A model generated the notes under the pieces. The model was not told where the DNA came from. It saw nothing but the letters and a program-made list of their open reading frames with translations, and made no database searches. Both the position numbers and the translations under genes were made by a program. A stretch of DNA of 64,000 nucleotides, from contig JAWWNJ010000026.1 of assembly GCA_037176885.1 (NCBI GenBank), positions 1,302,001 through 1,366,000 of the forward strand. Reading direction: 5' to 3'. Below, piece after piece: positions 1-64,000 of the stretch (its first letter is position 1; the number at the start of each line of letters is the position of its first letter). The DNA comes from Favolaschia claudopus (lineage: Eukaryota; Basidiomycota; Agaricomycetes; Agaricales; Mycenaceae).

Positions 1-21
1 GATTCAATAACTTGACAATCG

Positions 22-2602
22 TTAACATCGAGTAACGGCAAGCGGTGCACCCCTCGTCCCATCTGGCAGAACCGGCATAAGAGTATTCGCAAATCGCGCC
101 CGCAACTGGTGTTGTTTGTCTTCCGAGGAAGTGAAATAGAACTTTCCAACCAGTTGAAAGAGGAGAACTTGCATCTCCAACAGACTATCCAAATCCAGAT
201 TTGTTAGTATGTATCATTGTACATCTGAAACGGAAGACTAACGCAAATCGCCATCTGTAAGTTCGTACAATTAATTGGGTGCTCAGATATCATCGAAGGG
301 CAAAAGATTCAAACCCACCCAAGACAGACACGCTGCCCGCCGAGAAAGCTTAACCTAGGTAAAACAAAAAAGCGTTGAGTGCGATTGTATTATTCTACAT
401 GAAAGCAGCTCACAAATTTGCATACGGCCCCAGAGCACGCCCGTGGAACGCCGTCCCGTCGAGCCAGCGCGAGGGTCTGAATTCATGCGCATCATCGCCC
501 CAGAGGGCTTCGTTTCTGTCACCGCGTCGTTAACGTTGTTCAGTGTGCAATATATATCATGTGCTCGGCCTGGAAAGTCCGACCCACCGATGATACGACG
601 CCGCAGCCACAATCACAACCTGCCCTTTGCGAATTGGTATCGAATCCGCCATCTCTCCAGTTGAAAGCCGAATTGGATTCGTTAGAGGCAACACTGTGTC
701 CACGATGGCTGCCCGCTCTTGCGCTGCGCCGGGTGTGTTTATTCTGAGTGATTCCTATGTAAGAGTTGGTAGACAAGATATTTCAACCGTCTCGAAGGAA
801 CGAAAGAAGGAAGCATGAAACCGAACCTTGATCAACGCATTCAAAAGCGGCATATTATCGTAACTGAACCCCGCCTCCGACTTTAATTTGATTTTAGAAA
901 ACTGGTCTATTTCAGCGCGGAGTTCATCCTGGAATGACTGATGCTTTGCGAGTTCGAGTAATGCGAATACGATGGCGCTGGTCGTTGTTTCTTCCCCTGC
1001 GATGAAAAAGGTTCCTAGCGATCGTTTTGATGAGAGTCAATTTTTTTTCAACTGAAAAAAGGAAAGGAAATGAAAACAGCAACAATCATATACTACTCAC
1101 CAGTCTGAGAAGCGAGCTCTTCATGCGTGAGAACGGCTTTTTGAGGTTTGTTTGATGACGTGGGGCGAATATTCACTTCGAATTGACAAGTGTAAGCATA
1201 AATAAGGGAAAAGAGCCAGAAGATTCGAGTCGACTACAGTATTACTCACGTAGCAAATCAAACACATCTCCTTGGAATTCCGATGTCGATTCAGAAACTC
1301 CTCCCTCTTGCACCCGGGCCGCGGCCAGCTTTTCCCGAATCGCCTTCCATCCAACTTGTTTCGCAAACACCTTCGCGTTGCGAATCAAATCGAAACCTGG
1401 GATTCCGGGGAGGTGAGTTAGCAAGCGCCAAAACCGGTGGGGGAGGTGGCTGGTGATGGCGCTGGCGAGGAGTTGGGTGGGAGAGTGGGTGCTGCGAGGG
1501 ACCTAGTTTAAAGTGTTGAAGTGAGTTGAAATTTCTTGTCAAAATCATAGAAGGAAGGAACCGGACGTACAAAACCTTGGCGTTATTCGTGACGAAATCT
1601 TTGCCTAGTTCTTTTGTTGAGTAGCTGAGGAGTGCTGAAAACAATTCGACAAGAGATGTGTGGAAACGATAAAATGGAATTATTCAATGCGTGCGGGAAC
1701 CTACCTTGGCTCATCGAGTTCAACGAAGCCTCGGCGATGATGGGTAGCATATCTGTCGTGTGCCGTCTGAATTCAAAGCGCAGATTTTATTTAGTTGTTC
1801 AGTGAGCTAGGAAAAAGGTTTGAGTCGATTTAATTTGGTTTCTTGCTTGGTTGATATTCAATATGGAGGAGGCACGTACCCTACGCGCAACACGCTCGAA
1901 TAGAGGCTGATACCCGCGCACTGCGGAGGCAGTGAAGCCGACTTGCGTCGCTGCGCGGAGGCGTTTGTGTCTTGAGCCTAGTATCAATTCGGATAATACC
2001 ACATCGTGACAATTAGCACGGTGCATAATGCGACGAGAACAACATATTGAGAAAACATACCATGTGAGGCCATGACGGCTTTATCGTCGAATGCGAGAGA
2101 TATAGCTTGCGCGAGGGCCGGGCCGTGGGTGAAGAAGTTGGTGTTGAGGACGTGTTGGAGGGGGAGGGGGTCGGAGAGCATTAGGCGGTCTTCCTGTGAT
2201 AATGGTAATGTTAATATAGGACGATAAGAGCCATGATATTTCATATGGGATTTGAAAGATACGGAAGGAAAATTCAGACTCACCCCGAAACATCCCTTGA
2301 TACGATACACCGGTCCGTATTCCTTTTGCCAGGTGTATTCGAAGTCGCCGTAGTTGGCGGGGAGGAGGAGGTGTTTCATGTGGCCTGCGTGATGTGGAAT
2401 TTTGTTTCGGTGTTTTGGTGAGTATGGTTTAATCATCGGGGGAAGTGGCTTAGAGCTCACCGAAGATCCAAGAGTTTGAGGGCGGGCCGGGGATAAGTGC
2501 GACAAGGCTCTTTTGATTAAGACGGAGGTAGAAGTAGGAGAAGCATAGACAGAAAAACAAAGATATGGAGAAAATTTGAAGGAGGGAGGGATCGTGGTCC
2601 AT
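22..2602 (-). CDS. Cytochrome P450 monooxygenase, complete multi-exon gene
   Basis: A haem-thiolate monooxygenase, probably anchored in the endoplasmic reticulum. The start at 2602 gives an N-terminal hydrophobic segment (LQIFSISLFFCLCFSYFYL) followed by a proline hinge (PGPPSN). About ten short introns separate the exons; the first four run about 2461-2602, 2284-2384, 2061-2193 and 1880-1977. Family signatures can be read across the exons: YGPVYRIKGCFG near the N-terminus, the I-helix oxygen-binding motif AGEETTT (about 990-1010), the ExxR motif as ESLR (about 760), FRPSRWLDG, and the haem loop FLGGQRVCLG (about 310-350) with the Cys ligand. Very short exons follow the haem loop and the protein ends at TAA 22-24. 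Substrate and CYP family cannot be assigned. No frame break is needed if introns are placed at consensus sites, so the gene looks functional. Confidence 0.9.
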
Positions 2603-3889
2603 GGTTGAGGGTAAGCGAAGAGAGGGTGTAGGCGAAAATGTATCGTTCCTTTTATAACGTTACCTATCATAGACCTAAACGTTCGGCGAAGTCACCCTGT
2701 CTTCGAATGGACCGCGAACCGCGGTGAAGAGGCCGTTTGCTTCGCATGTGAAGTATATTTATGTCGTTGGGGAAATTTGAGGTTGCCGAGACCAGCTAAG
2801 GAGGGCCTGCAAGAGGGACAAAAGTACTTCTGTCCACATACACACACGGGGATTCGGGCTGCGATCTTAATTAATTCAACTTTGGAATTTTCAGTGCCGA
2901 ATTGTGGGTTGAGTAAGTTCAACTGAAGATGAAGATAAACCAGTTAGGTTCTATTTACATCGATCGAAGCCAGGGTTTGAAAGATTCAGAGATGTACGTA
3001 TGTGAACCGGCGCATCGCTATAGTCAGCGAAACGACGAGTTGTGGCGGTGGCATTTCCGCAAGTCGCTGTACGCCCGGTTTGAATATTTGAGGGTATATC
3101 AAGCGAAGTTCGAGGAAGGAATCTACTTTGTTCAGCCTGAGAAAAAGTCAACAGACGTAGATGCAGGATACTCAGCTTCGTTGCCGACGAATGTCAAGGA
3201 TAACAGCCTATTAACAGGCCGTTTTGTGGATAATTTTCCTGGTTTACTCGGAGCCGGCAAAACGCGGCGAACAAAACATAACATGCCGACTCACAGGCAA
3301 GCACGCAATGTTTTCTCGCCGTCTCGAGCAGCGGCGACAAGGGATCGTCAGAGGTTGGAGTGGGACGCACTGTCCAGCGACAAAAACGGTTTTAACGGTG
3401 GGGGTCGGAACAAGTGAGCGGTGATTGCCGGCGCACAGGTTCGGCGGCATCGGCTTCAAAACAATCACCGACTCACTTTCTGAAAAACGCGCCAGTCACC
3501 ATAGAACGTGTACCAGCGCAAGCGACAACGGATCCGGTCATCAGCGAGAACAGTCGCAGCCGCAGCCACCGTTTGAAGATAATGGGTACTATGAATGACA
3601 GCGTCGAGCCTCTCCTGCTGACGCGCAGCTCACTGGCGATTGGAAGACGACGAGGGCGAGAGAGATTGACGACGATGGAACCTCGCTTCCGTGGTAGAAG
3701 CCTGCTGGATGCATGCTACTCTGAAGAACGACGAAGCGGGAGAGATTGACGATGGCCACTCACCGTGAGGTGCACTCACCTCGTTCGTTGTACTGGCTCC
3801 GTTGCACAAACCTATCGTCCCTCTGGCGCCTCCAAAAGGCAACCAGGTGACCGCCGCCGATCACTCCCAAGACTTGGTTCCTTTCTTGC
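2603..3889. other. Intergenic, no recognised gene
   Basis: Short open frames exist on both strands, including a 162-codon plus-strand frame at 2929-3417, but none shows a known motif, splice-supported extension or family resemblance. The region contains the upstream sequence of the P450 gene. Confidence 0.5.
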
Positions 3890-3999
3890 TGTTATATTGG
3901 ACCTCAGCTCATTGAAGGTGCGTCTGCCTTTCTTCTCTCGCTTTTGACCTTCTGACTCAATTCGTACGCTAGCTACGGCAGTTCCCTAATCTTTCTACT

Positions 4000-5330
4000 T
4001 CCCCGCCTGATCTTTCCCCGTGCCCGCCTCTTCGTTTTCCCCCGCTAAATACCAACTTCACATTCGCCCTCAGATACTTCTCGCCCTCTGCATCATCGAC
4101 GTCTTTCTCTTGTGCTCCCCCGCATCCTTCACCTTCATCACAACTCTCCTTCACATACGCGGCGGGCCCGCAGCTCTTCGTCAGCCGACCGTACGTGAAA
4201 ACGTCCATGTCCCGCCTTGCGCCCCGACGCACACGATCGCATTCGTTCCCCATCTCACAACAACGAGGGGCAGCGGGTCTCTCCGCCGCGCGACATGCCG
4301 TCCGGAGCGTCAAGGACCTCCTGCTCCACCCTCTTCCTCTACGCCGCCCTCCTCCCCTGCGCAAACTTATTCTGTCACTCCTCGTCTATCCCCGACATCG
4401 AATTCGCCTTATCTTCCATGATCACCACCTGCACCACGCCTGCATCTGCACCTTGGGAAACGATGAGACGAACTTGCCCCTGCCTTCCTTGCCCACATCC
4501 AATGTGAATCCCCGCCTGATCGACCAATGATCGATCCAATCTTCCACCGATTCCGACCCCGAGTCGAATCCCCATCCACCTCACTCCACCCCACTACCTC
4601 ACCGCCTTCATACGCACCACGAACCCCGCGTACATCGAGGCCGGGATCCTCTCCAGAATGAATCGGGCAAGGAAGAGGGGAGACGGTTATGTTGTGCGAA
4701 GGGAATTCGATGGGTTGTCGGGGCAAGCGAGGCTCACTCAAATGGAGCAACCTTGCACCAGGAGGATGAAGATGAAGCTGAGGAAGGCGCGAAGGCGTGA
4801 TGGGAAGGGGAAGAACGCGACGGGCTATGGCGAAGGGGCGGGGGAGGAGGATAGGATGGAGAAGAGGGTGCGCTTGGGGCTTGGGGAATGGGGCCAAGGA
4901 GTTGTCGTTCGGTGGGGCGGCTAGGGGCGGTTGTGGGTGACTTCTCCTGCGTCCGCGTCCACGTCTGCGCCACGACGCGCCCCTAACGGCGGGACGGGAT
5001 GGCAGCGGAGATACCATGAGGTGTGAGTGGGATGGGGATGAAGCTGAGAACGCCGAGCTGAACTTGAACGGGGTGACGAGACGAGGTGAGGAAGCTATGA
5101 TTCGATTCGATTCGGTACGGGAGTACGAGGGGTGTCGCCGGGGACCGGAACCCTATAAATCGACGTTCGTCATCGTCTTCCCCCCATATCTAGACCAACT
5201 CTTCATGCAGCTGCAGTCGGGCCGTGAGCTTGTTTTTATCCGTCTGCCTCCTCGTCAAGTGTCAGCGGCGGCGTTGGCGTTGGCGTTTACGAGCGCGAAT
5301 ATGAATTCGCATCCGGCATGGTAAGTCGCA
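4000..5330. repeat. Tandem module 1 of the left block
   Basis: A unit of about 1.3 kb. It begins with a CT-rich half (about 4000-4600), followed by a G-rich half, a GGGACCGGAACC...TCGACGTTCGTCATC segment near 5140, and a donor-like GTAAGTCGCACGG near 5321. The same order recurs in module 2 and once in the right block. Confidence 0.55.
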
Positions 5331-6700
5331 CGGTTATTGGGGAATCCACACTCATATACCGAACAGATCGACATCGATACGTCTCCGACTCTCGAAGTGC
5401 GCGTTCTCGCCGTCTGTCGTTGGTCGTCTACTTCTTCTAACCCTCCACTCGCACTCACCTCGCCTCCGCTCTCCACATCGTCCTCTCATTTCGCACCATT
5501 CAACTCCTTCTCACCGTCTGCATCCTCGGCGTCTCCTCCGTATCTTTCACCTTCACTTCCACCTCTTCCCTTCACCTTCGTCCCGCAACGACTTCTCCAC
5601 CTCCTTATACATCCTGCGACCCCTACGCGGCCTCGTCTATCCCGCGCCTCGGTAACATCGTGCACCATCACTCGACACGATCATATCCGTATCTCCAAAG
5701 AGCGGCCGGCGGGCAGCGGCTCTGTCCGCAAGTCATCGCACTACCCCGCACGACACACCATCCGCGCAGTATCAACAACCGTCTCCATCGCAATCCTCAC
5801 CTCATCTTACCTCGCCTTGTCTATCCACGCTGTCAAGTCAGGTTTACCCCCATCCCCGTCTCTTCCATGTCCTCCACTCGCACCTGCATCGCGACGACAC
5901 GACCCCCCAAGCCAATCTTCTACCTTCTCCGAGCCCGAGACCGACCTCACCACCTCACCTCACGATCACCGCCACCATCCGCACCACGTATCCGCGTACG
6001 TCAAGCCCCGCCCGTGATTCTCTCTAGAAGAAGTTGGGCATGGTACCAGGGGCGACGAGCGGGGAGGGTTGCCGGGGCGAGCTAGCTTCGAACGAACGAA
6101 GCAAGCTTGCACTGGGAGGAGGTGGAGGGTTTGGAGGAGGTAGGATGCTGTGGGGGCGAAGGGGAAGAAGAACGTGAACGTGAACGTGGGGAATGGGATG
6201 GTCGTTGGCGGGGAGGAGATGGGTCAGGAAGGTAGGAAGACGGTTGGGTGAAGGAGCGAAGGAGGGTATTATTTGGTGGGTGGCCGCGTCTGGGCTGCGA
6301 CTACGTCTGCGCTATGCTGCGCCTCACTGGCGGGATGGTGGGACGGGACGGTGGCGGCATGGCGGCGTGCGTACGGAACGGGGAGTAAGAACGAACTCGG
6401 ACGGTGACGCGAACGCGGAGAGGAGAGACGAGGGGACGAAAGGAGCTGAGTGGGCATGGTCCTCGCTTTGATTCGATGCGCGAGGAGGGATATCGTTGGG
6501 GACCGGGAACGGGTATATCGAGGTTCGTCATCTTCCTTGTCTTTTCTTGTATCCACAATAAATCTTCCTGCAAGCTGTGGCTTCTGTCAATTTGTCTTCT
6601 GCATCGGTGTCGGCGTTCACTTACAAGGGTGAATATGAATTTGAATCCAGTCTGGTAAGCCGTGCGTCCATTAGGATATCCGCTCATATTCATCATGATC
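5331..6700. repeat. Tandem module 2 of the left block
   Basis: The same order of landmarks as module 1: CT-rich half (about 5460-6000), G-rich half, a GGGACCGGGAACGGG segment near 6500 followed by TTCGTCATCTTCC, and a GTAAGCCGTGCGTCC junction near 6655. A further partial unit at about 6840-6990 repeats only the junction and a GATCGACA tract. Confidence 0.55.
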
Positions 6701-9110
6701 GACAGCCATCGACACAGTCGGCAGCGATACACGTCTCCCGCTCAAGCACTCGAATCCCGCGTTGTCCTTCGTCGTCGTTGGCGAGAAGGGGGGAGGGGAA
6801 GTGGGGTTCAATGATCTGATGGTCGATTTGGGGGAGCGGGGTGAACGTGCGCGCTGTGCGCTCCCCTTCGGTGTCTGCGTTAACTCAAAGACGTGAATCC
6901 GAATCCGAATACAGCAGGGTAAGCCGCTCGTCCACTAGTATATTTTCATCAACACTCACATCCATCGACAGATCGACAACAGCGATCAGCCACTACCGTC
7001 TAGGCGCTCGAACCGCGCCCTGTCGTTTGTCAATGAGGAGGTGGGGAGTGAGGAGGGGGTGGTAGTGTGGAGGTGGAGGTGGCGAGGTGGTGTGGTGGGA
7101 GACACAGTGTCGGTGTCGATGCCGGGTGCCAGTCGTCGTCGGCCGTTGGTCGTATCGCGAGAGGAGGAGAGATGGTGTGGCGAGACAAGGAAGGGGAGCT
7201 GGATCTGGGTGATCGTGTAACGGAGATGGGCAAGCTAGCGAGCGGTGTGTGCTGCTGCCCCTTACTCTTCCTCTTGGCATCGTTGTCGGCATCAGTATCC
7301 ACCGCCGCGCATCCACCTCGCTTCTCTTGGCCGATGGGACGGTCCGACGAGCGAACGAACAAGAGTACCTTCTTCGTCTCCGTCTCCGTCTCCGTCATGC
7401 CCATATCCATTCTATCCACACCAACTTGCGCTTCGGAAGACACAGAATATGACCAACGCACTGCTGTCTGATAGGCGTAAGTACCGTCTGTGGGAGTCAT
7501 GTAGGCGGCATTGTGATTCGAGCGAGGTGAGGTGGCTATTCGCGCGTCGGACATGCGTAAGGTTGGGAGACGTCATTTATACGAGATGAGATGAAAATTG
7601 GAGGGATGGCGCTGGCTGTTTGGGTGGTGAAGAGGATGACGACGCTATGATGCAAGGACGATAATGAAGAAAGATGCAGGCGGCGGTGCGTGCGCTCCAT
7701 CCACACTGCATAATTCCTCGTCTGATTACTTTCGTGTTCGTTCTTCAGTGCTGCTCCCTGCGCCATCGTGTCTGTAGGGACGCGTGTCATGATGACTCAG
7801 AAGGATTTGGGCGGGAGGTGTAAATTCAGGCGTACGAGTCTGGGGGAGGTCAGACGAGTCCGCGGGAGGGACGAGCGTGATTTGGTCCTGCAGGGTTTGT
7901 GGATAGTGTGGTACGTATACATACCTATACTCGGCTCCATTGAGGTTTCGTCTGTCTGAATTGTAGGTCCTACATAGAGGCTCGACAGACCAGGGATGCG
8001 GGATTGATACTTGCATGAGTATTTACGAGATGTAGGACTCGACAGACCAGACTATGGACAAGCCGTTTGTAGTCGCCAACGTGCTATCAATGCAAGGTAC
8101 CTGCGCCTCCGCCGACGAGTCTAACAGATCCGGATGGTCGCGAGGTCTGGCTACGGAGCAGCAGCATCCTGTACCCTCTTTCAGACGGCGGATACCGTGC
8201 TTCGGAATGCAATGTGGAGGGGGGCATGTCTGTGCTGGAAGGACCTTTCAACCTCTGCACCTGCAAGGACAACGTTCGCAAGGAAGGGGCATAACATCCC
8301 CACCCCCCTGCCCTTGGCACCGTCCGCGCCTCCTGCCTCTTAATACATAACATACCTATCCTACCACCCCCGTTTTCGCTCCCGTCGTCGGTCAGCCTAT
8401 CCCCCAACCCCCTGCGCTGCCCTTGTACATACGCTCTCCCGATTCCATCAGGCCCGCGACCGGTCGCCCCAATGTACTCGAAGCACAGAACGTCTTCATC
8501 GTCGTCCCCATCGCTTTGCCTGAAACAATCCTCGCGACTGTAAGATCGCTCGGCCTCCTCCGCCTGGCATCCGTCCCGTCCGTACTGTCGACGGATCGTT
8601 CCTCAGCAATCTCGTCCGATGCGAAATCCTGCGGGAAGTGATCCATGCATAAACGTTCGCCGTACGACCTCCTATCCGGTCACCTCAAGTCGAATGGCGA
8701 GTGCTACACCCGCTAGATTCGACGTCGAGTACGCTGCGAGATGACGGACTCTGTGCGAGAACCCGAACGAGACGAGGACCATGAGGTGGGGTGACGGCGA
8801 GGAAGAAGGGGGAAGTGCCGGCGGGAGTACCGGTGCGGGTGAAGAAGGTGGAGATGGAGACGGAGAAACAGGGGCCCTTTTGGTTTGTATGGAGAGGAAG
8901 GTGAGGGGGGATGGCAGAGAGCTTGACGACGGTTGGGATATTGGCTATGCTGGATATGGGCATGCGCGGAGATGGACTGCGCGAGGAGGAGGAGCTAGGC
9001 GCACGTCGTTGGGGCCATCAGCTGCACGTCGCGGCTCAGTCTTTCCCTTCCTGCAGCGCTGCGAAAGCCTCGTCGTTACTTGGGGCAGCAGCGGCGTTGG
9101 ATGGATGATA

Positions 9111-9343
9111 AGGTACACCCCGTGGGTCTTTCTATTTGCAGCGAACCCCCTTATATTTCGACAACCAGGAAAAATGGGCAAAATCCCCTCGACAAGATTG
9201 TCTAGAGTCAAATGTTCCTAACATCAAAATGAAGGATTTGGTCGAGGGGATTTCTTAAGGTAAGTATGGAACGGATAGGTTTTACTGAACTCCGCCGAAA
9301 AGGGAATATCATGTGATGTTCGTCGAGGGTGGATGGGGTGTAT
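9111..9343. mobile_element. Small MITE with TA target site, degenerate
   Basis: A 233 bp insertion in the left block that is missing from the matching place in the right block. It is flanked by TA (9109-9110 and 9344-9345). Its right end read inward (ATACACCCCATCCACCC) partly matches its left end (AGGTACACCCCGTGGGTC). The right end shares CACCCTCGACGAACATCAC with the MITE at 20533-20981, and both carry AAATCCCCTCGAC internally, so they belong to one Tc1/mariner-like family. Confidence 0.55.
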
Positions 9344-9960
9344 TACCCTCTTCCTCAACCTCGTACATCCACCTCATTAGCGTCACACCTAGACTACACC
9401 CTTCATCGTTCCTCAAACCTGGTAAGCACCCTAACAATCCCACTATATTCCCGCCTTGAACCCAACGATGTTGTACTTCCGCCAATTTGTTCATGCTGTG
9501 GGCCTGCCTGGCGACGGCGGAGACGTGGCGATTTCGGTGAGGGGAAGTGGTTGGTGGAGGGTCTGGTGAGATAGGAGAGGAGAAGGGGTGATAACATGGA
9601 GACTTAAACTGCAATTCTTTCTCACTTAAATGTATGTCAAGCACGCTCCATGCTCCGTTTCTACTACCATTCTGTGCGCTTTGCATGCGAAGAGCCACAA
9701 CGCACGTATGTACCATTTTCTATGTCTCATCTGTTCCAAGGTTCATGGATCCGAGTCGTGAATTTCTTCTTTCCCATTCAGCTCCACCTAATGCGGCCTC
9801 AACTTAAAGTATGTCTCTAGTCTAATACACCGAAAACCTGCATACACGCGCTAGGATATCGTTACAATGATCTTGGTCAAACACATACCATCTCCAAAGC
9901 TTCGGAATTTCTCGCTTCTTTTTCCCGCAACAGGCACCGTACCTGTGCGCTTATGCTCAG

Positions 9961-9968
9961 TTGCTGTT
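9961..9968. repeat. Left target-site duplication of the 1.5 kb inverted-repeat element
   Basis: TTGCTGTT here and TTGCTGAT at 33293-33300 (7 of 8 identical). The uninterrupted site in the right duplicate reads CCTGTTGCTGATTGG near 54090. An 8 bp duplication fits hAT-type transposition. Confidence 0.6.
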
Positions 9969-9971
9969 CAT

Positions 9972-10076
9972 CCACCACATTTTGGCATGGTCATATATGA
10001 AGCCCTGTAATTAGAGATCGGGTCTCATACATGAAACTGGGTAAATGAGAAGTGTGGCTCATATATGAGCTTAGAG
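9972..10076 (+). repeat. Left terminal inverted repeat of the KDZ element
   Basis: It pairs with the reverse complement of 31684-31789. The outermost 28 bases align without gaps at about 20 of 28 positions, starting CCA. The inner part ends in GGCTCATATATGAGCTTAGAG, of which 20 bases are conserved in the right end. It contains three palindromes of the form TCATAYATGA at 9991, 10025 and 10059, spaced exactly 34 bp. Confidence 0.85.
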
Positions 10077-10371
10077 GATGTACTTACTTGGGCCTTGCTC
10101 CGGTGCTCGACACGGGCGTCGACGAGCCACTCTGGACGTCGTCGTCGACGTTGATCAACATGTTGGCCCTTCCGGGACAAACATATCACAACAAATTACC
10201 AAAAATAGGGAAAAATGTGTTTAGCTTGACCAGCGTTTAAGTAGAGATGTAAGAAATTTGTAGGGAGAAAAAGATAAGCAAAGACACAATGAAAAAGGGA
10301 GAAACGAAAAAGGAAAAAGAAAAAGAAAGGAACAAAATAAAATAAAATAAACAGATACCGCGAATTCAATA

Positions 10372-10451
10372 GGTCCGGGGAATCGAACCCACGCCCTCCG
10401 CGCAGCCTTCGTGCAAAGGTAGGAGACATTAATACCTCTCGCCCACTGACC
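10372..10451 (-). tRNA. tRNA-like sequence, probably a tRNA relic
   Basis: On the minus strand an 80-base stretch begins GGTC and ends GGACC, with a T-arm-like GGGTTCGATTCCC near the 3' side and a CCTT/AAGG hairpin in the anticodon-arm position. D-arm pairing is poor and the anticodon loop is a base short, so no isotype can be given. It lies between the left inverted repeat and the transposase gene. It could be a tRNA-derived repeat rather than a functional gene. Confidence 0.3.
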
Positions 10452-10551
10452 TCTGATTAACTATAGGAACTCAGGCTCACTATACTCTGCTCCCAACTCA
10501 CGTGGAATATTGGAAAAAAAAGCGCATTCACTGTACATAATATCCTAGCTC

Positions 10552-13500
10552 CTACTCGCCGTCACTACTCCCATCGTCGTCGCCCTCGTCCTCCTCCTCG
10601 TCGTCCGCATCCGTACCCTCCTCCTCGTCGCCTCTGGGAATCTCCGCCTCCGCATTCGCCGACTTCTGCGCCACCGCCTCCGCCTCCGCGTTTGCCATTT
10701 GCCTCCGCCCCTCTGACACAAGCACCTTGACCCCCGCCTCCATCCACTTCGCCTGAAAACGGTCGGCGATATCTCGCATGAGCCGAGCTTGGCGGGAGGC
10801 GTACGCGTCAAGGCCTTCGCGAAGACGGGAGTTATTCGCCAGGTCCGCACGTCGAGAGTCTGCGGAATGGTCCTTTGTGGCGTCCCACTGTGCCGCACGC
10901 CATCGCAGGAATTCGGGTACCCGGCGCATCTCCTCCTCCAAAAGGTCGACCTCTTCCGTGTTTCGACGCCCCAGTGCGCGGGTTTTGGCCCATTCGATCC
11001 GTAAAGCTGGTATGTACGGACTCAGCAAAAAGCAGACCCAGCAATCCTGTGCGTACTTACCTTCGTTCATCGCCGGGTTACGGTCAGCGTTTGCGGCAGA
11101 TCCGTCTGCGAGCCAAATCCATGAGATGGGATTTGGAGTTTTCTTGCGTTTCTTCTTCGCTGATGGGGCCGCTTTCCGCCGCTGTCCCGGCTTTCGAAAG
11201 ATCGCCTCAGGCATACCCCGCACGTCCGCGTCATCCAGAGCTTGCAGCGTACCCGCCCATTCTTTCTTCCCCAGCCGCTTCCCTAGTACCTCCAAAGAAC
11301 TCCACGCCATACGATATGTAGTCGATCCTCTCCTCAATTTATCCTCGATTAATTTGAGCTTTGTGTGTGAGCGTGTGCCGTCGCGGACGTTGTGGTTTTC
11401 GGCATCCTTCCACTTGTACTCGTGGGTGCGGATGAGTAGCTGATGTCGCAGCTCATGGAGCGCCTCGTGTGCTTGGCCCTTGCGCAGACGGAATTCGAAT
11501 TCTTGAAGTTCGCGAGGGCATGCCACATCTTCTGCGAGCGCAGACGGCAAGAGGAGCGGAATATCCTGCACGAGCTCTCCTGCGGCGGGTTGTACCGGAT
11601 TTTGACGCTTCGCCGCAGCTTCCGCCCGAACCACGGTAACCGCTGGCATGAATTGAGCTTGCGTCGTCATCCACGACAGGACCTTCCGCCGCAATTTGCT
11701 GCAGCGCTCCAGCATCAATCGCTTCTGCGTGACTGTGGGGTGTAGGCCAACGCTGGCCTGGTCAAATTTAAGCTCCTGCCTGCAAGCAATGGGTCAGAGA
11801 TTTCGCGTATGAGATAAGTGACGGCTTACTGCTCGCTTTCAAGCTTCATCCCCATGGTCAGCATCTCCGCCGTGTTGACGTCCCCGCGCACCATCCCTCC
11901 TCCTTCCACCACCAGCTCCAAACGCACCGACGCAAGGTCAATGTGACCTTGCGTCCGCGCAAAAGGATTGGGGCAGGCAGCATCAGCCTCCCAGGCCGCA
12001 GTCATTGCCTTCCACTCCCGGAGAGTCTCCGTCGGAAGGGTTCGCTCCATTTGCAGCGTCTCGCGGCGTGCGCGGACCATTTCCGGGATGTAGTGCTTGA
12101 TTCGATCCAGAAAGTAAGTTCCTGTCCATAGTATTCAGTATATATGTGTAGAATAGGAAACGGAATACATATACCCATAGAAAGAATTTTCTTCCAATTC
12201 CAATGGTTGAAGTGGTCGTCCAGAACCTCGCGCCGAAGATGCGGACTCATTTCCCGAGTGCTCAAAGCAAGGGGGTTGATATTGGACCACCCGCGCTCCG
12301 GAGCCTCGCCGTCAGTCTGCCCAACATTGGGAGTGAAGAGAAAGGAAAACAGGATGTTGCAGGATTCAATGTGGGCGGGGAGGTGGAATTTAGGAACGAG
12401 GAATACAAAATAGCGCTTGTTATATTCTTCGCGTATCTGGAGAGGAAAAAGCCTAAGGCGGTGCCAAATATTTTTGTGCCATTGACAGGCAATGTCGTAG
12501 GAGACGTAGAACTCCAGGAGCTCGGAGCCTTCCAGGCTCATGAAAAACATGTAATCGACGTTGAGGTATCTAGCGCATTATGTTAGCCACGTAAGCACGC
12601 GAGGAAATCCGCCAAAGGTACTCACCGTTCCCCAGCTTGAAGATCCCCCACACCTCGGGGTCGTTTCATGTTGTGCCGCGCACAGTCTACCGTTACAATT
12701 CCTGAAGAGGCTGTTCCGCGCGCCTCTCGGTCTGGGGTGTTCACGGCGTCGTGAGCGACACAGGTGCTTTTCTGTACAAGTAGTTAGTCAACGTTATTGA
12801 AAGCGTCGCGGATACACTTACCGGCTGAGGCTCCTTCCAATTCTTTTCCAAGTAATCCATATACGCCGTCACCTCACCAAAAAACGCGAGGCCGCCGCCC
12901 AGATTCGCGTCCGCGGTTTCGCTCGAGACATCTTTCCTCTGCATACGGAAATTGGCGTCGAGCGCCAGAAACAATGCATACAAGAACCTTAAAATCATTA
13001 GAATCAGGGACGCCCGCCCGTTAGATGGAAGTACCTTTGGGAGGCGGGAACGTCTTTCCACTCAGGCGGCAAGTTTCGACCGGGTTGTGGACAAGCCGGG
13101 CACTCCACCGCACATGCACCCTCCTTGGTGTTGGCGATCCCATCCGTCTCGTGGCCTCGGCCCGCACGTTTGAGGATTTGAAGGTTGCGCCACTCTCGAG
13201 TCATATTGATGAACTCTTGATAACGCGACTAAGGGATATCGTTCGTCAGACGGTTCGGACGGCAATTTGAATTGATATACATACCTTAGGCGGCTCCCCA
13301 GTGTTGTCGGTGAGACGAGAGAGGGTGTTGTAGAACTCTCCCATGGAGCATTTGGATTCAAGGGACATAAGGTGGTAACTTCGGAGCACGTTGAAGGTAG
13401 CGGCAGTACCGGGTCGATTCCCGGTAGACGGGAACCATTTTCGTCGCAATAGCTGGGCTGGCAAGGTGGAGCCCTTTCCACAATCGCAATAGAGGAGCGC

Positions 13501-14392
13501 AATGTCGTGTAGGCCGTTCGTGTCGATCACAACGAAATTCTTGCCTGGAGCTTCGCGAGGGTGAGGACAGATGCCGTCGTGATGTAGTTCAGGGGAGAGA
13601 AAGACTTTCAGACCGAGGGCCTTCAGCGATGTACGGCGAAAGTGTATCGTTGACGAGTCCCACACCTGCGCCATATGTCGGACACATTATATGAGATTAG
13701 ACTAGAATAACTTACCTCAACTCGATGCAATGGATGTCGGTGATGTTCCCTCACAATACACGGCTTTGAGAGAAGCTCGCAGCCGTCACAATCCTTGCAA
13801 CGAAACATAGCCGGCTCGCCAGCACATCCAGGGTGACCGCAGTGGCATGTCGTGTAGATATGGTCCCCTCGGCCCTCGGTTCTCAGCAATTCATCCAAAA
13901 ACTCCGCGCGATACCTCTCCTTCCACTTTTTAACCGGACGGTACTGTTTTCAGAGGCGAATGAGTGGATTGCTCTAAATGATAGATTCTAGAGACTTACG
14001 GGCTCGCGTTTCGTAGGTACTTCAGTCTCCGAGCCACTGGATGCGATTTCGGACGCGGGGGGGAGGTCCTCGGTGTCGGAATTGAGCTGCGGCAGAGCCC
14101 AGTCATTGTCGACGAAATCGTATATCCAGCTGCCTTGTGGATTGACAGCGGGAGCGGCCTTGGGTAGCGAGGGCTTCACGGGAGAGGGTGGGGCCAGGAA
14201 GGTCATGAACGAGCTCGTATAGACGCTCGTCCCGTTCACCCCACCAGACCTGCTCTCGTAGAAAATTTCTTGCTCATCCCGATCGTCGTCGCTGGTCGAT
14301 GCAGAGGTAGAAGAGGCAGTCGACGATGCAGAGGCGGAGGAGCTGGAGGAGATTATTACTGTTCCGTCGTTCAGCTTGCGTTTTGGGGCCAT
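10552..14392 (-). CDS. KDZ (Kyakuja-Dileera-Zisupton) transposase with CxC2-type N-terminus
   Basis: The DNA transposase expected to mobilise the surrounding element. About ten exons give a protein of roughly 1,100 residues starting MAPKRKLNDG at 14392. In order: a Ser/Asp-rich N-terminus; a Cys/His cluster (TTCHCGHPGC, FRCKDCDGCELLSKPC, HHRHPLHR) at about 13720-13870; the CxC2-type segment VVIDTNGLHDIALLYCDCG (about 13460-13540) and RTAATFNVL-like sequence; TREWR...CPACPQPG; ALDANFRMQRKD (about 12950); VDCARHNMKRP (about 12660); YVSYDIACQW (about 12500); and VGQTDGEAPERGWSNINP (about 12300). The last three carry acidic residues expected to be catalytic. The C-terminus is basic, then very acidic. 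All exons join at consensus splice sites with no stop or shift, so the enzyme looks intact. Confidence 0.92.
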
Positions 14393-14728
14393 AGTCGTGC
14401 AGAGGCGAGAGTAAGAGACATATGGGTACTTTGAAGTTGAGAGAAGGTAAATGGCAGTGTCTCGGTGTACGTAAACAATTCACACCCTATTTTGGCGACA
14501 ATTCTCGATTCTTTTGCCTGTATCTTCACTTTTCACCGCAGGGAGTCGCGTGGGGAGGCAAGATAGTCGTAAGTATAATTGTAGATATGTATGCATAGTA
14601 AAAAACGGCGTATTGTACGAGGATAGGGCATATATATATGTATCGACCGCGAAAACGCTCATCACCGCTCATCCGTTCTCCTGACAATAAAAATGAGAAA
14701 TAATGGTCAGAACGTGCACAGAACGAAC

Positions 14729-17700
14729 TCACTGCTTCTTCTTGACACCCTGTAGTTCGCCCTCAGCTTCGGCTCGTCTTTTCCCTCCGTTCAATCGCTC
14801 CAACAGCTCAGCATCTCGCTCCGCAAGTGTCCTGATTTCCCCTCGATTCGCGGGCGCAACGACTTGACGACGAGGACGAGAGACATTGGGTACGACGACC
14901 ACCGTGTTATAGTTGTTGATCGCGGGGTTCGTCACCTGGATACCCCCCGCGCTCTGCGTTGCCGCCGCCGCCGTCCTCGCCTGCTCTTTTCGCGCCGCTT
15001 CCAAGGCGGCATGACGGTTGTTGTTGGTGCTGGTGAAAACATGGACAGGCGGCGCCGCTACTTCAGGGACGAGATGGAGCTGCGACGCCGGCGCGACGGC
15101 GCGTGCGGGGAGCCTAATTTTAAAGCCAGCAACAGGCTCGGCATTGGAGGGTTTGGCGGCAGACACGCCTTTCTTGACCTTGGTCTTCCCCGTCCCGCCC
15201 TTCGCCGCCTTACCATTCTTTGCCTGCCGCGCGTGCTCCATTCTGCGTGCCATGGTGGAGGGACTTGGTGGGTCGGGAGGAGGAGGCGGCGGTGCGTTGG
15301 CCTGAGGCCGTGATCTGGGAAACGGCAGCGCTTCTTTTTCTTTCGCTGGAAATGGCAACGCTTGTTTTTCTCGCGCTGGACGCGGCGAAGTCGAAATGCG
15401 GCGCATCCGCAACGGCAAGGCATCTAAAGAGAGTACGCCCTGGGGCTCTTCAGTGCCAGCCGTGGGGTTGGAAGAGGTGGGCGGATGCGGCGTGGATGTG
15501 AAAGATGTCGGAGGATTGGGTGGGAGAATGGGAGGCGCTGCATTCGGAGGAGAAGACGCGGCTGCAGGGTGCGGGGTGAATGGTGTCGGGGTGGGGGTGG
15601 GATTGGACGGAGACGCGGCGTTTGAAACTATGGGTGAAGGACTTGAGGAGGTTGTGGAAGTCGGAGGATTTGCGTTTGGCGTCGAGCGAAAACGATGCAA
15701 AGGGTCGGAATTCAGCCCCGGGGAAAAAGATGCGGCCGCAAGGTGCGGTCTGAATGAAGACGTAGAGGTGGACGTAGAATTAGATGTAGAAGCAGTGTAG
15801 GGAGGACTTGACGAAGTGGCGGGAGGCTGTGGCGTGGATACGGGGTTGGCGAGGGAATCGGAACGCGGGAAACCGAAGATTGGCTCCTGGGCCAGGGGAG
15901 AGGAACGAAGCAGAGGCGCCGATGAGGAGCGATTGCCCAAGTGAGGGACGACCGTGGTCTGGAAGGAGCGAAAGTGGGGTGTACGTCCAAATTGAATTGA
16001 CCCCGACGCGCTCCGCTCCAAACGACGTGGCAGTGGACGATTTGAGGATGAGCTATCCTGCGTTTGAGGTTGGGAAGAATGAAGGCCCGACGCCGTCATG
16101 CCCATATCTCCCTGCAACCCATCTGCAGGATCCGTGGTCGACATTGCCGTGCCGCTATAGCTGTGAGCGGTCTCCATTTGATCAATGTGAAGGTGCTCCG
16201 GCACCTGCGAATCATAGTGTGCGGCATCGAATGAGGAACGGCTTCGGGGGACTAGGTAGCAGTCAGGAAAGGTGCGGAAATGGGAGGTTTAATAAACTTA
16301 CAGAGTGTATTTGACATTCCTACCGACGAACTGCTTCCAAAAATATCGTCAGAATGGGAGGGGGTGTCCGCCGTCAAAGGGGGGAAACGGAAGCCTTGGA
16401 CCCCATAGGTCGTGTTTTGCGTGTCAGGCTCAGGCAATGCGAACAATCCCGGGTCATCGTTGACGGCCAAGTCGTTCGTAGCCCAACTTTCGTCGTCCAA
16501 ACCAGGGTTGTCGAGGCTGGCCAGGTCGCCGTCGGGCGGGAGATGACGCGTCCAGTCGTACCCGGGGGGAAACAAGTCATCTGTAGATCCCGAGGGGTGT
16601 ACTCCGCCAAGGGAATTCGCATGGGACGACTCTAGGGCCGTAGATGCTGGATGGTGCAATCCGTCCACAGAAGGTGTAGAACGAAACGATTCTGGAGCGG
16701 GGATGGAAAGTGGGGTATGGGACGATTCTGAGGCATTTGTAGGCGGGAATGCTGGAGCTGACTGGGTCGAGGCGGACGAGATTGATGAGGTCGACACGGC
16801 AGCGGAAGATGAAGCCGACCGCCGATCCCGAGGGCGACGGGCAGGCGGTTGAAGCGTACCTAAGCGCTCGTTGGTGACATTGGGGTCCGGCGTCGCCTGC
16901 TTGGCCGATTTCTGATTCTTGGATGCCTTCTCCTTCGCCTTTTCCTTGCGGTTCTTCCTGGACGACGACTTCTTGCTTGGCGCAGGGGCCTCTTGCTCAC
17001 CAGCGGTCGCAACATCTTCCTCGATGGCCTCTTCGTCTTCCAAGGAGTACAGAGCACGAGACAATCGTACTTCGCGAGCTGAAATCTGTCAGACAATCGC
17101 CACCAGCATTTGTCGCACGAAAAAACCTACGGATGACGATACGGGCAAATTTGGCAAGAGGTTGTCCAACAGCTTTTTCAAAATTCGGGTGGAAATCTTC
17201 AAATGAGAGGCCCTCCTTGGTAGATCCAAAACAATGGCTGATGATGATGACGGATGAGAATAAGAACATAAAGACCAAAAAGGAAATTCTCACGTCTTCA
17301 TCCCCAACTTGCCACCCAAACGCGGGATAGGGCCAATACACGACGCGAACCCAACCCAGCCCCCCAACATCTGACTGAACACGCTGAAGAACATATCCAG
17401 AACCCCCAGCGCCTCGTCTATGGATCTGAGATCGCGAGTCAGACTACAAGTACTTAGATTGCGACAACATCACTTACAACTGGCATTCCTCTGGAGTTCG
17501 TTCGGCGTCTTCGCCTTCCTCCTCGCTGGAGGTGGGCCCGGGCTTTACCACTTCCTCTGCCGCTAACCTTCGCATGGCCTCTTGAACTTGAAACGCAGCC
17601 CCGTCGAAAGATTCCTGCAAAACGCGGCGATACACTTTCATGCGTTCAGAGCGAGCCGCCTCGATACGTTTCTTCTTGATGTCGGAGTCGTTGTCGTCAA

Positions 17701-18260
17701 CCCAAGTACCATCCTCGTCGCGACACATAGCTGCTTCGTTGAGATCCGTGAAGCCCGCCACATCCAGCGCCTGCTGGACCTCCGCTTTATGCTCCCTTGC
17801 GTATACCTCCAGCACCTGGTGACGCCTTCGTCGCTTGGGGTATTTCTTGAACAAGGTACTGGCGAGTGAGTGGGCCGAGCGAGAGACCCCTCCGCGCTGA
17901 GCCGAAAGCTTCCCGAAAATATTATATAGTTTGTCGTGAAGTTGCTGCGCGATGTAAGTATACGCCAGTCGTCTTCGAGAACCGGTAAGTACTGACTTTA
18001 AATCTCTTTGTCATCGCCGTGTTCAGCAACTCGCGCTCCTCGGCCGTCAGCGACCGAGTCTGGGTGACGGCGTTAGGATCATGAGCCTCCTGTACAGGTA
18101 ACCCCAAAGCCAGCTCTTCGGGAAACTCGCTGAACCACGCCTCTTTCAGCTTCACCCAAAAACCCTCAAGCTTTTTCTGTGATTTTTTGAGCAAGAACTC
18201 GGGGAACCATGTCGATATGAAAAGGTCCTGTTCGGGAGTTGACCACGGCTTTGGAGGCAT
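14729..18260 (-). CDS. KDZ-associated large protein of unknown function
   Basis: A multi-exon gene directly upstream of, and co-oriented with, the transposase. Exon 1 (18260 to about 18006) encodes MPPKPWSTPEQDLFISTWFP, a start typical of Agaricomycete proteins found beside KDZ transposases. Later exons give a basic stretch (FKKYPKRRRRHQVLEVYARE), a conserved-looking central segment (MLGGWVGF, IGPIPR, KTHCFGSTKEGLSFEDFHP; about 17430-17150), a Lys-rich stretch (about 16900-17000) and a long Ser/Pro/Thr-rich low-complexity tail ending GVKKKQ. Total length is roughly 1,000 residues. No enzymatic motif is seen. The N-terminus resembles a small helical DNA-binding-like module, so a role in target or end recognition is possible but is inference only. 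Confidence 0.75.
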
Positions 18261-18589
18261 GTAGACGAGCGGAAGGGCGCGGGGGGGAGAGGTGTGTCTG
18301 TGTGGTGAAAATCAGAGGAGTTTGGTGCGTTGAGACAACACTTAACGATTTTCAAAACAAATGACCGCGAATCAGCATCACACCATGCTGGTGTGCGGAT
18401 TTTCAGGTTCCGGATAATCGCCTTAACACAAATTCTGAGACGCAATACTTGTAACTACGCGGAATATTCTGATGGCATTCCACCCCGCCTACAGCGCCGG
18501 TCGCTTCGCGTCTGTCCCGACATCTAATCTACCAGCCGTCCGCCATCAGAGCCATTACTGCACGCAATCTCTAAACCCGAAGACCCCAG

Positions 18590-18826
18590 TTAGCAGGAAA
18601 CGGCGCACGAATTAATGCGACCCACCTTTTTTTGCAAATCGACCTCTTGCTTGAATTCTTCCGTATCCACGTCGCCTCGCAGCGGAAACTCGCGAAACCA
18701 GTCCTCCAACATAACGCTCCAGAATGCGGGGAGGCGACGGTGGGCCTTTTCGTGAAGATAGACGGGGAACCACGCGGCCACAAAATCTTTCTGCTCCGGG
18801 GTAAGCCAGGTTTTCTTCGGGGCCAT
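18590..18826 (-). pseudogene. Solo first exon related to the KDZ-associated gene
   Basis: Begins MAPKKTWLTPEQKDFVAAWFP and continues RRLPAFWSVMLEDWFREFPL, clearly parallel to exon 1 of the gene ending at 18260 (MPPKPWSTPEQDLFISTWFP...FWVKLKEAWFSEFP). After LQKK a splice-like GTGGGTCGC follows, but no second exon is evident before 18260. It is most likely a broken tandem duplicate, less likely a short functional protein. Confidence 0.6.
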
Positions 18827-19138
18827 TTGTTTAGCGGGGCAAGGGTCTGCGTCGCAATAATCAGGATCTGAGCGCGTCGCCGTTTCAGACCTACCTTTTA
18901 TCTCCCCAAGTCGGAAATCAATATCATATAATCACGCTGCGCTCGGCTGTATTCCCCGTCCAAAATCTACCATTCTATTGACAAGTTTTGCAGGCCCACA
19001 ATCAATTTTATTTTCCCCCCAATCCGGTCCAATTTCCACCGCGTCTTCAGAAGCGAGCGCGCCGGCGCGCGCGGGCACGCTCTACGAGAACCTCGCGCAT
19101 CACAGCGTTGTACAGACGCTGAACGGTTGTCAGCCACT

Positions 19139-19380
19139 TCAGTAATTCCAAGTAGGTCTAAGAAGACGCACCCTTCTCTTCTTCAAAATTGTCCGGTTAA
19201 TCTGCGACAGGAGCATGTCGAGGTCGATTTCGTTGGCAAACTCGTCGAAGTACGCGTCATACATGGTTTCCCAGTACAAAGGTAGGTTGTTTCCCGTTCG
19301 GAACGGCTCGTAGACGGCGGCCCAACGATTTATGAAGCTTGTGTGGGCGGCGGTCTGCCACGGGACGGATGAGAGGGCCA
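19139..19380 (-). pseudogene. Second solo first exon, more diverged
   Basis: From MALSSVPWQTAAHTSFINRW at about 19380, followed by LYWETMYDAYFDEFANEIDL. The pattern of a tryptophan, a helical segment, then W..MYD.YF.EF follows the two first exons at 18006-18260 and 18590-18826. No downstream exons are seen. An upstream in-frame extension to 19444 is possible. Confidence 0.45.
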
Positions 19381-19699
19381 TGGGTTGGGGGGAGGAGAAT
19401 AGGAATGTTTTTTCATGTTTTGCCCGATCCTCGTACCGGCGCAATTATTCGGTTTCTCTAGAGCCGTCGGCGAGCCTTCCGGGGCATTCGGAGCTGCAAT
19501 AACCCAATGCGGGCGAGCTCCTTTTGTCAATCGCGTGCGGCGTGTGCAGCCTGAATTCGGGGGCCTTGATACGTTTTGATACGGCTGATTGTGAGTATCG
19601 CGTGGTCCGTCTCCAGCCAAACATATCCACTCACTGCTTTCTCAGATATACTTGGTCTTTCCCTCCCCACCTCCAAAAAAACCCCTCACATCTACACTC

Positions 19700-20304
19700 A
19701 TGTCTGCCCCCGCCGCCCACCTTTTCAACGACGATGGCACCAAACGGGCCGAGCTATCGGAGCTGATCGTCCACCTCCAAGCCATTGCACGCCACACCGG
19801 CATGGCACAGGGTACGTTTTTCAGCTCTACATGTCGCTCTTCAACGCTGATTCAATCTTAGCAAACCTCTCAACCCTCCTCGGTGGAGAATGTGCGTTTC
19901 TCCTCCTTCTCCCTCACCTCTCCCCTTCTGATCCCTTCCTCCCGCAGCCGTCACTCAGGCCATCTTCGTGGAAGGCGAGGCCGACACCCCCCAGACCATC
20001 GCCGCCCGCTACGAGAATCAGATCAAGGGCTCGGTATACTACGTTGTGCTTGTCGGACGCAACCCCGGCGTCTACGCGTCGTTGTGCGTACCTCTCCCCC
20101 TCGTTTTTCATCGCCTCTGTACTGACCTTTCTCCTTAGCGATGACGCCAAGAAGCAAGTGACGGGAGTCCCCAACAACTCCTGCCACAGGAAGCAGGGTT
20201 TTGGAGTCGCCCTCGACTTCTACCGCACCAACTACCCCGACAACGTCAAGAAGATCGCGGAGGAGGACTGGGTGGATGTTGCGGCGGCGGCGGCGGCGGC
20301 GTAG
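19700..20304 (+). CDS. Small protein with RNase H1 N-terminal (viroplasmin-like) domain
   Basis: Four exons: 19700-19811, 19862-19891, 19948-20083 and 20139-20304, joined by introns of about 50-57 bases. The protein of roughly 145 residues starts MSAPAAHLFNDDG. Its second half contains YYVVLVGRNPGVYASF, DDAKKQVTGVPNN and a following basic/aromatic segment, the pattern of the small hybrid-binding domain found at the N-terminus of RNase H1 and in caulimovirus viroplasmin. In known members this fold binds RNA:DNA hybrids or double-stranded RNA. It ends in eight alanines encoded by a GCG repeat just before TAG 20302. It is the first plus-strand cargo gene, divergent from the minus-strand genes to its left. 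Confidence 0.75.
20281..20301 (+). repeat. GCG microsatellite encoding a poly-alanine tail
   Basis: Seven tandem GCG units immediately before the stop codon of the preceding gene; copy number may vary between isolates. Confidence 0.9.
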
Positions 20305-20532
20305 ATACTATCGTTGCGAGATGTACCCCGTGAATTGTATATGTTTTTTTCGTGCACGCATCGTATTCGTTCCAGCCCGTGGAGGCCATTGCAAATTTTT
20401 CTTTGATTCCATGGGTGCGATGCCCTTGATAAGTTGATTCCATGGACCGGTCAGTGACCGGTCGCGCCCCGGAACCCGGGATGGGCCTGGTGATTTGCTT
20501 GGCCAACGCATGATTGCTTTTGATTGATGGTA

Positions 20533-20981
20533 AGGTAGACCCAGTCCACCCTCGACGAACATCACGTGAAATTTCCTTATTCAGCGGTTTTCGACAAAAT
20601 GCATCTGTAAAGTACATTGTAGTTTGAATTGAACAAATCCCCTCGACCAAATCCTTTATTTCAGTCTAAGCTTCATTTTTCTCTCTGACATTGTGACGAT
20701 ACCATGAGTTTCTGGGCCAGAGTTATCGAATCACTGGCGGCTGTCTCAAAATTTGCTCCCACGACTGCCTCAACTGTTTTCCCATCACAAAACTTGTTTC
20801 CGGAACTCCTTCTTGCACAGAGGTAATAGAGCTCTGATATTTTATCTCTAGATACTTGAATACAATTAGAACAATCTGGTCGGAGGAATTTGGCTGTTTC
20901 CTCCTAATAGTCTCGATATAAGGAGGTTCGCTGTAGATGGAAATAACACGTGATGTTCGTCGAGGGTGGACTGGGTCTACC
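20533..20981. mobile_element. Tc1/mariner-type MITE, 449 bp
   Basis: Bounded by TA (20531-20532 and 20982-20983). The terminal inverted repeats start AGGTAGACCCAGTCCACCC and match for about 37 bases, through CGACGAACATCACGTG. There is no open frame of note. It sits between the stop of the viroplasmin-like gene and the 3' end of the minus-strand gene at 21338, so it is a later passenger in the KDZ element. It is related to the shorter insertion at 9111-9343. Confidence 0.85.
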
Positions 20982-21337
20982 TTAAGTAATGTCTTCCCCT
21001 CCACTCTCTCTATCTGCATTCTTACATTGTTCTATATTACTACTCACATATAAGCGACCTACCTATTGAACCAATACTGCGCTAGGGTACGAATTCTCCT
21101 CGCTTTTACTTACACTTTGTCTTTGCTTTGTCTGGATCAATCCGTGTGAAATGATGAGATTTCTGATGGATTTGATTTGGTTAAAGTGGGGGTGAGATAC
21201 TTACGGAAAGATCGGCGTTCAGACTGAGGCAGTGTTATTGACGACAGATTCGAACAGAAGCTACTGAACGGATATACGGCAGGGTGTATTCAATGCAAAA
21301 GGGTTTACAATGTCCGGCCGTCCCCAACAGGTAATAT

Positions 21338-22536
21338 CTAGCTCCGACCCCCGCGTGCCTTCCTGCGTGCTTTCAAGATATCGGCAAAGAGTTTTCGTGG
21401 CGTGAGCGTCAGCATTTCTTCCGGCCCATCGTATTCCGGGGTTTGCCAACGCGGACGTGGCTCCCGGCCGTTGCGTTGATTGGCTTGGCGACGGCGAGGT
21501 GGTGGATCGGGGGAAGGGGTCGCAATAGGGAGTGAGGTCATGGGCGAGCTCGTCCAACCGCCAGCCGGCGGTGCGCGCGCGATGCGGGGAGCAAAATCGA
21601 GGTCGGGGGTAGAAAGTGGTGGCGGGGATGAGGGCGGAAGTGGACTGCTTGCAGCGAGCGCGGCGAAGGGAGGCGTCGGCGGCAGCGCCACCGCGCTGGC
21701 CTTTGAAAAAAAATTGGATCAAGTAGAAACAATGTGAAGGCAAACGCACCTTATACAGTGACGACAGCACCTGCGACGCGATGGTCTCCTGCTCTCGGAG
21801 CCGCGCCTCTGCTTCCTGCTGCGCCTTCACCTCGAATTCCTCGCGCTCCACCGCCTCGGCCGCACTCTCTCGCGCTTTGATTTCGTCCAGCTTCCTTTTC
21901 CACAACGTTGGAAGCTGGCCGTCGTATGATTCGCCGACAATCTCGCTGTTCATCAAATTTGAGTCGCAGCTATTACTCGGAGGAAGGGAAGGAGTACGCA
22001 CCTAGCGGTAGGCGAGGGTCCCATGCGAGGAGCGGGCTCCGTAATCGACGGCTCGTAGTGACCCTCCTCGTCCTCAAATTCTTCGCCGGAGGCTGCGTAG
22101 CCGCCCTCGCTGGGCGTAGGTCGAGCACCACCCTCGCTGGACGATGGCGAAGGTTCCCTGATTATCTTGGGAGGGTCCCACCGCCGCCTCGCCTGCTTTT
22201 TCTTTTGTCTACCAGAAATCACACCATGAAAACATTAACAGAACGTAGCACATACCTGATCACTTGCATTCTGAGGCGCTTGGATTCCCGGTATTCCGGA
22301 TGCCTGAAGGCAGTGAATTGTGAGAGAGGTGCGAGAAATCGGTAAACGGACGCACTGTGCATAGTAACTCCGCCAAGCGGCGCGCTTTCTCGTCGCCCGC
22401 TCCTCCTGGCTCCTCAATTCTCTGACGGAGGAATTTAGACACAAGCTAGCAAGATGAAGGTACTTTCTTACTGGGGAGTATACTCTGCGTCGTCGTCCGA
22501 TGATGCTCTAGATTTTTTCCGTTTCCGTTCCCTCAT
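21338..22536 (-). CDS. Charged coiled-coil cargo protein, function unknown
   Basis: The start at 22536 reads MRERKRKKSRASSDDDAEYT. Subsequent short exons encode a Glu/Arg-rich stretch (IEEPGGAGDEKARRLAELL), HPEYRESKRLRMQ, a basic segment with a Ser/Glu-rich acidic tract (RRRWDPPKIIREP, about 22050-22200), a predicted coiled coil (about 21740-21960: LWKRKLDEIKARESAAEAV and following Glu/Gln/Ala repeats) and a Pro-rich C-terminus ending KARRKARGGRS at 21338. At least six exons join in frame at consensus sites, which argues for a real gene. No known domain is recognised. It is the innermost minus-strand gene of the KDZ element. Confidence 0.6.
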
Positions 22537-24231
22537 GAGGGTAAAGGTCAGAGAGCAATAGATTTTGGTTTGTTTGTGGTTGATCAATCCTGAGGTGATC
22601 TTCGTTTCTTGGAAAACTTGAAGATGAAGGTCGACATTACCGGCAGTCTGTGAATGCAGGTCAAATTATATTAATGAAACGCATCTGATGTCCAAATTCC
22701 AAACCAAAAAACGCGTCGCGTGGACTCTAGACGCGAAAAACATTAGCATAGGTGTATATATGATTGATCCGCGAATATTGCAGTTAGCTGGGTGTTTCTG
22801 TCCGGGACGAGATGATATGTTGAACGGCTGAGAATTTCGGCCTGCGTGATACCACCCTTGAGCCCGGAATGTCGCCGAATGCCGTCGAACAGGTCGTAGA
22901 TTTCGGTTTCCCAATTTGGGTTTGTCGAGGAACATGAGATAATCATATAATTTTGAGGCAAAACCGTACATCTTTGAAATTCTGAACCATGTATAATGTT
23001 GAAGGCAAGGGATTCTCACCGTGGTGCGCGTTGGCAACTAATCGGCTGCGCGAGATGAAAGTTGGGGGTGACGGTGCGGTTAGCTGGATGGCGAGGAAAA
23101 CCATCGAGCGACGAGACAGCCGAAAATGGGGACTCTTTCGATTTCTTATGGGAGCCGCAGGTTACTGAATTGATTATGGTAGCTGAATGGACAATTCTGG
23201 AAGAAATTTGCGGTCAATACCCTCAAAATGGGTGTGATCCACTCACGGGAGTTTCGAGGTGGTGAAAACCCATGATTCCCCAAATCTTCACCATTTACTC
23301 CCTCCCGAATCCCTTCATATTGCACCGTTTGCTCCAATTTAGATGCCTGTTGGATACCCAAACCAAATATTGACTTGAGGCTCCGACGAGGGTACGCGTG
23401 TAAGACCGGCAGGATGGCTAAGTTAAGTATGTCTGAGAGGAAAGAACTTTATCCTAATTGGTTCAAAACGAAAGGACTGGTATTTCGACTTGCCAATTTT
23501 TTTCGAAAGGGCCCACAAACCGTATATCTTCCGTTTTGGCCACAAAGCACCAGTTGTTCTTCGTTGAAACTTGATCGAGAAGATGAACGGTGGGCTTGAA
23601 AGCGGAGGGCGGGTAGGTTTCCCAAAATGACCCTCTCAGAATTCTAAGATCTATAGTAGCCAAGAAAGGGTTCATAGTTTAGAGAACAAAAGAGTGCGTC
23701 CGCGACGCAGGAGATGGGGAACATGTGCGATACTAAGGAAAGGTTTGGGTTTCCCAATCGCCGAAACAGGTAATTGTCACGTCATCACGGCTGTGACACG
23801 CTCTTGTCTCCTCTCTTCCTCCCATCATCTCGTCGTCGTCGCGCCTCTGAATCGCCAAAAGAACGTCTAGAGTTGGGAAACTTGCTTGAAATAGGTAAGA
23901 AGCTTCTCTCAAGCCCCCGTCTCCGCGTAGGCTGCGTTGGGGCGCACGTATTGGGCGAAGTCATACGCGAAACCTCACCATAGTGTTTTATGGTGGCATT
24001 GCCTGAAACACGCTCCCCCGATGAAGTTTCGCGAAACGGAGGCTTGTATACACTGGTATTCACCGTACTGAAACTTTTATTAGATTAGGCAGCCGACGGG
24101 CGCGTCCACCAATCGACGCGCCCAGGGTCAATTTAGTGCCCATACGTCGAAGTCCGCGAACAGGCGACACAAAGGTAGGCAACACACGCATTCGGACTGT
24201 CTAGAGGCTCGCTAAATGTTGGATATCAGTC
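22537..24231. other. Central gene-poor stretch of the KDZ element
   Basis: This lies between the minus-strand and plus-strand gene groups and should hold the upstream region of the dioxygenase gene. One minus-strand frame at 22743-22961 (containing IYDLFDGIRRHSGLKGGITQ) looks coding-like and might be an exon of an unrecognised or decayed gene. Nothing else can be supported. Confidence 0.4.
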
Positions 24232-26002
24232 ATGGAGCGTACCACTCGCTCCGGTCGTCCATACGCCGCATTTACGCACCGTCTGGATAAGGACATTCAA
24301 GTCATTGTCACAAACGTAGACATTTCAGAGGCACTGCAGCGGGCGCTCCTTGATTCCGATGAACGCGCCGCCGCTCAAGAGGCTGGTATCCCTCCTGACT
24401 TTGATGACGACAGCGAGTGGGAGGATGAGGTAGAAAGTCGTCCTCCGTCGCCACTCTCCGACCTCACGACCACGGACGCGGAGCAACCATCCCGCCGCTC
24501 GCCCATCCCTATTGAAACTCTTTCTTGGTGGGTTCTGCCGACGCTTTAACCGACCCATCTTGACTCCCTCTCATCAGCGAGCCCACACTCCTCCAACAAG
24601 ACCACCTCGCGACCTCACCTTCTGCGATGGTGGGTTTGGAAGCGCCATCGTCGCTCTCCGTCGAGCAACTCCGGCGCCGCGTTCAGCGTTATAAGCGCCG
24701 GAAGGAAAGGCGCGCCGAAACCGCCGCCTCCACGCCCCACACCCCTTACCGCAAAAAAATGCGCGTCAAACACAATCAGTCCCATCGTGAGCAGTCGCCG
24801 ATACACTCCGCCTTCGATACAGGTCAAGCGTACGCGTCCAAATCTGGCGCTTGGATCGCCTCTGCCGGGAAGCGTACCGCGCGTGCTCGCCGTCTGCGGA
24901 GGGAGATCCTCATCAAGGAAGGTGTGCTGGTGATCGAGTGGGATGGCAGGCAAGTTTGGTCAACTTATTTCATTGGCATGCGAGGTAACATTTACGCAGG
25001 AATCCCAAGCTCATTCTGGACCGCCACGGCAACATCATTGCCGTGTTGCTGGGTCGGCCAGAGGAGGAGGATGATTGGGACGATGTTGTGCGCCGTGTCG
25101 AGGAGCTGTTCGCGCGCATCAGGAAGGCGGGGGAGAAAAGCCGGGCGTTTCGGGCCAAGGACTTGGTACATCGCAGGGGAAGGTTTGCAATACTTGCGAC
25201 CGGCGTGTCTTTTGGCGGTGGCCAGCAGGTAAGCTGATGGGTTCAATTCCGCCCACATTTTGGAGCTAATCACGCCTCAAGCGCCCTGGAAATCTGACCC
25301 ACAGCAAGAAGCGAGCCAAGCTGGTGCAATGCCTGTTGAGGGATCACTCATTGCGACGTATCGCCGGGTTTCAATCGTGTATGTTCCACCTCTCCTCAAT
25401 TCTACATGGGCTAAAACATATCCGTTTCGTTAGCGGGTCTTGCACGATATGCACCAAAGCTATGGAAGTATTACGTCGAAACTCTATCAACTCTTTTCGA
25501 GAACCACGACGGTCTGCAGCACAACTTCACCAACTCAGTCTACCCCGCCGCCACCTGCAATCTGGGCCCTTCGACCGTTGCCGACGAACACCTCGACCTC
25601 AACAACTGCGCGCACGGCCTTTGCGCCATCACCTCAATGGGTCCTTACGATCATCGGAAGGGCGGCGACCTATTTCTAAAACAACTGAATATGCTGGTCC
25701 CGTTCCCCTCCGGGTCCACTGTGCTCATCCCCTCTGCCTTCGTCGAGCACGGAAACACGACCATCGCCGATGGTGAGGCCCGGTTCTCATTCACCCAGTA
25801 CGCCGCCGGCGCCCTCTTTCGCTGGGTCAAGTATGGATGCCGCACGGCGAAATCTCTGCTGGAGAAACGGGGTGGGGCGGAGATTGTAGCCGCTCTTGAT
25901 GGTGAACCGGGGTCGCATTGGAAATGGGCTATGGGGTTGTTCTCCAAGGTGGACGGATTGGAGGAGGATCGGCGATCCGCGCTTGGGGACCTTTATGTTT
26001 GA
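24232..26002 (+). CDS. TET/JBP-like 2-oxoglutarate and Fe(II)-dependent dioxygenase
   Basis: Five exons: 24232 to about 24526, about 24579-24952, about 25004-25229, about 25281-25378 and about 25435-26002. The intron near 24953-25003 appears to use a GC donor. The protein of about 480 residues starts MERTTRSGRPYAAF, has an acidic then basic N-terminal half, and ends in the double-stranded beta-helix core of fungal TET/JBP proteins: VADEHLDLNNCAHGLC (metal-binding His and Asp, about 25580-25610), the second His in PSAFVEHGNT (about 25748), and the 2-oxoglutarate-binding Arg in EARFSFTQYAAGALFRW (about 25781). All key residues are present. Characterised family members oxidise 5-methylcytosine or thymine in DNA; the fungal group is linked to KDZ transposons. 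The substrate here is unproven. Confidence 0.85.
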
Positions 26003-26124
26003 TCACACCCCCGGACACCGCAGCTGAGCACCTTCCGTTTTCATGTCTTTCCATATATGTAACTGCAATACAAATTTGAATTTTGCCTCCACCCTTCGTC
26101 CGAACTTCTCTCCAACCTACCACC

Positions 26125-26812
26125 ATGCAAACCAGCGCCAACGGCCACAATAGGCGTTCTCGTGCGTTATCTGCAGGCGCTTTCAGACAAACAAATCCTG
26201 ACCTGTGCCTAAGTTCGTCCCATCAAGTATCCCGCCATCCCGAACGACGACGAGGCTGAGAAACGTGCGCGCAGACGTGCCGCACTCATTGACCGCCGCG
26301 AGCGCGCCGCCGCCGCCGCTGCTTACTATGCTGCAAATTCCGACTGCCTGAAATTGCTTGTCGAAGGGATTGAAGAAGCTATACCGAAGTATGCGTATCT
26401 TTGCGAATATGTATGGGAGGCTGACAAGCCGTTATAGCTACTACGGATCGACCTCGGGCAAGACAGACACCGACGCCGACGCTGGCACTGAAATCAGGGA
26501 GGTTGTTGCGGAGGCGGAGGCTGAGGCGGAGGCGAAGGCGAAGGCGGAGGCGGAGGACGAGGCGCGTGAGGCGGAACTCTGGGCTCGCATGTGCGAGCTG
26601 GATGGCATGACTGACGGCGAGCTTGACCGGAAGATGCAGGCGATAAGTGATGCTAATTGGGAGGCGCGGGTGTATGATGTACGCGACATGCCGTTCACGA
26701 GGCGCGCGCCGGGTAAGCAGCTCATCTTGCCTCACTGTTCTCGCCGGACTAACTTATTTTCATTCCCAAGATTCTGCGGCGCGACGGAGCCGCTATCTTC
26801 AGCTTTAATACG
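26125..26812 (+). CDS. Small Ala/Glu/Lys-rich cargo protein
   Basis: Probable start MQTSANGHN at 26125. A later exon (about 26217-26389) encodes IKYPAIPNDDEAEKRARRRA and a helical Ala-rich stretch, spliced near 26390/26439 to YYGSTSGKTDTDADAGTEI. That is followed by a long Glu/Ala/Lys repeat (about 26508-26575) and LWARMCELDGMTDGELDRKM. A final short exon after about 26770 ends in TAA. Mostly predicted helix or coiled coil, with no recognised domain. It follows the dioxygenase on the same strand by about 120 bases. Confidence 0.5.
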
Positions 26813-27028
26813 ATAAATGCTGAAACCTTCCCGGTTGGATCTGGTGGTGCACGGAGGGGAAACGGGTGTAGAATACAAAAGATTTATTTCGCGCCGCAAA
26901 AAAGGCAAATTGTACATGTGCACGCGGATGTAGATTTGTGAATTTGTGCAAAATACAACTCAATCTCGTACCAATACCTAACCAAGGGCGATATCGTATA
27001 CCACGCGACTGAACACCAACGCAAATGC

Positions 27029-27612
27029 CTCCCGAGCTGAAACAGACGAGTCGCAGTAAGACGTTCGCTCGTTAGGACATGGGCGACGGACTTACCCATG
27101 CAGCTCACACAAAACAGCCCCCACGACGTACTGGTGGAATCCCTTGGCCGTTGCCTACTGCGGCTCCAACGGTGAGGTTTGCGACGCCGACCCGTTCCCT
27201 TGGAAAGCAACGACCGCTTGCCGCCAGACCCACCACTCCTGTGAAAGAGAAGGACGAAGAGCCGGGCCCGCCCATATTCGACTGCGCCATCTGCAAGAGA
27301 GAACTGTATCCCCGGGCACTTTGTGGATGCGGAGATGCACGCGAGCAACACTTGAGGTGGAAGGCAGCCGACGACGTCGCGTTCCGCGAGGATCGCAAGG
27401 GCTGGATGGAGCAAAATGCCCCGGCTCGCCGCCTCCAACCCGACCTCGAGGACAGGTGGGCGGAGTTGGAGAAACAGTTGCGGGATTCCACGACGGCCAG
27501 GGAGGAGAAGGAGGAGATGAGACGCGTGCGTCTGGAAGGGCGCCGAGCACCGGTTCGGCATGCGGTGGTGGAGGCGGCCGCGATTGCGCGAGAACGCGGG
27601 TACGGGCGATAG
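27029..27612 (+). CDS. Small protein with zinc-ribbon-like Cys cluster
   Basis: Start MPPELKQTSR; an intron (about 27059-27102) joins to THTKQPPRRTGG. The main exon encodes a Pro/Thr-rich segment, then the Cys cluster FDCAICKRELYPRALCGCG (about 27280-27335), a pattern able to bind one zinc, followed by a Trp- and Arg-rich helical region and the end ARERGYGR. No named family is recognised. The Cys pattern recalls the N-terminal cluster of the unrelated cargo gene at 43920. Confidence 0.5.
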
Positions 27613-27800
27613 GCGAGACGAAGACCCCGAAAGCTGGCTGCGACAGCGAAGTGATGGAGACACATGTATCTTCCGGTTCCTGGGGAGACGGCGGCAGAAG
27701 AGCTGTGGTTTATAATGGAGTTAACAAATTTGACCTTTTCATATATGAAAGACGCACCTTGGCTTTTTCCCCCACCCACTGCCGCCAGCTACCAACCCAA

Positions 27801-28309
27801 AATGCCGCTCAGCCTCTCCAGCAGACAATACAGTATGAGAGTGGAGGAAACGATGCAGGTGGTGACCGTAGCTGGTAAGAACGCGGATGGCGCGAGCTTG
27901 AATGTTAAGCTTGGTTAGTTCCTATCCACCTATTTGAAGTGCGATCTGACAAACCACTGTAGAAGCCATGAGCGACGCCAAAGCTCTTGAGCATCTGCGG
28001 ACGTTGGTCGACGCGTCGGCAATGAAGGAAAATATTCCGCCGAGTATATGGGGCCAACTCGACGAGCAGCTCGCTACACGGGGCCGACGTTTGCTGAAAG
28101 GGGCACGACACAAGGTGGCGACGAAGAAATCCAAGCTGGAGAAGATCTCGCGAGAGATTGACCGTCTGCCGAAGACGTACGCTCAGCGTAAGAGTGGCCT
28201 GCAGACTCGAGTTGCGAAGATGGTCAAGAAAGCTGAGGTGACAGCGGCGAGGATGGACCGTGTTGGCGCGAAGTTGGCAGAGAGGAACGGGAACATCGGG
28301 GTAGTGTAG
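27801..28309 (+). CDS. Basic coiled-coil cargo protein
   Basis: MPLSLSSRQYSMRVEETMQV (from 27801), spliced at about 27915/27961 to EAMSDAKALEHLRTLVDASA. The rest is Lys/Arg-rich helix (KKSKLEKISREIDRLPKTY) up to the TAG at 28307. An upstream ATG at 27664 in the same frame would add 46 residues. Length is about 150 residues; no domain recognised. It is the fourth co-oriented gene after the viroplasmin-like gene. Confidence 0.45.
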
Positions 28310-28438
28310 CGGCGGTGTGTACGAGGCGGGCTTGCGGATACCTAGCATTATATCTTGGGAGTTGTTAACAAGTCATTCGTTTGTCGAGAACTTCCTTTTT
28401 TGGACGTTTGGTTTCTTGCTTCTTCCGCCCTTCTTCCC

Positions 28439-29527
28439 ATGTCCGAGTTTCGGTGTAGCATCCCTTTCTACCCTGACGCTGGCCACCCCGACGATCCCGC
28501 CCTCAATAAGTATCTCTGCCTTGTTACTGGGGCTGGTGTGGTGAAGCCAGGTGTGTACACATCCTGGTGAGTCGCTGTATCTACTATCTTGATTTCCTCA
28601 TAAGTATTTGGACTGACCTCACTTCAAAACCTTAGGTGCAGCGCGGTCGCACAATGCGACGGTATTCCGTATGCATCCTGCAAGTCTTTCAAACACTGGG
28701 ACGACGTGAAAGTCGCTTGGTTCGGTGCCTGTGACGACGGCGAACATCCACATCCTGCGCGACCCTCTTCCACCCATCCCGTCTCGCGAACGCCAGCTTC
28801 GTCGTGCCCTTCATCACCCACATCGGTTTCTGCTCCTCTGTCGTCCGCATCGCCGCTTGTCATGCCCAGGACGCCAGATCTCGCCTTCAGTTCCTCAGAC
28901 TGCGGGTCGTCATCCGGCTCACGACCATCCCTGGATCCTGCGCCCATTGGCGATACTCAACCACCTACATCTTCCGCGTTGGATTCGACGCCCGTTTGCG
29001 ATACGCAGGCACCTGCCTCTCCCGCTCTAGACCTCCCTTCTCATCCCTGCGACGGGGGCTCGGAATTCAGCTCCTGCCGTTCGTCGCCCCGTCTGTCAGC
29101 CGCAGATTCTTGCTCCTCCTCCGAGTCCATCCTTGCCGACGGGAAACATTCCTTACCGTTGCCCGACGTTCCTCCACTCTTTGAGGATCACCCCCCTTTC
29201 CTTGATATCGAGATCTCCGACCACGTCTCCTATGCAGTTCGCGCCCGCGAATTCTCCATGGGCAGCATGCTTGACGTCAGCTTTGGAGTTGTATCCGGGA
29301 GCTGGGAACGCGCGAGGGCCCATTATCTGCGGCTGCAGGCTCTGGGACGCCTCCCGGAAATCGTATCCACTCCGTCCCTAACGGAGGCTGTCTGCTTTGT
29401 GGAGGGTTTTGTGTGTGTGGGCTCCTCCCGCGAGGCACGCCGCCGTCGGGAGTTGATTCTTGAAGAGACCACGGCCCGCGAGCGTTGGCTTCAACGGCGG
29501 TTTTTTTCGCGCACACGGAGGTCGTAA
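28439..29527 (+). CDS. Protein with viroplasmin-like N-terminus and Ser/Pro-rich tail
   Basis: Exons 28439-28566 and 28636-29527. The N-terminal part has YLCLVTGAGVVKPGVYTSW, then CDGIPYASCKSFKHWDDVK across the splice, the pattern of the RNase H1 N-terminal hybrid-binding domain (Y..V..G...GVY.SW...Q..G......KSF). A long Ser/Pro-rich linker follows. The C-terminal 110 residues are more ordered (SYAVRAREFSMGSMLDVSFG, WERARAHYLRLQALGRLPEI) and end Arg-rich. It is about 340 residues long. It is the second such domain in the KDZ element; the two proteins share little beyond it. Confidence 0.65.
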
Positions 29528-29681
29528 CTCTGAGTTTTGCTTTGCTTTTTTGTCGACGTTAGCCCAGTACCTATATTTGTTGTATTTATCAATATAATTG
29601 GACTTCGATGAATTTCCAAAACTACTGTATATGGACAAACAGTATACTAGTGTGGCGAACCTGATACACCGTACCCATCAA

Positions 29682-29766
29682 GGCTCTCTGGGAGAACAGT
29701 ATGGGTTCCCTCACTGTCTGGCAGTTGCAATGCAGGCGGTCACCGGTTCGACTCCGGCGTGGGCCA
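29682..29766 (+). tRNA. tRNA-like sequence near the right end of the KDZ element
   Basis: A stretch of about 85 bases with ends GGCTCTC and GTGGGCC that pair at six of seven positions, a D-arm-like GGGA/TCCC, an ACTG/CAGT hairpin in the anticodon position and a T-arm-like CCGGTTCGACTCCGG. Spacing is not canonical (short anticodon loop), so no isotype is given. It may be a relic or a chance fold. Confidence 0.3.
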
Positions 29767-29903
29767 TTCCTGCTGCTGAAAGATGTTTTTTCTCGGCCTT
29801 TCCTTTTTGGGCAATTTGTTGACAGTTTCTGTCGAACAAGAGGCTGTGCTTGTCAATCAATCTCGCACACTCTCTTCCTTAACCACAACCTCCACCACAC
29901 CAA

Positions 29904-30289
29904 CATGACTCTCACTGGTGAACCTGCGGCGGCGACTACCTGTGCGGTCATTGGCTTTCTCACAAGTACTTAACTTAAGGGGCTCTCTTCCTCAGACCCG
30001 GGCCGCTCTTCAGACCCGGACCGCGGAGAACGATACATCGACTTCGGTCGTTTTTTTCCCCACCTCCAGCAGTACACTCAAAAGTTGTATGTTTTGGTGT
30101 ACGTTCGTAAAACAACATCTCGTTTAATGATCACTAATTCTACGGCAATTCAGGAATGGAACATACGTTGAATATGTTATCGACGACGACGACGAAGACG
30201 ACGACGAAGTCCCAGAGTTGATGCCGTGTGATGTCGATGAAAATCCCAAGAGGGGGGGTCAGTTGGTGTTGGTCAAGGCAAAGTTGTAA
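29904..30289 (+). CDS. Possible small acidic protein
   Basis: A short spliced frame. The last exon (from about 30154) encodes NGTYVEYVIDDDDEDDDEV, then PELMPCDVDENPKRGGQLVL, ending at TAA 30287. It joins in frame to an upstream exon at about 29996-30095. The candidate first exon MTLTGEPAAATTC at 29904 does not join cleanly in phase, so the 5' structure is uncertain. A GAC/GAA repeat (30180-30210) encodes the acidic run. Confidence 0.3.
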
Positions 30290-31683
30290 GAAATTTGTAT
30301 CTACTTGTCACTTTGTGCGAACATATGTACTTGGAGAAATTTTGGTATCGATGCCAAGGAGTGCAAAGACCGGCCCTAAAGATCTGCATCACAATTCTCA
30401 AAAACACGAATACGCACGTACTTTCAAGATGTCTGCAATCCAGTCTTCAATATTCTGATGTTCGCGTGCACCAAAGACAACGGGTTCCGTCTGATTCAAC
30501 GGAAAAAAGCGGTATTTTTCATAGTACATACATTTGTGATACATACATCATTGTGTAGGGCTAATAGACGGGACGAGCGAGCTGTCAAGACGGACAATTC
30601 GGCTACATGGCCAAGGGCTGCGGAGCGAGGCAACTGACATAAAGACGCGCGGAACGTGCGATTCTGGAACCACCGAGAAGGAGTGGGATGGTACGCCACG
30701 AACGGCATAAACGTAGAAAATTGGAGCTTGGAGAAACGAAGAATATGGCGGTGCCGGTGCGGGTTCGGCCGCCGGGTCGAGGCGCGATGCGTGCTGAGGG
30801 AGGAAACGGCTGATTGGCTGGACAGCCCCGAGAACGTGGAGGAGGCAACAAAGTGGGGTTGCAGTGTGCAGCTGGTGCACAGGGGCCGGTGGAATAGGCG
30901 GAAAACACCAGCGAGGAGCGCTGGGGGGCAAGGGCGAGCGCGGGCCGGAGGGCGGCTGGAGGAGGCATTTGCGATGCTACGAAGGCACGCAAAACCAGGA
31001 AGTAGCAATGATGGACACCGTAATGTGTAGCAAAAGCGCCGCAAAGGCGGAGGGGCCGAGCGCTGGGTGCAGGCCAATATTCCTGGCCGAATTTGAGCAA
31101 AATGGATGGGGAGAGAGGGAGACAGCGTACGGTACGGGGCACGGCAGGACAGAGTCTATAGCGAACACAGCAGAGGGGCAAGCTGGGAAGGGCGGGCAGC
31201 AAGCAGCGCCAGCGGTATTGAATGCGGGAATGCGGATATATAACGCGTTCGGGAGAGCTAAAGAAGCGGTGAAAGAGCGTAGAGATGGGTGTAGAGGGGG
31301 GAGTAAGTCATATGCAAAGTTCGACGAAGCCCAGAGCGTGTAGGAGGGACGGAGCTGCCGGGGGAAGGGGTAGAGCAGGTGGTGGGGAGAGGAAGGAGTC
31401 TGATCATAACAACTACAAACACAGTTCCGTCACCCAAAACGGCGATGTTTCTCGACGACCTAGCGATCCAAAATACGCGCAGAAGCAGCCACAAACTTCG
31501 GAGGACGACCGCGTATCATGAATTGAACTACCGCTCGCAAGGCAGAGCTGCGCGCTACGTAGAAGGGAACATCTATATTAGGCAGGGCGGAGCGGGGTAC
31601 AGCCACGCGCGCGATACCCGCCCAGACGACGCCGCCGCGCGATACCAGCTCGGGACCCGGAGGTATCTCCAGATAAGTAATTG
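30290..31683. other. Right-hand part of the KDZ element without recognised genes
   Basis: GC-rich sequence with overlapping open frames on both strands (for example minus 30496-31077 and plus 30864-31343), none with a known motif, plausible splicing or family resemblance. A TATATAACGCG motif near 31236 could be promoter-like. Confidence 0.4.
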
Positions 31684-31789
31684 CTCTAAGCTCATATATG
31701 AGCCCCGTCTCTAACTTACAGACTCTCATGTATGAGGCCGCGTCTCTCCTTGCAAGTCTTTCATATATGAAAATTACACTATCCGCTGG
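31684..31789 (-). repeat. Right terminal inverted repeat of the KDZ element
   Basis: The reverse complement matches 9972-10076. Palindromes TCATATATGA (31692), TCATGTATGA (31726) and TCATATATGA (31761) lie 34 and 35 bp apart, mirroring the left end. The element ends ...CCGCTGG, followed by the TTCAT duplication. Confidence 0.85.
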
Positions 31790-31791
31790 TT

Positions 31792-33292
31792 CATCAGGAA
31801 AAACCTCCTTTCTTAATTTGGCCAAACTTTGCCGAGATTTTTATGTAAGAAGATAATGTTACAACATCTTCCGAGATTTCGCTACATTTCGGAAAATTTC
31901 CCGTTATTTCTTGACCCCGACATATATCTCAGCAAATTTCTGCAAAGGTGCACGAAATTTCTGGCACATTTCTATCACATCCTTTGCCCTTCCCATTGAC
32001 TGTGTTGAGCAGGAGAGCCGGCAGCTCCCAAACAAGCTCTCAATCTGGCAGAGAGGTACAGCTTCAGGTAGAGGTGGATGCTGTCCAATTGATTCACCAT
32101 TGATCTACGAGATATCGACGTATGCTGCAGAGGGCAAGTGAGTTGAGACGACGTCGACTTGACGAAAATTTGGACAAGTCAGTAGCCGAGTGGATGCCGC
32201 AACTTCCGCGGAACTGACATCCATCATCGGGGATCAATCACCGTTCCACGTGGGTACATCAACACGTCTCAGCGGCTGTCGTAAGTTGCCAGCGCATCTC
32301 TTTCTCTTACCACCACCTTCTCCCAGTTCCCCCCCCCATTCCAGTCTCAAGATCTCAAGCCTTTCATGCGACAACGATGGGCTCATGACTGGACTCAAGC
32401 ATATGGATACCTGGTGTGTGTTGTATCTTGCCTCTGCCTCGCTCACTAATCCTTTCGTACAGTGAGCTCCATGGTGTCGACTTTATCTGCCCCGAGTACA
32501 AGTAGTATGTATACTCTCTTCATTCTCTCACTCTCAGCTGCATGCTTACTGGCTTTCTCGCCCAGACAGAGCTTCGCCTCTCCACTCCTCTCCATTGTCG
32601 CCAACCTCATGCCCGGTCCGCCTGCTGGCATCGCAACGGTGAGTCGTTATCCACTTGCCCCGCAACCCATGCTTTCCAGTTTACTCTGCTTTCTTCTTGA
32701 TCTCTGCCATGCACGTAAGTCCCTCCTCTCTATTTGTCTCGTTGAAAGTTCTTCTAATACAATACCTCCAGCGAATTACAAGCCCTCTGACTCCCAGCAC
32801 CTGTTCTTCGCCCGCTTCAACCTCACATGCCGCGCCAAACACCCAGTCTCTCGCGCTTCCGTTCCCCCCTCGTCAACATGGCTTTCTGCGGTTCGTCTCC
32901 CCTACTTTGTTCTTTACAGAGCCAACACTTATGTTCCGTCTTCCTAGTTGTCACCTGCTTCTGGGTGGAGTAGATGGAGGAAGTTCATTGAGAGGGTCAT
33001 GATTCTGAGGCTACATTATTGTATAATGTTCTTATGTACATAGTCCCAATATACTTCTTTGACTTGCATTTTTTTATGACTGCTGAGTAAAAAGTACGGG
33101 AATCGAGGGAAGGAAAAGCTCTCGAAACGTCTCCGAAATTTGGCGAAATTTCCCCAAAATCTCAATCGCCGTTTTCATCGAAAACATAATTCGGCTAAAT
33201 TTCCCGAAATGCGATAATGTCCGAAATTTGGCGAAATTTTCCGAACTTTTGGTGAGATTTAGCCAAATTAAGAGGGGAGGTTTTTCCTGATG
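31792..33292. mobile_element. 1.5 kb inverted-repeat DNA element, hAT-like
   Basis: The ends read CATCAGGAAAAACCTCC inward from both sides; similarity continues as CTTAATTTGGC. The element is bounded by an 8 bp duplication, TTGCTGAT at 33293-33300 and TTGCTGTT at 9961-9968, now 23 kb apart because the KDZ element landed in its first bases. Subterminal zones (31800-31990 and 33110-33270) are full of short GAAATTT/AAATTTC repeats. The middle (about 32190-32960) has intron-like and CT-rich stretches that could be a captured gene fragment, but no product is recognised. There is no transposase frame, so it is non-autonomous. Confidence 0.65.
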
Positions 33293-33774
33293 TTGCTGAT
33301 TGGACACTCAGTGGTCTTGTGGGATTCGTGGGAGCCAGGGGCGCTGTCATACAGTGCTAATGGACAGATTCATGGAACGGTTGCAGTCTTGTTTCTATTT
33401 GGCTTCTTGATCTCGTCCCTTCTGAGAAAACATTGAGAGATATGAGACTGTGACCCCAGTTCTATGTTTTCATTCGATACGGTTACCAATCCACCCAGCG
33501 GTCGTCCAAAGCGAAAAGATTTGATTTGTTTCCTGAAAGCCGAGTGCCCTTCCATATCTTGAATGTCTTCAAGGGTCACACAATCTCAATGGTGCAGTCA
33601 TCTGTGCTATTATTTTATGTTTTTGCTATTATTTTATGTTTTTCCCATACAGGAATAACTTGACACTGATGAAAGCATGTAAAACACAGCTCGCTCTCAC
33701 GTAAGACGTCAGACACAGATACAAAAGTACCCTTTGGCAAAGCGCTTCCCTGCGAAAGTACGCCCCACGCAACC
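33293..33774. repeat. Upstream region of NLR 1, duplicated upstream of NLR 2
   Basis: Matches 54093-54558 at roughly 97 percent by eye. It should contain the promoter and 5' region of the NLR gene. A short open frame in the right copy (54000-54239) ends here in IHGTVAVLFLFGCLIASLL, probably not a gene. Confidence 0.7.
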
Positions 33775-33874
33775 ATGATCTCGCATGTAACACCCGGCTT
33801 GGCTCGAGCGGCTGAGCTTTTGTCTGCGCTCAACGATGGCTTTTCTCCACCTTTCATCAACACACTGTCAAGTA

Positions 33875-33971
33875 GAGGATATACAAAACGGCGGGCCCAG
33901 ATGATATAGATCGAGGATTGATGAGAGGCAGATAGCGCGAGACGAGGCAGATGAAGGATTTTGAGGCACAT
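33875..33971 (+). repeat. Left inverted repeat of the Mutator-like MITE
   Basis: Begins GAGGATATACAAAACGG and ends GAGGCACAT; pairs with 34774-34870. Confidence 0.9.
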
Positions 33972-34773
33972 CGCCAGAAAGTGCGGCACATTCCATTTTG
34001 GGCCTATTATGTCACGGATCATAGCGATTGACAGTGACAGCTGTCAACCATTTTCTCTTCCTCCCCCCGACCACCTCACCCTCGCCGACGCAGACAGCGA
34101 CCACAGCAGCGACAACGGCGGCGAAGTGCCGTCGACCGTCCGTGTATATGATCAGCGCAGCCCAAATCCTCGATAGGATAGACCAAATTGCCGCCGACGC
34201 CGACGGTGTGATGGATTGAGGGTACTGTAAGCTCCCGACGTCTGCCAACGATCCCGAACACCGGCTCCGCCATGGTGCTTCGAGACAAGGTTTAGGTGTG
34301 TGTCCCGCCTTGCCTGATTCAAGTGTAACCTGCTAATCTCATTTGTAGATCCATTTAATCATTCAGATTGGTGCCAGCGTTGAGGACATCGGCGGGTGCG
34401 TTTTTCTCTTCTTTTCCCCTCTCTGTTGCGGCAGCCACGCTGCAGGGCAGCACTGTACATACTAGTAGTGGTCTAACACCAAAAAACTACATGTTTTTGT
34501 CTCTTTTTTCCCTTCTCTTTCGCCGCGTCCCAATGGGAGCCTCTGTACTTAGGGTCTAATATCTACATTAGGATATTTACATTAGGATAACACCAAGTAA
34601 GTAATACATACACCTCGTCTCCTTGTAAATTATTTCGTTGGTGAAATGCTGATTTACGAATCCGACTTCATAAAAATTGTGCCGTGCCTTACATAAACTC
34701 GCCTCGAGCTGCTATAACAGAAAAGGCAGATACTTGATTGGGATGCAGCCCGGTGTGCCTCTTTTCGAAATAA

Positions 34774-34870
34774 ATGTGCCTCAAAATCCTTCATCTGCCT
34801 CGTCTCGCCCTATCTGCCTCTCATCAATCCTCGATCTATATCATCTGGGCCCGCCGTTTTGTCAATCCTC
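34774..34870 (-). repeat. Right inverted repeat of the Mutator-like MITE
   Basis: The reverse complement begins GAGGATTGACAAAACGG and ends GAGGCACAT; few differences from the left repeat. Confidence 0.9.
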
Positions 34871-37800
34871 TGTCAAGTACAACTACTGCTCTGGCTGATG
34901 CTCTACAGGTAAAGCAATGTCAGAAATAATGAATGATGCTCAAAAAAGTCTTACAGAATGTCAAACGAAATCAAGATGATTGTGCCAGGCTTGTAGAACA
35001 TATTCCAACACTACTTACAGCAATTGTGGATCTACATATGAAAGCAGAACCTGTTGGGATCATATCTGCTGCAATGCTCTTCAGTTTAGGACAGTTCACT
35101 GAGTAGTTAATTGATTTTTAGTGATTGAGCCAATTATCTAAGATGCTTCAACAGAACCCTTGCAAAGATCTACACATATGTTGAAGCTCAGCTTGGGGGA
35201 CGCACACTAAAACATTTTTTCCGACAGGGGGATATCAACACACTCCTCAAAACATCTTATGCTGGACTGGAGCAAGCTAAAGCTACATTCAAGGTAGGCT
35301 CCTTGTATGTTCTCATAACTTGAGTCTCAATAGCCGCAGATAAATATATTGACGGGTATTTCCGGTGATATTGTGCAGATGCAAAACACTCTGGACAACA
35401 TGCACGATGAACTCTTGGAGTCAATTGCGTCTGTCACAGAAGTAGCATCTGAGAAGAACTCATCGGTACATATCATCTATGAAAATGACAGCATTCATCA
35501 AACTAATGCATACTAGATATATCATTCTTCGAGAATATCACAGACCAGGTGTGTTTTGTGGAAAACCAATCAAATCATATCAGGCACTGAAAATTTCTGC
35601 TGCAGTTCAGTTTCACTTTCCATACTCCCGGCCAAGCCAACAATATTCTATGGCCGTGAAATGGAGGTTACTAATATTCTGAGACTTCTTCAATTACCAT
35701 CACCCAGAATTGCTATCCTTGGTGCTGGAGGGATGGGAAAAACAAGTCTTGCAAGAGTTGCTTTGCATGAAAGAGAAGTTACAGCACGTTATGAAACTCG
35801 GATCTTTGTCTCTTGTGATGCTACCAATACTGGCATTGAAATTGCCAACTATGTTGGCTTACAACTGGGTTTGAAACCAGGCAAAGATATCAAAAAACTG
35901 GTTGTGCAGTTCCTTGACAAGGGACCAGCATGTCTCCTGATTCTTGACAACCTAGAAACACCTTGGGAGCCTCTAGAATCTCGTATTAGTGTTGAAGAGT
36001 TTCTAGCATTGCTTTCAGATATCAAACACTTGGCTTTGATGGTGGGACTTTGATAGCTGATTGTTTATAACAACCTAATTCATGGTTTGCAGATTACAAT
36101 GAGAGGGGCTGAGAGACCAAATCAGGTCCCTTGGTCTCGTCCATTTCTTCAGCTATTGAAACCTCTATCAGATGAAGCTGCTCGGCAAACCTTCATAGAT
36201 ATTACTGACTATGCCTTTGACACCAAAGAAATGGTTCAACTTCTTCATCATACAGATAACATGCCATTAGCAGTCAATCTTCTTGCCCATCTTGTTGACT
36301 ACGAAGGCATCACAAGTGTTCTAAATCGCTGGGAAACAGAGAAAACCTCATTGCTATCTGTCAATACTGATCGAACATCTAGCCTAAATGTGTCAATCTC
36401 CATTTCTTTGTCCAGCCCTCGCTTGTTATCCTCTCCTGACACACAGAAACTTCTCAGCATTCTTTCTATCCTCCCTGAAGGGTTATCAGATACTCAGTTG
36501 CTACAGAGCAACCTTCCAATTCCAAATCTTATGGAATGCAGAGCTACGCTTCTCAGAACTGCTCTAGCATACTATGATGAATCCAAACGGTTGAAGACAC
36601 TGGTCCCCATTCGGGAATATATCCAGCACCGCTGTCCCCCTTCCCTGGTCCTGATTGCTCCTTTGCAAATGTACATTCATTCCCAAATGCATCTGTTCAA
36701 TCGATATGATGGAACAGATCAAATGCGTGAACTCAATAGGATCTTAACAGCTAACTCTGTGAACATACAAAGTATCTTGAGCTATTGCTTAAATTCTGAA
36801 AATTCTGAAATTCAGGATACAATTGAATGCACAATCTCCTTTTGCCACTACGAGCGCTCTATTTTTCATGCTCGACCAGCACTGATGGATACTGTCTCCT
36901 CACTGCTATTCAATATCAAAAATCCCAAGCTTCATGTGCAATTCATTACAGAAGAATTTAGGTCATCAATATCTCATCCAGTTTTTCAACCTCAACATCT
37001 GTTGGACCAAGCTATAACATGCTTGAAGGAATGTGATGATTCCGTGCTTGAATGTAAGTTGTATATTTTGATTGTCAACAGGAACTAATGAACCAATAGC
37101 CAACTTTTATCAGTCTGCAGGATATTTTTATAATCATCACCAGAACAATATTCCTTTAAGCATAGAGCTCTATGAAAAATCTTTGGCAGCAGCCCAAATT
37201 TGTGGGGATACAATTTTGCAATCCAAGGCATTGCATGGCATTGCTCTGACATACTGGAGAATAGGTGATTATGTGAGGGGACAGAGACATGCTTCTGAAG
37301 CACACAAACTTGCCAGATTGACAGGCAACTTATATCATGAAGCAGGAGCTCTATGTGCTGATGCAATGTGTTCTCAACAGCTCGGCGACTATAATATTGC
37401 AGTCAAACTGTTTTACAGGGCACGGGACTGTTTAGCACAGTGTGGTATTACAGGTGGACGGTCCAATGCAGATGTGATGATAGACCTGGCTGATCTCCAT
37501 CTCTCAAAATCTGAATATTCAGAGGCTTATCAAATCCACACAAATATGGTGCAAGATGCAGCTCTTGTGATAGACAAAGATACATATGGGTGTTGTTTGC
37601 TTAACATTGCCCAAATTGATGTCATAATTGGGACACCCGTTCATGAAATACAGCCCAAAATTAATGAATTGAAGAGAATATTCATGACTTTGCAAGATAG
37701 AAGGGCAGGGGAAGCCACAGAGATGGTGTCAGCTGACCTAAGCCTGCGAGAATGCAACCATGTGCATGCTGAATCTGTGTTCACAACATACTTCCATATG

Positions 37801-38262
37801 TTATTTGGAGATAGCGCTGAACATGCATTGCATGCAATCGAGAGGCTGGCTGACCATGAACGATGGGGAATCCAATATTTTGACACAACATTTATATGGG
37901 CAATGATTTACCTTAGCTATGCATCCGGACTCAAAAATAAGCTTGCCCTCCACAAAGCACTTGCTTGTATTGGCCAGATATATCTTGCACAACATGATCT
38001 AGCAACAGCCCACAATCTGTTTACTGTTGCTCTTGAAGGCTTTGTACGAATGGGTGTTCACCATAGTAGAGGCCGATGTCTTCTATATCTTGGAAATATT
38101 GCAGAACAGGAGGGGAAATTTGGCAAAGCGGCTGAGCTCTGGACTGGGGCTAGACCGTTGTTTGAGAAGTGCATCCAATCTAGAGATGTTGAGAAAATTG
38201 ATGCTAAGCTGGCAAACTTGGTGGAAGAGCAAGTGGTAATAACTGAGTCATATATTGTCTGA

Positions 38263-39461
38263 GAGTTGATAGTCTTGAGTTACTGCGGATCTGAGCCTAG
38301 CTGTACACTGTTTCACTCGTGTTACACTCTTTTTCCTCCCTTTTTAGCTCCCTGCTTTGGGGATTTTTTGGATTCCATTTTCTTTCTTCTTTGAATGCTG
38401 TGCTCGAAACATCTTTCCCCCAACATTTCCAACTGAACCTTCCTGTAACAGATCAGCGTTCACATCCACTCACGGCAACATTTTCCCGAGTCACTGCTAA
38501 AACTCGTACATTGTATAAATAGTTAGGTGTTGTTGTAGATACCTTTCCTTTGGTCAATCTAGGACTTATGTACACCAGGGTCCAGTTCCCTTGGGTTGGT
38601 CTCTGTGTGCCGGAATTCAACTTCCCCAAGACATGGATTCAAGATACATGTTGAACACAAATTAGATTCTGTGTAAAACACCGTGAAGTGCAAGCTTAAG
38701 CTATGCTTGACCCCGAGCTAGGATGCAGGTCAGATAGAATAGTCTCATTCCTGGTTTTTTGCTACTGAAACTGCTTTCTCCCAAAACGGTAATCTATTGT
38801 CCCAAAAAGGGAATATCTCTGACTAGAAAGAAAATTTGTTGTCAGAAGACCGAAATTTTCTCATCACTGCAAATTTCCGCGCCTTCCATAGACTGTTTCC
38901 CCTCACCATGCCCCGCTGAAACGGGTCGATACTAAGAGTGCACCGGTCTGGTGTCTCAGTATTCGGTAATTGTTTTCTTTGTTTAATTTTGATTCATTTT
39001 GCGGGATTGATTCAAGCAGAATTGAATGCGAATTAGACTCAGAGACTCGTGATACATAGATTTTTTTCCCCTGGCCCAATACAACGCGCGGCCTCATGTG
39101 TGTCGAAAGAAATTGAGTTTCCTTTTCTGAAACGTAGGACGAGCAAAATTTCCTATTTCGGTCGACCCTTACGCCGTTCAGTCACCGATGTCGGTGCTAA
39201 TCTCAGCGTCGGCGTCGATTGAGTTGAGCGGAGAACCGTTACAAAATTATCACAAAGAGAGCGATTCAGCAGCCTGCCGAGCAGGACTTGCGATTGGATG
39301 CAAATATGAATCACTTCGATTCTGCCAAGTTACTGGCTTGCTATTGAATCCGACATTATTACGAGTGGTTGACGTATTGAACGGAAACGGGCTAGTAGAG
39401 GTTGGCTACGCGGGGCAAGCGGCATAAAAAATTCATCCAGATAACAAAGTAAACAACACCT
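38263..39461. other. Intergenic downstream of NLR 1
   Basis: AT-rich sequence with no supported gene. It should contain the NLR 3' untranslated region. Short frames up to about 80 codons occur without family resemblance. Confidence 0.5.
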
Positions 39462-39467
39462 CCTGAG

Positions 39468-39655
39468 TATGGCGGTTAAAGTGCACATTTAATGATTCCC
39501 CCCAAATGTATGTAATTTTCGGTGATCCCCCGTATAAATGGGGGTTTTGACGTAAATCCCCCCAGAAAGACATGTCCGAAGTCGCCGAATTCAAATGGGG
39601 GGAAATTGCGGAATTCCCCCCATTTAAAGTTGCGAAGTCAAAATCCCCCCAAATG
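39468..39655 (+). repeat. Left inverted repeat of the 6.9 kb element
   Basis: Starts TATGGCGGTTAAAGTGCAC and is rich in CCCCCC/GGGGGG runs separated by about 20 bases (as in AAATCCCCCC). It pairs with 46184-46371 with only a handful of differences, which suggests recent activity. Confidence 0.92.
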
Positions 39656-40007
39656 TAAACTTGTGTCAATTTTTTTTTCTTTGCGGAGACGAACAATTAG
39701 ATTGACAAATAGAGTAATACGGTAGTAGAAACTCGAATGAGCGGATTCATCGTTGGCATTGCAGGGCCAACATATGTATTATCAGATAGCTATGAGTGGA
39801 ATTCACGAGGATGAGAATGAATGTAGCATGTGAGCTTGCAACTACGGAATCTGTAGGTTAAGAACGGGTTCAGAAAGGCCTACAAAGTCAAGGAGTTCAG
39901 CGAGCATCTTGAAATCAAACTAATTGATGCGAACCTTCAATATGTAACAAGGTGTCCATTTTCGATCCGTACAGTTGCTCGAATAGGGTCGTGTGTCTGC
40001 AGTTCCA

Positions 40008-41028
40008 TCAGGGCTGCGACCGCTTGGTCCATAAAATCAATCTCCTTCGTCGGATAGCCCGTTCCCCACATCCACCGCACTGTGAGATGCCGGCAGCGGT
40101 GCACAGATCCGTGATCTCGGTGGCGTGGAGTTCATGCAGGAACTGAGCGAGGGTGACGGAAGACTCGCTGTCGGGGTGATGCACTCTTTTAGGAGCACTG
40201 CGGTGCCATTCCGACAACCACGCATCCATGCAACGCGCAGGGTTGTCGCATGCAGGATCAGTGCAGACAGGGTGAGTGTCGAACGTGAATTGACGTCTCA
40301 CTGTTTCAATCTCTCCCTTCGTCTTGAGTACCCAATACAGTCCCTCGTCCCCAAGCTGAGATATAAGGGCCTTCGTAAACTCTTCCAATGGTTTATTCAC
40401 CAGTTCTTCGAAGGAGGGCCGAATCCATTCGTCGATGGAATAAAGACGAGCAAGCTCGAAGCGTACCCCATGATCAAGGTTTGTAGCCTGCCGGTCGAAC
40501 TCAGCAATAACATGAGCAATACCATCTTTGACTTGGAAAAAAGCCGCGGTCTTGAGCAATGAGACCAAAAATTCATCGGTCTTAGGCGAGGCACTTGGAC
40601 CGAAAGTGAGGTTCAAATTCCATAGAGATTTGTTTAGACTCACCCTGCGCCCAGATACATGTAACACAGCAAGTTGTCGAAGTCTTGCTGTTCCACCGTG
40701 ATTGGGAGCAGGATGGGGTTGTCATCCGAAGTACCCTCCGTTCGCACATTGGGATCCGCATCAGGGCCGCGGGGAAGGGAGAAGACATCCTTGAAGAAGG
40801 CAGAGCGGATACCCAAGAACCCGGGATGGAGTCTATACAGGAGTCCAGGAACACCGCGAGGAAAAATCTGAAAGTAGACGAGTATGTATCCGAGTGAGCA
40901 CGCGTGACGCAATCTTCGTCAAGGTTTCGGAATCTCCGACTTGCCTGGAAGACTAGGGGGGCATCCTGGAAGTAGAATGTTGGATGCCGGTTCTCATTCT
41001 TATCACTTGATTCCGTAGCCCCAGACAT
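40008..41028 (-). CDS. BTB/POZ domain protein (cargo)
   Basis: Start MSGATESSDKNENRHPTFYF at 41028. The first intron (about 40871-40945) seems to use a GC donor, joining VFQ to IFPRGVPGLLYRLHPGFLGI. The segment HPTFYFQDAPLVFQ...SAFFKDVFSLP, then NPILLPITVEQQDFDNLLCY, has the order of a fungal BTB/POZ dimerisation domain (strand, helix, FKDMFSLP-like, then EDF..LL.Y). After an intron near 40600-40650 the C-terminal part is helical and ends with a Cys-rich stretch (CTDPACDNPARCMDAW, ISQCGGCGERAIRRRR). About 320 residues. Many Agaricomycetes have large sets of such genes of unknown role. Here it lies wholly inside a transposon, divergent from the transposase. Confidence 0.75.
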
Positions 41029-41156
41029 TATCCGCCAACGACGAGAAGAAGTGGAAGGGAAGAAAGCCAGTGACACGGCCACGTGTGCACTTTTAAACAT
41101 GGACAAACAATGCCTCGTGTTAGAGGTGCGGCCGTTAATTCTTCCTCCTCCTCACA

Positions 41157-43095
41157 ATGGTTCATCCAGCGAGTCTACCACTTCTCCCTGACACTCCAGA
41201 CGACTTCAACTGGCATCCCGATGTGCTGGAGGCATACAGGACTCTTGAAACAGCATATGACAATGCAGCTAATTTACTCCGTCACGAAGAGCCCGATCCG
41301 TTGCGTCTTCGCGTTCACTCGGAGCAAATTGTCGGACGGCTGCTTCCTATTGTACAGGCTCTTGTTCCTGAAGTTGGCGATGAACCTTGGATCGACTCCG
41401 TTGTGAATAGTTTTGCTCAGATCTCTGTTGATCTGGAACACAGTGCTGCAATCGCGGATGGAGTGTAAGACTGGATAGAATGTTAATCAATATACTAAGC
41501 AATGTTTCTAGAGAGCGCTCTCGCATCAGACGCGTTGTCCCGGTCCGTGTTGAATTGTCCGGACGGCGGGGCCGACCGAGGAAACTGGTAGATCCTGTAT
41601 GGTTGGCAGATGCCTACTCCGAACGGCGGAAATTAACTCTTCAAACGATTGCCAATGCACTTGGAATGCATCGAAATACTTTGCGCAACTATCTGAAATA
41701 TTACAATGTCTATCAGCGCTTCACCGATATCTCTGACAATGACTTGGATATTCTTACCAAACAATTCAAACGTGACCGGCCCAAGTCTGGTTTGCGATAC
41801 CTTATCGGATTCCTGCGAACACACGGAGTCAAGGTTCAGCAGCTGAGGGTTCGAAAATCTCTCCTGCGCGTTGATGGATTAGGACGGGTGTTGCGGAAAC
41901 AGAAAATTGTACGCCGAACCTACGAATCTACACGCCCGAACTCTGTCTGGCACATGGATGGCCACCACAAACTGATCAACTGGGGAATTGTTATCCATGG
42001 TATCATTGATGGCTATGATAGATTGGTCCGTCCGACGTTTCGTTCATCAATTCAACTTTCTAACCTCGTGTGTTTTTAGATTGTCGGCCTGCGAGGCAGT
42101 ACCAATAATCGAGCCTCAACTGTGCTCCAGCTCTTTTTGAGAGCAGTCAACAAGTGGGGCGCTCCGTCGCGGGGCCGTGGAGATCGTGGAGGCGAGAATA
42201 TTGAGGTAGCCGTATGGCTCGTAAAGTACCGTGGCCCAAATCGTGGCTCATTCCTTTGGGGAACGTGAGCCAAATTGTGCGAGAACATTGTTTACCTCAA
42301 TTAATTATCTTCCAGATCGACTCGGAACACACGTATTGAACGGTTATGGGTCGAGGTCGGCTCCCAATTTGCCCGCAGTTGGAGAGGCTTTTTTCTTCGT
42401 CTCGAAAGGCTTCATAAACTGGATCGCGAAAACCCTCATCATTTGTGGCTGCTGCATGATTTGTTCCTCGATGAGATCAACAAGGATTGCGATGATTTTG
42501 TTGATTATTGGAACCACCATCCGATTTCGGGCAGAGGTCACGATCAAACACCGATGGTATGTTATCTGGGACTTCGTTGATTACTACTGAGAGAGTCTAG
42601 GATATGCGAACTATTGGCGAAGTTACGGATGGACGGTACATGGATGACTTTGATGAGATCCATCCAGAAATCTTGGATCGGTATGAGGGCGAGGGTAGGG
42701 TTTCAAACAAATATTCGTGCTCTGAAAGCTCACAGTTCTTTGCAGATAATATAGATGCTGCAATCGCGGCGGACCAGCGCTCTCATGTAAAGCATGACCC
42801 AATCAATGTACCAAAGCACGAGACACCATTCAAAAGCGAGTATGCAATGGATGTTTTCCGCCAAGCATTGACTCAGATAAATGCTGCGGATATCATTCCT
42901 GAACATCTTGGTGTTTCACCGAATGATTGGCCGGAGGATGGATATCCAGAAACAGAGCTCGTCAAGGTGGGGCGCAAGGATGTTGAATTTACACTCCCAT
43001 TCCCGGTGTGGTGGCCGCGCGCCGTTCTATGGGCTCGGGGATTAGAAACAATGTCTAATATACAAGCTGTAGAGCGGGGGGAAGTTGTATTGTAA
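41157..43095 (+). CDS. Integrase-core (rve/DDE) transposase
   Basis: Six exons: 41157-41467, about 41512-42020, about 42080-42256, about 42316-42556, about 42602-42690 and 42744-43095. The protein of about 560 residues starts MVHPASLPLLPDTPDD. It has a helical N-terminus, a basic AT-hook-like GRRGRPRKL (about 41560), a helix-turn-helix-like LTLQTIANALGMHRNTLRNYL (20 residues seen as TLQTIANALGMHRNTLRNYL; about 41635-41700), and an RNase H-fold core: Asp in WHMDGHHKLINWG (about 41955), STNNRASTVL, Asp in GDRGGENIEVAVWL (about 42175), and Glu in NTRIERLWVEVG (about 42340). The third to sixth exons join at consensus sites with no stop. It is the obvious mobiliser of the surrounding element. Related rve proteins occur in fungi and animals. 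Confidence 0.85.
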
Positions 43096-43919
43096 CAGCC
43101 TATGTCGGAGAATTCTATGATTTGGAGCAGATTGGGGCAGCGGTCGAGAAGTAAAGAGATTAATATTGTCACCGTGACGTCGTGTCACATGTAGTCACCC
43201 ACGAAAAGAAAGAGTTATTACCAAGTTATTACGCCTTCAAATTGCTCGATATCACTACTTCAAAAGGTATAGGAGTATAAAGAGACATGCTGAGGCCCTA
43301 TATAAAATGTAGTCACAGATATAGACCAAAATACCGCGTGTTGTCGAGCAAGAGATATCATCTGCACTGCACCGCAATCAAACTATGAATCCACATAGAT
43401 TCTGATGATGAAATCCTTATCCAAGCTCCTATTGTCTGCATTGTAGTCTATAGTACTATAATCTAGCTCGACAGATTCCCTGAAATAGTACTTGGAGAGA
43501 AACAAAGACCGCGAGTGGGGGGTGATACGGTCACGTGATCGCGTTTCATGGTCCCCAACTGTGATTTAATCCCGTTTAATCGCATTGAAACCTCTCGGGA
43601 AGTGACATATCTTATCAACTGTATAATGAAATACCAATCTGCCTCTAGAACCTCCTTGAAGTAGCAGTTCCCAACACAGAAACAACGACTTACGCTCACT
43701 TTCATAGTTTGTCCATGCTTCGATGGATGCGGTAAATTCACGTAGCTAGTTATTTCAATTTTCCAGACATTTATATTGTACAGAAAGAATGAACCAGACA
43801 CAAAGGCACTATTAGTAGAGGCGCTGTATTCGAGGATATAATATGGAAACTGATAGCCGATTAATATGACAAACTTGACAAAACATTGGCCGCCACGTCT
43901 TCCTCTTCTTCTGCTGACC
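43096..43919. other. Spacer within the 6.9 kb element
   Basis: No supported gene. It holds the 3' end of the transposase transcript and the upstream region of the next gene. A 192-codon minus-strand frame (43463-44041) overlaps the start of the next gene and looks like a shadow. Confidence 0.5.
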
Positions 43920-45814
43920 ATGGCCTGTGCGGGGAAGGGTGAGCAAGGATGTGCCTGCCCGGGCTTCAAGGGTGTATCCAACAGCAACCGTTCGGAGAGG
44001 TGCCAGCGCGAGCTCTGCAAGCACAAGAAAAAGTACCACATTGCAAATCCTCCTCAGCCGGCACCCAGCTTGGGAGTGACGGGCGCTAGCGTTCTCGAGC
44101 GGTTCAATCTAGCGCGTGTTGCGGCAGAGGCATCCGAGAGAGAGGCTCGAGAGGAAACTAACCGAGGTTTTCGTGGCGGCGGCGATGGTGGTAAGCCGAA
44201 GGGTGGAAATCAGAAAGGGAAGAAAGCGGGCAGCTCGAGCAAAGTGCGTCCACTTAGATTAGCCACGAAGTAGTCGCTGACCATGATCTGAAGGAGAAGA
44301 CGAAGATGGTCGCTGTCGGATCTGTTCAGGTGATTATTTGCGGGCTGGATGTGGGTATCACCTCTCAAGTTGTACTATGCACACCCAGATGCTGACCAAA
44401 GTTCTACAGGGAAGCGGAAAGCCGGTAGATACCAAATGTCCATCGGGACAGGAGGTTCAAGACATGGGGCTGGCGGTGAAGACTGCGCGTAACGATGGAG
44501 TTCTCGAATTTGGTATCGGGTGGACCAGGCCTCAGGTTGTCAAGTGGCTGCGGGAGGTGGTGGTCAAGAAGGGCCGAGAGGACAAGCCCGGGGTCTTTGA
44601 CTTTTTGGATGCGCGTGACGGGATTCCAGCAGATGATTCTAAATCGGAGCTGCCGTTTGTCGTCGCAGGGAAAGATAATCGTCGCTTGTTTTGCTTAGAA
44701 GGGGACGTGGACGGAAAGCTGCTCGACGAAGGGAAGGCACCCGCTGGCTCTCATAAAAGCTCTGGCCAGTACGCCGTGAGACTCAGTGAGTCACTCGTTC
44801 TTGGTGTGCCTTTGATTTCACTCAGTTTGTACTAGTTGTTCGCCGTTGCATCCCCCAATCAGCCTGCGAGAACTGGGAAGCATCCATCGCCAAAGTCAAG
44901 GCTGGCGAGGAACTCGAATCCGAATCGGAAGACGCCTCGGTGAAGGGGAAGGGAAAGGCTAAGGCCAAGGCTGCGCCACGTCGCGCTTGTGCACGTGCGA
45001 AATCAGCTTCTTCTTCTTCCGCTTCCGAGTCCCCAGAGTCAGAGCACTCTTCTGCTGAACCCGACATCCACGCTTTGTCTGGAGATGAACAACAGGCTTC
45101 TGCGGCCCCTCCGACCCGTCGCAGCTCCCGTTTTGCCAAGTCAGACAAGGCGGTCGTGGTGAAGACGGAGCCTGATGACTGCCGCCCACTCTTCCTTGAC
45201 TCACCTCCCTATAAATTCACCTCGATGGACAATTCGAATGGTGACAGCGACATCGAAGAGATACCGGCTCCAGGTGCGTGCGGTTTTGTCTTTCTTCTTC
45301 GACTCTTTCTAACATGTCCCGCTCTCCGTTAGCGTTTCACCGAAAGCGTACGGGCTCCTTGTCTCTCGAACTCGAGGAGGGAGAAGAGCGTCGTAAACGG
45401 AGCCGGTCCGCGTCCTCGCATGGCTTTCAGGATGAAGGTGCGCAAACCTTTCAAAATCTCTACTATTGTCTAAATACCATCTCGATAGATTGGTTTGAGG
45501 CCGAGGCCCAGAGCGACGATCTTCCGCCTCTGAACCCGGCCATGCCAACCTCGTCATTCAGTTACGACCCCCATGCCAATTCCGGACACGCACCATACAC
45601 TGGCGCCGGACCCAGTTCCTCCAAGCAAGCGACTCACTCTGTCCCTTCGGGCTCGCGCAACCCTCGCTTCAATTCTTCCACGGGTCAATCATCTCGACGC
45701 CCCTCCGCTTCTCGACCTCTTCACGCAGCGCCGGCCAAGAAGGAGGATGCCTTCGAAATCGGAAACGTATCCGGCGCCGCGCCGGGGGATTTACGTTCCG
45801 GAGGCGAAGGTTAA
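43920..45814 (+). CDS. Cys-cluster, Ser-rich nuclear-type protein (cargo)
   Basis: Start MACAGKGEQGCACPGFKGVS, followed by CQRELCKHKKKYH: a C-x-C...C...C-x-H...H pattern that could bind zinc. Short exons follow (KTKMVAVGSVQVIICGLD, then GSGKPVDTKCPSGQEVQDMG near 44410) and an ordered region up to about 44785. The C-terminal half is low-complexity: Lys/Ala-rich basic tract (about 44940-44990), Ser/Glu-rich acidic tract, KRTGSLSLELEEGEERRKRS, then Pro/Ser-rich. Introns near 44238-44288, 44356-44410, 44788-44834, 45275-45332 and 45440-45489 keep the frame. The stop is at 45814, although splicing near the end to a 45836 stop is possible. No known family is named; basic and acidic stretches suggest nuclear location. 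Confidence 0.55.
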
Positions 45815-46183
45815 TATCTGGAACCAATTCAAGTGATGTCGTCCTTTCACCTCGCGGTAATATATCTCTCATTGCTGAGCTACGCCCTCTGATCCATCGT
45901 TCCTTGCTCTATTATCTTACCTAGTTGCGCTACTAATTGAAATCCACGCTCGTTACCTACATCTAGCTCTCTCTCTCCCGTACATTCACTACTCAATACT
46001 GCTACATATTCACCCTGCCGACCGTCACCGTCCGCTCGTTATCTCATTATTTTCCTTATAGTACATACCGCTCATGTTCGTACATAGTCGCTACTCTACT
46101 TTACAATCTAATAGTTTGCCTTGACCGTGAAAACTTACCAATGAAAACCTTAGGTACATTTGGGGGGATTTTTTGCTCGACTT

Positions 46184-46371
46184 CATTTGGGGGGATTTTG
46201 ACTTCACAACTTTAAATGGGGGGAATTCCGCAATTTCCCCCCATTTGAATTCGGCGACTTCGGACATGTCTTTCTGGGGGGATTTACGTCAAAACCCCCA
46301 TTTATACGGGGGATCACCGAAAATTACATAAATTTGGGGGGAATGAATAAATGTGCACTTTAACCGCCATA
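46184..46371 (-). repeat. Right inverted repeat of the 6.9 kb element
   Basis: Reverse complement of 39468-39655. An extra partial repeat of the TACATTTGGGGGGATTTT segment lies just inside at about 46155. Confidence 0.92.
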
Positions 46372-46899
46372 CCTGAGTGAGTTAACCCCTGAGTTGCAAT
46401 TGCATCGAGTTATTCCGACTCGGAGTTGATTAACGATTAAATCTCCACAAGCGCCGAATGGATTGCGAGATATCTCCGGCGTCTGCCCCTGGTGTCGGTG
46501 TTGGCGGGAAGTAAATAAAATATTTGATAGAAGGGAAAGGAATTCTATGTAATTAGGCGAGGTGGGCTTTTGAGGCGCGAATCAGCATTCGGCGATGGGA
46601 ACGTGTATACAAAGAAATTAGTGCCGTGTTGGAACTTAGGCGAAGGGCGGAATCCTCAGCATGATTTAATACGTCTTCATCTTTGTGGAAAGGTTTTCGG
46701 CACGAATTTCCCGTCCGCCATCATGACAAGATCATAATCGGACCGTTGGGAGGGAGAATCTTTTCTTGTAGGTGAAGCTGCTCGGAACCTCAATCATCTG
46801 GTGGGCTTTTTTAGTTGCGGATTCTTCTGGACTTACAGAACGAAATTTCTCTTGTTATGTACTTCCGACTCTTATTTCAAACCTTCTGGGTCAATCAAC

Positions 46900-48430
46900 C
46901 GACTGAACGAAAAAAAGACTTCATAGTCGTCGAATAGTGGAGTGTCGAGTGGGATTTGATTGGGGGAGTCTGAAGTAAGCAGAGTGAGTGAGCGAGTGCC
47001 AGTTAGAATGCAACTTGAATCAACTTGAAGGTTCGCCGGGCAATCCAACCGCGACGGCCGAATTGTTGAATGAGTACATTTACTTACTCGAGAATAGGAT
47101 TCAAAACTCGGATTCAATTATCGTTTGAATGAAATCATCAATCTATGTGTGCATTATTCCTGTTAGCGGCGGACTTGGTTGCAACGGAAACGGACAAAAC
47201 GATTTTTCTCTCATGTTTTCGTCTTGATGAGGTGAGTGTGGTGAGGCGGGGGCATTGGGTGGAAGACAGAGCGTGTGTGCACCTGGTCATGGATAGTCGT
47301 TAATGTTGAACGTGGAGATTTACTTACCAGCGGTTGAGATTTGAGTGTCGTTTGAATGGTCATGTCAATTTAAACTCCACCTCGAAGCAGAACCTGGTGA
47401 GTTCAGGCTATAGCCTGTATTCCGGAGGTCTGTCGCACGTAGATTCAAGCCTACCCTTGACCTGCCCCCGAGCTAAACGTCCAATAGACTGTCAAAAAAT
47501 TCAATCTGTCGGCTTGAGTGCTTGACATAGGACTTGGCGGCCGATCCTTCCTGTCCTGGAACAGTAGATGAGTGATTCTAGAGCGCGGACACGACCGTTC
47601 GATGGGGGTGGGAGCATGCTTGCTGTTGGGATACGTTTGATTTGAATTTGAGGAGATGCATATGTATGGTTTAAAAGTTGCTTAATTTTGGAGGATCGAT
47701 AGGGGAACGAGAAGATTTACTTACTCGAGTTCCGAGGACGGGATTTAGTTATTGTTTGAATGCGAAATATAAATCTCTATGCTTAGAATTTGAGTTCCTG
47801 TTTGTTTGAACATGGCAGGATTTGAATGAAGCGTGAACGTGAAGGCAAACTTGAACGCACAACACGGCCTTTTCATCTCGATGAAGTGAATGCGGTGAGG
47901 CGGCGGAATTGGGTAGGAGGATGGAGGGAGTGTGTAGCTGGGAGGGAATAGTCGATGGCGTTGAACGCGGAGATTTATTACTTACTCGAGGATGGGATCA
48001 TTCATCGTTTGTCAGATGGAAGTCTAAATCTGTAGAGAATCTCTGTTAGCAGAATTCGTAGGCTGTAGCACCGGAAACGCACAAAAACACTTTCTCACCT
48101 TTTCATCTTGCCCGTCGACGTTAGTGCTCGACTCGCTGCCGATCCTTCCTGTCCGGAATAGTGGACGAGTGAAATTCCCTGTTTCAACTTTCGGCGAATG
48201 TCGAATTCCGATGGTGTTCGTTCGTCGTGCGGCGACTTTGATGGAGTCTGACAAATAAAATTCGCTAGAGTCCAACTTGAAGTAGAGCCTGGTGAGTTGA
48301 CACTATAGCCTGTATTCTGGGTGTCTGTCGCATGCCGATTCCAGTCTTATTCGAGTCTACGACTCTACTTACCCCGAGCTGAACGTCCCCAAAGTGTCAA
48401 GAAAGTGTCTCAGAAACTCAATCTTGTAAG
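46900..48430. repeat. Diverged direct repeats, no gene recognised
   Basis: Landmarks recur in order: GATTTACTTACTCGAG at 47078, about 47714 and (as GATTTATTACTTACTCGAG) 47971; a TCATCTCGATGAAGTGAATGCGG-like segment near 47220 and 47875; and an AGCCTGGTGAGTT...CTATAGCCTGTATTC segment near 47391 and 48287. At least two and probably three units of about 0.6-0.9 kb are present, heavily diverged. The flanks 46378-46900 and 48430-48760 contain nothing recognised. Confidence 0.6.
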
Positions 48431-48763
48431 AAAACACAACAGTATCGACGTTTCGGACGTCTCAGTGGGCCCCACTCACCAGGAGAGAAGACTGAGTCCG
48501 TTGGGAACAATTCTCTCTGAGAACTCGGGTAGAATCTCGGGTAGAATAGATGCGAGAGAAAAACCAGAGAAAACTGAGAGAAAGATGGGAGAGCTCGGGT
48601 AGAAAATTGACTCACACGCTGTCGGCGCGTCAGCTCGGAGACGCGACGCGTTTCCTTCTTACCTTTCCCTCACTATGAGTCTCCAGCAACTGCTGGCTGC
48701 ATAAATCCAGTATCCTTGCTTGTCTGATATCAGTTTTAACAGCTTGACATTCTTACGCATGGC

Positions 48764-48997
48764 TTGCTTCAAGTTGCTTGGCGCGGCCGCTCATTGAATC
48801 GGAGGCGGCCTCCGGACTTGCTTCACTGCGGTCTCCTCGAGCTCCTCGCAGGCACTGTTTCGGAACAAAATCTTCCGTTGGTTCAGACTTGCTGGGCCGC
48901 TTTCAAGGAAATTATTTGGAACCACCCAGAAGTGCTACCAACCGAAGAAGAAATTACAAAATACAATGATGCAGCTCTGTGCCGGGTTACCCTGTAA
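48764..48997 (+). pseudogene. Relic of an Agaricomycete KDZ-type/CxC-associated protein segment
   Basis: The frame ends in WAAFKEIIWNHPEVLPTEEE followed by ITKYNDAAL, a segment I associate with the N-terminal part of cysteine-rich KDZ-associated proteins in mushrooms (AWQ.FK.I.W..P...PTEEQI..YN..AL). Only this portion is present and it runs into a stop at 48997. The assignment is from memory and tentative. Confidence 0.4.
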
Positions 48998-49729
48998 ATT
49001 AACTTCATTTATGGTCGCACGTACTACTACAAACGCGAACCAGCTGGTTGACCAGACGGTAGACGGATATCTCCGGCAGCGCCTCGTCTCGGCCTTGATG
49101 CCGGAAAGGTTCGGGCATGCGCGGGATCAGTTGATTAGCGGATAATTCTACGCGGTTTCTCAGAGAGAATTCTCCCTCCCAGCGGGTTCAGACTTCTGCA
49201 CCAGGATGAACGCAAGACGAAAACGCAGAAAACGACAAGCGCTGATTGCCGACGGCTAGCCGTTGTTTGTTGTTGTTTCCTCCGCCTCTTTCCCCGCACT
49301 CCTTTTCAGTGACCATTCATTTCAATTTCAATTCACCTGTCTCACCACTCCTTGCTCCCTACCAATAACTTGAAGATACTAGAGCTATGCCTGGGGACTC
49401 GTCCGCCACCGTTACCGCCCGCCCATCGTCATCCTCCTCGACGAACGCTCTCCGAAAACGCGGTTACTACGTTCTGGTCCAGCTGGAACGCCTCAGTCGG
49501 TCGTTCCGAATTGAACGCGCGCTGCGACTCCGACGAGAACAATCACAATCACGACCAGGAAGAGTCGCAGTCGTTGCCGTCGCCAGTAAAGTCGTATGAA
49601 GATACAGGGTCGGCGCGGAGAGGGCGCTGAGGGGGCGATGAAGATGACGGCAAGAAGACTGCGCCTCATTCCCAGACTGGTAGCGACATCTCAAATACGT
49701 TGTTCTACTCTTGCTGCTTATGTTCTATC
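48998..49729. other. Unassigned stretch before the right block
   Basis: Two overlapping plus-strand frames (49352-49630 and 49387-49599) are Ser/Arg-rich. MPGDSSATVTARPSSSSS at 49387 might be a first exon of whatever gene gave rise to the CT-rich block, but this cannot be shown. Confidence 0.3.
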
Positions 49730-52700
49730 TACACCTATGAAGGTGCGTCTCTCTTGGTCCTCTGTCGACTTTTTCACTGAATCGATCTGCATCTTGTAGC
49801 CAGTTCCAGTTCCCTACCCCTGCAAATCGCTCCCTGACATTGACATCCCGCCGCTCATCCCCGGCCTTCGCGGTCCACATCGTCCGCGCAAAATTCCAAC
49901 TTCGCATTCATCCTCAAACTCCTCCTCTTCGCCCTCTCACCCTCGGCATTTCCCCGCATCCTGCACCTCCTTCCTCTCCTCGTTCTCTTCGCACCACGGC
50001 AGCCTGCAACGATATCTCCACCACCCCGATCCCCATGTGAATACGTCTCCGCCTCGCAGCGCGCGCTAGCATTCGACACGCTCAAATCCCCTGTCTCGGC
50101 AACTCGTCGTACCACGCCGCGCGACACGCTGTCCCTGCAGCATCGTCGACCTTCGGGTCCACCCTCTTCAATCTACGCCGCCATCCTTCCCTGCCCAAAC
50201 TCGTTTCCTCGCGCCTCGTCTGTCCCCAGTGTCGAATTCGCGCGATCTCTTCCACTTGCACCCGCAACACCGCGGCGCCGCCACACCGCGTCCACATCGA
50301 CACCTTGAAAAAGGATGAGACGACCTTCCCCGCCTTCCCTGCTACGAATGCTCCGCTCGGCCGTTCTATCCCAACTCAATCAAATCCAAACCCTCACCGA
50401 CTTTGCATCCGAGTTCAGTCGTGACCCACCTTACCCCCTACCTCACCGCCGCCATACGTACCACGAGCTGCGCGTACGTCCGGGATTCTCTCTATAAGAA
50501 GTCGGCCAACGCGTGAAGAGGGTCGGCGAAGAGTGAGCGTAGGGTAGGATTATCAGTGTAAGCAAGAAACGATGCAGGTTGCACCAGGAGGAGGAGGATG
50601 GCGTTGGGGAATGGTCAGGGACGGAGGGATGAGGGGGAAGGGAAGCTGCGGTGGCAAGGGAAGGGGGAGGAGATGGGGGGAAAGGACCGGAAGACGAGAG
50701 GGAGAGGCTTTATGAGGGGCGAAGGAGTTGTTGTTGCTGGGGTGGGGTAGCGGCGGGGTAGATGCGTCTACGTCTGCACCACGCCCAGGCGCGACCAGGG
50801 ATGCATGCGAGTCGGAATAAGAACGCGAAGGGGGATACGAGGAGGGAGGAAGAGGACATGAGGCGAGAGGATGCTCCTAGATTCGACTCGATTGGATATG
50901 TGAGCCTGAGGACGAGGGGGAAGACGTGTCGTTTGGGACCGGGAACGGGGTAAATCGACGTTCGTCATCTTCTTCCTCTTTCCCCAGACCTACACTGACT
51001 CCACATGTAGTTAGGTTGCTTCTCTTCTGCATAGGCAGCGTCGGCGTTAGCGTAGGCGTTTACGAGCGCCAGTATCAATCGAAATCAGCATTCGTTGGTG
51101 AGCCGCGCGTCCATTGGGATATCACATTAACACTCACACCAATCGTCAGATCAATGGCAATATACCTCGTCGAATCGCCTGTCGTCGTCATCAGGAAGGG
51201 GGAAGGTTTGATGGTCGATTTAGGGGAGGGGGTGAAGGTGCGAGCGCGCTGTGCGCTTCCCTTCGGTGTCGGCGCCAGCGTTGGTGTCGGCATTGGCCTG
51301 AATCCGAATTCGAATACAGCAGGGTAAGCCGCGCGTCCATTAGGATATCCTCATCAACACTCACATCAATGGACAGATCGACAGCAGCGATACTCCCCTA
51401 GCCGCGCGTTCTCGTCGTTCGTCGGCCTGGGAGTATGGCTAGAGTTGGGGAGGCGCAGCGTCAGTCGTCGTCGTCGTCGTTGTCGGGCTTCGTATCGCGA
51501 GAGGAGAGGTAGTGTGGTGAGACGAGGAAGGGGAGGTGGATCTGGGTGATACTGAATCGGGGATGAGGGAGCCAGCGAACACTGTGTGCTGCTGCCCCTA
51601 CCTCTTGCTCTTGGCCTCGTCGTCGGCATCTGTGTCCACCGCCGCGCATCCACCTCGCTTCTCTTGGTCTTAGTCTTGGTCGATAGGACGAGCGAACGAA
51701 CAAGACTACCTTCTCCGTCTCCGTCTCCGTCATGCCCATTCCCATTCTCCACACCAACTTGCGCTTCGCAAGGCGCCGAACATGCCCAACGCACTGCCGC
51801 CGTCGCTATTTGATAGGCATAAGTAGCGTCTGCGGGAGTCATGCAGGCGGCATTGTGACTCGAGCGAGGTGAGGTGGCTATTCGCGCGTCGCACATGCGT
51901 AACGTTGGGAGATGTCGTCGGAGGGATGGGGCTGGGTGTTTGGGTGGTGAAGAGGATGGCGACGCTATGATGCAAGGTCGATAATTCAGAAAGATGCAGG
52001 CGGCGGTACGTTCTATTCACAATGCACGATTCCTCGTCTGATTACTTTCGTTCGTTCGTTCTTCAGTGCTGCTTCCTGCGCCATCGTGTCTGTAGGGACG
52101 CGTGTCATGATGACTCAGAAGGATTTGGGCGGGGTCAGACGAGGTGCAGGGAGGACAACGGAAGGCGAGTGCCAGATTTCGTCGGGTCGTTCTCGGTCTA
52201 TGAATAGCTGGTACGTATACCTGTAACCTACTTCGTTGAGGATTCGTCTGATCTGAATTCTAGGTCTTACATAGCGGCTGGAGACCAGGGATGTGGGATC
52301 CATACGTATAGGGAGTCTTTACGAAGTGTACGACTGACCTCATCGATCCAGTGCGCCTGTCGTGTCTTTCCGCCCATTGTTCCGATGTCTCGGGCTCGTC
52401 TTGGGGTTTGGTGGATACGAAGCGCCGAGTCCTGTGTCCTCGTCAAGCCGGGCGCGGATGGCGGATACCCGGCGATTAAGACAAAGAGAAATGCGTTATC
52501 TTCGTGCTTGGAGGACGTTTCGGCCTCTGCACCGGCACGCACATCGACGTTCGCAAGGAAGGGGCATAGCATTCCAATCCCGCTGAACCCTCGCACCGTC
52601 CGCACCTCCCGCCTCTTGATACATAACATACCTATCCTACCACCGCCGTTTTGGCTCTTGCCTTCGGCTCAGCATATCCCCCAACCCCCTGCGCTGCCCT

Positions 52701-54087
52701 CCTCGTACATAATACGCTCCCCCGATTACATCAGCTCCTCCACCAGCCGCTCAAATGTATTCGAAACGCAGAACGTCTTCATGATCGTCCTGGTCGCTTT
52801 ACTTGAAACACTCAGCGGCGCCGTAGGATCGCTCTGCCTCATCAACCCGCCGTCCTCAGTGTCGACGGATTGAGCACTGACTCGTTTGACATCCAGTCAA
52901 ACAAGGAACGTCGACCATGCGACCTCCCCCATCTTTTCGAGTCGAATGGCGGGCGCCATACCCGAAATTCGACGTCGAGTACGCTGCGAGATGGTACGAC
53001 GTTGTGCGAGAACTAAAAGTAGAGGGGGAAGTGCGGGCGGGGGGCGAGGGGAGTGAAGAAGGTGGAGATGGCGGGGAGGTTGAAGATGAGCGGGATGGCA
53101 GAGATCTTGATGAGAGTTCAAAGTCACAGGTCATGTCTATGCTATGTGGTCCGGGCAGGCGCCGGGGATGGACGGCGCGAGGAGGAGCATGTTGTTAGGC
53201 TCTGCTGCTCAGTCTTTTTGTTTTCAAATTTTGCTGCCGCGCTGCGGAAGAGGCCTCTTCATTCCGTGGTGCAGTAGCAGTGATGCCGATAGGTCTCTAA
53301 CTCTCTGTCACGCTGAATGGGCGACTTCGGGTTCGCTAGTGATAGGAATGCTGAATGGGGAGCAATGAGGGTGCCGTTGGCGATGTATGGAAGCTCTTCG
53401 TTTTCTCCTCCGCAGCATCTTTTCTGTTATTCCGTCTCCCCTTACCCCTCTTCCTTTACCTCGTACATCCACCTCGTTAACGTACTACACGCCCTTCACC
53501 GCCGTTCCTATTCCTGACTTGAACTCAACGCGTCGTCGTCCCGCCAGTCTGCTCACCGATCATGATTCATCTGTGTCAGGGTCCGTGTTGTCGTAGGTGC
53601 CGTGGGCCTGGCGACGGCAGAGATGTGGCGATTTCGGTAAAGCGAGCTGGTCGATGTAGGGTCTGGTGAGATAGGGGGGGAAGGGGTAAGATGTCTGATG
53701 GAGACATGAGCTACGATTCTTTCTCTTCCAAACGTATGTGCGGAAAAGGTTGGAATTTGAATGCACCTGGTCAAGCACGCTCCATCCTCCGTTTCTACTA
53801 CCATTCTGTGCGCTTTGCATGCGAAGAGCCACAACGCACGTATGTACGCATTTTCTACGTCTTATCCATTCCGAAATTATGAATTCATGAACTGCTTCGT
53901 CTCAATTCAGCTCAACCTAATGCGGCCTCAGGTACAGGTACTCCTCTTGTCTAATACGCCGAAAACATGCATCCCCGCTAGGATATCGTTGCAACAATCT
54001 TGGTCGAAAACACTCATGATCTCCAAAGCTTCGGAAATTTTCGCTTCCTTTTTCCGCAACAGGCACCGTACCTGTGCGCTTATGCTC
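49730..54087. repeat. CT-rich duplicated block, right copy
   Basis: Same order and orientation as 3890-9960: a CT-rich start (GAAGGTGCGTCT shared at 49739 and 3916), one full 1.3 kb module (about 49830-51110), the half unit at 51255-51400, then long matching stretches from about 51900 to 54087. It lacks the second tandem module and the 233 bp MITE. Open frames are low-complexity and not assigned. Confidence 0.7.
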
Positions 54088-54558
54088 GGTCCCTGTTGCT
54101 GATTGGACACTTAGTGGTCTTGTGGGATTCGTGGGAGCCAGGGGCGCTGTCATACAGTGCTAATGGACAGATTCATGGAACGGTTGCAGTCTTGTTTCTA
54201 TTTGGCTGCTTGATCGCGTCCCTTCTGAGAAAACATTGACAGATATGAGACTGTGACCCCTGTTCTATGTTTTCATTCGATACGGTTACCAATCGACCCA
54301 GCGGTCAACCAAAGCGAAAAGATTTGATTTGTTTCCTGAAAGCCGAGTGCCCTTCCATATCTTGAATGTCTTCAAGGGTCACACAATTTCAACGGTGCGG
54401 TTATCTGTGCTATTATTTCATGTCTTTCCCATACAGGAATAACTTGACACTGATGAAAGGATGTAAAACACAGCTCGCTCTCACGAAAGACGTCGGACAC
54501 AGATACAAAAGTACCCTTTGGCAAAGCACTTCCCAGCGAAAGTATGCCCCACCCAACC
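54088..54558. repeat. Upstream region of NLR 2
   Basis: Near-identical to 33293-33774. The junction with the block reads CGGTCCCTGTTGCTGATTGG, i.e. the uninterrupted form of the site that holds the 1.5 kb and KDZ elements in the left copy. Confidence 0.75.
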
Positions 54559-55998
54559 ATGATCTCGCATGTAACACCCGGCTTGGCTCGAGCAGCTGAG
54601 CTTTTGTCTGCGCTCAACGATGGCTTTTCTCCACCTTTCATCAACACACTGTCAAGTACAACTACTGCTCTGGCCGATGCTCTACAGGTAAAGCAATGTC
54701 AGAAATAATGAATGATGCTTAGAACAGTCTTACAGAATGTCAAACGAAATCAAGATGATTGTGCCAAGCTTGTAGAACATATTCCAACGCTACTTACAGC
54801 AATTGTCGACCTACATATGAAAGCAGAACCTGCTGGGATCATATCTGCTGCAATGCTCTTCAATTTAGGACAGTTCACTGAGTAATTAATTGTTTTTTGG
54901 TGAATGAGCAAATGGTCTGATATGTTTCAACAGAACACTTGCACAGATCTACACATATGTTGAAGCTCAGCTTGGGGGACGCACACTAAGACATTTTTTC
55001 CGACAGGGTGATACCAACACACTGCTCAAAACATGCTATGCTGGACTTGAGCAAGCTAAAGTTACATTCAAGGTAGACTCGGTGTATCTTCTTATAACCC
55101 GAGTCTGAATCGCTGCAGATAAATATGTTGACGGGTATTTCCGGTGATATTGTGCAGATGCAAAACACTCTGGACAATATGCATGATGAACTCTTGGAGT
55201 CAATATCCTCAGTCACAGAAGTAGAATCTGAGAAGAACTCATCGGTACATATCATCTATGAAAATGACAGCATTCATCAAACTGATGCATACTAGATATA
55301 TCATTCTTCAAGAATATCACAGACCAGGTATGTTTTTCTGGAAAAACAACCAAATACTATCAGATACTGAAAATTTCTGCTGCAGTTCAGTTTCAATTTC
55401 TGTTCTCCCAGCCAAGCCAACAATATTCCATGGACGTGAAATTGAAGTTGCTAGTATTCTGAAACTCCTTCAACTACCCTCACCCAGAATTGCTATCCTT
55501 GGTGCTGGAGGAATGGGCAAAACAAGTCTGGCAAGAGTTGCTCTACATGAAAGAGAAGTCACAGCACGTTATGAGATGCGGCTCTTTGTTTCTTGTGAAG
55601 CTACCAGTAATGGCATTGACATTGCCAATATCATTGGCTCACAACTAGGTTTGAAACCAGGCAAGGACATCAGAAAACTTGTTGTGCAGTTTCTTGAAAA
55701 GGGACCACCGTGTCTCCTTATTCTGGACAATTTAGAGACACCTTGGGAGCCTCTAGAATCGCGGATCAGTGTTGAAGAGTTTTTAGCATTGCTTTCAGAT
55801 ATAAAACATCTGGCTTTGGTGGTGAGACTTGATAATGAAGTGAGTATAACAAACTAATTCATTGCTCATAGATTACAATGAGAGGGGCTGAAAGACCAAA
55901 CCAACTCCCTTGGTCTCGTCCATTCCTTCTTCCGTTGAAGCCACTATCAGATGAAGCTGCACAGCAAACCTTCACAGACATCACTGACTATACAAGGA
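54559..55998 (+). pseudogene. NLR 2, 5' part: MLKL-like N-terminus and NB-ARC
   Basis: Paralogue of NLR 1 with the same exon order. The start at 54559 and first exon are uninterrupted here. Exons about 54736-54883, 54932-55071 and 55119-55242 encode the helical N-terminal region. The NB-ARC exon has GAGGMGKTSLARVAL (about 55505-55550) and CLLILDNLETPWEP (about 55710-55750). The ITMRGAERPNQ exon starts near 55872 and reaches DITDYTRKW, missing three codons relative to NLR 1, before a LINE insertion at 56006. Up to that point the frame looks open. Confidence 0.85.
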
Positions 55999-56005
55999 AA
56001 TGGGG

Positions 56006-56032
56006 TTTTTTTTTTTTTTTTTTTTTTTTTTT
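56006..56032 (-). repeat. LINE poly-A tail
   Basis: 27 consecutive T on the plus strand, directly after TGGGG of the NLR coding sequence; an uninterrupted tail suggests a fairly recent insertion. Confidence 0.9.
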
Positions 56033-56184
56033 GGGAGCGTTTAAGTAACGATTATCAGTCTGCAGAAGCATTCCGAGTCGTCCGCTTTGGTTACTGGCTT
56101 TGGACCAGAAAATGCCGGGGAATTTGTCCGGGAGGAAATGCCTTACGCACGATTAATACCAGTGTGGGACTCCAGCAATCGACT

Positions 56185-59100
56185 TTATCCAATTCCGATT
56201 TTCGCAGGCTGTATACCCACTAAAACCCCCCTTGTATATGTCCAATCATCCGGCAACGAGTCCTCATCCATAAGTAACCCGCTCCAGGTATTCAATACCT
56301 CTTTCTTGCTAAATGCAAGGGAGCCGAATCTTGTTTTGTCTGTCAGGATCCGATCGCGATCCAAAGCCGAGTTTATTGCAGACAACCATTTGTTGTAAAC
56401 CTCTGCATGGGAGTGTATTTTCCCCGGGTTTTGAATTACACGGTCTACTCGTAGGCTCCAAATAAGGTGCCACGATACAGATATTAGGATGGCATATAGC
56501 CGAGACTTATGAGGCAAAAGCATATTCCGTTCGGATCTGAACTTGACTAGATTGCATCCCAGTACTAGTCCCCAATTTAATTTTGGCCAGCTTGTTCGTG
56601 GATATTTCATTGACCATAATTTTTCGGCAAGGTTCCAGATTATTTGTTGCTCCGGCAACGCACACTCTAAAGCAATGTGTTCCAGAGACTCTGTCACTCC
56701 GCAATTCTGGCAAGAGCCCATCGGATGTGCGCTATTCAAGTGGAACCAAAAGGCTCCCACTCGGAAGGTTTCATGCATACATTTCCAATTAAATTCTCTC
56801 GAGACCCTACGTAGCGTCGAGGATCTGATTGATTTCCAAACCATCGCATCGGACGGAGTATAGTCCGAAATTTCAGCGACAGAGCAACGAACACGATCCA
56901 AATTTACAAAGGTTGATCTCCGAAACGAATCCGCTCGAAGGTTTCGAATAATCTTGGTGAATGAATGCTGGTTTCCGCTTTGCAGTTGGATTCCCGGCTC
57001 GGTGAACATGATATCAAGCTGGGTGTCGAGCTCCATGGACTCGACCACGGAACACCTTTTCGCAGGCGACGTTGAAACCTTTTGGAATTTAACTCGGCCA
57101 GTTCTCTCATTCAGCGCCGCAAACACAGCCTTGATTAGTTTGAAGTTTTCGTCGAGCAATTTATTCTCGAAGTGTGCTCGTTCTTTCACAAATACCTGGG
57201 CCAGGTAGTGGGAAGTAGAACGAATCCGAAGAGGTACGTCTTTAGGTGTTGTCTGTAATTTGTGCAACAGGCCCCCTAATAAGCCTGTTGTGTAAGACAG
57301 CGGAATTTCTGGGGAGTCAAATGTCAGAGCATAACATTCACGGGAAGCCTCGGACTCCCCATTGCCGAGTGTCTCGAACATAAGTTCGACCGTGGGTTCG
57401 TATTCGCCTGCGTGTTCCACCCGACAGTGAAGAAATACATCAATTGATTGAATATTCACGCTGGAGGTAATATTTCTTCTCGCAGGTATAGTGTTGATAT
57501 TTTCCTCGATAGCAAAGATCTTGAAACCTGCATTGATATTGTCCAGACGGTAGTCGGGGTCATATATAAAGTCATGATCTACAAACATTAGTTCACTGTT
57601 TTGCTCTAGTTCAGCTTCAGAAAGTTTGAGTTCAGCGCAGAGATCGACACTTGGCACCTGGGGGTTCCATTTAGGACAAACCGAGTTTAGTAGCAATTTT
57701 GCAGTATCAATGCAGGTCCCCGGGTCTGTGCAACCTAACTCTACTCTATCCCGTCGGCACGGCGGGCATCCGCAGTTCTTGCGGCCAAATCCAGACGGGT
57801 TAACTTGGTGAGGTCTTCGCGGAAAAGTCGTCGTTCGCTCAGCAATTACAGTCAAATCCTGCAGTGATCGCACACCGTGGTTCAGACGTAAGCATGTAGT
57901 GTTCTTGCGTCGACAGGCTGATTTAAACAGAACGGCATCAACGGCCGGATGTTCCCATATCGGCATAAATAATTGGATGTTCGGTGACACCGAGAGAGCT
58001 GTGAAGTGTAGATGGTATTTTTCGGCTGCTTTAATCATCCTTTTTACTTGTTCCGGAAGTTTAGTCTTCGAAGAAATCGGGAAGTGGATATTCTGGAGGA
58101 ATATGTTGTATATTTGACCTGGGCGAAAGTTGAGATAACTTTTTTCGCCGTAGTTCCTGATCAAAAAGTCGATTAGATTGCACCAACGTGGACGGAGTGT
58201 ACCAAGTGCCAGATAACATTGCAGATTAAGCAGATCTATAGCCTCGTTCCGTGCGGGGATATCCAGGATTTGTTTGCCGCCTTGGAGAATGTCCAGAACC
58301 ATTGAATCATGGCCGACTCTGGCCCTTTTACCATCCCAAAGAAAATCGTGTTCAATTTTAACCAGTTTGTCTTCGACCTCTCGCGGCATACCCTGGACAC
58401 GGGCCAGGTATTGGGTTCTACCACCAATAACCATGTTGATAATGTGTCGTTTTCCTTCCAGCCCGGGTTTTGTCATCTGCCAGCGACGTAGATCGCAAGT
58501 GATCTTGTCCAGTACAGCTGGCCAAGGGGTGATGTATGTTACTTCATTCCCTATCCATGCACCTAGCATGCGACACGTCTCACCATCGGGTACGATCCGA
58601 ATTTCGTTCGCAATGTTACCGATTTGGGCGTTCGGGTTTACCCTCCGGTCCCTGAGCACTTTCATTCGATAGGTTCGCTGTCCGAAGGGAAGAATGACAG
58701 TCTTGTGTTCGTTGAATCTCGCTGTCGAAGCAGCACACCAAAGGTCTAATATTTTCCACAGTTCATCTAGGGAGTTTGTTGACGACAGATAAATTGTCGT
58801 ATCATCGGCAAACAGGGATATGACCAAGTTTTGCTCGGAGCCCGGGATTGGGATGCCTCTCAGACTTGATTTGCGAACCAGACAAGCCAGCGGTTCGATT
58901 GCAAGATTGAATAATAAGCAAGACAGAGGATCTCCTTGGCGTACACCGCGAATAACAAGGTATGGATCACTCAGCATTCCGTTCACAATAACAGTCGTTT
59001 CAGCGTTAGTATATAGACTTTGAATAAGATTAACAAATCGCGGCGGGAATCGCATATGTTGAAGGACACGTAGTAGGTAACAGTGATTTATCCTGTCGTA

Positions 59101-60369
59101 TGCTTTCTCTTGATCCAGCGCAACCATGACGCCGTCTTCCTCAGCTGCCTCAGCGTAGTCCAGCAAGAATTTGGAGAGCTTAACTTGGTCCTCAATTCTG
59201 CGCCCTTTCATGAATCCAGCTTGATCTGGATGTACGAGAGACGGCGCGATATTCATCAGTCGAAGTGAGTGAGCTTTTGTCATGAGTTTGTAATCAGCGT
59301 TCATGAGAGTGATTGGGCGGTAGTTCGAAATCAAGCCTTTGTCCCCTTTCTTATATAACGGGCATAACCACCCAGAGTTAAATTTTGTACCGCTAGCAAT
59401 CCCGTGGGTCTCAATATCCAGGTACAGTCCAGCCAGGAAACCTAGGATATTAAAGGACTTGTGGTCAGATTTTTTGGACTGCATGTAGAGCAGATCCAGA
59501 TGTCGGAAAAATTCGTAAGGGACCCCGTCCAGTCCTGGAGCTTTGCCGTTCTTCGAGAGCCTAAGTGCTTCTCGAACCTCATCTTCCGTTAATGGTTTAT
59601 CTAACTGATTATATTCCTCTAGTGAAACATACGCCTCACAGTTTTCCAGAACAAGTTCTGTAGCGAGTATTCTGCTGTATTCCTCCGGCAGGTCGCGCGT
59701 TTGAATTCGATCGTGATATCTCCCGGCCATTTTGGCCATTTTACGCGGCCGCGTCTCGAATCGCGGCGGATTGTCCTCGGACTCCTCCTGTATTGCAGGT
59801 TCGGTTCTAAATTCGTCAATCGATTCTTTTAGCGAGTAACCTTTGGCCGACTCGGTCCAGAATTTAGTCCTCAAGGTTTCACCTTCCACATCATAACGGG
59901 CCTCCGACATTCGTTTCTTTCGGTCGGCCTCTTCCTTAATGCAAGAATCTATCCTGTCCTCAAGTACCCGGATAGTCAAAAAACGATCCTGAAGAGACAT
60001 ATATTTATCATGTATGACTATTCGCAGTTTCATTTCCAAGGTGCGAACCTCCTTTATGTGTTCGTTCAAGAAGCGGGAGCAGTGCTGTCCGAATTCCGCC
60101 ACATCTGTCTTGTATTTGAACCAAACCGTCTGTTCATTGAAATCGTCTTCTCGGCCTCCAGATTTGATTCGCTCACAGTCCTCGGCCAGTTTATTGTTTA
60201 GTTCGTGAACTCGCTTCATGAATTTGGGTGTTTTGAAGAGATAAAGCGGCATGCTCCATCTCCCGGGGCCAGGTTTATTGTTTTCGCGCGAAACTACTTC
60301 GACGGAGACCAATCGGTGGTCGGAGGCAACGGCACAGTGTTGGATGGACCAATTTCGATATTCGTCCAA
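56185..60369 (-). pseudogene. LINE ORF2, C-terminal endonuclease, reverse transcriptase and zinc-binding tail
   Basis: An open frame of 1,394 codons. It starts within the endonuclease (CAVASDHRLVSVEV, the conserved SDH, about 60310). Reverse transcriptase motifs follow: GKAPGLDGVPYEFF (about 59540), YRPITLMNADYKLM, ALDQEKAYDRI (about 59120), GVRQGDPLSCLLFNLAIEP (about 58930) and catalytic FADD in LVISLFADDTTIYLS (about 58820). The C-terminal half has two Cys clusters: CGCPPCRRDRVELGC near 57750 and CQNCGVTESLEHIALEC near 56690. The coding frame is continuous with the upstream segment 60370-61113 except for one TGA at 60370-60372, so ORF2 is interrupted once and presumably dead. Confidence 0.85.
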
Positions 60370-61113
60370 TCAAGAACTGGGTACGTAGACTCTATCAATT
60401 CGTGAGTAAGAAATATGGATATTGCCATCAGAGTCTGTACGGATTTGCTTGCATGTATAGTCCCTGGTATCTGGGAAGGTTAATCGCCAGCCATCTTGAA
60501 ATTGAAATAAGGACATGAGGCGTTCAAAGCTGGAAGGTACTGAATCGGAGGTACCAGACGAACGGTCTGCCGAGTCTTGGACAAAGTTCCAATCTCCTAC
60601 TCCCTCGGTGGGGAGCGGTAAATGGCAATCAGTATACCAAAGATTCCAGAGGGAGTCCCAAAATTTACTACGTTCTTCCGGTGAATTAGGCGCATAAATG
60701 TTGAGAATATTTTGAGTTTTTCCATCATGCGACGGAATTACAACCATGAATGCGCGTCCGGGGACAAGGACATATTCGCGAATGTTTTCTGTGTCAACAA
60801 ATTTTTTGTTGAGAATGAAAGACACACCCGCAGTGGACGTTGATTTAGTGGGGTGGGGCGAGTTCAGTAATTTGAACCAACGTTGGAAGACATTGTTGAA
60901 TTGAGTTACACCGATATCGTCAAGATGAGTTTCTTGTAGTGCAAGTACTCCGATATGGTTTTCGTCAATAGTCTGTTTGATATGATTGAATTTGTGGTCT
61001 GGGCGGTGAATAGATTTGCCTTTGTCACGACCATTGATGTTGAGTGATGAAATGTTGAGACTCGATCTCGTGGATTTATTTGAGCGAGGTGGAGTTGGAG
61101 GCTTGTTGCGGCT
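60370..61113 (-). pseudogene. LINE ORF2, N-terminal endonuclease part
   Basis: In the same frame as the 1,394-codon segment, separated only by TGA 60370-60372. It shows apurinic-type endonuclease motifs: SLNINGRDKGK (about 61040), LALQETHLDD with the catalytic Glu (about 60945), NILNIYAPNSPEER (about 60700) and GDWNFVQDSADR (about 60590). Another TGA at 61114-61116 closes the frame upstream, which may be the ORF1 stop or a second nonsense change. Confidence 0.8.
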
Positions 61114-61270
61114 TCAAATATTTCGGTTAATTTCTTCCCAGTTAGCTGCGTTTTCGATGTTCAGCTGAGTATGTAAATTGTGACTTGAATGTTGATTAGG
61201 CAGTGAGTGATTCACTTCGTCTGTATCTGCCTTACTTATATTGGTGGTGCGGGAGCTCAAGTGTCCCTCT

Positions 61271-61648
61271 TCATTTACGCAAGACATTCAATCTCGGCTC
61301 ATTGGCCGAGCAAGTGTTGGACTGGAATTCTAGGTCCTGGTCTGCCGCAGACACCGGAGGCAACCACGGCGAACCATTTTCCAAAATTTCGGTCGCAACC
61401 GAAGAGGGACAGGGGCTCTGCTCTTCGCCCGTCGCTGTAACAGCCAAAGCAGAAGAACTGCTACAGAAGGGGTCGCGTGAAGGGTAGCCGGGGCTAGACC
61501 CCAAATCACCTCGACTCCTGCTGGATTCGCTCTCTGAACTCGCAGCCTGCAGGCACTGACGAGAGGGCTGTACCACGTCCCCGAAACCCTCCCGTGTTCC
61601 AGGAGGGCCCTCGGTACTAACTCGTATGTCGTTGTTGTTGTGGTTCAT
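61271..61648 (-). CDS. Possible LINE ORF1 fragment
   Basis: A 125-codon Ser-rich frame starting MNHNNNDIRVSTEGPPG near the 5' end of the LINE. There is no zinc knuckle or other ORF1 hallmark. A different frame (about 61117-61268: ADTDEVNHSLPNQHSSHN) leads on into ORF2, so ORF1 may be frameshifted. Confidence 0.4.
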   Translation of the reverse strand: MNHNNNDIRVSTEGPPGTREGFGDVVQPSRQCLQAASSESESSRSRGDLGSSPGYPSRDPFCSSSSALAVTATGEEQSPCPSSVATEILENGSPWLPPVSAADQDLEFQSNTCSANEPRLNVLRK

Positions 61649-61828
61649 GTTAAGGTACGTTTAAGGACCGCCGTCCCAAAGGAATAGACACACTGATAGC
61701 AAGGAGCATGATACAGTAGATGGATAACCGCATGAATCGGATGCTCCAGTAGAGGTTCAATACTCCGAAGAAACATGCGAACGAAAATGAGAATTTAAAC
61801 AGCAGGATCTGTCGTGGAGCCGGCAGCG

Positions 61829-62551
61829 AATGGTTCAACTTCTTCATCGCACAGATAACATGCCACTAGCAGTCAATCTTCTTGGCCATCTTGTTGACTA
61901 CGAAGGTATCACAAGTGTCCTGAATCGATGGGAAACAGAGAAGACCTCATTGCTATCTGTGAATACAGATCGAACATCTAGCCTAGATGTGTCGATTTTC
62001 ATTTCTTTGTCTAGCCCTCGCTTGGTATCTTCTCCCAACACACAGAAATTACTCAGCATTCTCTCTATTCTCCCCGAAGGGCTTTCGGATGCTCAGTTGC
62101 TACAGAGCAACCTTCCAATTCCAGATCTCATGGGATGCAAAGCTACTCTTCTCAGAACTGCTCTAGCATATTATGATGAAGGCAGACACCTGAAGTCACT
62201 GGTTCCAATTCGTGAATATGTTCAGCAAAATCATCCCCCTTCCCTGGTTCTGGTTGCTCCCCTGCAAAACTATATCCATTCCCAACTCCGTTTGTTCAAG
62301 CAATATGGAGGAACAGATCAGATGCTTGAGATTCACAAGGTTTTGACAGCTAACTCGGGGAACATACAAAGTGTCTTAAGCCATGGCTTGAATTCCAAAA
62401 ATATTGAAATTGAGGACACCATTGAATGCACAATTTCATTCTGCAACTTCAAACACTCAATTGGTCTTGGTCGGCCAGCACTGATGGATACTGTCTCCTC
62501 AATCTTAGACAATATAAAAAATCCCAAACTTCATGTTCGATTCATTGCAGA
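61829..62551 (+). pseudogene. NLR 2, middle part after the LINE
   Basis: Continues the NLR coding frame (MVQLLHRTDNMPLAVNLLGH at 61830, then ILSILPEGLSDAQLLQSNLP and NPKLHVRFIAD), parallel to NLR 1 36230-36950. The match ends at TTCATTGCAGA (62551), where NLR 1 goes on GAAGAATTTAGG. The TPR-like third is absent from the window. Confidence 0.85.
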
Positions 62552-64000
62552 CACGGCGGGCAAAGCCTTGTCATGTTCCGTTTGAGGCAATCGTGTCATG
62601 CACCTGTCATGCGCCAGGTCATGTTCACAAAGCCCTTTGTTCGGCAGATTGGGGCAAATTCCGTGGCCACGATGCACCACTTTTTGTAAAAAAGACCGCA
62701 TTCTGAACAAAAAGGGATCATTCTCTTTTTACCGTGTTTGTGGCCAAAGAATAGCGCTTAGTTGGTACTTAGTATACTTAGTAGACTTAGTAGAAAGAAC
62801 AATAATAACTTCGTTAGCATAAGAAACGGAAAACAAATACATTATTTCAAAGCGACCTAATGAATTTATTCTTATCAGCTGTCAACTGGGCTTTGTCGCG
62901 AAATCGAAACACGTCCACCCTTCCCTCCTACACCTCCGTCTGCACCCACCTCCACTATACATGAACGATACTCTTCAAGATCCAGAGGGGAGGAAGAACT
63001 ATGTGTTATGTTTGTGTCGATCATTTGACTGCTGTGCGAAATTGTGGGAGGACATCGAGGGGGTTGTATGCCCGGGCAACTGGGTGTCAAAGGTAACAGT
63101 GAGGAACCACAAAAATTCAGAAGCCGCCTTCGTCGAGAGTGGACTGCTGCCTCCGGTGAGACTATCCAGCCTAACCTTTGATGCAGGCTAACACTCAGCA
63201 GACAAATGACAAGACGGAGCCAGCGGTAAAAGCACCAGTGGCACAACAACAGCCAACGTCTCGGGCCGTCCTGAGCGACGAAAGCAGCTTAGAGGGGCCT
63301 CGAGGCAAGACTGGTGTTCAGACTACAGTGGCATTTACTGATTATATTCTTTCAGGATCTTCAATCGCTCACCGTCGTGTTATTTTCCTTGTGTGCACGC
63401 TGGTGGCGTGGCTTCACCTTGTATATGGTCTAAGCCGAGACGCGAGTGGTCGAGTTCTCAAGGTTCTCGCTGTCATCATCAGTATGGTGGCTACGTCAGA
63501 TACCGCCTATAACATACCGAAGGATGTACGCACCGCAATCAAGAACCTTTCCATCGAACCCGCTATCCAACGTTCCATCTGCTGCCCCAAATGCTTCCGG
63601 GCATATTCCTTGAAGAGCCTTCCGCAAGTCTGCCTAGCTAGAGCCACCCCAGCGTCAAGGAAATGCAACACACCACTTTGGGTGGAACGGCAGACGAGTG
63701 GCGGCTTGAAGATTGTTCCGCGTCGCCTGTATTCAACGCAAAGCTTCGAGAGCTGGCTGGAGCACTTCTTATCACGGCCAGGGATGGAGGACTTGCTTCG
63801 AAAATCACACCTTCATCGACCGAATCCTGACAAGATGTCGTCTATTTGGGATAGCCCAGCATGGCAGAGCCTTGGCTCATATACATCCCAACGCAACAAC
63901 CTTGTGTTCACCATCTACGTTGACTGGTTCAACCCATTCATGAACAAGATTGCCGGCAAGTCAGCATCGTGTGGGGCCCTCATTGCGATCTGTCTCAATC
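62552..64000 (+). mobile_element. CACTA/Plavaka-like DNA transposon, left end and transposase, partial
   Basis: It begins exactly where NLR 2 homology stops, with CACGGCGGGC, a CAC-type end as in CACTA elements. Within the first 70 bases GTCATG occurs four times (from about 62569 to 62621), like the subterminal repeats of that superfamily. A Tnp2-type transposase follows at 62961. The right end lies outside the window. Confidence 0.7.
62961..64000 (+). CDS. Tnp2/Plavaka-type transposase, 5' part, runs off the window
   Basis: Start MNDTLQDPEGRKNYVLCLCR at 62961, with a Cys cluster (CLCRSFDCC...GVVCPGNWVSK) typical of the N-terminus of these mushroom transposases. A small intron ending at 63186 (donor between about 63095 and 63156; the nearest donor would give only 31 bases) joins to a frame open to the window edge. 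That frame shows a hydrophobic helix (FLVCTLVAWLHLVYG), CCPKCFRAYSLKSLPQVC, RKCNTPLW, VPRRLYSTQSFESWLEHFLS and VDWFNPFMNKIAGKSASCGA, the conserved run leading to the Tnp2 core. The catalytic part lies beyond 64000. It looks uninterrupted so far. Confidence 0.8.

Follow-up and report, generated by a model that had tools for sequence, protein, structure and literature searches.

A 21.8-kb KDZ transposon with Kyakuja-type ends that carries a TET/JBP-like dioxygenase gene

Introduction

Do about ten genes lying between two similar repeats, a KDZ transposase and a dioxygenase among them, make up one movable element, and are the accompanying genes part of its own equipment? A paper of December 2025 (PMC12730594) opened by stating that it was unknown whether TET/JBP genes of fungal transposons lie inside complete movable units; in the sections cited here, it then answered the question with reconstructed consensus elements. 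The locus described below lies in a 64,000-nucleotide stretch of DNA (the window) and shows, together with its relatives, TET/JBP-like genes inside complete elements directly in single genomic copies. The direct evidence consists of ends, target duplications, an insertion-free site, a derivative with an internal deletion, and selection acting on the genes that are carried.

Results

Positions 9973-31788 of the window form a single DNA transposon, complete and 21,816 bp long, hereafter element A. It begins with CA and ends with TG, its ends are common to dispersed relatives, and it is adjoined on either side by the 7-bp target site duplication GTTCATC (9966-9972 and 31789-31795). Among 3168 CA..TG pairs within ±500 bp of the ends, a single one, that of element A, is flanked by a 7-bp direct repeat. 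The duplication is perfect at 7 bp in all four copies that have both ends (GTTCATC, GTTTCCG, GTTCTTG and GGTTAGC), and none of these four matches at 8 bp; all four have CA..TG termini. The original prediction had placed the ends at 9972 and 31789, each being in fact one base further in, and had noted TTCAT on both outer sides. TTCAT does flank the element and a 5-bp duplication fits, yet this reading masks the 7-bp duplication with CA..TG ends and was rejected.

An inverted repeat had also been predicted, and the two ends do pair, with 76% identity over 97 bp and a local score of 47 compared to a maximum of 22 among 952 random 110-bp window pairs. The pairing does not extend to the tips: the outermost 18 bp of element A match at 9 of 18 positions, the same is true of all five elements compared, and the subterminal inverted repeat begins at base 19. 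In the left array (9991-10068, + strand), the palindrome TCATATATGA occurs at element bases 19 and 87 and the near-palindrome TCATACATGA at base 53. The right array (31692-31770, − strand) mirrors the left, at window positions 31692, 31726 and 31761. The palindromes of both arrays are candidate transposase sites; the subterminal palindrome has one further occurrence inside element A and one elsewhere in the window.

Element A sits in the left tip of another element, a 1,501-bp Plavaka-like non-autonomous transposon (31792-33292, CATCA...TGATG). A locus at 54 kb, whose homology to the left flank ends at 9968 and picks up again at 33291, had been taken for the empty site (54088-54095). It is indeed a homologous locus without element A; however, two insertions are absent there, the Plavaka-like transposon being missing as well. 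Because element A lies in the tip of that second, absent transposon, the locus is not a simple empty site, and its interpretation as such was ruled out. Another contig, C37, is collinear and lacks the insertion of element A.

A search of the genome for further copies returned two full-length relatives, copy B (21,448 bp) and copy D (26,693 bp), which share the ends of element A and each have their own 7-bp target duplication. Both are collinear with element A; the aligned DNA is 67-87% identical, and gaps mark the stretches that have diverged beyond alignment. Because B and D are collinear at other sites with their own duplications, element A is one unit, which strongly supports the earlier claim of one full element rather than a gene cluster. 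No different, nearer ends were seen in the closest relatives among the copies examined, which share those of element A, and in these copies ends without the full gene set belong to copy C, a 6.7 kb internal-deletion derivative lacking the transposase and the dioxygenase, and to copy F, a solo left end. A distant family, P (19.5 kb, 7-bp duplication AGTGTGC, CA..TG termini), shares the transposase, the dioxygenase and one partner gene with element A.

The transposase gene (10552-14392, − strand) is modelled with nine exons coding for 1,140 aa and matches the Pfam domains KDZ (PF18758, 1.4e-37) and CxC2 (PF18803, 7.1e-32). With both domains present and no stop in the comparative gene model, the transposase looks complete, as predicted, and its frame open; because the gene finder forbids in-frame stops, however, a stop-free frame is not independent proof of intactness. 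All gene models are predictions made without transcripts. A version of the finder without the stop rule split the transposase, with stops at splice joins; with stops across splices forbidden, the model had 1,125 or 1,140 aa depending on the run. The dioxygenase model changed likewise, from 594 aa without the rule to 503 aa with it. Models of the Ser/Pro-rich and 3′-terminal genes also differ from one run to the next, and parts of the B and D models are plainly wrong.

About ten co-inherited genes are found in element A, in the same order in full-length B and D. The partner gene (14733-18297, − strand, limits provisional, no Pfam match) comprises a conserved 'STPEQ' part (17290-18297) followed by a Ser/Pro-rich, fast-evolving part. 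Its exon 17477-17944 recurs elsewhere in the genome beside KDZ or dioxygenase matches, and 20 of 25 places lie within 15 kb of the former or 10 kb of the latter, among the matches listed. On the same strand follow a second 'TPEQ' ORF (18609-18826, a gene model with provisional limits), a small conserved ORF of 93 aa (19047-19381) and, further on, a basic ORF (21137-22536; 333 aa in one model, longer in others) with no Pfam match over the cut-off. The remaining genes lie on the + strand. The ORF at 19596-20161 has a weak match to the RNase H1 N-terminal domain (Cauli_VI), under the curated cut-off, while a large exon at 28634-29524 codes for a protein with the same domain (PF01693, 3.4e-5, 24.4 bits versus a cut-off of 21). 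Between them lie a 177-aa Cys-containing ORF (27079-27612) and a coiled-coil-like ORF modelled as the first exon of a longer gene (27968-28303). Ten of the 13 genome matches of the 177-aa ORF are at loci of element A's family; the other three comprise one near a dioxygenase fragment (contig C55) and two stop-bearing pieces (C92).

Selection was estimated from A versus B and D, leaving aside the transposase exon row 12626-12769, which was read out of frame. The dN/dS values, rough because synonymous sites are near saturation and three comparisons are saturated, were 0.01-0.10 for transposase exons where computable, 0.08-0.11 for the partner gene, 0.15-0.17 for the 93-aa ORF, 0.14-0.21 for the Cauli_VI gene at 28634-29524 and 0.04 for the dioxygenase core versus B (saturated versus D), indicating that the compared exons are under purifying selection. 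CpG observed/expected ratios were 1.10, 1.14, 1.09 and 1.11 in A, B, C and D, compared to 1.08 in the left flank, 0.93 in the right region and 0.85 in the Plavaka-like element; none of A, B, C and D is thus depleted in CpG, as methylation might have left them, a result that is not decisive.

The TET/JBP-like 2OG-Fe(II) dioxygenase gene (24232-26002, + strand, 503 aa in the model) has its catalytic core within a single exon (25433-25999), with an HxD...H...R motif that all 15 aligned relatives share without change. The core of element A itself had no Pfam match, Tet_JBP included, at E up to 1. Among the 15 aligned relatives, 2OG-FeII_Oxy_3 matched eight (best E 0.0044) and Tet_JBP six (best E 0.0027), all weakly. 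Neither the single sequence nor profiles of 3 and 15 rows matched a TET protein in a copy of the PDB that may lack CcTet, and an AlphaFold model built from one sequence was of no use (pLDDT 34.6). All 23 extracted sequences have HxD, not the PE-type HxE. Provided that no gap separates the positions, residue D+3 is Asn and residue D+9 is Cys throughout; the AG-type markers (Gly/Ser at D+3, Asp at D+9) are absent from all 23. Judged by these residues, the element A dioxygenase is of neither the AG nor the PE type known from mushroom transposons. With no Pfam match to the core, no TET match in the PDB searches and no AG markers, the enzyme is taken as a putative oxidiser of methylated DNA. The missing Pfam and PDB matches, the weakness of the matches among the relatives and Cys in place of Asp at D+9 lend appreciable weight to a 2OG-Fe(II) oxygenase that acts on something else (RNA, protein or a different base), in which case an anti-silencing role would be wrong and the transposon still real. 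We regard this alternative as serious, if the less probable one, since the spacing of HxD, distal His, Arg and the aromatic residue at Arg+6 (53/11/6) is close to that of CcTet (50/9/6), and since the invariant Asn is the counterpart of Asn1387, with which hTet2 holds 5mC (PMC11040006, in the part cited). Also against it, 46 of 148 dioxygenase exons have a KDZ match, among the matches listed, no more than 15 kb away, compared to about 2.5 expected under uniform placement.

Copy E, near-identical to element A but truncated, shows 24 substitutions over some 17.9 kb when the left-terminal 0.5 kb is set aside. Its left 541 bp hold 42 substitutions, and small indels number 25, of which 13 are gaps of 1-2 bases in A that fall inside a single 7.9 kb stretch. 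Transitions at CpG account for 18 of the 66 A-E differences. A nested MITE of about 454 bp (20531-20985, approximate limits) is absent from E, whose dioxygenase match reaches no further than residue 168 of 189 and whose right end is missing in the assembly. Contigs C28 and C255 both match E over stretches with the same coordinates, which are found again on C453, so that copy E may be a contig-end artefact. The missing right end, the shared stretches and the small indels would suit a relic or near-relic that no longer moves, E stemming from segmental duplication or contig-end assembly. We consider this improbable, given that the homology of E ends at the left element end, beyond which the flank is unrelated, that purifying selection acts on the transposase exons and that C37 is collinear without the insertion.

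Six-frame Pfam scans of 10001-29777 (E up to 0.01) turned up no transposase family other than KDZ, and no tyrosine recombinase match. As several carried genes have no assigned function and the scans reached up to 29777, ends of another transposon type with KDZ as a passenger might be entertained; this is nevertheless very unlikely, as KDZ occupies the same position beside the left end of A, B and D and also of family P, with the same end rules, and CA..TG termini with 7-bp duplications are the published Kyakuja signature (Kojima 2025, PMC12730594, as cited). Finally, at ten genes over 21.8 kb, element A is larger than expected for a cut-and-paste transposon, which would favour a host gene cluster or separate insertions between repeats similar by chance. 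That reading is refuted by copies B and D, which are collinear at two further sites, share the ends and each have a duplication of their own, short of those copies being assembly artefacts.

Discussion

At a probability of roughly three in four, we read element A as a complete cut-and-paste Kyakuja transposon that moved in the recent past, its genes probably being its own equipment. That it may still be mobilisable is plausible, with copy E near-identical but truncated. The transposase would bind the palindrome arrays, first at bases 19-28 of each end, excise the element and join it to the target with a 7-bp stagger. The dioxygenase would oxidise methylated bases in element DNA, allowing escape from silencing, and the partner proteins could aid transposition, DNA binding or expression, so that the gene set would serve the element rather than being host cargo.

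More tentatively, and with the odds somewhat against it, large Kyakuja elements (19-27 kb) may form a class that occupies scores to hundreds of loci in the genome, with a third, undescribed TET-like dioxygenase type (HxD, hTet2-like Asn at D+3, Cys at D+9), a constant partner gene and the transposase as a module. The gene set would then be self-serving against silencing, and the palindrome at base 19/20 of each end would co-evolve with the transposase from family to family. Large multi-gene elements together with a dioxygenase lacking the known markers make self-demethylation by a transposon enzyme directly testable.

Starship giant transposons carry a tyrosine recombinase captain gene. Like a Starship, in the features compared, element A is a large fungal DNA transposon with many genes; unlike one, it has a KDZ transposase, a 7-bp duplication and a gene set constant among A, B and D. 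CcTet of Coprinopsis cinerea (PMC11040006, in the part cited) is a 2OG-Fe(II) dioxygenase as well, and its HxD, distal His, Arg and aromatic residue are similarly spaced; its Gly331 and Asp337 correspond to Asn and Cys in element A, just as AG-type enzymes (PMC12730594) have Gly/Ser and Asp. KDZ1, KDZ2 and KDZ3 of Cryptococcus neoformans, which were shown to move in the laboratory (PMC12810828), are also complete elements whose KDZ transposase has a CxC domain. In contrast to element A, they measure 9.2-11 kb, with 139-241 bp TIRs and 4-8 bp duplications, and have CxC1 instead of CxC2, with no dioxygenase gene mentioned in the part of that paper cited. Zisupton and Dileera share the KDZ superfamily with element A and can carry TET/JBP genes, but have 8-bp rather than 7-bp duplications (PMC12730594). 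Its end features, KDZ domain and likely host type place element A provisionally in the Kyakuja branch. The TET+ Kyakuja-1_LB and Kyakuja-2_LB (PMC12730594) similarly combine a KDZ transposase, a 7-bp duplication, CA..TG termini, an internal dioxygenase and an Agaricomycete-type host; they are described there as lacking TIRs, whereas element A has a subterminal inverted repeat with palindromes. Set beside the main text of that paper, supplementary lengths and gene counts apart, the elements described here measure 21.4-26.7 kb and have about ten genes, and element A is unusual in size, gene number and dioxygenase type.

Identification of the element and its copies

All searches were carried out on the 264.6-Mb assembly (460 contigs), in which the window lies on contig C26. 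Positions 9973-31788 of the window constitute a single DNA transposon (A). A query spanning its left boundary matched six other places in the genome where homology begins within 7 bases of the first base of A, exactly at that base in three of them, while a query spanning its right boundary matched three other places where homology ends at most 4 bases beyond the last base. Both ends are present in four copies: A itself, B (C26:1155067-1176514, 21,448 bp), D (minus strand of C162, 26,693 bp) and C, an internal-deletion derivative (minus strand of C132, 6,664 bp). With CA set as the first two bases and TG as the last two, perfect 7-bp direct repeats surround all four copies (GTTCATC for A; GTTTCCG, GTTCTTG and GGTTAGC for the others), and none is flanked by an 8-bp repeat. 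Only one of 3168 CA..TG pairs within 500 bp of the ends of A carries a 7-bp repeat, namely A's own. The original prediction of a complete KDZ element at this locus is strongly supported by the shared ends and 7-bp duplications of the further copies. However, it placed the ends at 9972 and 31789 rather than at the CA and TG found in all four copies, and the TTCAT that it read as the target duplication is the middle of GTTCATC. Copy D has an additional, incomplete left end at C162:416409-418667, some 5.2 kb away from the complete one and sharing its outer flank; flank and end have been duplicated locally.

Gene content and copy E

KDZ and CxC2 domains were found within a predicted nine-exon, 1,140-aa gene on the minus strand. 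Since the gene finder disallows stops, the open transposase frame rests mainly on exon conservation; its exons can be aligned to B and D at amino-acid identities of 64-98%. A three-way comparison revealed further genes conserved in identical order in A, B and D: a partner gene with 'STPEQ' motifs (provisional limits 14733..18297 in A), two small ORFs, a short ORF that weakly matches an RNase H1 N-terminal domain, a basic ORF, the dioxygenase gene, the 177-aa ORF, the coiled-coil-like ORF and a gene whose product has the RNase H1 N-terminal domain Cauli_VI. In the computable exon comparisons dN/dS was 0.01-0.27, with two exceptions: 0.51 between A and D for the 177-aa ORF, and 0.32 for a basic-ORF match of 54 codons in C. 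The ratios are rough because synonymous sites are close to saturation (mostly 0.5-0.8 differing); three comparisons were saturated and one out-of-frame exon was excluded. The genes have therefore long been inherited together under selection. Of the 13 genome matches of the 177-aa ORF, 10 belong to A, B, C, D and E-type loci; another lies beside a dioxygenase fragment on C55, and two are stop-containing pieces on C92.

Copy E (minus strand of C28) differs from A by 66 substitutions and 25 small indels over 18,423 aligned bases, with 42 substitutions in the first 541 bp and 24 in the remaining ~17.9 kb, a closeness that suggests recent movement. Its homology to A ends at the left element boundary, beyond which the flank is unrelated. 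E lacks the right end and the nested MITE of A, contains an insertion of ~1.8 kb, and its dioxygenase match stops at residue 168. Between A, B and E the left tips show much the same degree of similarity (92.7-94.3%), which suggests that copies have exchanged ends. The indels of E, together with an open transposase frame that is partly a product of the finder's no-stop rule, would also suit a relic or near-relic, complete by sequence yet no longer moving, which we consider unlikely. For the same two reasons, we put the probability of our main reading, in which A is a complete Kyakuja-type KDZ transposon that moved recently, at no more than about three in four (0.76).

Near-identical stretches of E occur at identical coordinates in C28 and C255 (about 6.8-14.4 kb) and are repeated in C453, so that assembly trouble or duplication at the ends of these contigs is possible. 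The nested MITE (20531-20985, about 454 bp) is found in at least ~32 genome places at 96-100% identity (39 of 233 candidates scored) and represents a recently active family.

The dioxygenase

The core exon of the dioxygenase contains H53, D55, H106 and R117, with a Tyr at R+6, giving spacings of 53/11/6 compared to 50/9/6 in CcTet (PMC11040006). Positions D+3 and D+9 are occupied by Asn and Cys in all 23 extracted sequences (A, B, D and 20 loci picked for diversity among 150 listed core matches in this genome); the corresponding residues are reported as Gly331 and Asp337 in CcTet and Asn1387 and Thr1393 in hTet2 (PMC11040006). AG-type enzymes are defined by Gly/Ser and Asp, and PE-type enzymes by HxE (PMC12730594). 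Given its Asn and Cys, and HxD instead of HxE, the predicted enzyme is neither AG-type nor PE-type by these criteria, the comparison covering the AG- and PE-type markers. Pfam support is weak and a PDB sequence search returned no relevant match; we label it TET/JBP-like, and it may oxidize DNA.

Insertion site

A sits in the tip of a 1,501-bp element (31792-33292) whose CATCA...TGATG ends and 2-bp TT duplication correspond to the published PlavakaB signature (PMC12730594). A repeat at 54 kb and contig C37 lack both insertions; the former (54088-54095), previously proposed as the empty site of A, is not a simple one. C37 is collinear with the window at 98-100% identity over 7974-9968 and 96% over 33291-33874 and, further out, at 99.8% over 34862-38255 and 92% over 2920-7962. 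It is probably the other haplotype, and this genome is thus probably polymorphic for both insertions.

ORFs with TPR and NB-ARC/nSTAND domains (37072-38259 and 55258-55854) form repeated, immune-receptor-like units. One such unit seems to have the double insertion upstream of it, and its expression may be altered as a result. A 998-bp MITE occupies 33874-34871; its inverted repeats (98 bp, 97%) are bordered by a 7-bp duplication, GTCAAGT, and the MITE is missing where the homologous sequence occurs at 54.6 kb and on C37. A 6.9-kb element (39468-46371) has TATGG...CCATA tips, inverted repeats of 189 bp (98%) and CCTGAG as its 6-bp duplication, and fits the IS3EU signature given in PMC12730594; its ORF at 41480-42076 has a Pfam integrase-core match. 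A 1,394-aa open frame with a reverse transcriptase domain, belonging to a retroelement, occupies 56187-60369.

A wider class of elements

With 150 of 699 KDZ candidates and 150 of 281 dioxygenase-core candidates scored, the genome contains at least 202 KDZ exon matches and at least 150 dioxygenase core matches. These large numbers, together with the transposon types, suggest an Agaricomycete host. The partner gene has 25 matches, 21 of them distant (25-32% identity), and 20 of the 25 have a listed KDZ match no more than 15 kb away or a listed dioxygenase match no more than 10 kb away. With the A family omitted, 16 of 21 lie near such a match, compared to fewer than one expected under uniform placement. 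A thus appears to belong to a class of elements rather than being a single case.

One of these partner-gene loci, P, was tested. P spans C16:1677086-1696551 (19,466 bp), begins with CA, ends with TG and has AGTGTGC on both sides; of the 13 CA..TG pairs with 7-bp repeats in its wider surroundings, it is this pair whose positions match the limits of homology. Six copies on C61, C28, C41 and C37 have their starts at positions 3084-3086 and their ends at 2551-2554 in the respective queries; a copy on C235 is shorter, while on C11 and C60 the flanks are present and P is missing. The transposases of A and P share 38-78% identity by exon, the dioxygenase cores 50% and the partner genes, weakly, 32-38%. 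The 177-aa, coiled-coil, basic and Cauli_VI (28634) genes have no match in P at E 1e-3, so the core common to both elements is smaller than the gene set of A.

Subterminal palindromes

In all five elements (A, B, C, D and P) the outer 18 bp are unpaired (9/18 matches). The palindrome TCATATATGA is present at base 19 of either end of A, B, C and D and recurs at base 87/88; A and D have a near-palindrome at 53/54, and in P the palindromes lie as far from the ends as they do in A. Beyond these sites, the interiors of A and D each contain the motif once, and the window has one more outside A. The subterminal alignment of the ends of A scored 47, compared to a maximum of 22 among 952 random pairs. 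These palindromes look like candidate transposase binding sites.

Comparison with published KDZ elements

Most Agaricomycotina genomes are reported to encode a few TET+ families (PMC12730594). Among the papers listed by full-text searches on KDZ and Kyakuja, no title or abstract opening describes multi-gene KDZ elements of 20-27 kb, and we claim no absence from print. At 21,816 bp, A exceeds Cryptococcus KDZ1-3, described as 9.2-11 kb long and mobile in the laboratory (PMC12810828). Its 7-bp duplication and CA..TG ends are those described for TET+ Kyakuja (Kojima 2025, PMC12730594), but whereas the latter are reported to have no TIRs, the ends of A show a subterminal inverted repeat inside unpaired outer tips.
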